DNA of 64,000 nt. It comes from Dentipellis sp. KUC8613 (taxonomy: Eukaryota; Basidiomycota; Agaricomycetes; Russulales; Hericiaceae). The stretch is taken from NCBI GenBank assembly GCA_002286715.1, contig NSJX01000046.1:67446-131445 (forward strand), written 5' to 3'. A model generated the notes under the pieces. That model saw only the letters and a list, made by a program, of their open reading frames with translations. It had not been told where the DNA came from and did not search any database. Position 1 is the stretch's first letter, and the number at the start of each line of letters is the position of its first letter. Positions 1 through 64,000 of this stretch are shown in pieces. The translations under genes and the position numbers were made by a program.

Positions 1-2444
1 GCACCTACAAGCCGCAGATGCGCGTGTGGGACCTGGACCAGCTCTCGCTGAAGTTCGAGCGGCACTCGGACGCGGAGAACGTGGACTTTGAGGTGAGTGC
101 TCCGTCTCCGGTGTCCCCAGCCTTGGAAATTGAAGTTTTCCCGAGGTGGTTGATTGGGCGCACCCCTCTCCCCATCTCTGCTCCCATTCCATTCCCCCTT
201 CCGCGATGTGCAGTATCTAAACGCCTCTACAGATCTTGTCGGACGACTGGACCAAGACGATCCACCTGCAGGCGGACCGCTCGATCGAGCTGCACACACA
301 AGGCGGGACGCACTACCGCACCCGAATACCGCGGTTCGGGCGGGCGCTCGCGTACCATTTCCCGACCTGTGATGCGCTCGTCGGCGCGTCCGGGTCTGAA
401 GTGTACCGGCTGAACCTCGACCAAGGGCGGTTCCTCAACCCGCTCGTGCTCGGCGGCGACGACGGCGTCGACGGCGTGAACGCCATCGACATCAACTCCG
501 CGCACGGGCTGTGGGCGTTCGGCGTCGAGGGGAACGGCACGGTCGAGTTCTGGGACCCGCGGTCGCGGACGAACGTCGGCGTGCTGCACCTGCCGCGCAG
601 CCTGCTCGTACAGGGCAGCGCGCTCGGCTCATCCCTTCTCCCCGGGGTCGATGGCGCGGGCGGGGCCTCGCTGTCCGTGACCGCTCTCGCTTCGCGATCG
701 GACGGCCTGTCGTATGCAGTGGGGACATCCACGGGGCACACGCTACTGTACGACATCCGGTCGCCCAGGCCGTTCGCGAGCAAGGATCAAGGGTACGGGC
801 TGCCGGTGAAGAAGGTGCTGTGGGTCGAGGGCGGGAGCAGGATGGCGGGCGACGGGCTGGTGCTTAGTGCGGACAAGAAGGTGGTGAAGATCTGGGACCG
901 TAACAGCGTGGGTCGCCCTTCTCGGTCGTTCTCGTCCCCGTCTGCGCTGCGTGGCTGACCCCTGTGTTGCTGTCCAGCCCGCGGCGAATTTCACCGCGCT
1001 GACGCCAGCTTACGACCTCAACGACATCCACCACGTCCCCGGCAGCGGCCTGCTCATGACGGCGAACGAGGGCATCCAGATGACGACGTACTACATTCCG
1101 CAGCTCGGCCCTGCGCCCCGGTGGGCGTCGTTCCTGGAGAACCTCACGGAGGAGATGGAGGAGGGCGGCGGCGGAACTCGCAGTATCTACGAGGACTACA
1201 AATTCGTCTCGCGCGCAGAGCTCGCAACGTAAGTGCCCCCCTTCTCTCTTCCGCCGCCTTATCGCATGTGTTCATACGCCTTTGCAGGCTGGGTCTGGAC
1301 CACCTCACCGGCACCCCGGCGCTCAAGCCGTACATGCACGGCTACTTCATTTCGCTCAAGCTGTACGACACGGCCCGCGTTATCACGAACCCGTACGTGT
1401 ACGAAGAGCAGCGCGAGAAGATGGTCAAGGAGAAGCTGGACAAGCTCGTCGAGGGCCGCATCCGGGCCCGCAAGGACCAGGCGAGCGTCAAGGTCAACAA
1501 GGCGCTCGCGGAGAAGGTGGCCCGGGAGGAGGAGCGTGCGCGCAAGCGCGAGGAGCGCAGGGCGCGCAAGGGTGCCGCTGCGGATGGCGAGGCAATGGAG
1601 GTTGACGACGAGGCGGGGGCGAAGAAGGGCAAGAAGGCGAACCTGCTCACGGATCCTCGGTTCAAGGCACTCTTCGAGGATCCCGAGTTTGCGGTGGACG
1701 AGAACAGCAGGGAGTTTGCGCTGCTCAACCCGTCGACGGTGGCACAGCGCAAGAGCCACGGTGGCGAAGAAGAGGGGAGGGGTGCGGCACGGCAGCGGAC
1801 AGCAGTGGAAAGTGAAGAGGAGGCGAGCGACAGACCGTCATCGGATGAAGACGAAAGCGAGAGCGAAGAGTCAAGCGAGGACAGTAGTGATGCTGGTGGT
1901 ACGTGTAATCCATTTTCTCCTCAAGTGATGTCCTAACACCCTTATTGTAGATTTACACCCAGCTCAGAATCGACCCTCTTATCGCGCTCCCAAGTCAACG
2001 GGCCGGCCAACAAAGCCCAGCGTGCACATGGTCCCCCTCAACGCACAATCCTCAAAATCTGCAACCAACAAAGACGCTACCTTCGGCCAACGACGCTCTG
2101 CAACAGCTCGCACTGAGTCGAAATCCTCCGGCTTCGGACAAGCAGCACAAGAGCATGTCGTGCAGAAAGCTGACGGCACCATCGAGATGAGCTGGGTGCC
2201 CGCGCCGAAACCCAAAGGCGCACGGGGTCATGCAGACGAAGATGACGAGGACATGGGTGGGAGAAGAGGCAAGGGTAAATCGAAGGAGCGGGATTCGCGG
2301 AAGGGCGTCGAGCGATTCGGTGCGGGGATGGAGCGGGGTGGTGAGGACCCTGCGAAAACGGTCAGCGAGCAAGACCGGTCCGGGAGGAAGGAGCGCAGGA
2401 AGGGCGTGCGCAGTGGGAGCAAAAATGCCTTTAGAGGGATGTAG
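1..2444 (+). CDS. ENP2: Enp2/NOL10 ribosome biogenesis protein, 5' end cut off
   Basis: This is the C-terminal part of the nucleolar WD-repeat protein Enp2 (NOL10), which acts in early processing of the small ribosomal subunit. Exons read as 1-92, 233-907, 978-1228, 1288-1898 and 1951-2444, with all phases consistent, giving about 706 visible residues. The first exon opens with YKPQMRVWDLDQLSLKFERH, and the second carries WD-type blades with the SDDWTKTIHLQADRSIELH stretch. Residues encoded near 1640-1735 form the NUC153 signature (LTDPRFKALFEDPEFAVDE). An acidic serine-rich block follows, then a basic tail ending in NAFRGM, as expected of a nucleolar factor. The start codon and the first roughly 150 residues lie to the left of the window. 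Family assignment is secure. Confidence 0.93.
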
Positions 2445-2971
2445 CATCGACAGTGCTGATTGTATCTGTTTTTGTATACTACTTACCCTTGGATTATGGC
2501 GTAGTCCGACACAGCTGTGAAATGCAGCAACACGCGGAGTTGGGTGGTCCTGCATTGCAATGAAGAGGACCCACCGGTCATCTAATTGGGTGAGGCCCAA
2601 TCGCGAGTCCATTGCCCGCCAAAAGACTGGGTCATTTTGCGAGATGAAACGTCGCAATGTAGTGTTTGACGCTATACCTCAATTGTGACCGCTGCCTCCG
2701 ATGTGCGCGCCTCTGCACTTCAGCGCTAGCAATATGAACGGATATCATAAGCGCCCGACTCCTACGCGTCACGAGAGCGTGGCTAGCGTCTGTGACACGT
2801 GACGGGAGGGACAAGCCGGCGGCAGCGACTTTTGCGCGACGCGTCTAGCCTCGTCAAGCGTGCACTCGGCCAGGTTCCAGCACTGCCAGCCTTCCCCCTA
2901 CCCTACAGTTCCCCAGTGGACAAACTAATTGCATATCTTCAGGGCACTTTGTTTCTTGCTCAAAATCGTGC
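2445..2971. other. intergenic spacer
   Basis: This is the 3' end of ENP2 and the 5' region of the next gene. Open frames here are short, disagree between strands and have no recognisable motif. I see no RNA gene. Confidence 0.6.
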
Positions 2972-5605
2972 ATGACGTCCCAAGAGGCTGGAAGCAGCAG
3001 CTCAGGCACCCCGTTCCACGAGAAGGACTTCCTCTAGTGCGTTTTCCGCGGTCTTTCAGGCAGCGCGCCCTTCTCACCTCGCATGTCGACCAGCTCGGTC
3101 CTCAATCTCCCCAGGTCTGCCTCGGACAATGAGGTAAGGGAGCGCTACCGCACCCTGTCGGTGCAGTTCCACCCGGACAAGCACGTCGGCGACCCCACAC
3201 GGCACGACACTGCGACTGCACGCTTCCTCGAAATCCAGAAGGCATACGAAGGTGCGTTGCCGTTATGTTTCCGTCTACTCGTCCCGCTCACACAGGGTGT
3301 TTCACTCTTTGCGCGGTCCCGGCGCACCAGTATTATCCGACCCATTCCTACGGTGCGTCTGCCCGTGCCTCGCGCGTGCAGGACATCATTAATTTACACG
3401 CGTGTGTATCAACAGACAGGTATACGACATCTATGGTGCGCACCGTTGATCTTCCGCGGGGGCATCGTGGCGCTGATTCTCATGTCATGTCGCGAAGGCT
3501 TCGAAGGGCTCAGCAAGTCCTGGCCCGCGGACCTGCGAGCCAAGTCACCAGAAGAAGTGCGTCGTACGCGTGCCGTACTCTCTGTGCGCTTTGTATGTCA
3601 GAGCGTGTAAAGTTAACGTATGCGTTTAGCTTCGGAAGATCTTGACGTACGCACGTCGCGATCTCGAGGTAACAAAGATCGAAGAAGCACTCCGCCCGCG
3701 CGGGTTCGTGACTTTGGGCATCGATGCGCGCTCGCTCTTCGAGCGCGACGCTGCCGCCGGAGACGACACATGGACGGAAGACCTCGAACGCCGCGTGCGC
3801 GAAGTCGACCTGACGAACTTCTCCGTGCGACATAACATACAGGTGCGAGCGCACGCCATTCTTCTGCTGAGAGTATGCCCTCACTTGATCGTGTTCTAGA
3901 AACGGGTGAACGAGAAGACACGAGTGTTTGTTTCGAGTCGGCTTGCGACGATGCGGAACGGCGCTTCGAAGGCAGTCGCTGGGAATATTGTGGGCACCGT
4001 TCGGCACTCCTGGTCTCCGCGCCTCGACTTTGAGGTACGCAGCAACTTCGCCAAGTACCCCGCGACGCGCTCACATGAACATTTTAGGGGACAGCTGCAC
4101 TGATGTCCCCGCGTGTAGTGACGCTCAAAAGCACCTACCGCAACGACGAGGATGCGCTGGTCCTGGAGACGTCATTGTCGTCCACGCGCCCCTTCCCACC
4201 GCCGCTAACAGCGATATACTCCCGGCGGCTGTTCCCAAATTCACTGACGGAGGGCACGCTGATCGCGCGAACAGGTCCCACACCATCCGTGACGGCAGCA
4301 CTCACATTCACAGACCCGTTTGACATGACGGAAGAAGCAGACCTCAAAGGGCCTCGCAACGAGCGCCTGGGCTCGCCATCCGGCCTCGGCATCGGTATGC
4401 GGCAGTCAATATTTGGGGTCAGCCTCGCGGGGTTGCAGTCTGCCATCTACACTGAATGGAGCGTCGCGTTCGCGGAGATCGCAGCCAAGGCGAAGGTCGG
4501 CGCTTCGCTGGGCCTCCTGGGCCTGTCGTGGGTGCTCAGCGGCGTGTGGGGCAACGACGAGCGCGGTGTGACGACGTCAGTGGCCGTGAGCGCGTCGGGA
4601 GTCGAACTGAAGCTCGAGTGCGTCCGCGTCCGCCTGTTCTTCCGCTGCACGAGTCACGCAGCACTGACTCGGGTGACGGCACACAGCGTGAACTACCTCG
4701 GCCAGCGCATCGTGGTGCCCATCGCCATCGGCGATGACCCCGATGCAGTCCTGGGGCTCGTTACGGCAGCGGTGCCCACCGCGGCCTTCCTGCTGGCATA
4801 TCAGTTGATCCTCCAGCCGCGCCGGCGGAGGCAGCGCGCAGAGTGCGTCGACCTTCCATCGTCCTTTTCCTGCCCGCGTGCGCATCTCAGTTTCGCGCGC
4901 GCCTGCCCGCTGACGCTGCGTGCCCGCTGTCCATTTTCCCTAGGTTTTTCCGCGCGGCGCGCAGCGCGTTCGCGGACGAGCGCGCCGAGGCGCGGCGCAA
5001 GGGCGAGGAGACGGCCGCGCTGCTGCGCGAGCCCGCGCAGCGGCACATGCAGGCGGAGAAGGCGCGCGAAGGTGCGTGGTCGTGCACGCTCGAGCTCGCG
5101 CGCGGGCGGGGCCTCTGTCGCGCTCGCGTGCGCGCCGATCAGGATCAGGGACGGTAACCGGACTTTGGACAGGGCTGGTGATTATGGAGGCCACATATGG
5201 ACCCATGGATCCCGATCCGGAGGCGAGAGATCTGATGGTGGACGTCACGATCCCGCTGCAGGCTCTGGTGCAGCACGGGCAGCTGTACATTCCGGGCCAT
5301 CGCTCCAAGGTGCGTGTGGGGGCGCGTGCCCACGCCTGTCAGCGTCGTCGTGGGTGGAACGTTCGCTGACGGGACGCGACGGCAGGCGGGTGTGCAGGGC
5401 TTCTGCGATCCGGTGCCGGACTGCATGAAGGCGCTGCGGGTGCGATACACGTTTGGCGGACGCGCGCATTACGCGGAAATCCCGGACTACATGCCCGTGG
5501 TGCTGCCCCTGTCCGGTGAGCGCGCGCGTAATTGTGTTGGCCGCCTTTTTGTTGACGCTGTTGCCGGGGCAACGTGCAGACCATGCCGTCGAGGGAGGGG
5601 CGTAG
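2972..5605 (+). CDS. DNAJC11-like J-domain protein with DUF3395
   Basis: Thirteen exons splice into 592 residues: 2972-3036, 3094-3251, 3331-3352, 3416-3435, 3498-3556, 3630-3842, 3900-4034, 4088-4617, 4687-4842, 4944-5071, 5173-5309, 5386-5515 and 5580-5605. The N-terminus holds a J domain: FLYSVLNLPRSASDNEVRERYR, an intact HPD triad in FHPDKH, then AYEVLSDPFLRQVYDIYG. This J domain contains two micro-exons of 22 and 20 nt. The long middle section and the C-terminal GLVIMEATYGP-type DUF3395 region match the DNAJC11 family. In animals that family is linked to the mitochondrial outer membrane and the MICOS/SAM complexes. The HPD triad implies Hsp70 co-chaperone activity. A mitochondrial role here is inferred from family membership. 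The last exon codes only eight residues and is the least certain part. Confidence 0.88.
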
Positions 5606-6029
5606 ACGACGAAAAGGAGGGCTTGCTATTGTAGTGTGGGTCGCACGGGGTGGGGTGATAGGATTGGATATTATGGTAGCACGCGGAGGGCGGCAGACGC
5701 CGGGTTCATTATAGACGGAAGCAAACGGTGGCGGGGCGGGCGATCAGAAGCTGGCGCCTGGGCTCTGGCACCGGTCTTGTTCCTCGTAAGCACGCGTAAG
5801 TATGAGTAATTCCTGGCCTTGCCGCTGTCGTAATCGCGGCCTTCTGCATCTGATCGCATCCAGATGAGATGAAAACAAGAGTCGACATCCTCGCTCTTGC
5901 GGAACGCTGTATGGAAACTCAAATACTATAAGCTTCTTAGCCGGATCCATTCTGTCCCTGACTGCTCTCTTGTACAATTAAAGTCCTATATCTCCACCAT
6001 GCTCATCCCCCGACCCCCCACCTCCCACC
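5606..6029. other. intergenic spacer
   Basis: This 424-bp spacer lies between two plus-strand genes. It presumably holds the 3' untranslated region of the J-protein gene and the promoter of the WOPR gene. No coding frame or RNA gene was recognised. Confidence 0.5.
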
Positions 6030-7217
6030 ATGCCGCCCTCCTACCGGCAGCAGCCCACCCTCCAAAACACCCGCATCCGCTCCACCCAGGACGCCCTCCA
6101 CGTATTCTACGGCGTCGCGCGCAACGTCCTCACCCTCCTCTCCCGCCGTCTCGACGCCGAGGAGCGCAAGTTCATCCGTCCCGGCAACGTCTATGTCTGG
6201 GAGGACCGCACTGCCAGCACCGCAGAGACCACCGGCCTCAGCATGGAGCGATGGTACGTCTGCGCCCGCCCCGTCCGCGCCCCGCTCACCGTGGACGCTG
6301 TCCGCCGTCTCCAGGACAGACGGCATATCGTGGGGCCCGAGCAGGATACGCGATGTAAGCCCTTCCGTCCGATCCTGATCCTGCGGCGCGTCTCACCCCC
6401 ATCAGGAGTTTCTCTTCTACTACCAGAGGGATCCCCAGACAAACGAGCATCCGAATAACCCCGGCGGGTGAGTACATCCTTGCTCCGCCGCGCTGCCCCT
6501 GCTCATGGCGTGGCAGGCCGCCCGCGCCTCTCCAGGAGTCCGAGCGCCTCATCAAGCAGACATACAGCGTCTTCGTGTCTTTGCCTGAGGACCGCCCCCA
6601 TGACATCGTGCGTAAATGGCACCTCAGTACGTCCCGTGCGCACTAGTATCCCAGTCAGCGTACTCAGCCCGACACGTACAGCCGCGTACTTTAACCAGGC
6701 CATCGCAGACCAGCTGCAGCACATCAAGGACATCCACAACGTCGGTCGCATGCCCATCCCTGAGGACCTCTTCCGCAGCGCACGCGCTGTCAAAGGGCGA
6801 CGCGACGACCCGCGCCGGACACCGCTTGGGCAGCTCATGGGCCCGCCCTCGGACCAAGGCACACCACCGCCCAACGGTGCTCCGCTATACACCATCTTCC
6901 CCTCTGTCGCGCAGCCCCTGCCAACACAACATCAGCACCAGCACCCGCACCCGCACCCACAGCAGCACCACAGCCACTACCCTGTTGCCGTGCCTCCGCC
7001 GACGCCCGCGCTTGTCCCGCTCCAGCAGCTCGAAGCCATCTCGCGCACGGGCTCGGCGTGGCGCGACCCTGCAGACCAGCAGCTCCTGCAGCAGTTCTCT
7101 GCGCGCAGACCGTCGGGGTCGCCGCCCGACCGCCTCGCCTCGGGCAGCCCCGCCGCAGGCGAGTACGCGCTCCCGCCGGTGCCTGCGCCGCCGCGCGGGT
7201 CAGCGCCGCGGTATTAG
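6030..7217 (+). CDS. WOPR-domain (Gti1/Pac2 family) transcription regulator
   Basis: Five exons (6030-6253, 6315-6354, 6406-6467, 6517-6626, 6682-7217) give 323 residues. The first half is a WOPR domain in two blocks: RLDAEERKFIRPGNVYVWE, then RWTDGISWGPSRIRDEFLFY, the NEHPNNPGG segment, LIKQTYSVFVSL, HDIVRKWHLTAYF and DIHNVGRMPIPEDLFRS. WOPR proteins (Wor1, Ryp1, Sge1, Gti1, Pac2) bind DNA and act as switches of morphology and development in fungi. The C-terminal half is low-complexity: a His/Gln/Pro run near 6920-6980, then Pro/Ser-rich sequence typical of activation or condensation tails. The ATG at 6030 begins the frame that reaches the conserved FYGVARNVLTLLSRRL segment. A 5.1 kb non-coding stretch follows. 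Confidence 0.9.
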
Positions 7218-7581
7218 CCTCGCCCGCCTGTGCCTGTACCGCATCTGTCTCCGCCTTGTTAGACGTGTATCGTATCCCTGTCTGGGCGAGTGCGCAGGCG
7301 ACACCCGCCGCCGCCGTTGTTGTTGCTGTCCGTCGCGTTGTCGTCTCTGCTCTCTCCCGTCTCCCGCACCCACTAAATGCCCACGCCTCACACCCCTGCC
7401 CACACACGCCACCGCTCGATTCGTCCCGTTCATCCCAGTCCCACGCTATACCACTCCGTTCTTGATCCATCACGCTCCGTTGTCGCTCCGTTTTCGTTCC
7501 GCACGCACCGCACCATGATCATCGACCGCCGGGCCCGCCATGATCCATTGCAGCATCTCTGAATCGCTTCACTGCCTGTCT

Positions 7582-7608
7582 ATCTCCATCTCCATCTCCA
7601 TCTCCATA
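7582..7608. repeat. short hexanucleotide (ATCTCC)n repeat
   Basis: About four units of ATCTCC sit in tandem within the non-coding stretch, some 370 bp after the WOPR stop codon. Confidence 0.8.
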
Positions 7609-8850
7609 CCTACCTGATCTGTATTTTTACATACACTCTACGACCCCGCCACGACCGCCCTCGGACTCTCGGGCTCAGGACTCGAGGCCAGATCGTCAGC
7701 CGTCCGGCGCACGTCGGCCGCCCCGCACTGTAACCCTACTGTATTCGCAGCACCACAGTCCACGCCATTTGCATCCCTCTGTCCATGTTCAGCGCGAAAC
7801 GCCGGTCCTCCGCGCGCCGGGCACGGCCACGAGGCTCGCAGCCATCACATTTGAGGTACGCTGCGTTGCGTCGTAACACTTGCATATGACCGTGCCACTG
7901 CGAGCTCCGCGCCTGCCAGCACGCGCATTGAACATTCCTTTCGAGGAGTGCTGAAGGACCAGCCAAGGGCCGATCGAGGCCTCGCTCCGGGCACCGCGCA
8001 CACTGACACTGACAGCAGCATCGACATGCCCATAGCGTTATATGAGACATCGCCTCCGAATTGCGAATTGCAGCACCGTCCATCGCAAGCGCGCACTCCA
8101 AACCAGAGTGCGAGTGCGCCGACATCTACATACATACACTCACCGAAACGGTAACACCAACTGAAACGGTAACCGTAATTGCCTCGTCGGATTTCAGCTC
8201 GGGGCACGGCCCGGCACGAAGCAATATCGTTGGTGAGCACGCACGCTCAGCAGACTCCCATTCCCACCCCCTGCAAGCTGCCCCTGCTTCTCGCACTGAT
8301 AGAACCACACCCAGAATCCCGCCGCCCGGCGGCATCGCTGAGCCCACCCGTCTCCCACCGCGCGCAAAGGCTGCTGTCCGCGAATATACCCCGGCGCCTG
8401 GGCCTGCGCACACTCGCACAAGCACCGAGGCGTGTATGTAACAGCAGGTCAGTGAAATCACAGACCCCCGCGACTGCAGACGCCCTGCGCGCTTACCCAC
8501 CCGCAGCCCCGAGCCCGAGCGCCTACGCAGGTACCACGTCTTACCCCTTCGCTCTGAATCGCCACGCTGGGCTCCTGCGTCCTACCGACGCGGGCGCCTG
8601 CCAGGGTGTTATGCGTTATACGTTATGTGTTGTGCCAGCAGGCTCGATCACCTGCGTCGTCGTTGCGCTTCGGCGCAGCGCATACGGTATGCGGTATTCT
8701 GTATTTCTGATTGCGCAGGCTGCACATACGCCGTTACGTGAACGGTGCACTCGTACGCGTGCCGGCCCCGGAGAAGCCGTGCGTCTCGCGACGAGAGCCT
8801 GCCCGAACGAGCAGCAGCACCGCGCGCACCCGGCACCACCCCACGCGCCA

Positions 8851-8910
8851 GAACCAGAACCAGCAAGAGAACCAGAAGGACCAGAACAAGAGCAAGAACA
8901 AGAACACCCG
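8851..8910. repeat. imperfect AGAACC/AGAACA-type repeat
   Basis: A purine-rich tract repeats six-base units such as CAGAAC, AAGAGC and AAGAAC with variations. It causes an apparent Glu/Gln-rich open frame that I do not regard as a gene. Confidence 0.6.
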
Positions 8911-11900
8911 TGTCCACTGTCGATGTTCGACAGTGACGTTCGTCCTGCGCTAGCCATTCCAGGAAATCCTGCCCAGCCAAGGCAGGCGCACGGGACACGG
9001 AGGAGCTCGAAGGCAGGCCAGGGCCACCCTGCCGCTGCCGTAACTCGCGGACCTGGCGCGGGTCCGCGGACCGTGCCAATGTCGCTCGATGGAGAACCGA
9101 GCATCCAGAATCTAGATTGCAGCAGGTAAGTATGTATGTACGGTATATATGATATGATCACGATACGCCGGCGTAGACAATGGCCATCCCCGGGGCGTCT
9201 ACGGGCTGATAGACACGAGCTATCGAGCCTTCCTAAACGGACGGGCGGCAATTGCTCTGCGCATTTGCTCGGGAATGGAGAGCCATGCCCCGTGTCCGCG
9301 AGCGGCAGGGGCCATCAGGCATCAGCCGCCAGCGCGAGGATCAGAGCGCGAGGAATGCAGCGGCGAATATGTATCCACACGCCCGCCGCTGCCGTGGACC
9401 TCTTGCGTTATGCATTACGGGATGGACAAATGGACGGGAGGGCCAAGCTGCATATGCGCGTACGCGCGGAAGATCGCACGCGGCCGTGTGCTGCCCACGA
9501 GCCGGCCGCGGCATGCGTGCGGGTGCATGTGTCGCGGGCTGATCAGAATATTGCCAGCTTGCAGATAGAATTACAGCAGCACAAGATCGCAGGCTCGTAC
9601 CGGGTCTGTGCATACGCACATCCGTAAGATGGAGGGTCTTCCTGGCTTCTGACGCGGACGGCTCGGGCTTTAGCATTACGCTAAGTATGCACACGGGCAC
9701 TCACTGGACATGATATGCTCAGGGCGTGGACGTCCATAGTCCTCCGAATTGCATATGAATTCTCCAAAGCGCATTCTGTCCGGAGCCAGCTCCTATACCT
9801 GCATGCTGGCACGATGAGTCGTGAGTCATTACTCCCCACCAACGACTGCAATACTGTAAATAACACGCGCCTGATATCTCATTCCCGCTGGAATTTCCAG
9901 CAAGAACTGACTGTCGCCACTGGCTCAACAGCAATGCATCGACACCCGGGGATACGTTCAGGCCCGGCACTCTTCGGCAAATATGCAGCAAGCAACTCGA
10001 CACGCTGCCGGCATAATACACCCGGGCACGGTAGACGCCGCGGCTCGCTGATGGCAACTGCAATCTGCAATAGAGTTTAGGTTATACCCGTAAGTGCACG
10101 CAGGGGAACATACGGGCGCGGCTGTCGATGTGCAGCTGTACATGTACAGTAACAATAACGTCACTGGGACTGCGATTGGACTCGATGCGACGCATAGGCG
10201 CCGCCCGGCGTTGGTAAATCCGAAAGCTTACGCGCCTGGTTTCTGATTTCGAGCCCTGACCCTGTCAGTGTGTGTGCGGATTGGGATATTGGAAGACACC
10301 TTGAATCCTATCAGTAGGACGTTGGTGTCAGGAGACCCGCGGGCGAGAACAAGTCGGAACGCGTTCCGCGTGATCATGCCGGCGGTCATGATGCTACAGT
10401 ATGCTGAGCCTGTAGCAGGGACTCAGAATCAAAGGCGATGCCGATGCCGATGCAAAAAGGTTAAACGTACACCCACAGCCCGCTTGTCCTATGTAGGCCT
10501 GATATGCATGTTCAGATTTTCGCAGCGCGGTGCAAATTTGCGCGGATTGGTTCCGTGGTCCGTGGCCAGTGGGGTGGGAGTATGCGGAATGGAAGGTGCG
10601 AGCACATGGCGCGGTACCGACTCGACCGCTTGCAATTGAGCGTCCAAGATTCCAAGGCTCCAAGAATCCTTGTCCTTGTCCATGCTTCCGACGAACATGC
10701 AGAAGGAATGCTGTACACGGCACGCGCGTGCGCGGACAGCCGCGCCCGCAATTTTACCTATACCATATGATGAATAGATATCGGTCCAAAGTCGTGCAGC
10801 TCTGCAGTTCGACTGGCCAAGGACACTCACCATCAGGATCCGGGGCAGCCTTCTGGAACACGGACTTCCTATCTCCTGCCATCATACCAAGCAGCCCAAT
10901 AAGCGGGCTGCAAGATATAAAATTAAACCCCTCGAATGCACCTGTCAATCGCAAACATCAAACGCCGCGGACACAAGATACAGGACGTAGTCGGGCTGCA
11001 CTCACCGATTATCCACATACGTACGAGCAAGGGTATGTGGATCCGCAGGGACAGAACTAAAACAAGGACAACTGTAGAGCGCCTCCCCCGATCCCACCCG
11101 ACCGCCGTCCAAGTATGAGGGACAACGGACGCCGCGCCCGCGATCGTGGCCAGCAGCATGTCTCCAAGTACGCATCTTCGTCGAGCTGCTAGCCCGACCA
11201 TAAGGTTCAAGTTAGACCAGTAACCGGCCACGCGCCACAACCCCACATGGGCACGCCTGCCAAACGAGTATGGGGCAAGCGTGATCAGCACAGTTAAACG
11301 CCGTATCTCCTGCGGGGGTGGAGGCGGGAGTACTGCTGACCTGTTAATATCGTGCAGGGTTGCAGGGTCCTGTCGGTGTAGGCGTCAGGATACCGACATC
11401 TCCATCTCCATTGACTGTTTTATTAGTGGTGTTTCACGATTGATCATTCGGTGCGTACGACCCGAGCAATTCAATGCGAGCTTCAAGCTTGACCAAGGCG
11501 CCTCGCCGTGAATCAGCGTATGATACATCAATGCGAAGTCGACGTCGACATGATATATCCGCGACAGCGTCCTTGGCCGAGCGATGACTTGTCCATGGTG
11601 CCGCACGACACTGCTATAATCGAGAATCAACGGGCGACGGAAGCATATGCGCACTCACAACCACGCGCAACTCTAAGCGCCGGACCCAATGGCACAGCGC
11701 GTACGTTACCACCCAACCACCACCCTGGTCATTAACCACAAGGTTTAATTCGGACTCGGCGGTCGCTCGCGGGCCTCCAAGCACGATTCCAAGCACCGCT
11801 ACCGCATCACGGAGCCCATAAATCCTGACTAGTCGCAGGGCACTAGCCCGCAGAAGCCGATCACTAGTCACAATTTAATTCCGCGAGGGATGGCGGCAAC

Positions 11901-12366
11901 TGCAAGGCAACGTTGCAACGGCGTGGCCGCGTCGCGGAGGTCAACATGCGCCGCATGACCGTGGCCCTGCAAGTAGCATGGCCCATGGGACTAGCAACTG
12001 GCCAGGTCCGCGCGTCGATCCTGTCAAGAGCAATGGCGATCCACGCATCCGGTGCACGCATCCATTCGGCCTGCACACACACGGAAAGCAAAACGATCAC
12101 ATAAAACGAATGCCATAAGACACGGCCCACGCGACCCCAGGAGTCCGATCCACTTACACAACACACAACACCAGCCCACACACAGCCACGCCACATACTT
12201 GCACACGAACCACAAAATCCCGCGGCACCAAACGCCATTCCATTCCATAAATATTGCGGTGGGACCAGTTCACTACTTACAGCCACCCTGCGCCGCGCCG
12301 CCCGCATGTCGTCGCCCGTCGTCCGTCCTCTTTTATTATGCCAGGTGTAGAGAAGTGTCCAACAGT

Positions 12367-13587
12367 TTAGAAGTTCTTTTTCTTCTCGTCCACTGACAGG
12401 CCACCTATTGAACACCAGGTGATAAGTATGATAAGATGAGACCAGGAAGTAGAGGTACGTACCAGGACCCATGTTGACAAGGAGAATGAGACCACCAACG
12501 ATGGCTGGTAGAGATAAGATAAACACGCGACCACATATTCAAGACACGGCAGAACTCACAAAGCGTCTGGAAGAAGTCGTACTTGAGGAAGTCACGCGCG
12601 GGGTGCGCAGAGTTGACGCTCCAGAAGTTGTTGACTGCCACATTGAACGCAGAGAGGATGATGACGAGGAACGACGCAGACCACTTGGCCTTGAAGCCGA
12701 CGGCAACCATACCGCAGGCGACGAGCCCGAATACAGACACGATCGCGCGGCCGAAGCTCCATGTGCCCGAGATGACGAAGCCAAGGAAGAGGAAGATAAG
12801 CAGGACACGGCCCGCGAGGAGGAAGCTAGCATTACAATGTATCAGCAAATGCAAAGCACGCATCTAAACAAGTGCGGCTCACTATTTCCTCCTATCGGTC
12901 TCGCTAAGCGAGGGCAGGCCGGCGAACAGCTTCTTGCGGGTGACCATGGAGTCGCTGAACACCATGAGCAGCCCGCCGATGACACTGACATTGCGGAGGA
13001 AGAAGTTGAGGTCAAAGATGAGACCATATCCGAAACCCTGGATGATGACAACACCGAGGAGCCCGCCCACGGCGAGCTCGGTGTGCCGTTTCGTGATTAC
13101 CGCGCCGGAGCCAACAAGCATCGTCTGGGTGGGTGCAACTCGTCATGACGCGGCTGCGCGGCACAGAGGGGCGGAACTTACGACAACATTGATGATGAGG
13201 AAGATGTGCGAAAGGCCCCAGGGGAAGTGTCGGTGTCTGCGTGCGGTGCCAAATCAGCATGGCTGGGCGGGAAGGCAAACATGGTGATGCTGTATACCTC
13301 TGGAGATACCAGAGCTGGTCACTCCACTGGGTGATGATGCGAAGTGCGTCCTCGAGGAAGGTGACCACAATCATGAACCGTCCGATGGCGGGTAGGTGCG
13401 GCCTGAGGGGCTGCGAGTAAATCTCGACGTAGTCCTCGACCTGCTTGCCATATGCGCGAATCTTTTCGAGCGGGTCGTCGGGGTCGGCAGCCCTGTAGCC
13501 AGACGAGGGCCTCGAGTTGCCGAAGCCGTGGGGGTCAGGGCTGTAGCTGGCGCCCTGGGGCCGTGCGATGCTGATGCGTGAGGACAT
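12367..13587 (-). CDS. ERV29: Erv29/SURF4 ER cargo receptor
   Basis: Six minus-strand exons (13298-13587, 13182-13236, 12883-13124, 12560-12825, 12463-12504, 12367-12404) join in phase to 310 residues. The protein is a multi-pass ER membrane receptor that loads soluble secretory cargo into COPII vesicles and recycles from the Golgi. Diagnostic stretches are FLEDALRIITQWSDQLWYLQ, RHFPWGLSHIFLIINVV, the hydrophobic VGGLLGVVIIQGFGYGL segment, LPSLSETDRRKYF, and the loop NNFWSVNSAHPARDFLKYDF. It ends in EKKKNF, a classical KKXX di-lysine retrieval signal; the last exon exists almost only to encode that tail. The start MSSRISIARPQ at 13587 fits the usual short cytosolic N-terminus. It is divergently arranged with the gene at 14152. 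Confidence 0.95.
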
Positions 13588-14151
13588 GAAGGAAAGCTGG
13601 CCTGAACGGCGGCGGGTAGGAGGACGAAGAGGACGTGGTTTGTGGAGGAAGTGGACTCGAGCGTCGTGAGCAAAGGCGACGTGGCGGCTTCACGAGGTCG
13701 TGCGAACTTCATATCATTCCTGGCTTTCGATCCTCATCGCTTTCTCCTTGATCATCAAAAAATAGAGTATTTTCCGGACGTGTGTGCGGACCACTGGGCC
13801 TCTCCAAACCGCACTGCTGGTGGTTTCGAAGGTGACGCTGCGCTGTTCAAAGACAAATGCCTGGCAGATGCAACTGTTCTCGACAGACGTGGGAGAGTCG
13901 CACGTGACGTGAGGCCATTAACTCTTCGCAGAGGAGCTCTTCAGCTTTTCTGTCTTCTTCTCCTACCAGCTCGCACAACACCAAAGAACAAAGCCAGAGC
14001 ATCATTTTTTCTTTCCAGTGCAGTCGTCGCCATCAATATTTTCCAGCATTTTTGCGACGGCTTACCTAAGCAGCGGCAGTATCCGTGGGATCGCGAAGTA
14101 TACATTGCACCAACAACTGTCTCCTGCGGCGTTTACTTACTCTAAATCCTC
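13588..14151. promoter_or_regulatory. divergent promoter region between ERV29 and the next gene
   Basis: These 564 bp separate two start codons facing away from each other, so the segment must hold both promoters. It is poorer in GC than the coding DNA around it, with pyrimidine-rich stretches before 14152. No specific factor site was assigned. Confidence 0.5.
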
Positions 14152-15920
14152 ATGGCAGACAGTCAGATGGACCTCGCATCGACCAGTAAATGGCACTCGC
14201 TGCGACCATGGAATCACCGGCTCTCGCTATCCGTGCTCGAGATCACCTCCGTCTCCGCGACATTCGTCCTCTCCTCCCTCTCCTCCCAGACCAATCTCTC
14301 GCTCCTGCTCGACGGCGAGGACTACGACGGCGCGGAAAACGCCACGTCCCGGCCTTCAGGTAGTCACCAGATCATCTCAGACGCGCTCTCCAAGGGCCTC
14401 TCCGTCAAGGTGAACGCCACGCCCTGGCAACGCGTGCTCATCCGCATCGATGATGAGACTGACGAAGCAGTTATCATCATCTACGGACTCATGCCCGGGC
14501 GCCAGTACGACATCGAGCTCGGGATCATCCCCGGCGAGGAGCGCCTGAAGGGCCATATTGTTACTGTCGACGCCGCACGCGGTACGTACCCTCCGCCCCT
14601 CGTCGCTAACGCGAGATGCTGAGCGCATCCAATGCAGATACAGACAACACACAGGACGTCTTAGGCATAAGCCTTCCGGGCGCGCAACCCCTCGCAGATC
14701 CATCCCCCTCACCCCCCTCGCCGTCCCCACCGAGCACACCGCCCACACCGCCGCACGCACACCTCGGCGTCGACGACCACCTCGCCTCGCTCCAAGCCAC
14801 GCTCGCACACCTGCAGGCCGAACACGAGGCGCTCCTCGGCTCGCTCAAGAGCGCGCGGCGGGACTCCCAAAAATCACAAGCAGCCCTGCGCGCCGAGATC
14901 TCCTCGCTCAAGCGCGCCTCCGCAAAGCACACGACCGGCGACGTGCGCATGCGGCAGAAGGTGCGCGCGCTCGAGGAGGCCGTCAAGCAGGCCGCCAAGG
15001 GCCGCGAGGACGTCGAGGCCGAGTGCGCCGTCACAGAGGAGGAGCGCAGCGCACATGAGGCCGCCCGTGCGGAACGGCTCGTCGAGCACGACGCGGTCGT
15101 GTGCGCGGCGACCGAGGCGCGGCGGGACCGCGAGCGCGCGGACCGCGAGGCCGATGCGGCGCTGCAGTCCGTGCGCGCGGAGCTCTCCGGTATCGAGGCG
15201 CGCCTCGACAAGCTCAACGCGAAGCGCGAGCGGCTCGAGGGCAAGTCGGGCAGCGAGGGCGAGTCGGATGGGTCGGTGGGCTCCGCGCGCACGCATGGGA
15301 TTGTCGGCGAGCTCGAGGACCAGGTCCGCGAGCTACAGCTGCAGCGCGAGCGCATCGAGGCGGACCCATACGGATACACCGCTGCGCCGGCAGAGGAGGG
15401 CTCGGTGTCGGACAAGAGCTCGCCGTCGCCGACGGCGCGCTTCGAGCACACGAACCCGAACGGGAACAGCAGCAACAGCAGCACGAGCAACGCGTCGCAG
15501 CACCACGGGCGCGCGCACCACCACATGCACCCGTTCGCGCCGCACCCGCGCGGGAAGCGCTTCCCGCCATTTGCGCCGCACTTGCACCAGCACCCGCACC
15601 CGCATCCCCGCGCGCACAACCCGTTCGTTGTGCAGAATCCCCGGCAGCAGCCCCAGCCGCGCCCACACCCGCATCCTCATCCTCATCCCCACCCACATCC
15701 CCACTCGCATCAGCACGGTCACTTCTCGCGCGCAGGGCAGGGACAGGGACAAGGCCAGGGATCTAATCGCCCGCACCCTGGACGGCGCCGCACGTCGTCG
15801 CCCCCGCTGAGCATGGGCACCGGATCCGGGAGCTCATCAACGCTGTCCTCCCTCGCGCCGCCATTCGAACCTGCAGCTGCGCGCGGAGACGGCTTTGCGC
15901 ACGGGCGCGCGGCGCGGTAG
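14152..15920 (+). CDS. coiled-coil protein with possible FN3-like N-terminus and His/Pro-rich tail
   Basis: Two exons (14152-14581, 14638-15920) give 570 residues. The first about 140 residues look like a beta-sandwich: WHSLRPWNHRLSLSVLEI, a hydrophobic core, VIIIYGLMPGRQYDIELGI. The YGLMPGRQYDIEL pattern resembles the late strands of fibronectin type III modules. After a Pro/Ser linker, residues about 190-380 form a long charged coiled coil rich in Glu, Arg and Ala. The C-terminal third is disordered, with Asn/Ser-rich, His-Pro repeat (15590-15715) and Gly-Gln repeat (15735-15765) segments. I recognise the architecture from fungal proteins of unknown role but cannot name a function. A scaffold or condensate-forming role would fit. 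Confidence 0.8.
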
Positions 15921-16769
15921 AGAGGGCGAGGGCTGGATGATTTACGACCGACACGACGCGACATGACCAATCCCCACTGTAGCTTTTATACGTGTAGCCA
16001 GGTGCCTATAATCTTATTCTCGAGTGCAAATATTTACAGCCTTTTCCTTCTCCTCGGTTGTGCTCCAACGATGCAGTGCCAGGCTGGAGAGACGCAGGTA
16101 CAGGTACGGAGGGCAGCCCCATGAGAAGTGCGCACCGTCTCATGACGCTGCGACGCGGACCCGCTCGTGTCCTTCTCCTCAGTACTTGGTCTTCGTCCTC
16201 CTGACTCACGAACCACGATCGCACGCGCACCACGCCGCCACCCGTGCGTGCTTCTCCCGGCGATCGAATGCACGCTCTTGTTCGTCCTTGTTCTCGCGGG
16301 TAGATCTGCGCAGACGGATTGCGCCGCCGGGCGCGACTGCGCAGAGATATTGGACGCATGCATCGGGATCTTGGGTGGAATACGCTTCCACAGGTCACCG
16401 TGGCCATGGTCCGCGAGTCGAGGTTAATCACTCCAACCGAGTAAAGCCCTGCATGGATGTGCCAGAGTATTGTTGACTTTCACGTTGAATATGGGGTGCA
16501 CCGTAGAGATGACGGTTGGGCCTCAGTCCTCATCATCATTGATACTAAAATAATACAGCGTAAAATCTGCAGTCCGTCCTATGAACAGTTTGCGTACTTG
16601 GTCCTTCAGCCACGCATGATACCTATAGCTACAATCCGTTGGTTAAGGTCTGTAAAGGAGACTAGTCCTTAATTATCCAACCCAACCTCTGGGAGAAGAA
16701 TGCAAACTGGAAACGGACACAAAGTACTTTAGAGGTGTAGGGTTGAAAAAGTCAAGGTTTCGTCATAGG
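15921..16769. other. intergenic region
   Basis: Overlapping open frames between 16006 and 16476 on both strands show no family motif and no conserved splice pattern. The part beyond 16470 is AT-richer. It ends at the first tRNA gene. Confidence 0.45.
16746..16750 (-). terminator. T5 Pol III terminator of tRNA-Asp copy 1
   Basis: Five A residues on the plus strand give a T5 run about 20 nt after the 3' end of the minus-strand tRNA gene. Confidence 0.6.
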
Positions 16770-16852
16770 CTCCTTGGCGGGGAGTCGAACCCCGCTCTCC
16801 CGCGGACTATCTATATGACAGGCGGGTGTACTAGCCGATATACTACCAGGGA
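16770..16852 (-). tRNA. tRNA-Asp (GUC), 11-nt intron
   Basis: The minus strand folds as tRNA-Asp: acceptor TCCCTGG with CCAAGGA plus discriminator G, D-arm around TATATCGGCTAGTA, anticodon stem CCCGC/GCGGG with loop CTGTCAC, and T-arm CGGGG-TTCGACT-CCCCG. The 11-nt insert at 16805-16815 lies one base after the anticodon, the canonical tRNA intron position. The acceptor stem has one mismatch, C4 opposite A69, shared with the copies at 23.7 and 24.1 kb. Confidence 0.88.
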
Positions 16853-16935
16853 GTTAGAAGGGAAGCCTCTATTTTTACTATAGCTAGTCTAACACCGTAT
16901 ACAGCTTACTCTTTCGACAAGTAAAATATGCAAAC

Positions 16936-16941
16936 AAAAAA
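16936..16941 (-). terminator. T6 Pol III terminator of tRNA-Asp copy 2
   Basis: Six A residues on the plus strand form a T6 run about 22 nt past the minus-strand tRNA 3' end. Confidence 0.6.
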
Positions 16942-16963
16942 TGGACATGTCTCCTACTGTAGA

Positions 16964-17059
16964 CTCCCTGACGGAGAGTCGAACTCCGCTCTCCCGCGAA
17001 ACGGAGGTGTTGTTGCCAGTCGTGACAGGCGGGTGTACTAGCCGATATACTATCAGGGA
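16964..17059 (-). tRNA. tRNA-Asp (GUC), 24-nt intron, divergent copy
   Basis: The body is the same as in the neighbouring copy, but the intron is longer (16999-17022, 24 nt, between base 37 and base 38). Its stems differ by paired changes: acceptor TCCCTGA/TCAGGGA is fully paired, and the T-stem CGGAG/CTCCG keeps pairing despite a changed base pair. Compensated changes argue for a functional gene rather than a decayed copy. It lies 111 bp from copy 1 on the same strand. Confidence 0.8.
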
Positions 17060-17337
17060 TGCTGAGGTCGCACGCCATTACGCACTACACCTGAGTCATG
17101 GTTTAGTGGCTGCCAAAGCCCGTAAAAGGCATGACATGCCATATCAGGCGAGTAAGAACGATGGTAGCAGCTTGGTAGCCTTGGTTTACATATTGTAACC
17201 AACCAATATTCAAGTTACATACTAGTGCATTTGGTCATCAGGCTTCAAAACCAGGTCCCTCAACGAAAAGTACTGTACCAACCGTAATATCCATCTCCTC
17301 GACATCGTCACGAGCTGCGTAGACCGCGGCTGCAGCC

Positions 17338-20300
17338 ATGGGCAAGCTCAACTTTGCTACAGACGAGGCGTCGTTGCTGAAGACCTACAAGATCTCCACG
17401 CTCACCCCCACGTAACCTCTCGTTCCCGCATGAAGATGTCTGCAGTCGTTAACCGGTGTGCATGCGGACAGGAAATGGGAAGAGGTCGACCATGAAGACT
17501 CGCTTGCAGGGCAGCTGGCCAGTCCGACCGGAGGCGAGGGAGAGGGCGATCCGCTGGGGCTGGGTGCTATTGTCGAGTACGTCGCACATCCGGTCTATGC
17601 AATACAAGTCTGGTACTGAGTCCCGGTATTGAATCAGTGTGAAGGATATGTCCATGGAAGCTCGTGCGTGAAGGCATCCGCAGCTTTACTATGTGCTTGA
17701 CAAGTATCCGTGCATCTAGGTGCTGCCGTCCTCATTTCGTCCAAGTCCTTCGACCCGAAGGCGTTCCTCTCCGCCGTCCACCCAAATGCAACATATCAGG
17801 ACCTCGCGGCTGGTATCTCCCATCTGCGCGCTGCCATTGACTCGCGCTCGGAAGCCATACGCATCCTCGTGGAGGACAACTTTGACAGATTCGTAGCCGT
17901 CAAGGCGTCCACGGATGGTGCGTGCACAAAGCCTAGGCAACCTGGCATACAATCCTAGGTGCACTGAAATATCCTCTCACCTCCATCAGCTCTCTACGCC
18001 GAGATGCGCGAGGGTCTTCTCGCCGAGTCCACTGACTACGCATCTAAACCTTTGCGCGACCAGCTGAAGCGTAAGGACATGTCCATTCGTCACTCATCTG
18101 ACCCTAATTTGGGATGCAGAGGCGGCCACGAAGGCGAACCAGGTCTTCCTCCCCGTCCTCGAGAATGCCAACAAGGCGCAGAAGCTACGCACGACCCTCG
18201 GCGTCTTCGAGCGCTCCAAATTCTTCTTCAACCTCCCTGCCTCCCTCGTCGAATGCATGGAAGCCGTGCGTCTCATTCCACGTATACCTCCAGTCCTGCT
18301 CACCATCATGGTCATGTGCCCAGGGCCGCTACGAGGCAGCAATGCGCGACTACAAGAAGGGTAAATTCATGCTCGAGTCGCGGCCGGGCCAGCTGCTCCC
18401 CGTCGACACGCCCAAGGACAGCCAGGCCGCCGCGCTCGCGGAGCAGCAGCAGAAACGGATCCTCGACAAGGTGTGGGCGTCCGTCGAGAAGGTCATGAGC
18501 GAGATGCGCGCCGTGCTGCTCGCGCAGCTGCAGGAGGCCGGTCGGCCCGTGGAAGAGCAGGAGAAGACTATCGAGTACGTCACAAGGTCTATGATACTGA
18601 CGCGAGGGCTGATGGCTGCACAGTGTGCTGCTGGAGCTGAATACGCCGGAGGATCCGGTGTGGACGTATTTTGACGCGCAGCATAATTTCATACTGGGAC
18701 AGATGCAGAAGGCATTTGACAAGGCTCTGATCGTCGTCAAAGGCAGGTTTTCATGCAAGTCCTTGTCTTCTCATGTACTCATTCATTTCTATAGAGAAGA
18801 AGCAGAAGACGGCGCCGACAGTAACGGCACCAGAGAGTTTGAACCTACTGCTTGCGACACAACTGCAGACATGTCTTGCCGCACTGAAAGGCAACCAGAG
18901 CGAGATGGTAATCTGTAAGATCACTCTCGTCACCTTGTGTCCTCCATCTCTGATAACATGCAGCGCAATCTGGCGGCCACGAGGTCTGGCAGAGCATCGT
19001 TGACTTGGTCAAATCGGTCTCGGAAGTGATGATGACTGCCCTTCCGAACTTCTGGCGTATCGCAAAGGGCTTCTTCGAAGGGCGGTTCAAGAAGGCAAGC
19101 CCCATATTCCCCACCTCCGAAACCCATCTAACTTCTTCGCACACAGACCTCCCTCGGCTCCAGCTCACGGCGCAGCCCCTCCCAAGTGCGCACCATGGCG
19201 CTCGAGATTGTCAAGCTCTACATCTCGCTCCTCTCCCAATTCTTCATGCTGTCCGACATGGCGGTGATGACGCCGCCCGCCGCAGGCGGGGGCACAACGC
19301 CGCCGCACCTGCCGGTGCACTCGAACGTGCTCACGACGGCGCACTACCTCATGCGCGTGCTCGGCGAGGTGCAGGAGTGCGTGAACGACGTCGGCGCGAT
19401 GGAGATCTCGGGCGAGACGGGCGCGAGCCTCAAGAGCCTCCTCGAGAGCGCGCGGTGGCGCTTCGAGGACGTGCTCGTGCAGGCGTGGTTGCGCGGTGCG
19501 TCGTCGTCTTTCCCGTCTTTACCGCCAAAGCTCCTGCCCATGCTCATGCTCATCGCGGACAGACGCGAACATCTTCTACCACCTCGAGAACTGGCTCGCC
19601 GCGCCCTCGGAGCCGCACACAACATCCTACATCTTCGACATCCAGACGTTCCAGCGGCACGTCACGACGGCGGCCTTCAAGCTCGCGGGCGGCGTCGACC
19701 TCTCCGCCAGCGCGTCGCGCATGGGGAAGCAGTACCCCGTCGCGACGGAGTTCGTGGTGAAGATCACGAAGGCCTTTTTGGACGCACTGTATGCGTTCCT
19801 CGACGGGCTCGTGCACCTCGCGTCGGACGAGGCGAGCGTCGCGGTCGGCGTGCAGGATGCGCATGTGGGCTCGGGCGGCGCGACCGGCGGCGCGGCAGGG
19901 CCGAACCCGTTCGAGCTGCTGGATCTCAACGACGTAGTAAGCCTGCTTTGAGCCTGCCCGTCGGCGCTGACGTAGCTAATCTGTGAGCATAGAACGTCCG
20001 CACGCTGCTCGTCATCTCCAACTTCGGCTTCCTCAAGCGTGCGCTCATCCCCAGCATGCTCGCGCAGCTCGAGACCGCCTTCAACCTCACCATCGAGGCC
20101 GACCGGCAGGTAATCTCCCCTTCCCTTTTCCTCCACCCTCCTCCCGTTCTCACTCACAGGCATGGGGCGCACAGACACTCATGACGGTCGTGCAAGAGCT
20201 TGACAAGACGCTCTTCGACGCGTACGTGAAGCCCAAAGCCGCCGTGCTCACAGCAATCATCAAAGGCGGCATCCTCGACCCCGCCATGGACTGGTACGAG

Positions 20301-20985
20301 ACGCCACAACCCACCGGTGCGCCCTCCCTCCCTCTCCCCCTCCCTGACCCTTAATAACTGAAATGGACGCGACACGGCAGAGATCCGGCCGTACATGTAC
20401 GAGACGCTGATGTACCTCGTCGGCGTGCACGCGCAGGTGAGCGCGGCCGCGCCGCCGCTGCTCGACCGCGCGCTCAACGCGCTCGTCGAGGACCTCGCGG
20501 AGGAGGCGCTGCGCTGCTTCCGGCAGGTGAAGCGGTTCGGCATGGGCGGCATGCTCCGGGTGCGTGCTCTCCCTTTTCGTCTGAGCAAACCCCAACCTCA
20601 CGCTAACACGTACCCCGCACAGGCGACGCTCGAAATCGAATTCATGCACCAGACGCTCTCGCGCTACGTGCCGCCGCCGGCCGCCAAGACGCTCGCGGAC
20701 CTGTACACGACGATCTCGCAGGCGTACGCGCGGCGGCCGGGCGACGAGAACCTGCAGGCGCACCTCGACGGCGTGAAGCGCACGCTCGCGGACACGCGGC
20801 GCGCGACGGGCATCGAGTTTCTGTGCTTCCGCGCGAATAAGGAGCGCAAGCGCGAGAAGGAGGGCGCGGGTGCTGGGGGTGGGGTTGGGGCTGGGGGCAG
20901 TGCGGGTAATGGGGCGGGTGCGAGTGGAGGTAATGGGGGTGGCGAGCGGCGCGAACGCCGGCGCGAGAGGGAGCGGGAGAAGTAG
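17338..20985 (+). CDS. SEC5: Exocyst complex subunit Sec5
   Basis: Sixteen exons (17338-17411, 17472-17576, 17638-17663, 17720-17917, 17990-18070, 18120-18265, 18324-18574, 18624-18742, 18795-18914, 18964-19094, 19147-19495, 19563-19936, 19993-20109, 20175-20316, 20381-20559, 20623-20985) give about 924 residues. Sec5 belongs to the octameric exocyst that tethers secretory vesicles to the plasma membrane. Hallmarks are [20 protein letters not shown] at the N-terminus, [76 protein letters not shown] and [19 protein letters not shown]. Two introns (18743-18794 and 19095-19146) appear to start with GC rather than GT. The acceptor before exon 14 could also be 20159, adding five residues. The C-terminus ends in a Gly-rich stretch and a basic tail. 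Confidence 0.93.
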
Positions 20986-21337
20986 GCTGTGGCTTGTGGA
21001 TTGGGGCTCGGGGTATAGACGGTGTATTTATAGCGCGTACGTGCACTCGTAGGAGGTACATGGTAGGTAGTCAGGTAGGTAGGTGGGCGGTCTAGCTAGC
21101 AGTAGTAGCAGTAGTTGATACCCAAGGTCGTGGTGTGGAATGGTGATGTATGATATGATACATGTTAGAAAAATCCGGGTGTGGCACTGGCTAGGCAGGG
21201 CCGGGCTAGATGTACATGGCATGGGCATGGCGTGGCGTGACGTATAGAAGCGCAAGACGAAGACGAAGATGGAACACTCTAATGTAATTCCGCATCATCT
21301 CACCTCTCACTTCTCACCTCCCCTCTCAAAGAGCGCA
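20986..21337. other. convergent 3' region
   Basis: SEC5 (plus) and the RMD1-like gene (minus) end facing each other here. Short GGTAGGTA and AGTAGTAGC repeats lie at about 21,060-21,115. No gene was recognised. Confidence 0.5.
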
Positions 21338-23406
21338 CTACGCAAACAGATCCACCAAGATCGTCACAATGCCCAAAACTGGCACGCAGCACGCACGTCA
21401 GCATCCACACCATCGAGACAAAGAAGGGCGAGGAGCACGTACTGATCTCAATCGCAATGAGCGCAATGACGATCTGCTCGAGGCGCTCCGCGTGCCGACT
21501 CGACACGCTCTCCTTGAGGAGCTGCAGCATATCCTGCAGGACCTCGACGCGCGTGTTGAGCAGCCCGATGCGCTGCGGGATCTCGAGGTAGCTGCGCGCG
21601 GCGTCGTAGAGCGGCTGCAGGTCCGGGTAGGTCTGCGTTGCGATATATCTCAGCACACTGGGCGTAGGACGGTCAGAGGGGACGGAGCGCACCCAGAACA
21701 CCTCGGGCGAATCGAGCACCGAGCCGACCGACGCGATGTTCGAGCGCAGCAGGAACACCTCGCCCATCTTCTTCATGATCTCTAGCCGCACGCACGTGCA
21801 CCTTCAGTTAAGTTCGGGGATCGGGGGGAACGCGGACGGACCTTTGTGCGAGAGCCCGATCTTGCCCGTGTCGCTGATAATCTCGGGGTACTCGTGCGTC
21901 TCCTCGATCGTCGTGGAGATGAGCTCTTCGAACTGGACGCCGTAGCATCAGGAGGCTATATCAGGGATATGCGAAGGGGAGAAGAGGTGGGCTTACGAGG
22001 GATATTTTGACGGATTGCGAGAGGGCGTGTGAGAGGGAGAGTTTAGTCCTGCGTGTACCGCGTTAACTCTAATGAAAGGGGGACTGGGAGAGGGGTAGGG
22101 AGATGGGGACGGACATGTAGCTGGAGCCTTTGCGGAGGGTGATCACGTCGTTGTATATTCTGTCGCGAGCATCATGGTCCTGTGAGGGTTAGACGACGAG
22201 GACGGTCGGTATATGCGCACCGACTGTAATTCGCATAATAAAAATTGAGGTCCTCCATCTCCACATCATGCGGCGCTGCGCGTTATTCAACATCAGGACC
22301 ACCGCCCACCAAACACACGCGCATATATCCAGTCAACACATACCAAGCTTCTCCACCTCGAACCGCTTCCTGCGGCACCAAACCAACATCAGCATCGCCC
22401 CCAGAATCAAATCATCAGATGAGGGGAATGTATGCACGCACAGTGACGACAGGAAGCGCTTCTCCTGCGCCTCGGTCATGCCCCAGATGACGACGGTGCC
22501 GTACGGGAAGAGGAAGATCTCCGCCTCGTCCGCGGTCGTGTCGAACCGGCTCTTCTTGCGCTTGCGCACCTGCCCGCTCCCGGAATCGTGCCCATGCTCG
22601 TGATCATGCTTCCTCGCCTGACCATCGTGCTCGTGCTCGTGGGCCGTACCATTATGGTCTTCCTGGTTCGCATCTCCATCCTCCGGAGGCCTGAGCTCGG
22701 GCACGCCGAGCAGATCGCCCGTCTGCGCACCCGTGCCGGACGGTCTTTGCTGCTGCTGCCAACGCACGTGCGAGGGCGAATGCGAGTGCGACACGGGAGA
22801 AGTCGAGGCGTGAGCGTTCGCATGCTCATAGACATACGGGGTGTAGATGACGTCGTCGATGATGCGCGCGTCGGTCTGGTACGCGGCGCGGCGGGCGTTG
22901 AAGAACTTGAGGAGGTCGTCGAAGCGGTACGAGCTGCGGCGGGTCAGCACGGCGGGACCGGGCGGGAGGTGAGAGGTGAGAGAGGGCGGGCACGTACGCG
23001 GCGGTCGCGTAGGCGGTGACGCGCGGGAGGAGCTTCGCCTTCTTCTTGGTGAGGCGCAGCGCGTCTCTGCGCGCGGTGCCCGCGGGGATGCGGGCGATCT
23101 GGTCGTACGCCTGGCACACTCGCATCAGCACGCCGCACAACCGCAAACCCACCGCACACGCATACGCACGCTGACTTCGACATCGCTGGTCTCGTCCTCG
23201 TCCTCATCGCTGCCCGCCGTCGACGCCGACTCGTTGTTCCCATTCGACGGCCGGCGGGGCTCGAGGAGGACGCGCTTTGTCGGGACGGGGGCGGGCTCGG
23301 GCTGTTCGGGCAGGACCTTGAGCTTGCCTGCGAGCTTGGTGGTGCGGTTTGCACCGCGCGGCTTGGGCTGGTCGGCGGCGGCGGCGTTTGCGGCGTTGGA
23401 GGCCAT
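21338..23406 (-). CDS. RMD1/RMND1 (DUF155) family membrane protein
   Basis: Eleven minus-strand exons (23170-23406, 22998-23110, 22442-22933, 22344-22369, 22221-22275, 22115-22159, 21997-22048, 21842-21932, 21693-21781, 21443-21632, 21338-21378) give 476 residues. The DUF155 core is clear: AYDQIARIPAGTARRDALRL, ASYRFDDLLKFFNARRAAYQ, EAEIFLFPYGTVVIWGMTEA, EDLNFYYANYSRIYNDVITL, MTKLSLSHALSQSVKISLFE and FWTYPDLQPLYDAARSYLEI. A C-terminal hydrophobic segment around IVIALIAIEILGIVTILVDL anchors it. A His/Glu/Asp-rich insert (about 22,580-22,700) splits the N-terminal part. Relatives include yeast Rmd1, Rmd8 and Mrx10 and human RMND1. Several act in mitochondria, but the cytosolic versus mitochondrial type cannot be settled here. 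The intron 21633-21692 is exactly 60 nt and stop-free. Confidence 0.9.
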
Positions 23407-23696
23407 CGCGGCGGCAGAGTGTCTAGCTGAAGCTGGAGCGGCGCTGAGCTCGCTGCGCGCCTCTTTTCGCGCGTTTCTGCCCGTTATCTCCTTTTGCCAC
23501 TTACACTCGGCCCGATTGAGCCGCAGCGACACTTGCACATCTCCGACAACGATGATACGAGGGAAGGACTACAAAGGGCTTGAAGAGGCCACCCGGCGAT
23601 ATATGATTTTTGTTATGGTATTTTGTGCATCAATCACCATGAGGCTCAAAGGGCACTACTACAGGTACACCAAGCCACATACTCCCCTTTAGTCCA
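23407..23696. other. spacer between RMD1-like gene and tRNA-Asp copy 3
   Basis: This is the 5' flank of the minus-strand RMD1-like gene. An upstream in-frame extension of its reading frame reaches 23,538, but the MASNAA start at 23406 is preferred because the extension is basic and unconserved in character. Confidence 0.45.
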
Positions 23697-23778
23697 TCCC
23701 TGGTAGTATATCGGCTAGTACACCCGCCTGTCATACGACGGTTCGCGGGAGAGCGGGGTTCGACTCCCCGCCAAGGAG
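23697..23778 (+). tRNA. tRNA-Asp (GUC), 10-nt intron (copy 3)
   Basis: Its mature sequence matches copy 1, on the opposite strand. The 10-nt intron is at 23734-23743, directly after base 37. The acceptor C4/A69 mismatch is retained and the T-arm is fully paired. Confidence 0.88.
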
Positions 23779-23799
23779 TGAGTATTCAAAATTACTTCA

Positions 23800-23804
23800 T
23801 TTTT
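23800..23804 (+). terminator. T5 Pol III terminator of tRNA-Asp copy 3
   Basis: A T5 run lies 21 nt after the tRNA 3' end. Confidence 0.6.
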
Positions 23805-24094
23805 CCATCTTCAGCCCCATTTGCAATGCTTTTTAAATTTGTGCATGCATACCGGTAAGCAGACGTCAATGCCAGCAGAAAAAAGTATAACTTTTAGCCA
23901 TCAATTGCAGAGGCAGGCTCTCAGGCTGGGTGTTCACAGTGTGAGTGACATCCAGGAATCAGGATCAGTCAGGATATTGCTGAGAGGATGTGTTGCTGAG
24001 TGAGATATATAAGTATAGTATCAATACAGCAGACCCAGGCAGCTGCCCCAATGATCAACAATTTGATAGAATCCAAACTCTCATCACTACCACC

Positions 24095-24176
24095 TCCCTG
24101 GTAGTATATCGGCTAGTACACCCGCCTGTCATACGACCGTCCGCGGGAGAGCGGGGTTCGACTCCCCGCCAAGGAG
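24095..24176 (+). tRNA. tRNA-Asp (GUC), 10-nt intron (copy 4)
   Basis: It is identical to copy 3 in the mature part. The intron (24132-24141) differs from copy 3 at two positions. It lies about 320 bp downstream of copy 3 on the same strand, forming a second tRNA-Asp pair. Confidence 0.88.
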
Positions 24177-24183
24177 CTGTTCG

Positions 24184-24201
24184 TTTTCTAATCGTGTTTT
24201 T
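24184..24201 (+). terminator. T4 and T5 Pol III terminators of tRNA-Asp copy 4
   Basis: A T4 run (24184-24187) and a T5 run (24197-24201) follow the tRNA end by 7 and 20 nt. Confidence 0.6.
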
Positions 24202-24333
24202 GCCCCTTGATTATATGCGTATGTTACTCTACACATATAGTACACCTACATCTCCAAAAGCTGCGATCCAAGAACGAAAATCCAGTACACAGCAAAAAAT
24301 ACACACGTACACGTATACCTCCCCAGCCCCCCT

Positions 24334-27300
24334 TCACGCCTGCACCTCCCCATTGCCCGCGCCCGCGCCCGCCTCCGTCCCCTCGGGCCCCAGCAGCCCC
24401 TCCAGCACCCGCACCCTCTCCTCCCACCTCTCCACCTCGCGCAGCTTGCCCTGCAACATGCCAATCTCGCGATCGAGCCCCATGCGCTCCTCCTCCGTGC
24501 CGACGCGCGCGAGCGTCCACCCGCCCGAGCCGTCGCCCGCGAGCGTGAGCAGCTGCGTGTGGTACTTCGTCAGGGCCGGGCTGCGTTCGTGTTGCGGTGA
24601 GCATAGATGTCAGTATAGCTGGAGTGGCAAGCGGAGAAGAGGGAGGACGCACCGGAGCGAGATCGTGATGAGCGTGATCCCGAGCGCCTTGGCGTGCTCG
24701 TACATCCGGCCCTCGACATCGCTCGACACCGCACTCGTGCACTCTACACAGCACACAATCAACACCTGCTCCCGACCCAACTCCTGCCAACAACTCAAGA
24801 CTCACCGTCCAAAATCGCGAACTTCGGCCGATGATAAAACACGCGCGCCATGCCCATCTGTACGCGCCGTCAGCCTCACCGCCAACAGAAAATCATAGAG
24901 AATTAAAGGGCCCACGCACCCGCTGCTTCTCGCCCCCACTCAACACGTCCCTCCACTCCTTGCGCGTAAACCACCCGCCCTCGCGCGCGGGCAAATACTC
25001 CAAATGCACCGCCCTCAGAATCTCCATCAGCTCCGCCTCCGTCGTGCCCGTCTTCACATACTCCGGGTACGCATGCGGGTATATAATCCTGCCCACGCAC
25101 GCACACATCACCCCACTATCAGCCCCACCAATCCCAGTCTCCAGCTAAAAGAAAGGAACAACGCACTGGTCCAACAGGCTCCCCGCAACCATATACGCCC
25201 TCTGTGGCACGACCATGACCTCGCCCCGTGCCGGCCGACCCACCCGCCCGGCGCCCGGCGCCCACAGCCCCGCAAGCACCCTCGCCACCGCCGTCTTGCC
25301 CACGCCATTCGAGCCCGTGATCATCAGGTGCTCGCCCTGCGCCAGCCGCAGATCCAGCGCGCGCACGAGCGGCGCGCCCGCCGTCCCGGGCACGCACACG
25401 TCGACGGCGTCGAGCGCGATGGCCGGTGTGGGCGTGGGCAGGGGCAAGGGCGCGAGGTGGTGCAGCGTCGAGAGCAGCGTGTACAGCCGCGCCGTGAGGC
25501 CCGCGAGCTCGAGGAGGTCCTTGTACGCGTACATCACGCGCCCGCCCGCGTCCGCGAGGCTGAGCAGCAGCCGGCGTGACGAGATGTAGCCTACATATTC
25601 CCATGTCAGCTCCCTGCCGCGACAATGGAATAGAAGAGATAGAGAGAGAGGCGCACTTTCGGTGCGGTTCGCCATCGCGTCGTCCGTGGTCGTGTGCCGG
25701 CGCGCCGCGGCGGCGCCGGCTTGCACGCCGATGGAGCGCGTGCGCGTGAGTAGGACGGGGATGGCGATGAGGCAGTAGCCCGCGGCGGACCAGAGGTACT
25801 TGATGACGTAGTCCTCTGTCCACTCGTACGCGATGCGGATCTACAATGTACACATTTATGCTGCTGTGGCTTTGTAGATCGGATACGCGCGCATATACGC
25901 ACCTTGAAGATCGAGTTGACGTGCCGAATGAGTCGCAGGTACGCTCTCCAGAGGATATCGCGTTCCCGCTTGCCCCCATCGTAGAATCTATCCGCGTATC
26001 AACCTCCGTCCTAAATGCCCATAAGGAAACAGTGGAGAAGCACTCACGCAATCTCCTCGCTCTCCCTCCCGACCCGCCCCACGCCCGCCCGATACTCGCC
26101 CTCCAAGCGCGCCTCGACCGCCGCCAAGCGGCCAAACGCCGGCGTCACCGCACGCAAGATCCTCGCAGTAACATAATAATTGACAAACAGCGCCAGGGTA
26201 CCGCGGAACCCGAGCGTGCGCGAGAGCTGCGACGTGAACAGCGTGAGGTCAAGCATCGGCTTCAGCACATTGCCGCTGTATGATGAGCACGCATATATAC
26301 GGTCAGTATGCACACTCTGAGAAGAAAGTGAGGACTCGGACACGCACTAGAGCCCAGCGAGGCTGTCTGCCCAGCTCGCGACGTCCGCAGTGATATACTG
26401 GTCGACACCCTCGAGCGCGCCCTCGCCCGCAACGCGGTAGTACCGCAGATACGGCTCTGAGGACAGATATAGGTCGTGCGTATATCGCGTCAGGCGTGTG
26501 CGGAGGCGCAGCGCAAGACGCGCCTGCAGATGCCGGATCTGCGAGGGGAGCACTTCATCTGCCATGCTCATGCTCATGCTGCGAGGATTAGGGCTGCACT
26601 TACCATCGAATTCGTGTACGTGCTCGGAATCGCAAGCAAGAACCACAGCCCCAGGCCTCTCAAGAAACCCCTCCCATTCGCACTGACCTATACACACAGA
26701 GCTCAGCACGTCACAATCTTACACACAAAGGTGTAGCACTCACCAAATCCCTCACGATCCTCCCATCCAACCGCGCCACCACAACGCTCAGCACCGTCCT
26801 AAGCACCAAGAACACACTATGCACGAGCAGAATCAGCGTCTCCCGCGACCGGACCTTCGGGAACGCAATGCGCAGCAGCGCCGCGAGCTGGCGCGCAAAC
26901 GCCCTGTCGACGTTCGGCTTGTGCTGTGCGGATGGCGGGAGCGGCGCGAAGGCCGCCTTGTCGCGGTCGAAGCGCGTCTGCGGCGTGGGGTAGATGCGGA
27001 CCTGTGCGTAAGTTGCCAGTCAGTAACTAATCCCGCTGCGAATGCGAACAGCTGGAGAGGCAGCACAAAAGGCAAGCCCGTCCCCGGATGCATATCGCGC
27101 CTTCAACGCACCTCAGCAACGCCTTCCCTCCCCGCCCCCGGCACCAGCAACACCTTGCTCCCATCCGCGCCCTCCACATACACCTGCTGCAGCGCCCTCT
27201 CCCGCTCCTTCTCGCGCTCCTTCTCTTCCTCCGCACCCGCACCGCGCCCGCGAGCGTGCCGCCGCGCCGTAGCCCGGCGCACGACGATCACGGCCGCGAG

Positions 27301-27375
27301 CGCGAGCACGAGTGCTGGGGGCGCGCGGTGCCAGTTCTGGTGCCAGTGCCGCAGGGTGCTCTGTACTGGCGCCAT
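24334..27375 (-). CDS. Peroxisomal ABC half-transporter (ABCD/ALDP family)
   Basis: Twelve minus-strand exons (27112-27375, 26744-27001, 26604-26687, 26348-26538, 26048-26275, 25903-25987, 25657-25840, 25167-25590, 24920-25088, 24806-24857, 24653-24743, 24334-24580) give 758 residues, normal for a half-transporter. The ABCD family imports long-chain fatty acids or their CoA esters into peroxisomes for beta-oxidation. The N-terminal half has a membrane helix, a basic linker and the transmembrane domain with IPSTYTNSMIRHLQARLALR and the EAA-like loop ESEEIAFYDGGKRE. The nucleotide-binding half has Walker A GSNGVGKT, Q-loop VVPQRAYM, signature LSGGEKQR and Walker B FAILDECTSA, so it should bind and hydrolyse ATP. 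A short coiled coil ends the protein. It resembles yeast Pxa1/Pxa2, but which of the two is not decided. Confidence 0.93.
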
Positions 27376-28989
27376 CTGCGTGCAGAGCTTATTGTTATTG
27401 TCTCGTGCCCTGTGAAGCCACTTCCTAGTCCTGGTAACTAGTATCTGGTTATAATCAGCGGTCAGTAGAGAACACAAGTGCCGTTGATGATGGTGATGGT
27501 GGTGGTGGTGGGAGGAAAGAGTCTGAGCAGGTGGCCGCTGCTCGTGTGTGCGTTGGCATCTGATTTCCGTCCGCGTCCCATCGCGCGCGCCTATTTGCGT
27601 CACCACTAGCACCACCCCCAGTCCCGGGTTAGGGTCTCCTGCTTCAGGTCCCTTCCCCACAAAACGCGAACTGTAAACACAATAGCGCTGAAACCGTGGC
27701 ACTAGCAAGTGACTCTCCTCCATATCCAGAGCATCGGAAAACAATTGACGCCCCCCTGCAGCTTCTCCCAAAACAATCCTAGTACTATTACCAGTCTAGT
27801 CTACCGTGTCTCGCATTCATATCCACGCCCACATCATTCGATTCAATTTCAATGTATTCATGCATGCATGCAGCTTACTTACGCCTACGCCTACGTCCAT
27901 CATAACTACAGTAACAAACGTCGACGTCCGCCCGAGCCACCACAGGGGCGAACGCGACATCACGAGCCACAAGTAAAAGTAGAAGTAGGAAGTAGAAATA
28001 GGAAGTAGAACTATAGACGTACGCAGCGCAGGCGCAAGTGTAATTTTAACAACGCGAAAGGTGAAGTGAAAGGTGAAAGGGGAAATGAAGTGCGGGGGTG
28101 AGTTCAGGTGAGGAGGAGGATGACTAGAAGAGGGAGGGGACAAAACAATAAAATAGGATCGATCGATGAGGATGGCAATGTGGATTGAGTTTCGAGAATG
28201 GGATGCGGGTGGTATGTAGAGATGTATCGCGGGCGCCGCCTCACACGTGCACGCCGCCGTACGCGTGCAGCGCCGTGTCGTGTTACCGACGCACGCGGAG
28301 CCGTATGCATGTCGTGTCCGAGTATCAATGCGTAGATCTAGACTGTACCATATACTGAATGCGTATGACGTGCGATGTGCAAGTGCGGGAGATAGAGGGG
28401 ATGTGTGATGGGGGATCGCAGACTTGGGCCGAGAAAAGGGTCAAGAGAAAAGAAGTGAAGAAAGGGGGAAAGAACAAATATGGCGCGAGAATGAACAAGT
28501 GCGGGGCGGAGAGAGGAAGAAGGGGAGGGGAGGGGGCTTCAGAACACGGCACAAGACGCATGACAGGACGACAGCGGGGACAGCGACAGCCTTTGACGCG
28601 AGACGCAGGCGCAGATCACAGCGAGCGAGCGAGCATAGAGCTGGAATGTACAGGACAGGCGGGCATTGACATAGACTGGACATGGGGTATGCATACTTGC
28701 GTGTGCGAACGAGCGGTGGACGGGATCCGAAGCATGCAGGGTGCAGGGTATAGATTACATTGCGATTGCTTTGCGTGTGCGTGACATTGAGATTGACATT
28801 GTCCATGAATAGTGCTATGCGACGGAACGGGCATTGGCGCCATGACGTGCGGAGGGGAGGGAAGAGGGGATATGGTGGCCAGGGAATAAAAGGACGATGA
28901 AGAGGCAGGAGAAGATGAGATGAGGCAGAGAAAGGCAGATGCTCGGGGCTATATCAACCATAATTTAGACGCGTGCGGATTCCCAGCTC
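27376..28989. other. 1.6 kb region between ABC transporter 5' end and cyclin 3' end
   Basis: No gene is supported. A GGTGAT/GGTGGT microsatellite lies at about 27,487-27,512, AGAAGTAGGAAGTA-type repeats at 27,970-28,015, and a long purine-rich tract at about 28,430-28,545. The latter may lie in the cyclin 3' untranslated region, as pyrimidines on the sense strand. Confidence 0.5.
28430..28545. repeat. polypurine (GA-rich) tract
   Basis: More than 100 bases are strongly biased to G and A on the plus strand. Such tracts can form triplexes; no function is claimed. Confidence 0.6.
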
Positions 28990-31000
28990 CTATGGGCCAA
29001 GCTCGAGGTTCGTGCCCGCCATCGTGTCCGGGTCCAGTCCTTCCGCGATCGCCCGCTCCCGCGCGAGGCGGTTCTCCCGCTTCAGCGTGGGCAGCTCCGC
29101 CTCGAGGTCGACCAGCGTGCCCTCCGTCCAGTGCTGGATCGCCCAGTCACGCACGAACGCGCTCGACTTCATGTACTTCTTCGATGCGTACTTCTTGTAG
29201 AACGACGGATGCCTGACCGGCTTGAGGATGTAGTTCAGCATGAGGTTTGCGGTGGGGATCAGCGCAGACTCGGGGTACGAAGAGTAGTGGGCGAGGTTCG
29301 GGGTCTGTTATACGATAACAATCAGCGACGATGAGGGCAAAGACGCAGAACGACATACCCAGTCCTCACGGCCAAGCACGAGTCGTGCCAGCCAAATCGA
29401 CGCAGCGGCGAGCAGCGAAGGAGGTGCCGCGATCAGGCGCCACTCGACGCACTCGATCTCCATCAGATACTTGCCTACCGTGCGCACCTGCACATTGTAC
29501 TCATCCGCCTTGCTCACGCGGCGCAAGAAGTGAATCGGGTTGGGGTAGCTCATGTTCCAATCCAGCGTCTTGAGGATGTACTTCTCCGCCTGGAGGATCT
29601 CGGCCTCGGTGTAGCTCGAGTCGGCGCAGTACAGGAAGTTGCTTGCCGAGGGCGCGACGATCTCCTCGACCTTGGCGGCAAGGAACATGCATGTAATGCC
29701 GACGAGCTGGAGCTTGGCGAGCGAGACGACTCGTGCAGAAAGGAAGCGATCGATGATGTTGACAGCGAGGAAGAGCGTCTCGGGGAGCAAACGGAAGCGC
29801 ATGTGAACCTGGATGAGCCAGTCCGTGAGGATTCCCCGCATCTTCCAGGCGAGATCCTTCTGGTTCTCCATGTAGTTCGGGTTCGGCAGCGTCGTTTGCT
29901 GCACAATGCGCCGCCGAATGAGGAGACTGGGCCACAAACCAACAAGGAAGGAAAACGCACCTCGACAACCTTCAGGTACTCAAAGATCTCCACGACATAC
30001 TCGCTCACCATCAACGGATCATCCTGATCCTCCTCATCCAAGTCGTCCCACGTGTTGCCGTTGGGATCTGCCTCATCCTCGACTCTAAGCACCTCACGAT
30101 GCTCATCGAGCACCTCAATCGTCTCATGCTCCTCGAACTCCTCGTCTTGCTGCTCGTACTCCTCCGGCGCCTCGGACGATGTCCTCCTCTTCTTAAATAC
30201 TCGCCTCGCCTCCGCCTCGTCTTCCTCGGGCGCCTCCGCTTTGGAGCGCGCAGACACCCGCCGGCGGGTCGCCGCGCCATTGTTGGTGGCCGCCGCCGCC
30301 AGCGCCGTCGAAGTGCGCGCGCTGACCCTGCGGGCGGGTGCATGGTGCGCCGGTGGGTCGATCGCCATCGCATCCTCGTGCGTATGCGGTGACTCCGACT
30401 CGTCCTGCTCCTCCTTGACGTCTTCGAGCTGGTGGTCCGCAGTCGTCGTCGACGCCCTCGTCACTCTGCGCGCGGCGGGTGCCGGCGCCGCGACGGTCCG
30501 CAGCGGCTGGCGCGCGGCCGTAGTGGTGACGGTCCTAGACGACTTTGTGATGACGACGCCTGCGAACTTGGCGGGTGCGGGTGCATGAGAGGCCGCAGGG
30601 GCGGCCTCGTCCTTTCCTTTGCCCTTGCCGTTGGCGGCTGCGCCAGCCTTCTTGAGCTTGTCGCGGTTCTGGAATCCGACGACTTCGCCGAATGCGGAGC
30701 GCTTGCGCTTGGCTCCCGCATCGGCGTCGGGGGCTGCGTCGGCCTTGGTCGCGGCGACAGACTTGGCGCGGGCGGACGCGGTGGCGCTCGTCGCACGGGT
30801 CGGGCCTGAGGCGGCAGCTGAGGAGGCGGGGCCGGCGGAGGGTGGTTTTGCGCGGGCTGTGATGCGGGGGCGCGCGTTGGCGTTTTCGTCCTTGAGGACT
30901 GTGGTGCGTGTGGTTCTGGTCACACGCCTTGTCTGGGGGGTGGTCAGCGTGAGCACGACGTCGACGACGACGACGAGGAACGCACAGGGATGTTTGAAGC
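28990..31000 (-). CDS. B-type (mitotic) cyclin
   Basis: Four minus-strand exons (30983-31000, 29961-30932, 29359-29898, 28990-29304) give 614 residues. The first exon encodes only MASNIP, joined in phase to TRRVTRTTRTTVLKDENANA, a usual fungal Clb-type start. The long N-terminal region is basic then acidic. It contains a destruction-box-like RSAFGEV element with Phe in place of the usual Leu, and KR-rich nuclear-localisation stretches. The cyclin box begins near YMENQKDLAWKMRGILTDWL and includes FLAVNIIDRFLSARVV and CMFLAAKVEEIVAPSASNFL. The second cyclin fold follows to the C-terminus. It should bind and activate Cdk1 and drive mitotic entry, with its level controlled by APC/C proteolysis. 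The upstream acceptor used for exon 3 is the one at 29899, which keeps phase. Confidence 0.92.
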
Positions 31001-32053
31001 CATGGTCGGGAGGAGGGAGTGGGTGGTGGTGGCAGGTCGACGGCGCTTAGCCCAGTCCGCTTTTGCTCTCTGCGTTTCAACCACTGCAAACATCGCCAAA
31101 TACAACGCGGTCGCGTCAAGTCACGTGTCCCCTCGCGCGTGGCCCCGAGCGCGCCATGCCCCGTCTTTGTTCTTTTGTCTCGTCCACCGTCGTCGCCATC
31201 GAGACTGGCCACAAGCGTTGTGATCTTGCAATTCATCCAAGACACATATCGTGCCTCTGTGGCCCCGGCAAGGCCGCGCGATGTTGTGACCACTTGTGCC
31301 GAACCATGCTTCGCACGCGACATGGCACAGTTTCTGCTTGCCCTGTTTCAGTAAAAGCATTGCTGCGGTAAGTATATGCACCCATTCATCGTATCATATG
31401 GTATATCTTGACGTCCCCATCGCAGACACGTCACGTCCGGCATTCATGCTCGCACTTGCACCATGTGAATCGCACTATCCAGCGATGGGTTCTTCATTCC
31501 TCGCCACCCATTCTCTCAGTCTACTTCTAGCCCTCGAATGACTACATCTCAAACACCATACGACTCAAACCCGCTGATGGACGGGCGTGCCAACGGCCGC
31601 AAGACCTAACCCTAGAACGTGGTTTGACGTGTTCGCCGAGTCGCCGACTGCGCGCGATTGACAATCGCTCTTGCATTTTTGCATCCGAGGGTAGTGCGGA
31701 AGCATTTCATCACACAGTACTGGACACGAGGAAACTAGGACTTATTTTCTTTTGATGAGTCCTCCCATCTTTCTCATATGATAATTCACCCGCTCTTACG
31801 CATGCGACAGATCGTGGCATGCTCCAGTCGATTCTGCTATCGCTCTGCCTTGAACAATTCAAATCGGCTGGTCAAATTGCTCGGTCTGGGAATAAGTCAT
31901 GGTGTATATGGAAACGGGTACAGGGCCTCGTACACAATAAACATACTCACATCGGTGCCACGACCCAAATAATGAACTAAAGGTTCACATCTAAGTATAC
32001 AGGTACACTCCGACACTTCCTAGGCGTCGAGCTCGCGAATCCGCTTCATATGC
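31001..32053. other. transition region between core and accessory halves
   Basis: This is the cyclin promoter side on the left and the 3' flank of the first DUF6533 gene on the right. Within it the sequence changes from GC-rich to roughly balanced composition, at about 31,300-31,600. The small open frames here are not credible genes. Confidence 0.5.
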
Positions 32054-33778
32054 TCAGCCAGAATCCTCCTTCCTCGAGAAGGTGAAAAGCTCTAGCACTG
32101 ACCGCCCAATCTCTTTGCCGCTGACGTCGACAATCGCTCCATTGACTGCTTCGCGTCGGATATTCAGGACAATGTGTGAAGTCAGGATTACGTGGAATGC
32201 GTGCTGTATTCTGGGTGGCTCGCGTGTCAGAAATGCAGGCCACGGAGAAAATATGGTGCACACAGTAAGAGTAGTTTCGTGTATTCATGCTACAGGAACC
32301 AACAACTTCAGCACCAGATCGATCATCCCGATAGGCCACTTACTGGTGCGAGGACTGCAACAAGGACATTCGAGATAGATAGGACTGTGTGAACAGTACC
32401 AGTGTCAGCACTAGAATTTCTAAGATTCAATAAACCCATACCGAGCAGAATCAGATAAGCCGCAATGCCTACGCATGAATTGTGAGCTTCAAGATCGCGC
32501 ACGACAGACCACTTTTGGAAAGACATGCCATCTCTATACAGGATGAAAAGTAGTGGTGAGACCGTACGCCGGGCTACAAAATCAGATCCCGTCACTTCAA
32601 TCGGAGCAAAAAATCGCGGAGACGTACAGTTCTGCAAGGCTTTGGCCAAGGTCAGGCCCGCGATGGCTACAAATGACAAGTCGTGAAGTTAGCAATTTGT
32701 TCTGAAGAAGTATCGATAATTGGGCGAAAGGAGGCGACGCGTGGATTTTTCCGGGAACGATGGTCGAGGTGGCGGCCGATGAAACTCACCTGTCTCAAAA
32801 GCCAAGATGAGGGACCAGCTGATGATATATGGCGGGTCGCCACTTCCCGTCGCAAAGCACCCACGCAAAGGGGACTCGGTCGATATAACAGGAAGTGAAG
32901 TAGTCGGAGCAACTAGATGAGATACGTGATCAAAGAGCAACGTGTTATGGTGTAGTTCCACGCACATTGGACGGAGGGGTTGCCTTTTATGAGGAACGGG
33001 CATGCGATGGCCCCCACAACGATAGCCATGCCTACCAGGGCACAGCCAACCCGTTTACTCTTTCCCCACAGCGCGTACGTGCGAAGACAGAGAATGACTA
33101 CACATATGTCATAGGCGTCAGCTAGCTATAAGGGACGGCGCTCGAAGCCAGATACTCACTCTCAGACAAATAAACCCCGCCACTGATTAGCCCTACAGAG
33201 GACATGGGCGCTTAAGGACGAACGTGAGAAAAGCACAGAGAGCAATTCCACACACTCGCAATAGCGCCGTGAAGGCCCGAACATGTAGGTGCAGACAAGT
33301 CTGACCCGAGTTGATCTATATCGCCAGAGCGGAGCCTCTGATCAGCCAACGAGTACCACCAGTAGTGCAGGTGAACACTCACAATAGATAGCAATGCATA
33401 TATTCGGGAAAGCGACATAGCGGTTCAGCAAGAACACGACTGTGAGTGGACTCCATGATCCGCCCCAGACAAACTCAACTTCGTCCGCGAGGGTACACAA
33501 ATGGTCGTATACCTGCAAAGAGTCGCCGAGTCAGCCACAATTATGGCCAAAATAAATATACGATAGCCCATACAAGCAGCACACCCGCGCTCACTGTATC
33601 ATTTGCAGCATCAGCGTAGGCCCACAGCGATAAAACTCGTGAAACGGACAATCGCAGCACTATGCCAAGGTATGAGCGGTCAGCAGGAGTTTGGCGGCGA
33701 CGGGCGGAGACGCACCAACAGCGCAACCTTGCTTTTCAGGATTGCAGGTATAATTTGATCGGATGCCACTGTGTCCAT
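32054..33778 (-). CDS. DUF6533-family membrane protein, array member 1
   Basis: This is a multi-exon minus-strand gene. Exon 1 (33716-33778) codes MDTVASDQIIPAILKSKVAL. A tiny exon containing VSAGVLL follows, then the 130-nt core exon 33383-33512 (YDHLCTLADEVEFVW, VVFLLNRYVAF). Next come a TM block with ILCLRTYALWGKSKRVG (about 33,000-33,100), the Cys segment SPLRGCFATGSGDPP with SWSLILAFET (about 32,780-32,885) and AIAGLTLAKALQN (about 32,630-32,670). The last exon contains FHVILTSHIVLNIRREA and ends at 32054. Several hydrophobic helices make it an integral membrane protein. The DUF6533 family has no established function that I know of. Middle exon borders were not all fixed. Confidence 0.82.
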
Positions 33779-35080
33779 GTTCGCGTACGAGGAAGCACCG
33801 CTGCATCTTCTGCTTTTATGCGCAGGAGGCGTGGGCTCCCAGGGCCTGCGCGACAAGGGGACGGTTCTCTGCTGATAGATCAGTTCGAAACGTCTGGCGC
33901 GCTCCTTGATAGATTCAAGTGGATACTTTGGACAATCTAAGAGAAAATGCTGCCTTGTAAGGCGATATCATAGAAGCGCATCACACCTCGCACTGTTCGA
34001 GATATATTCTGTTGTCTTGCGTCGTGAGAGGCCCAATGCAGGAGTTCCTTTAGCGCCTCGTAGAGATAGTTTCGCAGGAGCTCGCTGAGATATTTTTGGG
34101 GCGCTTCAAGCCAATCGGAAGGCAGTGAGGATTCTGATGGCACAGCTTCAGCACTTGCAGATACACGGCTGTGACGCCTTTTCAGGCTCAGTATGGTGCT
34201 TGTCAAGAGGAGTTAGCTTTCATCTACAAGTGAGACCACGACACCGAAGGCAACGTATCGGTTGTAAAAGAACGCAGCTTCAACTGCACTCCTACAAGGT
34301 TGATACATCAGTTGAACCAAGTAGTCGGCTTGATGTGCTGAAGCACATTGCAGCTGTGCCGCTGCTGATGCAGCGTGACATCAGCAACAAGAGAGATGGA
34401 TGAAGAACTGGAATGCAAAGTGAGCACAGAATGGGCGAGTAATCAGAGAAAGCGGATACGTACCACCGCAACGCAGCCTCCGGGTTGCAGCGCTGTCGCT
34501 GAGCGGTCCGCTTCGCTGCTGCTACCGCATTTATATTTGGTCTGCAGTGCAACAATGCGTGCTACATACTTTACACCCGTTGATGCTGTCAAAATCTTTG
34601 TGCCAGCACCGCGCAGTGATTCTTGGGCGTTCGTAAGTTTCGTTGTTCATAACGCCTCTATTGACCGACTTGCTAGGTTATACAGGCCGCAGTACTTGAC
34701 CAGGTCGAGTGTCACCACGGTGCGTCGTTGAAGCGAGCCAGGAAGCGCTGATGCGCACATCGCGGACCTGATATCACAGCCGCTGAAGATACATGCAGCG
34801 GTGGGGCTGGTCGCACCGGTACCACGACAGACGTCCGTCGACTGTCTCGGAGGTTGGTTGGGCCGATGAAATTTTGGCGGAAGTGTACCAGTGAAGTCCC
34901 GTCATCGCGTCACCTATGTACGGCATATGAGCATGAGCAGCCGCCCTGTTGGTCAGCCGCTCCAGCACCGCTCGTGACAGGTTGAAGGGTGCTTTGCCAG
35001 CAAGTAGCGCATTTGAGTATCACATACGTACACATCTCAATCGCTCCCATACTCATCGCCCATCTCCTCGCCCAGGATTA
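33779..35080. other. spacer in the DUF6533 array
   Basis: This spacer separates array members 1 and 2. Two minus-strand frames (33937-34206 and 34292-34555) are the only notable coding potential. The part 34,560-35,080 shows nothing I can name. Confidence 0.4.
33937..34206 (-). CDS. possible small protein or exon, unrecognised
   Basis: An 89-codon frame has a helix-forming, moderately charged composition, with WLEAPQKYLSELLRNYLYEA and ARQQNISRTVRGVMRFYDI. It could be the last exon of a small minus-strand gene whose first exon lies in the 34292-34555 frame (a GTACGT donor follows the ALRW codons there). No family was recognised, and it may be chance. Confidence 0.22.
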   Translation of the reverse strand: MTSTILSLKRRHSRVSASAEAVPSESSLPSDWLEAPQKYLSELLRNYLYEALKELLHWASHDARQQNISRTVRGVMRFYDIALQGSIFS

Positions 35081-36715
35081 TCAACATCTGTGGCACCGCC
35101 CCGGAGCCGCTTCAAACGCTGAGACCATTTGCTCAAGCTCTATGTCATCAGCATTGGATGCAACAACGGTCCTGGCCTGGGCATTCTGTCGGATGTTGAG
35201 GAAGATACGGCTCGTCAGAACCACGTGAATAGTTCGCGTTGACCTGCTCCAATAGAACAAACAAGCAGTGAGCATGGGCATTGAAACTTACAAAGGAGGC
35301 AACGAAGACGCACATAGGAAGAAGATCTCCGTATTTGAGCTGCGAATACCCAAAGGTTTATTTTCAATACCGGAAGACCGGGATCACGACGAATACTCAC
35401 GACCCCGAGTGATTGAACTATAAGGCAGATGAAGGACCAGGCTGTGATACATCATCAGCTGAAGGATAATGCTACTTGTCGAGGTAAGGGATGAATACTT
35501 ACGAAATACGAACAGGAAGGCCAAAACCCCTGTGCAGGAAGTTAGGGGGTTAGTTGGATGCAAGCGCGAAATGTGGAGTCACTCGCCGTCTCGGTACAGA
35601 GAAGTAATCAAGCGTGAGCTTGCACCAACTGCTTTGACTGAGTTTCTAGCTGTCAAGACCGACCAGTACCTAATTGGGCTTCAGAGCTTACAGTACTGGA
35701 TACCTTTGATCAAGGTAAGACACAAAATCACTTAGGCCAAGAAAGAATAAGCATGTATGATCGCATCGATACTCGATGTAGAGCGTACCGAGTTCATACG
35801 CGACAACGATTGCACAATAGATACAAACCTCATGCGAATATGTGGGGAAGCATCCTACGGCATATGGCGCCATCCCGGTGGTTGGAATGACTGTAGTGGA
35901 TAAGATTCGGACGATCAGGAAAATCAGAATAACTTACAACGCACATTGCAGAGTTTCCACAAATTTCTGGGTATTCACACCGTTTACAACGGTTGCGGCC
36001 ACAAGGACCACCACTAAACCCCAGCCAACTAGCTTATTCTCCTGCCATATCACGTAGGTACGAATGACGAGGATCGCTGGACATGATGGCTATTCTGAGC
36101 GCCGAGAACTCGAGCTGCATCCAGAGGCACTTACCCTCCGAGACGGTAAATCCTAGCACAAGAGTCCCTGAATGCACATTTTTGCTCAGTCATACATATA
36201 TAGAAAGAAGATAGACTTACAAGCATGGACATTATATATGTTATGGCATGTCGCAGCAGAAATTTCTGATCTTAAGTCTGCTGAAATCCAGTTCGTGAAC
36301 CAGCCTGAGAGCAATGGCAAATATGCGTGACTGCTCACCGTATAGGCACAGACCTACGGTCACAAATGCGGAATACCGGTTCAGAACGAATACAGCTTTT
36401 GCGATGGTCCAACGAGACCCCCAGATTATGTTCTTTTCATCAGGAAAGGTGATGAAATAGTCGTAGATCTAGAGTAAGGGTAAGCCGGCGATGTCCGTCG
36501 TCTGGGGGCTGCTCACATACCAGCAGAGTCGATGCTCCAACTATGATTGTAGCATAATCAGTAATGACATCGCACTTTTGAATGGTACACCTACGATCAA
36601 GGTACTAAATAGCATATTAGCTTTAGTCGATAATTTAAAAAAAATCGGCACACACCGTCGCGATTCTCATCTGTTCGAGCGCAGACGCGAACATCTCATT
36701 ACTTCCCAGATCCAT
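35081..36715 (-). CDS. DUF6533-family membrane protein, array member 2
   Basis: The layout matches member 1. Exon 1 (36656-36715) codes MDLGSNEMFASALEQMRIAT, followed by a micro-exon with VGASTLL. The 130-nt core exon 36339-36468 reads YDYFITFPDEKNIIWGSRW and VFVLNRYSAFVTVGLCLY. A TM block with IRTYVIWQENKLVGWGLVVV lies at about 35,940-36,070, and the Cys segment PYAVGCFPTYSHEVCIYCA at about 35,790-35,870. The final exon has HVVLTSRIFLNIRQNAQART and the acidic tail DDIELEQMVSAFEAAPG, closely similar to the tail of member 3. The glutamate of the usual FPDEVEL motif is altered to DEKNI. Function unknown; exon ends between the named segments are approximate. Confidence 0.82.
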
Positions 36716-38600
36716 GTTTGTCGTTTAGATTCCCACATTTCACGTTCACCTCCTTTATATGCACCGTCCGACGCATGAATAGTCGGACGTGATGCATGCA
36801 GCGTGAGCCTGAAGATTTTGTCCTTCATCTAAGCTCACGGCCGTCTTCAGTACGAGGAAACTTTCGGATAGATAGCGGAGAGCTCACTCACGGATGTTTC
36901 AGACGTTACTGCCATGGCGCTTCGCATACACATGTCACCGGCTCACTGCGCAGCCTCTTGGAGCTGTGTCCTCCCTTCAACACCGCAAATTTTGCGGCCA
37001 TCGGGTGTGCCTTGGCCGCCTCAATTATGGCGATATGAGACTGTTAGGGATTTGATCAATATGGACGAGCAAATAACTCTTGCTCTAGGGCTTTGGGTGT
37101 AGGCTGTACTCATGATTACCGAGTCGAGCTACTTCAAAGGTTTGAGTAAGGCATGAGTATATCCCAGTACTTTTGCGCCACTTACAGATCAAATCCGAAG
37201 ACACAGCGGTAGGAGACAAGACTCCTGTTCATAGTGTGACAAGTACAAGACGAAGAGAATTGCGAGGACAACGGCCGCTGCAAAGCTAAAGAGTTCTACG
37301 CGATCACGTGCAGACTCTACTTCCGTTAATCGTTTGGCAATATTTTTGTCCTCGTAAGCGACGCGCTGCGGTGGCCGGCCCCAGTCTCCTGTTGCTCTCC
37401 TAGTCTTTCCTTGTCGTACACTCTAGCACGATTTCCGTTTCTTTCTTCCACTCGTTGGCGCGGATAGACTCGTGCCAAAGGATTTAACGTCAAAGTCCAC
37501 GCACCGTGCTGGTTAAGTCGCACGCGATGCACCACGAGGAAGGACTCGGGCTGGACAGGAAATCCAATTCACAGACAGTGAGTTCATTTCACTCATTGAA
37601 TGTGCTTTTTTATAGTGATGTTAGATGCGAAAGGCTGCGCCTCGGCTGTGATGAGATTGGCTTCGTCCGAGCCTCCGTAAGTGTTCGCCGACTCTCAGCC
37701 CTCTTTGCGGTTGGCGCAGGAGTCCAGCTAGTCCAGAATGGTGCAGCGCAGCTCATGACCGTCAATTTTCGATCCAACGCAGCAAAATTCGATGGTAGTG
37801 ACGAGGAATCAATGAAGCCATTCAGAGATAGAGTCTACTACATAGTGGTGTAGAGTCAACCATCTAGCAAATGCAAGAGGGATTTCAGGGACCTTGTCTT
37901 CGGGAGATGCTGTGACTCGACTAGTCACGGTGGGCGCGTGCATTACTGTCCCTGTCCCGGTAATGTAAAAGTTTTACTAACAGTGTCCCATTGTCCCACA
38001 ACTGCGTCATCCCTCATTTTAACATCACATTTCGATTTGAGTACATCTTGGCTACACTTACTGCAGATTTCTAATTTTTTGGAGGAGTGGAATGTACTTT
38101 CGGCAGTGTTGCAAAAGGGGGGCCCGTTTGCACGCCAAGGCGTCGAGACGCCACAAAAACGCGTCGCGGGAATTGACACTCCGCCTCAATGCCGCAGTGC
38201 CGAATGCAGGCCAGGCTGCGGTGTTCAAGCGGAGTCTCGTTCGGCACGCCGTAGATGTGTTGGACATCCTGTCCATTTCGCAAATGTTGGCATATACAGG
38301 CGTGCTCCTGCCATTCTTCGCTTAAAAAACATGTCGAGGACACTTTCTGAATGACGCTGAACAACATCTTGGACTTTTCGGAAGCTCCGAGGCTGTGGGA
38401 CGCGATAGCGAGGCTCCGACTTTTAGTTACACCTGTTGCAAAACCCTCCGAAACGCACTGTTGATTTTCTAACACTCGCAAAATCGAGCCGCACACTTAT
38501 TTCTCTCGCATACAGAGATTGGTATCTATCTACTATGCTTTCATATTTTTGTTATTGTACAGACATACGTGCTGTGGACGGGAACATCGAATTTTGTGTT
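36716..38600. other. region between array member 2 and the P450 duplication
   Basis: It holds repeat R1 copy 1 (37329-37672) and an adjoining segment of about 75 bp (37,673-37,760) that resembles 54,130-54,210. A minus-strand open frame of 141 codons (38071-38496) and a plus-strand one of 115 codons (37506-37853) show no recognisable family. The latter overlaps the repeat and may be the decayed remains of a gene. Confidence 0.4.
37329..37672. repeat. dispersed repeat R1, copy 1
   Basis: About 340 bp match 42902-43252 with scattered differences. Shared blocks include the GCGACGCGCTGCGGTGGCCG stretch, GTTGGCGCGGATAGACTC and GCCAAAGGATTTAACGTCAA. Both copies contain a potential ATG frame (CCAAAGGATTTAACG) that is interrupted, so the unit may derive from a gene. 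No terminal inverted repeat was seen. Confidence 0.75.
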
Positions 38601-39110
38601 ACTGGTCCATTTTACATAACCGGGACAGGGACAGTACATACCGTACAGCCTTCAAGTTATCTCAAGCTCTTACCAGTGAATGGCATGCACGCTGGTGCAT
38701 GCTCTATTTCTATGTCTCAGTGGTATACTAGACTACCGTGACTACGTGTTGGTATGAAATCAGTACCCTCATAATTGACTCACACGCTAAAGAATCGTTC
38801 GATTTCATTTTTTCCCCATTACAGGCATCGTCTACGAGCCTTCGTTGCTTCTGAACATCTTATAGCAACAGACCCTTCTAATCAGAAATTGAGAGCATGC
38901 GGGGGGCCAACCGACATCCCATAAATGGTTGCCTATCTACTCCGCTGAATGCTTCGTCTGCGTGTCACGGGAGGAGTATTTGCGATCTTGAGGCCGCATT
39001 TGGTCCATCGACGCCTTTAACACGTTCACTTAAAGTCTTTTCCAGCTCGCCATCATTTTTCGGACGATGACAAGCAAAGTTTCTCTGACACGCCCCGTCA
39101 GTATCGAGGA

Positions 39111-39120
39111 CATAAATAAC
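39111..39120 (+). promoter_or_regulatory. TATA-like box of P450 copy 1
   Basis: CATAAATAAC lies 40-49 bp before the P450 start codon, in a segment conserved with copy 2 (ATATAAGTAA). The position suits a fungal TATA element. Confidence 0.5.
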
Positions 39121-39159
39121 TGGGCAAGCTGAATACCCACTTCCCGTCTTTTACTTCAG

Positions 39160-41035
39160 ATGGCGTCAACTCCCACCTATAACGCTTCTGATGCCCTCAC
39201 CCTCATCGCTTCATTTGGATTATGTGCTTTAATTGTCCGTTATATTCGGAGTCCGTACCGCAAAGTTCCTGCCGGCCCTCGTGGTATACCTATCCTCGGG
39301 AATATCTTCCAGCTGCGTGAAGATATGACTCCTGCCTTCATGAAATGGCAGAAAATATACGGTATACCGAACTCTCCTTCTAATATCATGCAGTTCTGAC
39401 CTCGCCCAACTTGCTTTCAGGAGATATCTGCTATGTGAACATCGCTGGACAACCGATACTCATCATCAACTCGGGGAAGGTCGCTTTCGATCTTTTGGAT
39501 TGCCGTTCCGCTAATTATTCCGAGCGTCCGCGCCTGATTCTCGCGGGCGAGATTCTTTGTGGAGGTCTCTTCTTTGCCCTGAATCCTTACAATACAGTGT
39601 GAGTAGGTGACCCTTGCTCCCTTATTGCATCGCTAATTTTTCTTACAGGACGCGTCGAATGCGCCGAGCGTCGCACGAAGCCATGAGCAATCAAGCATCA
39701 CGGAAGTACCACCCTCTGCAGACCGCCGAAGCGGTCCTACTTACTCTCAGCCTTCTCGACCGACCCGAATCTTACGACCATCACCTCCAGCACAATGCTG
39801 CATCGCTCGCCATGTCAATGTTATATGACCACCCACCGACTTCGTCAGAGAACGACCCGTCCGTCCGAGAAATCAATGGTTTCATCAAGCAGCTATCCCA
39901 TTCTAGTCGACCGGGTGGTCATCTCGTCGAGGTCTTTCCTTGGATGGTTTACATCCCACAGAGGTCCGTCTACTACTACAACGAGATCCACCCATTTCTG
40001 AAATAGCAATTGCAGTTTGGCGAAATGGAAGCGGGAAGCCATGCTTGGGTTCCGGCACTACACGAAGGTGTTTGAGAATCTCGCTGACGACGTTGAGAAG
40101 CGTATGGTACGTAGATCATCCTATCATCCGTCACTGAACGCGGCCTCTCACTACTCATCTCCAGAGTACAGAAACCGTCCGACCATGTTTCACAGCTTCT
40201 TTGATCGAGAACAATAGTGCAGGCAAATGCGATCTTTCCAAGCGAGAAATCGCTTGGGCCGCAGGAGGCATGTTGTGAGTTCCATCAATCTCTAAGGGAG
40301 CATGGCTCATCGCTGACACGCTCAGTGCTGCTGGATCAGAAACGACGTCCAGCATCATGGCTTGGTTCTTGCTTGCGATGATCGCCTTCCCTGAAGTCCA
40401 GAAGCGTGCACAGGACGAGTTGGATGCCGTCGTTGGTCGCTCGCGGGTGCCGACCTTCGCAGACATCGAACACCTTCCATACATACAAGCGATGGTCAAA
40501 GAGTCGCTCCGGTGGCGAACGACCGTTCCTCTCGGGGCCCCGCACAGCAGCCTAGAAGACGATTGGTACGAAGGCATGTTCATCCCGAAGGGCACCATCT
40601 GTATCACCAATGTGCACTGCATGAATCGCGATCCGAGGGTGTTTGGCCCCGACGCGGCGGAATTCAAGCCAGAAAGATACCTCGACGCAACTGGCGCCAT
40701 CAAAGCGAATTCTGCGGACGATCATTATGGCTTCGGATTTGGTCGTCGCGTTTGCCCTGGCCGGTATGTGGGGAGCAACACGCTCTTCATCGACATTGCC
40801 GTCCTGCTTTGGGCTGCGAAGATATCGAGAGGGAAAGGCGACGCGGGGCCTCTCGACTTGGAGGGGTTTGTGAACACGGGCACAGTGATGTAAGTTATTA
40901 TGCTTCGTGTTTGAGAGCTATGTGACTGATTCCTAGGGTTGTAGTCATCCAAAACCATTCACTTGTGATATCCAACCTAGATTTACGGAGGCTCCGCATA
41001 TCTTGTCTCAGGAGAAAGAGTTCTTACTCCCATGA
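39160..41035 (+). CDS. Cytochrome P450 monooxygenase, copy 1
   Basis: Seven exons (39160-39361, 39421-39598, 39649-39963, 40016-40106, 40165-40274, 40326-40889, 40945-41035) give an uninterrupted 516-residue protein, full length for a microsomal P450. It has an N-terminal membrane anchor, the proline hinge VPAGPRGIPILGN, the I-helix AGSETTSS, the ExxR motif ESLRWR, the PERF-like FKPERY and the heme loop FGFGRRVCPGRY with the axial Cys. It should oxidise a small molecule at the ER, using electrons from P450 reductase. The substrate is unknown. It resembles the O-methylsterigmatocystin-oxidoreductase-like P450s that are expanded in wood-decay and mushroom fungi. The GC-poorer context and the near-identical copy at 54.9 kb show a recent duplication. 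Confidence 0.93.
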
Positions 41036-41644
41036 AGCCTCGGCGTATCAAGCCTGACGAGGTAGAATCAGTGAGGCATTTTATGTAGCCTTCTCCATGT
41101 ATATATCTCGCTTACTTTCTCCTCTGCTGACACCAAAATGTCGTTATCCTCCTTACCCTCTCAGGTGAGATTTCACCGTTAGCCACCTGAGTGCGCCTCT
41201 CACGAGACGTCTTATAGCCGGACACCTGACAGTTCGAATCACGGAGCTCTGTGAGGACCAGCGATTTTTATGATCAGAGCGTTGTGTGGGATGGCTTGGA
41301 TGCTGTCCAGAACTTGTGCTAACCTGTAAAAGTCGATTTTTCTATCCAACACAAGCAGTTTCCGTATCTCCCGGTTTTCACCCAACGCGCCGAGACTAAA
41401 CTGTTGGTCACAGCGGATGCTTCTGCGGTCTCTTTGCCCATTGCCTTCCATGCTTGCTTGACAGATGCCTCGCTACTCGGCGTGTCAGATGGTCCTTATC
41501 CGTGTCGAACTGTACAGTAGAGTCGATGATACTGAGCGTCAGCATCAGTTGTGTCCGACTGAGTCTAGGACAATAAGCCATCTATGTACAACACGAGGCC
41601 TCTATCAGACTACACAGAGGACGAGATCATCCGCAACGTCACTT
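41036..41644. other. conserved 3' flank of P450 copy 1
   Basis: This sequence is retained in both duplicated segments (compare 56,812-57,410) but carries no convincing gene. Small frames here are broken differently in the two copies. Confidence 0.5.
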
Positions 41645-42895
41645 GGATCCGTGAGGTGAGAATTACGTGGATTATGCGCTGTGTTCTTCCCGCTACCCCT
41701 GTGGTAGTGGGTCTTGTCGGTCGTTTCTGTCCGGGCAACTCGCGGTAGATTTGCAGATCTCATGGTGGCTGTACAAAACCTCCTATCTCTGACTCATGTG
41801 GCTTACTCTTGCTCCAAGATAAGATCTCATGAATTGTGCAATCCTGCACACTGTCCCGCAGTCTCTCATCCATCATCGTATAAACCCCAGCACCACCTAC
41901 TCGTAGGTGGTAAAACCCCGGTGTTCAAGGATTTTCGTTCGGGGCAATGTTCCACACAAGGAGCTCCACAGCGGCAACGAAGGGTGGTTAGGAACTCCCG
42001 GGGTGGGATCAGGTTGAAGTTCTCGTCGCGACGGTGTCCTGCACGGCCTTCGCGTTGACAAGTCGAAACTGGGGACCTTCTGCAACATACAACCTAAATG
42101 ATTAATTTTCAATTTTATCGTGATCTGTTGTCGACCCCCTCTGTATTCCTCATAATGCTGACCTTACTATTGGTGTCACTGTCTCCCGTCCCAGGCTTTG
42201 CAGATGCCTCTCGTGTCCCCTCCGTCTCTTTCCTACAGACAATATGTAACACCTACATGTCCTTATGTGTGGGTCCAGGTGAACGACATTCAGCTTGCAG
42301 TTGTCACAGATCACTTGTACGAGAGCTTCCACCACGTGTTGTGTTCTGGTGGTCCTCGCGTGCGGCTGGAAACTCAAGCTCTGGCGCTGTACGATGTCGA
42401 CGGCATCGCCGTGACAGTCCAGGTCATTGCCACCCGCGAGACATAGGGACAGGCTGCCGAGGTAGGCGGAGCATTGGTGAGCACTCAAGAGCTCTCCACC
42501 ACGGAGATATAGTATGGGAGTGAAAACTGGACTCGTACTGTTGCAACAGACGTCCGTCTGAAAGGAAACCCATACTTGTATTCAAAACAATGTCCGTAAC
42601 TGTACAAAAGGCAAAGGCTTGCGGAATGCTACATATTACTCACCGCAAACGAAGTCATATGCCTGTCTGAATTGTCCGAAATGCAGCACGCCGAGTGACC
42701 TGCAGGATTGTACTAGCAAGGGAAGGAAGAGGGTAGCGGGTTCTGCCACCTGCGCGCGGGTGGCCCTAGGGCTTATTCAATAGCCAGGGAGTGTTAGGAC
42801 GATCTAGAGGAGAGTGAGGAGAAGCGTACCCGGAGAGCAATGTCGCGTATGCGGGATGGACATACATTAGGACATTAGCATACATCAAGTTATTA
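41645..42895 (-). pseudogene. DUF6533 gene relic, split by an insertion
   Basis: On the minus strand, 41,645-41,688 encodes the QRIIHVILT part of the family's last exon. The segment 42,773-42,895 matches the preceding intron and exon of array member 6 (57,735-57,845, the NLMYANAPLCVQPAYATLL-like exon). Between the two lies about 1.08 kb absent from copy 2. The C-terminal coding end present at 57,565-57,685 is missing here. Beyond 42,895 the match stops abruptly at repeat R1. The rest of the gene is gone, so this is a truncated relic. Confidence 0.75.
41689..42740. mobile_element. putative 1.05 kb insertion with 10-bp inverted ends
   Basis: The segment is absent from the duplicate at 57.7 kb. 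It begins with CCCGCTACCC (41689-41698) and has the exact reverse complement GGGTAGCGGG at 42731-42740. TTCT occurs next to both ends (41684-41687 and 42741-42744), which could be a remnant target-site duplication. No transposase motif was recognised; the longest frames are 42198-42446 (plus) and 42150-42488 (minus). About 30 bp to the right of the inverted repeat also fail to align, so the borders are uncertain. Confidence 0.45.
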
Positions 42896-42901
42896 TAAAT
42901 A

Positions 42902-43252
42902 ATTGTTTGGCAATATTGCTATCCTCGTACGCGACGCGCTGCGGTGGCCGGCCCCAGTCTCTTGTTGCTCTCCAAGTCTTTCCTTGTCGTACACTTTAGT
43001 ACGATTTCCGTTTCCTTCTTCTCGTTGGCGCGGATAGACTCATGCCAAAGGATTTAACGTCAAAGTCCACGCCTCGTGCTGGGCAAGTTGCACCACGCGA
43101 TGTACCACGAGGGAGGACTCAGGCTGGACAGGAAATCCAATTCACAGACAGTGAGTTCATTTGACTTATCGAATGTGCTCTTTTGAGGCGAGGCTAGATG
43201 GCGAAAGGCTGCGCATCGGCTATGATGGAAGCGTCGATGAGGTTGGCTTCGT
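42902..43252. repeat. dispersed repeat R1, copy 2
   Basis: This is the partner of 37329-37672. Its left end coincides with the point where the DUF6533 relic stops, so R1 or a recombination at R1 may have caused the truncation. An ATG frame from 43042 (PKDLTSKSTPRAGQVAPRD) runs to a GTGAGT site but cannot be joined in phase to the following 43161-43376 frame. Confidence 0.75.
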
Positions 43253-43738
43253 ATTGCCGAAAGGCAGCTGCTTCGCTGTCCGCGACAGAACGACCACGCT
43301 TGTGGAACACGTCACCCAAGGACATGTCAGGATGGACGACATTTCAGGCAATACGAGGCACGGTGAATGTAGATAGCTCGTCGAAAGACACTGTCAGCGT
43401 GGCCAGTGCTCCGTGCCTTTGCCAGCGAAAGCACTTCCGCGAGAGAACGACCTCGTTTCCAGACGGCGCATCGTATTGACTTGCGCGCATAATAACATGC
43501 AGATTATTGACCGCACTTTGCTAGTGTTCTTGGGCATAAAAGGAGGGGATCTCAGAACAGCAGTGAGAAATGCTGTTGACGAGTTGTAAGCTTTTCAGTG
43601 CCTGCGCACTCGTTGCCTAGATGAAACTCACCATGGCGAGTCCTTAGATTTCCACCCTCAAGAGACGCGCCGGCCACGACAAAGGCAACGGGCGGCTTCG
43701 ACCTTGCGGATCTTGCCCAGAGGCGCATTCAGCAGCAA

Positions 43739-44152
43739 ATGAGCCTCCTGTACGGTAATACCAATAACCGTCCGGACGAATCGCTCACAGCCTGCGAGAC
43801 ACCCATGGCGTCTAGATCCACTCTCTCGGAGCGCAGGGATGTAAAAGACCCGACGGAGCCGGAGGAGCGCGTCGAAGCCGCGAACGAGGGCACCACGAGT
43901 GTAGGTCCCACGGGAGATCCAGGGGCTGGCACGGAGAAGAAGCGCAAGAAAGATAGAAGGAGGATGCGGGGAGGAGGCAAAGGGACGAAAGAGGCGAAGA
44001 AAAGGCGCGATAAGCGACGTCTCGAAAATCGGGATGCTCGGCGGGCACTCAAAGCCGCGCAAGAAGCTCTGATAGCTGAGGGCGAGCCAATTCCATGCGT
44101 AGTGCCTGAGGGCATGGACGCGAAGTTGGACGGCAGTGAGTCGGCCGCTTAG
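43739..44152 (+). CDS. hypothetical lysine/arginine-rich protein
   Basis: This is a single 137-codon frame with locally higher GC content than its surroundings. The middle is strongly basic (EKKRKKDRRRMRGGGKG, EAKKRRDKRRLENRDARR), followed by an alanine-rich helix and an acidic end. Such a composition suits a nucleolar or nucleic-acid-binding tail. It may be an exon or captured fragment rather than a whole gene. No family was recognised, and antisense frames of similar length exist in the same stretch. Confidence 0.35.
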   Translation: MSLLYGNTNNRPDESLTACETPMASRSTLSERRDVKDPTEPEERVEAANEGTTSVGPTGDPGAGTEKKRKKDRRRMRGGGKGTKEAKKRRDKRRLENRDARRALKAAQEALIAEGEPIPCVVPEGMDAKLDGSESAA

Positions 44153-44543
44153 CTGTTGGATTTGATTCCGAGAGTGTTTCCTTTTCCCCTACTACTATGG
44201 TCGCACGCGGCCCGGCATTATATTCTTCAACAGGGATCGGAGCTGTCTCTTCTTCTGTAGCATCGGGCTTTGGATGGCGCTACTTTCGTACCTCGTTATA
44301 AACCTTGATACATGAGTATACGAGGTAAGTTTGCTGCTTCAAAGATACGACTTCACCCTTGTGGTATCATACATTTTACGCCGGCCTCGTTTCGCACCCG
44401 CCAATATACGCGCCGATCCTCGAAACCACGCACGGTAGCTAGACAGAATAAGGCCAAGAACATCAAACAAACAATCTTAGAACGATTCGATTAAACGAGG
44501 ATATCCGGACGATAGAGTTACGGCTCACCACGAGGCATCGCGG

Positions 44544-46160
44544 TCACGGTCTTGAGGCCGCTTGAAAAGCTGAGACCGTTTGCTGAAGTTCAATCTCTTC
44601 CATATTGGATGCGACAGCACGGCTTTGTGCACCACGTCGAATGTTGAGAACTATCCGAGCGACCAGGACTACATGAAGCGCATGCTGTGTTCTGTCAAAT
44701 TTTCAGGATCGTATGAGAGAATTTGGTAGGCATCATCGAAACGCACTCGGAGAGAAGATATGCGGAGCCCGTCTACATGCATCAGAATGTGAGCCACGTT
44801 TAGTCAAGTAGAGATGATTGACTGACGGGTGCAAGAAGGATGACGAGAACGTTCGCGATCGACGATACTTGGTCACATAGTTAGATACACTATCCGCTTG
44901 CGATGATACGAGCATACCGAGCAGAGCCGCGTAGGCCAGAGCACCTGCAACGCATGAAGTTGTGGGGCGGATAGTATGTGAACAGATTGAGGAAGCGCTT
45001 ACTGTCTCGAAAGATCACATAAAGAAGCGGTGAAGAAGTCTGCTTGACTGCACGGCGAGATTATTCGGGGCAAGAGTGAATGTAATTATATACCACTTAC
45101 GGTTTTGTAAGGCTTTAATCATGGTAAGCCCTATGATAACTGCAAAATCGACCAGGCCGCAGTTGAGACCGGCCAACAGTAGAAAAACGATTCTGACGTA
45201 CTGGTTTCGAAGCCCAAGACAGTTGTCCAACTGACGATCAAGGTGTGGTTGATCTTCTTCACGAAGCAGCCCGGCAGTCCAGGCAATACGGTGCTGGCTG
45301 GGGGGCCTGAGATCGAAATGAGGCTTTGAAGGTGATGATCTGGGATGCCACAACGTACTTTCCATGGAACGAATGTTCTTCTCCATGTAAACAATCTCCA
45401 CGATCCACGCAACCATGAGCAGCAATCCCAAAGCGTAGCCAAACATCTTCGGCTTCCCCCACACGGCGTAGGTACGATAAATGAGGATTACTCAGTATCG
45501 TCTGCTTCAGTACGAGCTAGATGGGGCAGGAACGGGCTTGTTGATAGACGACTTACTCTCTGACAGAGCAATGCTGCAAAATATTAGCCCTGTGCACAAA
45601 CGTAAGAGCAATGCCAGCACGAATGGAGACATGATGTACATCCATTGGTAGCATGAAGAGCTGAGCAGAGTGAACTCGAGAGACGGTGTCCGAATTGGTC
45701 TAACGACATCGAAACCATAGCATCAGCGCGCTCAATGGGCGAATGCTCGGGTACTTACGGTACAAACCGACGACCGTGTTGCCGAAGGCGGCATACCGGG
45801 TCAGCAGAAATGCAATCTTGATGGCACTCCAGTCCGATTTCCATATTAGCTCGACTTCATCCGGAAGGGTAAGGAGGTAGTCGTAAAACTGTCCTTACAA
45901 TGACCCATTAGTTCGAGTACCAAGCAGCATACGCGATCATTGTCATACCAACAGAACGCATGAAGTCACTGCGATTTCAGTATCCACTTCGTAAATAGAG
46001 ATTCAATATGAAGAAGAAAAGTTGACCGACAATCAAAGATCTAGCCTAGCGTATGAGCAAACATGAAGGGGGTACGCTAGAGGAGATATGCATTTACCGT
46101 CACAATCTTGTTCTGCTTCAGCGCAACCACAATGTGCTGGGATGCTGTTGTCGCATCCAT
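44544..46160 (-). CDS. DUF6533-family membrane protein, array member 3
   Basis: Exon 1 (46098-46160) codes MDATTASQHIVVALKQNKIV. A micro-exon with TSCVLL precedes the 130-nt core exon 45759-45888 (YDYLLTLPDEVELIWKSDW, IAFLLTRYAAFGNTVVGLY). The TM block around VWGKPKMFGYALGLLLMVAW is at about 45,340-45,470. The Cys segment LPGCFVKKINHTLIVSW is at about 45,220-45,290, with VIIGLTMIKALQ near 45,110-45,140 and TSSPLLYVIF near 45,010-45,040. The last exon carries HALHVVLVARIVLNIRRGAQ and a tail NMEEIELQQTVSAFQAASRP. This is the cleanest family consensus in the array. Multi-pass membrane protein of unknown role. Confidence 0.85.
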
Positions 46161-48512
46161 ACTTGTGACGTGCTGAATTCAGAGTTCGTAGGTCGAGGCA
46201 CGCTGTCTTTTATTGCACGATACTAGTTGGCTATGATCATCAGCATCTGAGTAGCCCCGCGAAGACGCACCTTATCCAGTCTACTACTCTGCCATAAGTG
46301 TCTCAACTCTCCCGAATCAGGATTTCAGGTGCCAATGGCCGCATTATGGCAATTTCCACCGACGAAAGTGGAGTAGCAAGAGCTTGTATGACTGGTATCG
46401 CAGCATTCAGAGCAGAATCAGGAGATCGTCAAATGCTTTACATACCTGATCCCCAGCCACACTTTCGAAACCAGAAGACACTCCGAAAAAAACTGACCGA
46501 TTACCTTGCAAGCCAACACTCCATCCCACACTCGACGTGATTAATTCATCCCGGAAGCTAACGCGGTGGGGGTCATGAGGATCGGGTGGAGCATGTCATG
46601 AAAGTCGGGGTGACCGTCAACAATACTCGTTATCTGTTTACTTATTGCTGCCTTCATGATGCGTATGTGTTCTTTCGGAGATGCACGGGAACAACCTAGG
46701 TCTGAAACGATCGACCACGCTTTCCATTAGCCAAGTTGGACAATGGACATTTTCGCGGTAAGGATGTATCATGATGACCCAGTGCTAAAGGCGCATAAGG
46801 CAGGCGTGTGTTAAGTTCTGGTCCCGAAGATGGCGACGATATGACAGTTCCGTAGATGGGCTTCAAGCGATTCGTTGTTCGAAGTTACCGTCATTCAAGT
46901 GGGGTCACACTGCCTTGATCAATAGACACTCACTTCACAGCCAGCTTCGATAAGCCGAGGAGAATGATTCTGGAGGCGGATGCAGGTCATAGTTCAGTCA
47001 GCGAGAGAACCGGTACCAAAAAGCAAAGTATTCGACGGGGGAGTACAGCGGGCCGGACGGAGCCGATAGGCCGCCGGTCCGGAGCCCAGCATACCGGCGC
47101 GTTCTTCAAACTCGTCCTCCATTGAAGTCATGATCAGCGCTGGTCACGCAGTCACCGCACTCTCACTCTGCTTTCATCTCAAGGATTCTGCTTTGTAAAT
47201 CCCATGAATCCGCTTTTCTTCATATATGAACGACGCAAGTATCCACATAGGTTGTAACAGATGTCTTTGACCACTTTTACACCACAGAGCAGCGGTTCGA
47301 GCTGTTGTCCACCGTGACGAGCGGCAGGGGATTCTATCGTTGCGTAACTCCCGTTGCGCAGACGAGGCACGTTCCCCCCCTTTCCGATTCGATTACGCAT
47401 CCGAGTCATTCTTACAATTATTGATTTCTTCAAAGTGCAGAACTGCACGGGCCTTGCGCATAGCTGAAATCCGACAGATTCCGCAAGGCTCCGGGTCGGC
47501 GTGAGTCAAGTTTGAACGTCTGAACAGTAAAAATAACTCGCAGTTTCCACACTGACACTGTTAGTGAGACTTGATCAACACATACTTGGATGGACGTTAC
47601 TGATAATCTATCCGCGTCCGCTTCTTGACGGCTCTGGACTTTTGCAAAGAATAGTGCCCGAACATAGGCGGGACTATGGGAAAGATGTAAGGTATGCCTG
47701 TTCAGCTAGATGCCGGGGCTAGATGAGAGCATACGGCATTCATCTAGTTGACCGCAGGAGCTCAGACTGCGGTGAGCGTCTTGACTGTGTTGCCGCTTTC
47801 GCCTCTTCAGCTCGCATGTGTACCAGTACTGCCGCCGTGTCGTACTAACATCTCGTTATCTGCCGATTCACGTTTCAAGGGGCCAGAAAAAGATATGTTA
47901 CGACGGCACGTCAATGACTTACTAGTTCCAATGGAGCCATACTCAATCGCCACCTAGTACAGCCCCTCCGCGCAACGAGCAGTTATCCGCAAGCGAGCCT
48001 TAGGGGATGGGACTTGTGTACAGAGGGGTCCCACCTGAGTTTGGAGTGTCGCTTCAGCACGCAGTAAGCTTCATGTAAGAAATCGGCGAATTTAACAGCA
48101 CAAGATATGTGTGACCCACGTACTTTTTCTCAAGGAGCACGGTGCTGATGCTAGCATCATCAGTTACGATGTGGTGCGTCACTCAGCAGCGGATCCAGAA
48201 AAGGACCTCTCAGGGTGAGAAGTGATGCCCGCATCGGCTGCCATACTTACATGGCCACCCCACGATTCAGAATTTTGTGACATCTAATGGGTGCCAACTC
48301 GGGATGATTTTCGTTCTTTTCCATTTCATGCATGCTACATTGAATTCAATTGAGGCGCCGGTCTCCTCGGTCTAGTCGAGGCAAGATATAGACAAAATGT
48401 ATATACAGCTGCCCCCCCTTCGTTAGAAAACAGTAGTCTAGCACCATGCGCGAATGACACTCACATTTTCCTAACTTCCTGCCAATTATATAGCTCACTA
48501 GGTGAAGAAGTA
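46161..48512. other. 2.35 kb spacer in the array
   Basis: No gene was recognised. Short open frames (46298-46540 plus, 47179-47448 minus, 47748-47957 plus) have no motif or splice support. A small GC-rich patch lies near 47,040-47,110. Confidence 0.4.
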
Positions 48513-50134
48513 TTACCGTCCTGGCGCGGCTACGAAGTCCGATATTGTTTGGGCAAGTTCCATATTTTCGAAATTGGATGCTACAGCTTCGCAGCATGCC
48601 TTTCGTCGAATGTTGAGGACGATCCGCGAAGTTAAAACCATGTGAAGCATGTGCTGTGTCCTGTACGGACTTCAGAAAGGGGAATGATGATCCAAAAAGC
48701 TGATGGTACAGACTGGGAAAGTGTGTATGTATAGCCGGGCTAATTGATGGTATTCAGCATATGTTCAGCTATTGATATGGCGTAAAATCACCCACCGGTG
48801 CCAAAGTAGTCAGAAGAACATTCATGAGGGAAGACACTGAGTGGACAAAGTTAGTGCTGCCCAAGGAGGGTTCGTGTTGAAGAGCGCGCACTAAACAATG
48901 GCAGATAAGACAGAATACCTAGGTGAAATGTATGAGCCAAATTCAACGTAAGATGCTCGTCAAGAATGTACCATCTCGAAATACTGTATAGAGGAGAGGC
49001 GAGGACGGTTGTCGGGCTGCACGATCAGGTCGTCTGGAGTCGGGTAGCGGGCCACTGCCGGGCCTACTTCGGCAACCCTGCCAGGCTTTGATTGCGGTCA
49101 TGATCATGATGACTGAAACAAGTGTAGCTGCAGTCAGTAGATGTTCCGATTCGCGAGTGGAGAAGCCAGAGGACGCGATTCCACCTACTAGTTTCAGAGG
49201 CTAGCGCCAACGACCAGATCAGACCATACCAGGCATTGTCAACTTTGGTCACAAAGCATCCTCGAAGTTCGAGCGATAAACTACCGATTGGGATGACTGT
49301 TAAAATGTTCAAATATGCGAGAGGATATGATACCATGTGTCAACGTACATTCGAGAGAGTGAAGGGCTTTATTGAGAGAAAACCCTATGACCGTCAGAGC
49401 AACGATGGCTAATGATCCCAAGAAATAAGCAATCTGTTTGCTTTCTCCCCATAGTGCATAAGTACGGAAGGAGAGAATTACTAGATAAATACGTATCTCA
49501 TATCAGTTTGACGGCTGCAGGAATTCTAGAATCGACTGCTTACTTTCCGACATGGCGATGCCGACAGCTACCAACCCTGCGTTCACGATCTGAAAATTAG
49601 CTTGGCGCGAGAGGAGGATGATGTCAGACGTACATCCATGGGTAGTATAGATACCTGAGCATTCAGAACTTGAGAGACGAGGCCCAAGAATATCTACGTA
49701 TTCGGTCATCGGACTGAGGACCGACATGGAAGCGAACCCATGCCCACCATAGACACTCAAACCCACGTCCCACAAGGCAGAGTAGCGGTTGAGCAAAAAT
49801 ATGACCTTCAGCATAGTCCAGCGCGACCGCCAGACTAACTCAATCTCGTCTGGAAGGGTAAGAAGATAGTCGTAAGACTGTCATGAATACAAGAGATTAG
49901 CCGCAGTCAATATATGATCAATAGCTTCTGCACCATTATTACATTCGCGCTCACTGTGTTAGTCGTTAGTGTGGGTTTGGCAGCGGAAAAGCAAAGGGAC
50001 TTGTGAACGGACAAGCGATGCGCTAAGCAGGAATATGAGCAATGATTAGATGGGTAATTCTGGATGCATACCGTCGTGACCATGCTCTGCTGCAACGCGA
50101 TGATAATCCGACTTGTTGCCGCCTCTGTGTCCAT
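48513..50134 (-). CDS. DUF6533-family membrane protein, array member 4
   Basis: Exon 1 (50072-50134) codes MDTEAATSRIIIALQQSMVT, then a micro-exon with VSANVIM. The core exon is 49748-49877, again exactly 130 nt (YDYLLTLPDEIELVWRSRW, VIFLLNRYSALWDVGLSVY). A TM block with FRTYALWGESKQIAYFLGSL lies at about 49,345-49,480. The Cys segment LSLELRGCFVTKVDNAW with LIWSLALASET is at about 49,190-49,290. The last exon reads HMLHMVLTSRIVLNIRRKA and ends in a short tail, FVAAPGR. All family landmarks are present and unbroken, so it is probably functional. Function unknown; middle exon borders not all fixed. Confidence 0.83.
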
Positions 50135-51675
50135 TCCTGCAGACTGAAAAGTACTCTAGTCTCTTCCGCTCTTTATAACGTCTAGCGAGACCCCTAAGAA
50201 ATGCCGGCGCGATGCCTTTCATCTCAAGGCACGCTGCGCTTGAAGATCAACGTCATTCTTATGACATACTTTTCCAGAGCACTGCATTTCTGGGAATGTT
50301 TGACGTACGCTTCAGTTCCTCGAGCGATGATGCCTGGATCGCCCCTGCTCATTTCCTCGATATCCAACGAAAATGTCTATAAAACCACCTATTCGAGGTT
50401 CGCTGATCCACGTGGCGCGATCCCGACTAGAGCGGGCGCAGTCTTGACAATTGTCGAAAGCATTGCAACCACCGCACCTATTTCCTAATGTGAGGTTACG
50501 CCGTCCCACACCCGACGTCTACACGACGTGATCGGTTATCAGCGGAAGTGCTCGCGTAAATGCGAGTGTCACCACGGAGTACAGCACTGTGGCAAGTGGA
50601 CCAATGCTCCACGAATTGCCTGCTGCAATCTCGGGCCGACCCTTCCAGCTCCCGGGCCGGAGACTAGTGTGACGATGTCCACGCGGAGCGTACTGACACA
50701 GTGCCTGCCATCGGTGCACCTCAAGGCTGCATGAAGGTGAAGTTTGTTGGATAGTTCAGAGATGCGCCAAGTTGAAAACGAAAATTGTAATGACAAGCTC
50801 ACCATTGGCATGATTCGGGCCTGTCCCGAATCTGCTCATGGGACGTTCATTTCCTGCAGGAGTTCACTGGTTAGCATTGGACTCGAAGTCGCACAGAAAG
50901 ATTTACCGAGACGGTGGTCGGTTCACTACTGGAATGCATCCAGGCTATGGCCGGCATGGTTCCGAAAGCACTGGTTTAGATATCCTGTCCATGTACGTGA
51001 TCTCGATATTTGGGATATTACTAGCGAAGAAACAGTGGTGAGGAATCGCTCGCCAGCTCGAGTGTCACAACCGGGACGCTAGTGAGATATCAGTATGAGC
51101 AGTCGCCAATTTAGGAGTAGAACGCGTACCAGAAGGGCAAAAACGCGCACCAGCTCTAGTTTAGAGCTCGCAACGCCGGCCGTAGGCGGCACTAAGCCTG
51201 TCTTCTGAGATAAGCGGGTTGCATGGGTTCATCTCATAGAGCGCGCAGGGTCAAACAATACTGAACGAAAAAAAAAGCTATCCACTATGCCTCTCCTCGA
51301 CCCAAGAGAGACTCGCGATACAGTAATTAGATATGCGCTCAAACGAGTCGCCGCATCCGTTCGCGTTCCGTGAAGTTTTGCGACGAGGGGTGAGAACGCG
51401 GCAGCAGGCAATGCGTAGCAAATATATGTTTGGCTATCGCGTACCCCGGCACGCTTCGCATATCGGGTCTGTGATCACGCTATCCGTGACTGATCTTGAA
51501 AGTCATCGTTTCGGATTCGCATACGCGTATGTGTCGTTACGGATTCAGAATGTCTTCCAAACTCATTGCACGCTAAAACATCCAATGGACAATACTATGA
51601 TGGGGTAAGTAGGATGATAAGGAGGACGTGCCAAAGACCCACCTTCCAGTAACATTCCTGATTCCCTGTGGATAA
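50135..51675. other. 1.5 kb spacer in the array
   Basis: Plus-strand frames at 50201-50488, 50744-51082 and 51333-51608 are short and unsupported by motifs. I see no RNA gene. Confidence 0.4.
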
Positions 51676-53282
51676 TCAATACAGAGGATTAGCACAGGGA
51701 TCTAGCCGAATCTCCCGAAGCTCTATAATTTCGTGGTCCCGTCCTACTACAGCTCCAGAGACAGCTGTCCGTCGAATATTGAGGACGATACGGGATGACA
51801 GGATCACGTGAAGTGCGTGCTGTGTTCTGCATGGGTTTGAGAATTGGTTGGGAAGTAATTGAAAGACGGGAGATCCCTACCCAGCGAGCAGAAATGTGTG
51901 TTCAGGCTATTAGATCAAAGATGTTCAGAGGGTAGCTGATTGTCCGTCCTGATGTTGGATCACTTACAGGCCCGAGAAGAACCACAAGGACGTTTGCAAT
52001 GGATGATACTGAGGTGCGAACTTAGAGATGTAGACGTAAAGCTTCGGGAGGAAGGAGCGCACCGAGTAGCGTTATATAGGACAAAGTACCTGGGCAAGAA
52101 TCATCAGCGGAACGGAAGACGTCGGTGAACAGATCGTGAGGCTCACTGTCTCGGAATATTAGATAGAGAAGGGGAGAGGAGGTGTGCCGGACTGAACGGT
52201 CGGTTATTTCAGCAAACGTGAATACAGCCACGCGATAGGACTTACACTTTTGCCAAACTTTTATCAAGGTGAGGCCCATGACGGCTATGCAGTGAGCAGA
52301 TTTTGAGTACGTAGACCAACATGTGTGACTGCGATGAGCCTTACTAGTTTCATACGATAACGCGATTGTCCAGCAAATATATAGGGTATCCGCGATCTTG
52401 GTCACGAAACATCCTTGGAGCTCGGGTGGTATAATCTCAATGGGTATGACTAGATGAAAGTTAGCCATCTAAACAGAGACGCGGGGAACATTATGACAAC
52501 GTACATTCTATAGAATGAAGGAATTGGGCGAGGTAGACACCCAAAACCGCCCAAGCCACGACGAAGAGTAGTACCATGGTACAGCCGACCAATTTCTTCT
52601 TCCCCCATAGCGCGTAGGTGCGATAAATAATGATTACTGGTATATTCATGTCAACATCGTGCATATTCGTGTAATTGGACATGAGCCACTCACTCTCCGA
52701 CAGACCGATGCCGGACACAATCAGTCCTAAACTCACACGCAATATTACAATCCGGTGGTTGAGATGGAAGCGGGACTGTATAATACCTCCGTTGGCTCTA
52801 TAGAGACCAGAGCATACTGAAATGGGGATGTTACGTCCAAATTGATCTAAAGACCGGGAAAGTTAGCACAAAGAACCGAAGTCATGCTGATGAAGTCTCA
52901 CGGTAAATGCCAACGCCCAGATTCCAGAAGGCAGCGTATCGACTCAACAAGAACGCCACTTTGATTGCATTCCAGCGTGAATGCCAGATCAAGTCGACCT
53001 CGTCCGGGAGGGTAAGAACGTAATCGTAGCACTATTGCTGGCGTTACTTCAGCAGCTTCAAGTATGGGGCATGAACCATACCAGCAATGCACTTGCGCTG
53101 ACTGAATGATCCTGATCATCAGCACAGAGAGAGGTCAACAAAAAATATGGCAAACGGACCATCAAAGTACTAGTCAGGATTTGAGTATACAAGCACAAGT
53201 GTAAGAAATAGACACGCACTGTCACAAACTGGTTCTGCTGCAATGCGACCAAGACTTGCGCTGCCATCGTTGCTGGGACCAT
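51676..53282 (-). CDS. DUF6533-family membrane protein, array member 5
   Basis: Exon 1 (53220-53282) codes MVPATMAAQVLVALQQNQFV. An internal Met five codons later would match the start of the sister genes more closely. A micro-exon with VSASALL follows, then the 130-nt core exon 52902-53031 (YDYVLTLPDEVDLIWHSRW, VAFLLSRYAAFWNLGVGIY). A TM block with IIIYRTYALWGKKKLVGCTM lies at about 52,540-52,640. The Cys segment IIPPELQGCFVTKIADTLY is at about 52,370-52,440, with VMGLTLIKVWQKC near 52,250-52,290 and HTSSPLLYLIFRD near 52,140-52,185. The last exon has HALHVILSSRIVLNIRRTA and a charged tail. It appears intact. Role unknown. Confidence 0.84.
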
Positions 53283-54420
53283 GGTCGGCGTTCGTAGCCT
53301 GCGATGCACCACCGCAGGGCCCCTCTCTTTAACGTGCGTCGCAAACACGGAAGTCACAAGCTGGCTCGAAACCGCAGAAGCACATGGAGGTTCTGATAGC
53401 ACAGCAGGTGTGAGTACAACGACAGAAGGCGCTGCGACTCGGCACGGAACACTGATCACCTCCGCATGCTTGCTTCCATGTTAGATAGATGGGATCGCGA
53501 CCGTGCCGATACGGGAAGTTCCTGTTCCTTCCGCGATGTTTGACCATGAGGACAGGTGAACAGGGCATGAAGTGATAAGAGCACTTGCTGTATACCTGCT
53601 GTGCAAGGATTTGCCGATACATAGAGGTTATTAATCCTACTGAACTAGATGTGTAAGCAAATGAATGAGAGGAATTCTGGAATTGGACGCACATTGTTTT
53701 CGTCAGCGAGGGGTACCATCGGAAGCCAATCTTCCATATCTGTGTTCGACCCATGCGAAAGTTGCCAAACGTTGGGTACACCAAGCAGGATTAGATGCTC
53801 GGTGTTGGGGCATGCAAGTCTTCTACAGACCTCCATCCAGAATTTCCACTTTTGCAGGTGTCAGTCTATTCCTGGAATGAATGAGGTCGAGAGAACAATT
53901 CGGGGATCCCGGTGAGTCTGGTAGGTTAGGTCAGGTCCTGAGAATTTGAACCCACCAAGGTCGTCCGTGCTTCATCCCCATGGAAATCGAAGACGACCTT
54001 GGGCTGCCCGTCACCCACCCCGACTGACATCGATGGCCGACATACCTGTGGATAGTCAGTTTCAAATTAATCGCACAAGGCGATATCTGAGTAGTGAAGC
54101 TTGAAGTCTGGAATACTCCTGCATTGAAAACGCAGTCTGAGCCTCCGGCGTAAGCATTCGCCGACTCTCAACGCTGCTAGCGCATGAGCCCAGCTAGTCT
54201 TGAATGACACAGCACACAGCACATCCACCAGCTTTTGATAAAAAGCATCAAGAAACGAACGAGAGTATCGGCGAAGAAACGATGCGGAACTTGTTGAGGT
54301 AGAGTGGCCGCTGGGGCGTACTAGAGTCACGGTCAAATCACACTGACGAGCGTGTTCGGGGACCCCGACAGTCCCGTCTTCGGGGGCGTCGACCACAAGT
54401 TCAAGTTCAATTGAACGAGA
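53283..54420. other. spacer upstream of the second P450 segment
   Basis: No gene is supported. Positions about 54,130-54,210 resemble 37,673-37,760, so fragments of the first segment's surroundings were also copied. The minus-strand frame 54067-54396 overlaps that patch and is not credible as a gene. Confidence 0.4.
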
Positions 54421-54884
54421 ACAGGCTGATTTATCATCTCAAGCTCTCACCAGTAAATCGTATGTACACCCTGTGACATGCACTATCTCCATGTGTTGGC
54501 AGTATCCTCCAGCTTCCTGCTAGGATGAAATTGGTACGGTTTCCGTCTACTCACACGCTGAAGAGCCACTTCGATTGTATCTTCTTTACAGACCTCTTCG
54601 ACGAGTTTTCGTAGCTTCCGGGCCATCTGCCGGAAAAAGGTCCTTCTACTCGGAAACTTAGTGAGCGTAGGAAGCCAATCAAAATCCTGTCAGTGTCAAT
54701 GGTCACTTCTCCACTCTGTGAAAATTTCGTCGGAGTACTGTCACGGGAGGAGTAGTTGCGACCTTGGGGCCGCATTCGGTCCATTTTCTCCTCTATCTTG
54801 GCCACTCACAGTGTTTCCTAGCTTCCCATCATTTCTTAGGAGACGACGTCTGAAGTTTCTCTGACACGCTACGTCAGTATCGAG

Positions 54885-54894
54885 GATATAAGTA
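54885..54894 (+). promoter_or_regulatory. TATA-like box of P450 copy 2
   Basis: ATATAAGTAA lies 45-54 bp before the start codon. It corresponds to the element at 39111-39120 in copy 1 but is closer to a TATA consensus. Confidence 0.5.
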
Positions 54895-54938
54895 ACTCGG
54901 CGTGCTGGGTGCCCATGCACTTCCCATCTTGACTTCAG

Positions 54939-56811
54939 ATGGCGTTAATTCCCATCTACAGCTACTCTGATGCCCTCACCCTCATCGCTTCATTTGTATT
55001 ATGTGCTTTTATTGTTCGTTACATCCGGAGTCCGTACCGCAAGGTTCCTGCCGGCCCTCGTGGTATACCTATCCTCGGGAATATCTTCCAGCTGCGCGAA
55101 GATATGATTCCTGCCTTTATGAAGTGGCAGAAAATATACGGTATACCGAACTCTCCTTGCAGTGTCTTGCAATTCTGACCTCGTCCAATCTGCTTTCAGG
55201 AGACATTTGCTATGTAAACCTCGCTGGACAACCGATACTCGTCATCAACTCGGGAAGAGTCGCTTTCGACCTCTTGGATTGCCGTTCCGCCAACTATTCT
55301 GAGCGTCCGCGCCGGATTGTGGCTGGCGAGATTCTTTGTGGAGGTCTCTTCTTTGCCCAGAACCCTTACAACGCAGTGTGAGTAGGCGTCTCTTGCTCCC
55401 TTACGGCATCGCTCATCCCTTCTCACAGGACGCGTCGAATGCGCCGAGCGTCGCACGAAGCCATGAGCAATCAAGCATCACGGAAGTACCACCCTATGCA
55501 GACCGCCGAAGCGGTTCTACTTACTCTCAGCCTTCTCGACCGACCCGAATCTTACGACCGTCACCTCCAGCGGAATGCTGCATCGCTCGCCATGTCAATG
55601 TTATATGGCCACCCACCGATTATGTCAGAGAACGACCCGTCCGTCCAAGAAATCAATGGTTTCATCAAGCAACTATCCCATTACGGCCGACCGGGGGGTC
55701 ATCTCGTCGAGGTCTTTCCTTGGATGGTTTACATCCCACAGAGGTCCGCCTACTACTACTACAAGATCCATACATTTCTGGAATAGCAATTGCAGTTTGG
55801 CGAAATGGAAGCGGGAAGCCATGTTGGGCTTCAGGCACTACACGAAGGTGTTCGAGAACCTGGCTGACGACGTAGCAAAGCGTATGGTACGCAGATCGTC
55901 TCATCATCCGTCATCCGTCGTTCCTCACTACTCGTCTCAGAGCACAGAAACCGTCCGCCCATGCTTCACAGCTTCGTTGATCGAGAACAATAGCGCAGGC
56001 AGTTGCAATCTTTCCAAGCGAGAAATCGCTTGGGCCGCAGGAGGCATGTTGTGAGTTCTATCAATCTCTAAGGAAGCATGGCTCATCGCTGACACGCTCA
56101 GTGCTGCTGGATCAGAAACGACGTCCAGCGTCATGGCTTGGTTCTTGCTAGTGATGATTGCCTTCCCTGAAGCCCAGAAGCGTGCACAGGACGAGTTGGA
56201 CGCCATCGTTGGTCGTTCGCGGGTGCCAACCTTCGCCGACTTCGAACACCTCCCATACATACAAGCGGTGGTCAAAGAGTCGCTTCGGTGGCGAACGACC
56301 GTTCCTGTCGGGGTCCCACACCGCAGCCTAGAAGACGATTGGTACGAAGGCATGTTTATCCCGAAGGGCACCATTTGCATCGCGAACGTGCACTGCATGA
56401 ATCGCGATCCGAGGGTGTTTGGCCCCGACGCGGCGGAATTCAAGCCAGAAAGATACCTCGACGCAACTGGCGCCATCAAAGCGAATTCTGCGGACGATCA
56501 TTATAACTTTGGATTTGGCCGCCGCGTTTGCCCTGGCCGGTATTTGGGGAGCAACACACTCTTCATCAACATGGCAGTCTTGCTTTGGGCTGCGAAGATA
56601 TCGAGAGGGAAGGGCGACGCGGGGCCTCTCGACTTGGAGGGGTTTGTGAACATGGGCACAGCGATGTAAGTTATTATACTTCGTGTTTGAGAGCTACGTG
56701 ACTGATTCCTGGGATTGTAGTCATCCGAAACCATTCACTTGTGATATCCAACCTAGATTTACAGAGGTTCCGCATATCTTGTCTCAGGAAAAAGAGTTTT
56801 TACTCCCATGA
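54939..56811 (+). CDS. Cytochrome P450 monooxygenase, copy 2
   Basis: Seven exons (54939-55140, 55200-55377, 55429-55743, 55796-55886, 55941-56050, 56102-56665, 56721-56811) have exactly the same lengths as those of copy 1 and give 516 residues. Motifs are retained: VPAGPRGIPILGN, AGSETTSS, ESLRWR, FKPERY and FGFGRRVCPGRY. Differences are scattered substitutions such as YNTV to YNAV, KCDLSKRE to SCNLSKRE, ADIEHLP to ADFEHLP, and DDHYGFGF to DDHYNFGF just before the heme loop. Intron lengths differ by only a few bases. No stop or frameshift was found, so both copies look active, possibly with slightly different substrate ranges. It acts as an ER-bound monooxygenase by family. Confidence 0.93.
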
Positions 56812-57564
56812 AGCTTCGGTGACGAGGTAGAATCGGTGGAGTAATTTATGTAGCCTTCTCCATGTAAATATCTCGTTGACTTTCTGTTCTGCTGATGCCA
56901 AAATGTCGTAGTCCTCCCTACCCTCTCGGGTGATCTTCATCACTGGCCACCTTGCCGCGTCAACTGAGTGCGCCTCTCACGACATCTCATGGCCGGACAC
57001 CTGACAGTTCGAATCGCGGAGCTCCGTGAGGACGAGCGTGTCCTATGATGTGTGAGATAGCTTGAATGCTGTGAATCCAACCCTTGTGCTAATTTGTAAA
57101 AGTTGATTTTTCTATTCAATCCAAGCAGTTTCCGTATCTCCCGGTTTCTAGCCAAAGCACCGAGACTGGACTGTTGGTCACAGCGGATGCTTCTGCAGTA
57201 CATTTCTCCATTGCCTTCCACGCTTGCTTGACAGATGCCTCGCTACTCGGCGTGTCAGACTGTCCTTATCCGTGTCGAACTCAATCAAGAGTCGATGATA
57301 CTGAGCGCCAGCGTCAGCTGTGTCCGACTAAGTCTGAGAAAATAAGCTATCTATGTTCGACACGAGGCCTCTATCAGACTACAATGAAGACGAGATCATC
57401 CGCAACGTCACTTGGTGGGAGTACAGACCAACGGATGCGGAGCTCACGGCAGATGATACTCGGCGTAACACTTCGACTCCAACAATAGAGAAAGCGTGGG
57501 CTCCTGTACTATCCCATGGGCCTCAGCCTCAGACTAAGTGCACGCGGCCCTTCCTTTGATGAAC
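56812..57564. other. conserved 3' flank of P450 copy 2
   Basis: Shared with 41,036-41,644 up to 57,410. It runs to the stop codon of the convergent array member 6. No separate gene was recognised. Confidence 0.5.
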
Positions 57565-59163
57565 CTAGATACGCAGCCTGGCCACTCTACCGCCACCGCT
57601 CTCTTGACTTTGCTCGAGCTGTATTTCATTTGGGTTTGAGACGATGAGAACTCCGGTTTTTGCAGCCCGCCGTAAGTCGAGTACGATCCGTGTGGTGAGA
57701 ATTACGTGGATTATGCGCTGTGTTCTTTAGTGGCTAGGGAATATTAGGACGGTCTAGAGGAGAGTGGGGGAAATCGTACCCAGAGAGCAAGGTCGCGTAT
57801 GCGGGCTGGACGCACAATGGGGCATTAGCATACATCAAGTTAAGCGCACGATATACATACCACGGAAAGAAGAATAACAAGCACGTTTATGACCGCGATG
57901 GCTTCAGCACACATACGTCAGGAATCCGAGCGAAAATGACGCAGAGGAGCCAGCAATACCGAAGACATATATATAAGCCAGAATTCCTTCTCGAAGAGTT
58001 AGCTTAAGTACGAAGAAATGTATCGCGGGGCTCACCATCTCGATAGAGTAAGATGATAAATGGCGAGCTTGAGTGTCGGACTGTGTTTCGGTAAGCTATA
58101 GAGAACGCAATGATTCGCGTCTTCAACTTACAGTGGTGTATGCCTTTGACGAGTGTTATGCACATGAGCGCTATAAGGGAAAAAAGTAAGCATACAATTG
58201 TCAGAAATTTTGGCCGTACTGACCCGTCTCGTAGCTCATAAGGATGACATAGTACACGTACAGAGTGCTGCTTGCCTTAGTCACGAAACATCCTTGGATT
58301 CCGGGCAATATACTCCCCAGCTCGGTGACTAGCGGAAAATTAGACCCGTGGAGTTCAAAAGAGAAGGGAGGTTATGGACGCACATTCGAGAGACTTCAAA
58401 AACTTGTCGAGGTATATGCTAATGAAGATCCAGGCGATGACAAAGAGAATCACTAAGACAAGGCCGATCCTTTTGTCTCGCCCCCATATTGCCCAGGCGC
58501 GAAATATCAGAATAGCTTCGTAAAATGTCAAGAAGGATAGTCAAAGATCGTGCGCGGCGGACCCACCTTCAGAAACTCCCAGACCCCCTACAAACAACCC
58601 TAAGGTCGATGGTGTGTGAGACCGTCACTGGCAGGAAGGAAAGTAGCGCATTACGGGACTCACATCCGCTCATACCTAACAAGATCGAGCATGTCTCATT
58701 GGAAAGATTAGAAGCTGCTTGATCTTTGAGTGTATAAGCATCCAAATTAACAACTCCGCCAACAAAAAACTCACGATAGACCGCGATGACTATGTCGACG
58801 AAGGGGACATAGCGATTCAAAAAGAACAGAATTTTGGTGATACTCCAACGAGAGTACCATATCAATTCAACCTCGTCAGAGAAAGTGAGAAAGTAGTCAT
58901 AGATCTTCGGTCCACGGCATAGATCAGTTCGAGATCATCTGAACCTGGTGATACAGTACGTACTAGAAGCGCCACCGGAATGACTAAATTACCATCGACA
59001 TCAGTGGAGATTTAAGCACAATGTTCGCTGTGAACTCACGATCGAAGTACTGTAGCAAGTGTAATATGAGCCAATGAAAGTCATTGACGATGTGAATACA
59101 TACCGTGTTGACCCTCGCTTGCTGGATGGTAAGCACAAGCTGGGCTACTTCCCCCGCGTCCAT
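57565..59163 (-). CDS. DUF6533-family membrane protein, array member 6
   Basis: Exon 1 (59104-59163) codes MDAGEVAQLVLTIQQARVNT. The 130-nt core exon is 58775-58904 (YDYFLTFSDEVELIWYSRW, ILFFLNRYVPFVDIVIAVY). A TM block with FRAWAIWGRDKRIGLVLVIL lies at about 58,380-58,520. The Cys segment LPGIQGCFVTKASSTLYVYY is at about 58,240-58,310 and ALMCITLVKGIHH near 58,130-58,170. The penultimate exon is at about 57,780-57,850. The last exon reads QRIIHVILTTRIVLDLRRAA and ends with a tail containing IQLEQSQESGGG. The 3' end lies inside the duplicated segment, and copy 1 retains only a relic of it. Function unknown. Confidence 0.84.
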
Positions 59164-59878
59164 CTTCTGCTATACGCTCCCTCACTAGTCAGGCACCGTA
59201 TCTGTATACAGGCCTAGGAAATAGAATCGAGACAAGCGGGGTAAGGTGATGCTTGGGATACGCAATCCGAAGACTGGTCTTATAGTCGTGTTGCTTCTGT
59301 GTCAGCCGCAGTCTCATGCTCGTAATCTGGAGCTGGCATTGTCGATGCGATGTTCCTGAAGCTGAAAGGCATAGCTTCTTACTGAATAGCCGGTGATGTA
59401 CCAGACGAAAATAGTGTTCCCCGCAAATCTTGCACTCCCGGATCCTCTACTGCCTCCGAAGTCAGCCAAGGCGCTGCTGAACTCCTGAATAGTCCGATGA
59501 GACAGATGGCGAAGAAAGAGCAAGAATAGCTTACCATGCGGATGGAACAGCGCAGCGCTCGCGTACACATGCGATAACTTACAGCGAGCGTAATCGAAGC
59601 TAGACGCTGAAGGTATCGAAGCCGCGGAATATGAACAAAGCAGTGTATACTGAGGATGCGTCGCACTTGAGCCCGTGAGCTTGACAGAATGGAATCTGGC
59701 ACGTAGATGCTATTGTCTCCTAGAATAATAATACATTGACACTCAGCAGAGACGTTATACAGCTAGCCTGGACTAGGTAAGGTGTTTCGCCATCAGTAAA
59801 GATCGAGGTGCCAGATTCGATTTCTCACATATTTCATGGAAGTCCCTTCATTCGATATCTTATATGAACCAAAGACTT
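59164..59878. other. spacer in the array
   Basis: Minus-strand frames at 59314-59702 overlap in two phases without family motifs. Nothing recognised. Confidence 0.4.
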
Positions 59879-61444
59879 CTATCCGGCTGATATCGTTATG
59901 AGCTCCGTCTCTCCGCGATGAAATGCGATGGGGGCGGCAGCTTGATCTTGCGCATTACGTCGAATATTAAGAACGATGCGAGTCGTGAGGATCGCATGAA
60001 GAACGCGTTGAATTCTGGGCAGATCCGAGCCAGGTATCGTCAAGACGGTTCAGGAGATGAGCCACCGAACGTACAGGGTGAGTAACGTTGTATAGCCGAC
60101 CTGCAGAAGGTTCAGCACGGCGATAAACACCCTTATTGACGAAGTATTAGTACTCACTGGTCCGAAAGCCAGGACTAGAACATTGGCTAATGATGACACT
60201 ACAAACAGCAGGAATGACTATCGCAAGGCACTTCCTACTGCTATAGTGAAGGGCACGAACCGAGCAACAATAGGTAGGCCAGAATTCCTGTCGAGGAATG
60301 ATGAGTACCCTGTTCGCGAGTTCGGAGCTTCACTTACCATCTCGATAGACATAGAAAATAAATGGTGATGTTCTATGCTTGACTAAACGACTAATCCATT
60401 AGGTCAAGAGAGTGGGAGCCTGCTTTGGCACATACAGTGCTCAAAGCCTTTGATCAAGAATAGGCCGATGACGACTAAAAACTAGATTAGACAGGGTCAC
60501 GATGAGTTCACTGTATGAAGTTTGGGCGCACCAGTCTCATACTCCAGTGGTATTATGTAGCAGATGTACAGTTTATTGTTGGCCTTCGACACGAAGCATC
60601 CACGAACGACTGGTAATAATCCTGCAGGTTGAGAAACTAGGCGAAAATCAGTTAACCGACATGAAAAAGGAACTACGAGGAAAACGCACATTCCATGGAG
60701 CGGAGGAACTCATCGACAAAAACACCCACTAAGATCGAGCAGGCGATGAAAAGGATCCCTAGTCCATAGGCCATCTTTTGGCTTCCTCCCCAAACAGCCC
60801 ATGTCCGAGCAGCGATGATTGCTGAATGGCATTAGCATCAAACTATACGCAGCAGTAGCCAAGTACTCACTCTCCGAAAGGCCAGTACCGAAGACCATCA
60901 TCCCTGGTTCATCTAAGCAGCGTAAACTACAGATATCCGGGCGCAGCACACTCACATCCACCGGTAGAATAGAGAATATTGCACACTGGGCCAGGGACAT
61001 TATAACCCAGTTGCTCTGTTCGTTACGCTGAAAAATCAGTGAATACTTGAATGTTTGTCCAAAAACACTCACGATACACGTCAAACCCTGTGTCGATGTA
61101 GGGCGTATATCGATTGAGTAGGAATATAACTTTAGAAACGGTCCAGCGAGATCTCCAAATCAACTCGACCTCATCCGAAAACGTGAGGATATGATCGTAG
61201 AGCTAGAGTATCCGTGATACATTAGCCCTGAAGAGAGGTCATGACAGAAAGCGCACACCAGGAGGACCAGCGAGCTCACTACATGACGGCCGTGATGAGC
61301 TAAAGCTCGGAAAGAAAGATCTCATTCGCTTACATCCAAAGCACTAGTAAGGAATGTTAGCGAGCGACAGTCCATCCATATCTAGTTGCGTACCCCGACA
61401 ATCCACATCTGCCTCACCAGTAGCATGGCCATGTCTGCATTCAT
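59879..61444 (-). CDS. DUF6533-family membrane protein, array member 7
   Basis: Exon 1 (61394-61444) codes MNADMAMLLVRQMWIVG and is shorter than in the sisters. Two small exons lead to the 130-nt core exon 61073-61202 (YDHILTFSDEVELIWRSRW, VIFLLNRYTPYIDTGFDVY). A TM block with AARTWAVWGGSQKMAYGLGI lies at about 60,690-60,825. The Cys segment GLLPVVRGCFVSKANNKLYI is at about 60,560-60,640. The last exon has QRVLHAILTTRIVLNIRRNA and the tail FHRGETELITISAG. The Cys segment and tail are much closer to those of member 8 than to other members, marking these two as the youngest pair. Function unknown. Confidence 0.82.
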
Positions 61445-63056
61445 GTTGCTCGTCGGAGGTCCACCAGCGCACCTTGGAGCCCTCTATGTGCTGGGAAGGG
61501 TCTGTAGATAAGGCATGTCGGTGTTCAGTTGATAGTTGGATGTCTACGACGACAGCACAGCACGGCAGGCAGATCGCAGCGGCCTGGATATGAACCAACG
61601 ATTTCAAACCTGCGCCACAGGGACGGTTGAATCACCAACTATGCAGGCGAACGTATATGCTTATCGGGCTAGAGGGGAAGTACCAGAGATGACTGTATAA
61701 CGTATGATATGATCAATGCATGGAGCTGAATGGCGCTGCAACGAAGACTCACTGATTTGTCCGAAGGGCACGAAGAGAGCCCTGACAGACAAGGATCGTC
61801 GAAAAAACATGGCTACGGAATATACTGTTGTTCTCTGAGCTGGTTCACTGAGTGACGTCCGCACAAGAAATAATTCCTCGACGTTCCCGGGGCGGATGTG
61901 TGATCCTGAACGTGAACAGCCTGAAGAAATTGACACCGTGAAGCCGATGTACGACGTAGACACGTATGCCTCGGCTGGTTTTGTTGCGCACCAAGGCAAA
62001 GTACAGCTATTGATAAAATGAACCTCTTTTAGGGGAAAGCACATCTTTAAAGAAGCCGGCAGCTTGCAACGTAGCGAGGGGACCATGCCGAGCGAAGACC
62101 AAGGCGTTCTAAGGACAGACGATCCAGGCATCAGAAACAGATCAGTCGGAGAGGCATCTTTGGCAGGCGCTAGTGGTTCCCTCTATGCATCAGTAAGAGA
62201 TTGATACCATCGAATTGTCACATACGACAGATGGAGGGCAGCTAGGTTTGCACTGCTGTTTGGGAGTGGCGACGATTTGACCCATCCTGTATGGTGTGGC
62301 CAGATGACCGACTCGAAGTATTCACTACGTTCAGGAACGAGTGCAAAACGGTGCCTACCATTTTCGGCACTGGGGTACCAGGGTCTTGCCAGAGTGACGA
62401 GCTGCGGATTATGGTGATCACTACCATGCCCATTGCCACTGTGGTGTCTCCGGCAACGATAAGTCCAGAAGCATCGGAAGATATTGTGTATGCGCAGTGT
62501 CAGGGCTTCGGCTTCGAAGACTTCGGATCCAGGATGCCAGAGCCCCAATCCTTAATGGTTCCGCCGATCTACCACTCACGCGGGGCAATATGACTTGCTG
62601 TCTGCTGATCTCACATACCCATCGTATCCAAACATTGCTCAGCCTGAGGCACTGTCGAGTTCAGATCTAGGAAGACGTGACAGCCACCTAAGAGAAGACG
62701 ATGATAGCTTACCGAAACCACACGGACAGACCAGCGCTCATCCGAAGACTTGCGAAGGGCGCAAAGGAGATCTATTGACGAAAGTGAAACTAGGCGCCGA
62801 GGGTATCCGGTCAGTATCAAAATGCCAGCAAACTCAATCGTCAACCAATGAGCTGAAGGCATCGCCCCCGAAGTCCTGGACCCGGTGGCTTGATGCTCCT
62901 GAAAAAAATTCACTAATATAAACTGATGTTACATTGACACCAGAGGTGCGTTTTCGTAACCTAACTGGGTCTGAAAATTGTCAAGCAATCAATCGGAAGA
63001 AATCACGGATGCTATATTCTCGAGCTCTTACCCGTCCCCTTCTTTCAATATTTCTC
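61445..63056. other. 1.6 kb spacer in the array
   Basis: The most open stretch is 62291-62593 followed by 62595-62921 on the plus strand, with antisense frames of equal length. No motif or convincing splice joins them. Confidence 0.4.
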
Positions 63057-64000
63057 TAGTTCGCAGACTGCTGTCCCACTGAGATTGTGACGAGCTCTGT
63101 GTCTCCGCGCTGGAACACGACGGGGGCAGCAACTTGCGCATTGCGTCGAATATTCAGCACAATGCGCGCGGTGAGGATTACGTGTATAACACGTTGAAGA
63201 CTGTAGACTATAATTTAGAAATAGCCAAGAAGTCGGGAGAGCAGAAGGAATACAGACAGGGTGAGAAGTGTTGTGTATCCGACCTGCAAGCATCCGGATT
63301 TAGAAGAGTATCAGTGGTACTCCCCATGAAACACTCACTGGGCCTGAAGCCAGGACGACAACATTGGCGACAGACGACACTACTTTGAGGTGTCAGAAGA
63401 TATCCCGAGACACCTCAAAAGGCACGGACCGAGCAGAAAGAAAAATGCTAATAATCCTGCAAGATATCGTTTGAGCACCGCAGCCAAGAGGATCGCAGGA
63501 CTCGCTTACCATCCCGATAGACCTGGAACATGAGCGGCGAGGTTCTGCGTTGAACTATGTGACAGAATTGTGAAGACATAAAGGAAACGACCCTCGTGAG
63601 GACGTACGGTGCTTCATGCCCTTGACCAAGAACAGGCCGATGACAACTATATAGAATAAAATGAACAGAGCGGCAGCACGTTCTTCAAAATTTGACTTAC
63701 TAGATTCGTATACCAGCGGTATGACATAACAAATATACAGTGTTTTCTTTGCCTTCGAAACAAAACATCCACGGATGACCGGTAGCAAGCCTGCTGGCTG
63801 AGAGACTAGAAAATAGTCAGTTAATCCGGTATGGCAAATTCAGAGAAGGACGCACACTCCATCGAGCGAAGGAAATCGTTGACAAAAACCCCTACTAGAA
63901 TCAAGTCCGTAACGAACAGTGTCCCTAATCCGAAAGCGATCCTTCGTCCTCCTCCCCAGACGGCCCATGTACGAGCAGCCACGATGACTTGATAGGTTGA
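63057..64000 (-). CDS. DUF6533-family membrane protein, array member 8, 5' part beyond the window
   Basis: Only the 3' half is inside the window. Reading from the right edge: VAARTWAVWGGGRRIAFGLG and the following helix (about 63,860-63,990), the Cys segment GLLPVIRGCFVSKAKKTLYI with CYVIPLVYES (about 63,710-63,800), a conserved LFLVKGMKH stretch near 63,610-63,650, and a last exon with QRVIHVILTARIVLNIRRNA and the tail FQRGDTELVTISVGQQSAN, ending at 63057. Closest relative is member 7. The core exon and start codon lie to the right of the window. Confidence 0.8.

What the first reader, a model, noticed from the sequence alone, without database searches (positions are those of the whole stretch)
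32054..64000. Tandem array of at least eight DUF6533 membrane-protein genes, all on one strand
Eight copies occur within 32 kb with no other conserved gene family except two P450s. All seven complete copies share the same architecture and the eighth leaves the window, so the true array is longer. Its coupling with duplicated P450 genes suggests a fast-evolving accessory locus. The function of the family is unknown to me. Roles in environmental sensing, self/non-self traits or transport of a P450 product are all open.
Basis: partly seen in the sequence, partly recalled or inferred. Interest (0 to 1): 0.75.

Follow-up and report, generated by a model that had tools for sequence, protein, structure and literature searches.

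The report
Mushroom array of GPCR-like membrane proteins
A wood-decay mushroom carries a row of ten related genes, largely shared with a sister species, whose proteins are predicted to fold like cell-surface sensor receptors and which sit among detoxification-type P450 genes; this makes a poorly understood mushroom gene family testable as a set of chemical sensors.

The parts
32054..33778 (-). D1: DUF6533 gene, 14 exons, one frame break in exon 10 (49 nt; 45 in 8 copies, 51 in D2); probable pseudogene or sequence error; D. fragilis counterpart EVG20_g5398
35081..36715 (-). D2: intact DUF6533 gene, 14 exons (public model P0068, 99.7%); counterpart EVG20_g5397
44544..46160 (-). D3: intact DUF6533 gene, 14 exons (public model P0129 differs, 92.8%); counterpart EVG20_g5395
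48513..50134 (-). D4: intact DUF6533 gene, 14 exons (public model P0070 differs, 93.5%); two D. fragilis counterparts, EVG20_g5392 and part of P0126
51676..53282 (-). D5: intact DUF6533 gene, 14 exons (= P0046, the protein modelled); counterpart in P0126
57565..59163 (-). D6: intact DUF6533 gene, 14 exons; counterpart P0002. The public protein P0001 (493 aa) joins most of D6 to part of D7
59879..61444 (-). D7: intact DUF6533 gene, 14 exons; sister of D8 (72% identity); no D. fragilis counterpart found
63056..64000 (-). D8: intact DUF6533 gene (public model P0051), C-terminal part; continues beyond the window to window-coordinate 64638
38659..41646 (+). P450a: block holding a cytochrome P450 gene (Pfam exon 40315-40809); 85% identical over 3 kb to the P450b block
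54436..57415 (+). P450b: block holding the second P450 gene (exon 56088-56585)
41646..41688 (-). Relic of the start of the last exon of a D6-like gene (97.7% to 57685-57727) beside P450a
42783..42892 (-). Second relic of the D6-like gene (85% to 57733-57842, includes PAYATLLSG of D6)
37327..37653 (.). About 330-bp direct repeat (88.5%) with 42900-43227, flanking P450a and the relics

Best explanation
The array is an old tandem set of seven-helix GPCR-like membrane receptors (Pfam DUF6533) in the genus Dentipellis. It is kept by purifying selection, while individual receptors diverge somewhat more on their outer side. Proposed mechanism: each protein sits in the plasma membrane with its N-terminus outside. 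Its more variable outer half meets a small chemical signal, perhaps wood- or competitor-derived. The conserved inner face (TM1 end, ICL1 and TM2 start, i.e. the DUF6533 motif, plus Arg111 of TM3, Arg-Asp of TM6 and Arg of TM7) passes the signal to a common partner, most simply a G protein. The P450 genes around and within the array would handle compounds in the same chemical space. Shown: the array, gene models, counterparts in D. fragilis, low dN/dS in tested pairs, predicted GPCR-like fold, conserved Cys pair and Arg, local P450-D6 block duplication. Inferred: orientation, ligand binding, G-protein coupling, joint function with P450s.
Against: No sequence link to a GPCR: the 77-sequence profile found 0 PDB chains at E <= 10, and Pfam gave only DUF6533 plus weak hits (Serpentine_r_xa in 3 of 77, best E 0.016). 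Foldseek TM-scores are modest (0.35-0.50 of the query). In VIA-align the class A GPCRs score about as the microbial rhodopsins do (13-14); only Ste2, designed folds, TAS2R14 and some mGlu entries stand higher. A Suillus DUF6533 model (pLDDT 80) had no Foldseek hit at E <= 0.001, with 5 microbial rhodopsins among its 50 rows, one with the best TM-score; its VIA order is designed folds 19.1 and 17.9, TAS2R14 16.0, mGlu 15.8, Ste2 14.7, bacteriorhodopsin 14.2, adiponectin receptor 13.9. The innermost fifth of the TM helices is as variable (1.57) as the outermost (1.60), and the C-tail is the most variable part. Helix ends, not coordinates, set these bins, and the Cys-Cys distance was not measured. 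No expression, ligand or G-protein data. The 77 sequences are mainly Suillus and Dentipellis.
Confidence: 0.58

Rival explanations
1. The proteins are membrane enzymes or small-molecule transporters that work in one pathway with the neighbouring P450s, for example handling a P450 product; the seven-helix fold is only superficially receptor-like.
For: Interleaving with at least 9 P450 exon hits on C113, including the 8 best PF00067 scores of the genome; one P450+D6 block duplication; conserved charges in or near the helices, D34, R62, E105, E183, R211/D212, R256, could be catalytic or ion-binding; the Suillus model is nearly as close to bacteriorhodopsin as to GPCRs.
Confidence: 0.21
2. Self/non-self or developmental receptors: the copies mark individuals or act in fruiting-body patterning, as the DUF6533 protein Snowball (SNB1) does in Coprinopsis cinerea.
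For: SNB1 carries DUF6533 and seven predicted TM helices, and its loss stops fruiting-body differentiation (PMC10949477, passages and section 8).
Against: Counterparts stable between two species, partly in the same order, do not look like allelic recognition genes, but no population data were available. SNB1-family copy numbers are reported as 1-3 in most species and 4-5 in Psathyrellaceae, unlike the 47 DUF6533 exon hits here.
Confidence: 0.12
3. A decaying, mostly silent tandem array with no current role.
For: D1 frame break; D6-like relic; lower third-position GC (0.53-0.59 in D2-D10) than four neighbouring conserved gene pieces (0.67-0.84).
Against: 9 of 10 intact, dN/dS 0.14-0.19 in the four array-gene pairs with a computable value, TATA-like boxes in 7 of 10, counterparts for 8 of 10.
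Confidence: 0.09

Closest known systems
Snowball (SNB1), Coprinopsis cinerea, DUF6533 protein (PMC10949477, passages and section 8)
   Same: DUF6533 domain, seven TM helices predicted, outside N-terminus predicted there
   Different: Developmental gene with a long, poorly resolved inner loop; the authors say it does not conform to the GPCR classification. I did not fetch its sequence or test orthology
DUF6534 proteins proposed as a new fungal GPCR class (PMC12842992, passages and sections 20-21)
   Same: Basidiomycete seven-helix family with a DUF65xx Pfam name and a receptor proposal based on prediction
   Different: Different Pfam family; the terms DUF6533 and PF20151 do not occur in that main text
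Ste2, class D GPCR
   Different: No sequence match; I recall, without a call to show it, that Ste2 lacks the TM3-ECL2 disulfide
Pth11-related GPCR expansions of ascomycetes (PMC12842992 passages; PMC5526305 search listing)
   Same: Large lineage-specific set of putative receptors
   Different: Restricted to Pezizomycotina according to those texts; not compared by sequence here

Membership tests
Pfam DUF6533 (PF20151) | Profile match over the curated cut-off (24.1 bits) | tested here: met
   10 of 10 array copies, 49-62 bits per exon; D6 and D5 proteins 61.5 and 61.6 bits
GPCR superfamily | Seven TM helices in the GPCR arrangement | tested here: met
   AF2 model of D5 and its matches. Predicted, not solved; the Suillus model is less decisive
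GPCR superfamily | TM3-ECL2 cysteine pair | tested here: met
   C86 in 75 of 77, C163 in 76 of 77; bond geometry not measured
GPCR superfamily (class A) | Arg 3.50 at the inner end of TM3, in a DRY-type motif | tested here: inconclusive
   Arg at Cys+25 in 69 of 71, but the surrounding letters are not D/E-R-Y (e.g. Y-R-T-Y in D5)
GPCR superfamily (any named class) | Sequence similarity to a known class | tested here: not met
   0 PDB chains at E <= 10; no GPCR Pfam family at a credible E-value in 77 proteins. So it is not filed under a named class
GPCR superfamily | N-terminus outside | tested here: inconclusive
   K+R per 100 residues: inner loops 7.2, 20.3, 11.8; outer loops 2.6, 9.6, 1.7; N-terminus 4.5; sequons in the first outer loop in 8 of 17. 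Indirect
GPCR superfamily | G-protein coupling or ligand response | not testable with these tools
   Needs experiment
SNB1 orthogroup | Grouping with SNB1 in a tree | not tested
   SNB1 sequence not fetched
Biosynthetic gene cluster | Core synthase or cyclase beside the P450s | tested here: inconclusive
   30 ORFs scanned against Pfam in the window and C113 neighbourhood, not the whole contig; no core enzyme; one AMP-binding exon at 29.0 bits, cut-off 29.9

The most novel reading that the evidence does not exclude
DUF6533 is a basidiomycete class of GPCRs (Ste2-like fold, with a class-A-like disulfide and TM3 Arg), and Dentipellis has arranged it as a chemoreceptor gene cluster joined to a P450 cluster: a fungal counterpart of animal taste- or odour-receptor arrays, in which sensors and detoxifying enzymes for the same compounds are inherited and duplicated together.
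Probability: 0.33. Interest if true: 0.82.

Novelty: new variant of a known kind. Interest (0 to 1): 0.52.

Why it matters
DUF6533 proteins have an unknown mechanism although one of them (SNB1) is required for mushroom development. A defined, mostly intact, ten-gene array with a GPCR-like model, conserved residues at GPCR positions and counterparts in a sister species makes the receptor idea directly testable by point mutation and by array deletion. If true it would add a receptor class to basidiomycetes and give a molecular entry to how wood-decay fungi sense their chemical surroundings.

Tried and rejected
Recent, species-specific expansion: rejected by the D. fragilis counterparts and by dS 1.29 for the most alike array pair D7/D8.

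A single monophyletic array: rejected. Genes from C1, C69 and C161 fall among the C113 copies, with a 100/99 split between the D1/D3/D4/D5/D10 side and the rest (17 of 26 inner branches well supported; in the earlier tree, 11 of 27).

General DUF6533-P450 linkage: 4 of 22 clusters within 20 kb of a P450 hit against a genome fraction of 6.9% (binomial 0.06; Fisher against F-box 0.08); F-box control 6 of 102, DUF6534 3 of 12. Per gene 19 of 47, but that is driven by a few large clusters.

Shared upstream motif: TATA-like words rank first among 6- and 7-letter words but none survives correction for the number of words.

C1 P450s as copies of the C113 P450s: rejected, 26-29% identity in the pieces that match P450c and P450d (whose output was cut in the middle).

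Link to DUF6534 by comparison: loci fetched but the genes need spliced models; not pursued.

Codon-model omega by IQ-TREE printed nothing. Paper searches for fungal GPCR arrays gave nothing seen to bear on DUF6533 (no paper, listings only); one passage of PMC9220813 gave nothing on a Ste2 disulfide.

Rows dropped: A3 uses 77 of the 124 proteins then held (short, fused, insertion-bearing or redundant ones left out). One search uses 17 of 18 subfamily members (C45_257p out). One search leaves out D1. models 29 loci, which with the ten covers 39 of the 47 exon hits. The second half of P0125 was not compared.

Full report
What the window is. The window is C113:67446-131445 of a 34.1-Mb genome in 171 contigs. 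Public proteins on a contig of the same length, 227,363 bp, are named Dentipellis sp. KUC8613, and one equals the D6/D7 genes of the window. It is a white-rot fungus studied for aromatic-compound degradation (PMC10470841, passages).

Is the array there? Yes. PF20151 gives 47 exon hits in the genome, 10 of them on C113 between 100.8 and 146.5 kb. I built spliced gene models with a profile aligner of my own; the hand-made model of D6 agrees with it and with the matching part of public protein P0001. All ten copies fit 14 exons with nearly the same exon lengths, micro-exons of 10 and 20 nt included. Splice signals are 129 GT-AG and 1 GC-AG of 130, but the aligner favours them, so this is not independent evidence. 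Nine copies are open throughout. D1 has one frame break. Array copies score 818-1247. Stretches without a family gene reached at most 224 in the first scan, and loci of other DUF6533 subfamilies scored 275-411. Random placement never gave more than 4 of 47 genes in 47 kb (2000 trials).

What else is in it. The 32-64 kb interval holds two P450 blocks, 38659-41646 and 54436-57415, on the plus strand. They are 85% identical over 3 kb. Beside P450a lie two relics of a D6-like gene, 43 bp at 97.7% and 110 bp at 85%; D6 is the neighbour of P450b. So a block of P450 plus D6 was most likely duplicated and the second D6 largely lost. Of 10 other open frames of the interval scanned against Pfam, none had a match over its cut-off. 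Beyond the window follow a Yju2-like exon and an AMP-binding-like exon, then D9 and D10 on the other strand and more P450s. PF00067 has nine exon hits on C113, including the eight best of the genome.

Age. The 14-exon subfamily has 17 clear members here: ten on C113, three on C1, three on C69, one on C161. One divergent member lies on C45. In a tree of 29 proteins, D. fragilis proteins pair with D1, D2, D3, D5, D6, D9 and D10, each with support 99-100. D4 has two D. fragilis relatives and groups with the one in P0126 (96/89) rather than with g5392. By reciprocal BLAST the pairs hold except for D5, whose D. fragilis piece is partial and whose best score goes to the C1_2551 counterpart. Going by locus-tag numbers and contig lengths, g5398, g5397, g5395 and g5392 (like D1, D2, D3, D4) share one 28.5-kb contig in the order of KUC8613, and g10270 and g10269 (D9, D10) share another. 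None was found for D7 and D8. Outside Dentipellis the nearest relatives listed were at most 34% identical over half or more of the query. Those searches need shared words and scored at most about 8000 candidates, so relatives in Hericium are not excluded.

Selection. NG86 dN/dS is 0.14 for D7/D8 (dS 1.29), 0.14 for D5/C1_2551p and D9/C1_2539m, and 0.19 for D3/D4, the last three with dS 1.7-2.3 and so rough; two pairs (D3/D5, D6/C161_424p) were saturated; three pairs without array genes gave 0.10-0.15. Identities to D. fragilis are 64.4, 67.9, 67.1, 71.0, 66.1, 87.2, 70.6 and 69.1% for eight array genes and 89.7, 88.9 and 90.6% for three non-array genes (D4 taken against g5392). Every non-array value exceeds every array value (1 in 165 by counting). 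D. fragilis gene models often skip small exons, so the lower values are partly annotation error. After dropping poor stretches the array values are 64.5-87.2%.

Conserved residues. Of 77 proteins, D34, E42 and W51 are kept in 76, R62 and Y63 in 77, C86 in 75, C163 in 76, R111 in 73, E183 in 75, D212 in 74 and R256 in 74. C86 begins TM3, C163 lies in the loop before TM5, and R111 lies 25 residues after C86 at the inner end of TM3 (69 of 71). These are the positions of the GPCR disulfide and Arg 3.50 by the standard class A numbering (recalled). The DUF6533 motif itself (residues 22-66) covers the inner part of TM1, the first inner loop and the start of TM2. Conservation leans to the inner half and substitution to the outer half, but moderately: the best-kept zone is the fourth fifth of the helices, while the innermost fifth is as variable as the outermost.

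What is known. DUF6533 is named in 2 of 5.39 million papers searched, and its accession numbers in the same 2. One is the Snowball paper, which reports seven TM helices and says the protein does not conform to the GPCR classification. The other counts domains in Ganoderma. A 2025 paper proposes DUF6534, a different family, as a new GPCR class from machine learning and complex prediction; DUF6533 is not in its main text. So the receptor idea is in the air for a neighbouring family. In what I read of the two papers that name DUF6533 (passages and one section) I did not see the Cys pair, the Arg spacing or the Ste2-like match.

Conclusion. The array is an old, maintained set of GPCR-like proteins. 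That they sense compounds which the neighbouring P450s process is attractive but only locally supported.

Noticed in passing
window 57565-61444 (P0001): The public protein DENSPDRAFT_933153 (493 aa) joins part of D7 and most of D6 into one model; the spliced models show two separate genes. D. fragilis P0125 and P0126 look like similar joins.
   Followed up: yes
window 32000-64000 against 1-32000: GC falls from about 0.60 to about 0.50 at the start of the array and rises to 0.57 at the conserved genes between D8 and D9; array genes D2-D10 have third-position GC 0.53-0.59 against 0.67-0.84 in four conserved neighbouring pieces.
   Followed up: partly
C113 107-200 kb: At least nine P450 exon hits in about 92 kb, with the eight best PF00067 scores in the genome.
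   Followed up: partly
C1 2.543-2.565 Mb (L018, L020): Two P450 loci, alike by 86-98% in most translated pieces over about 2.3 kb, next to other DUF6533 genes; not close relatives of the C113 P450s.
   Followed up: no
window 37327-37653 and 42900-43227: About 330-bp direct repeat, 88.5% identical, flanking P450a and the D6 relics; nature unknown.
   Followed up: no
P0126 (D. fragilis, 4.4-kb contig): A second D4-like gene in D. fragilis groups with D4 more closely than the syntenic g5392 does (96/89), hinting at an older D4 duplication with loss, or at an artefact of partial sequence.
   Followed up: partly
C137, C140, C144: Weakly scoring DUF6533 hits (27-32 bits), several of them clustered; a divergent subfamily.
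   Followed up: no
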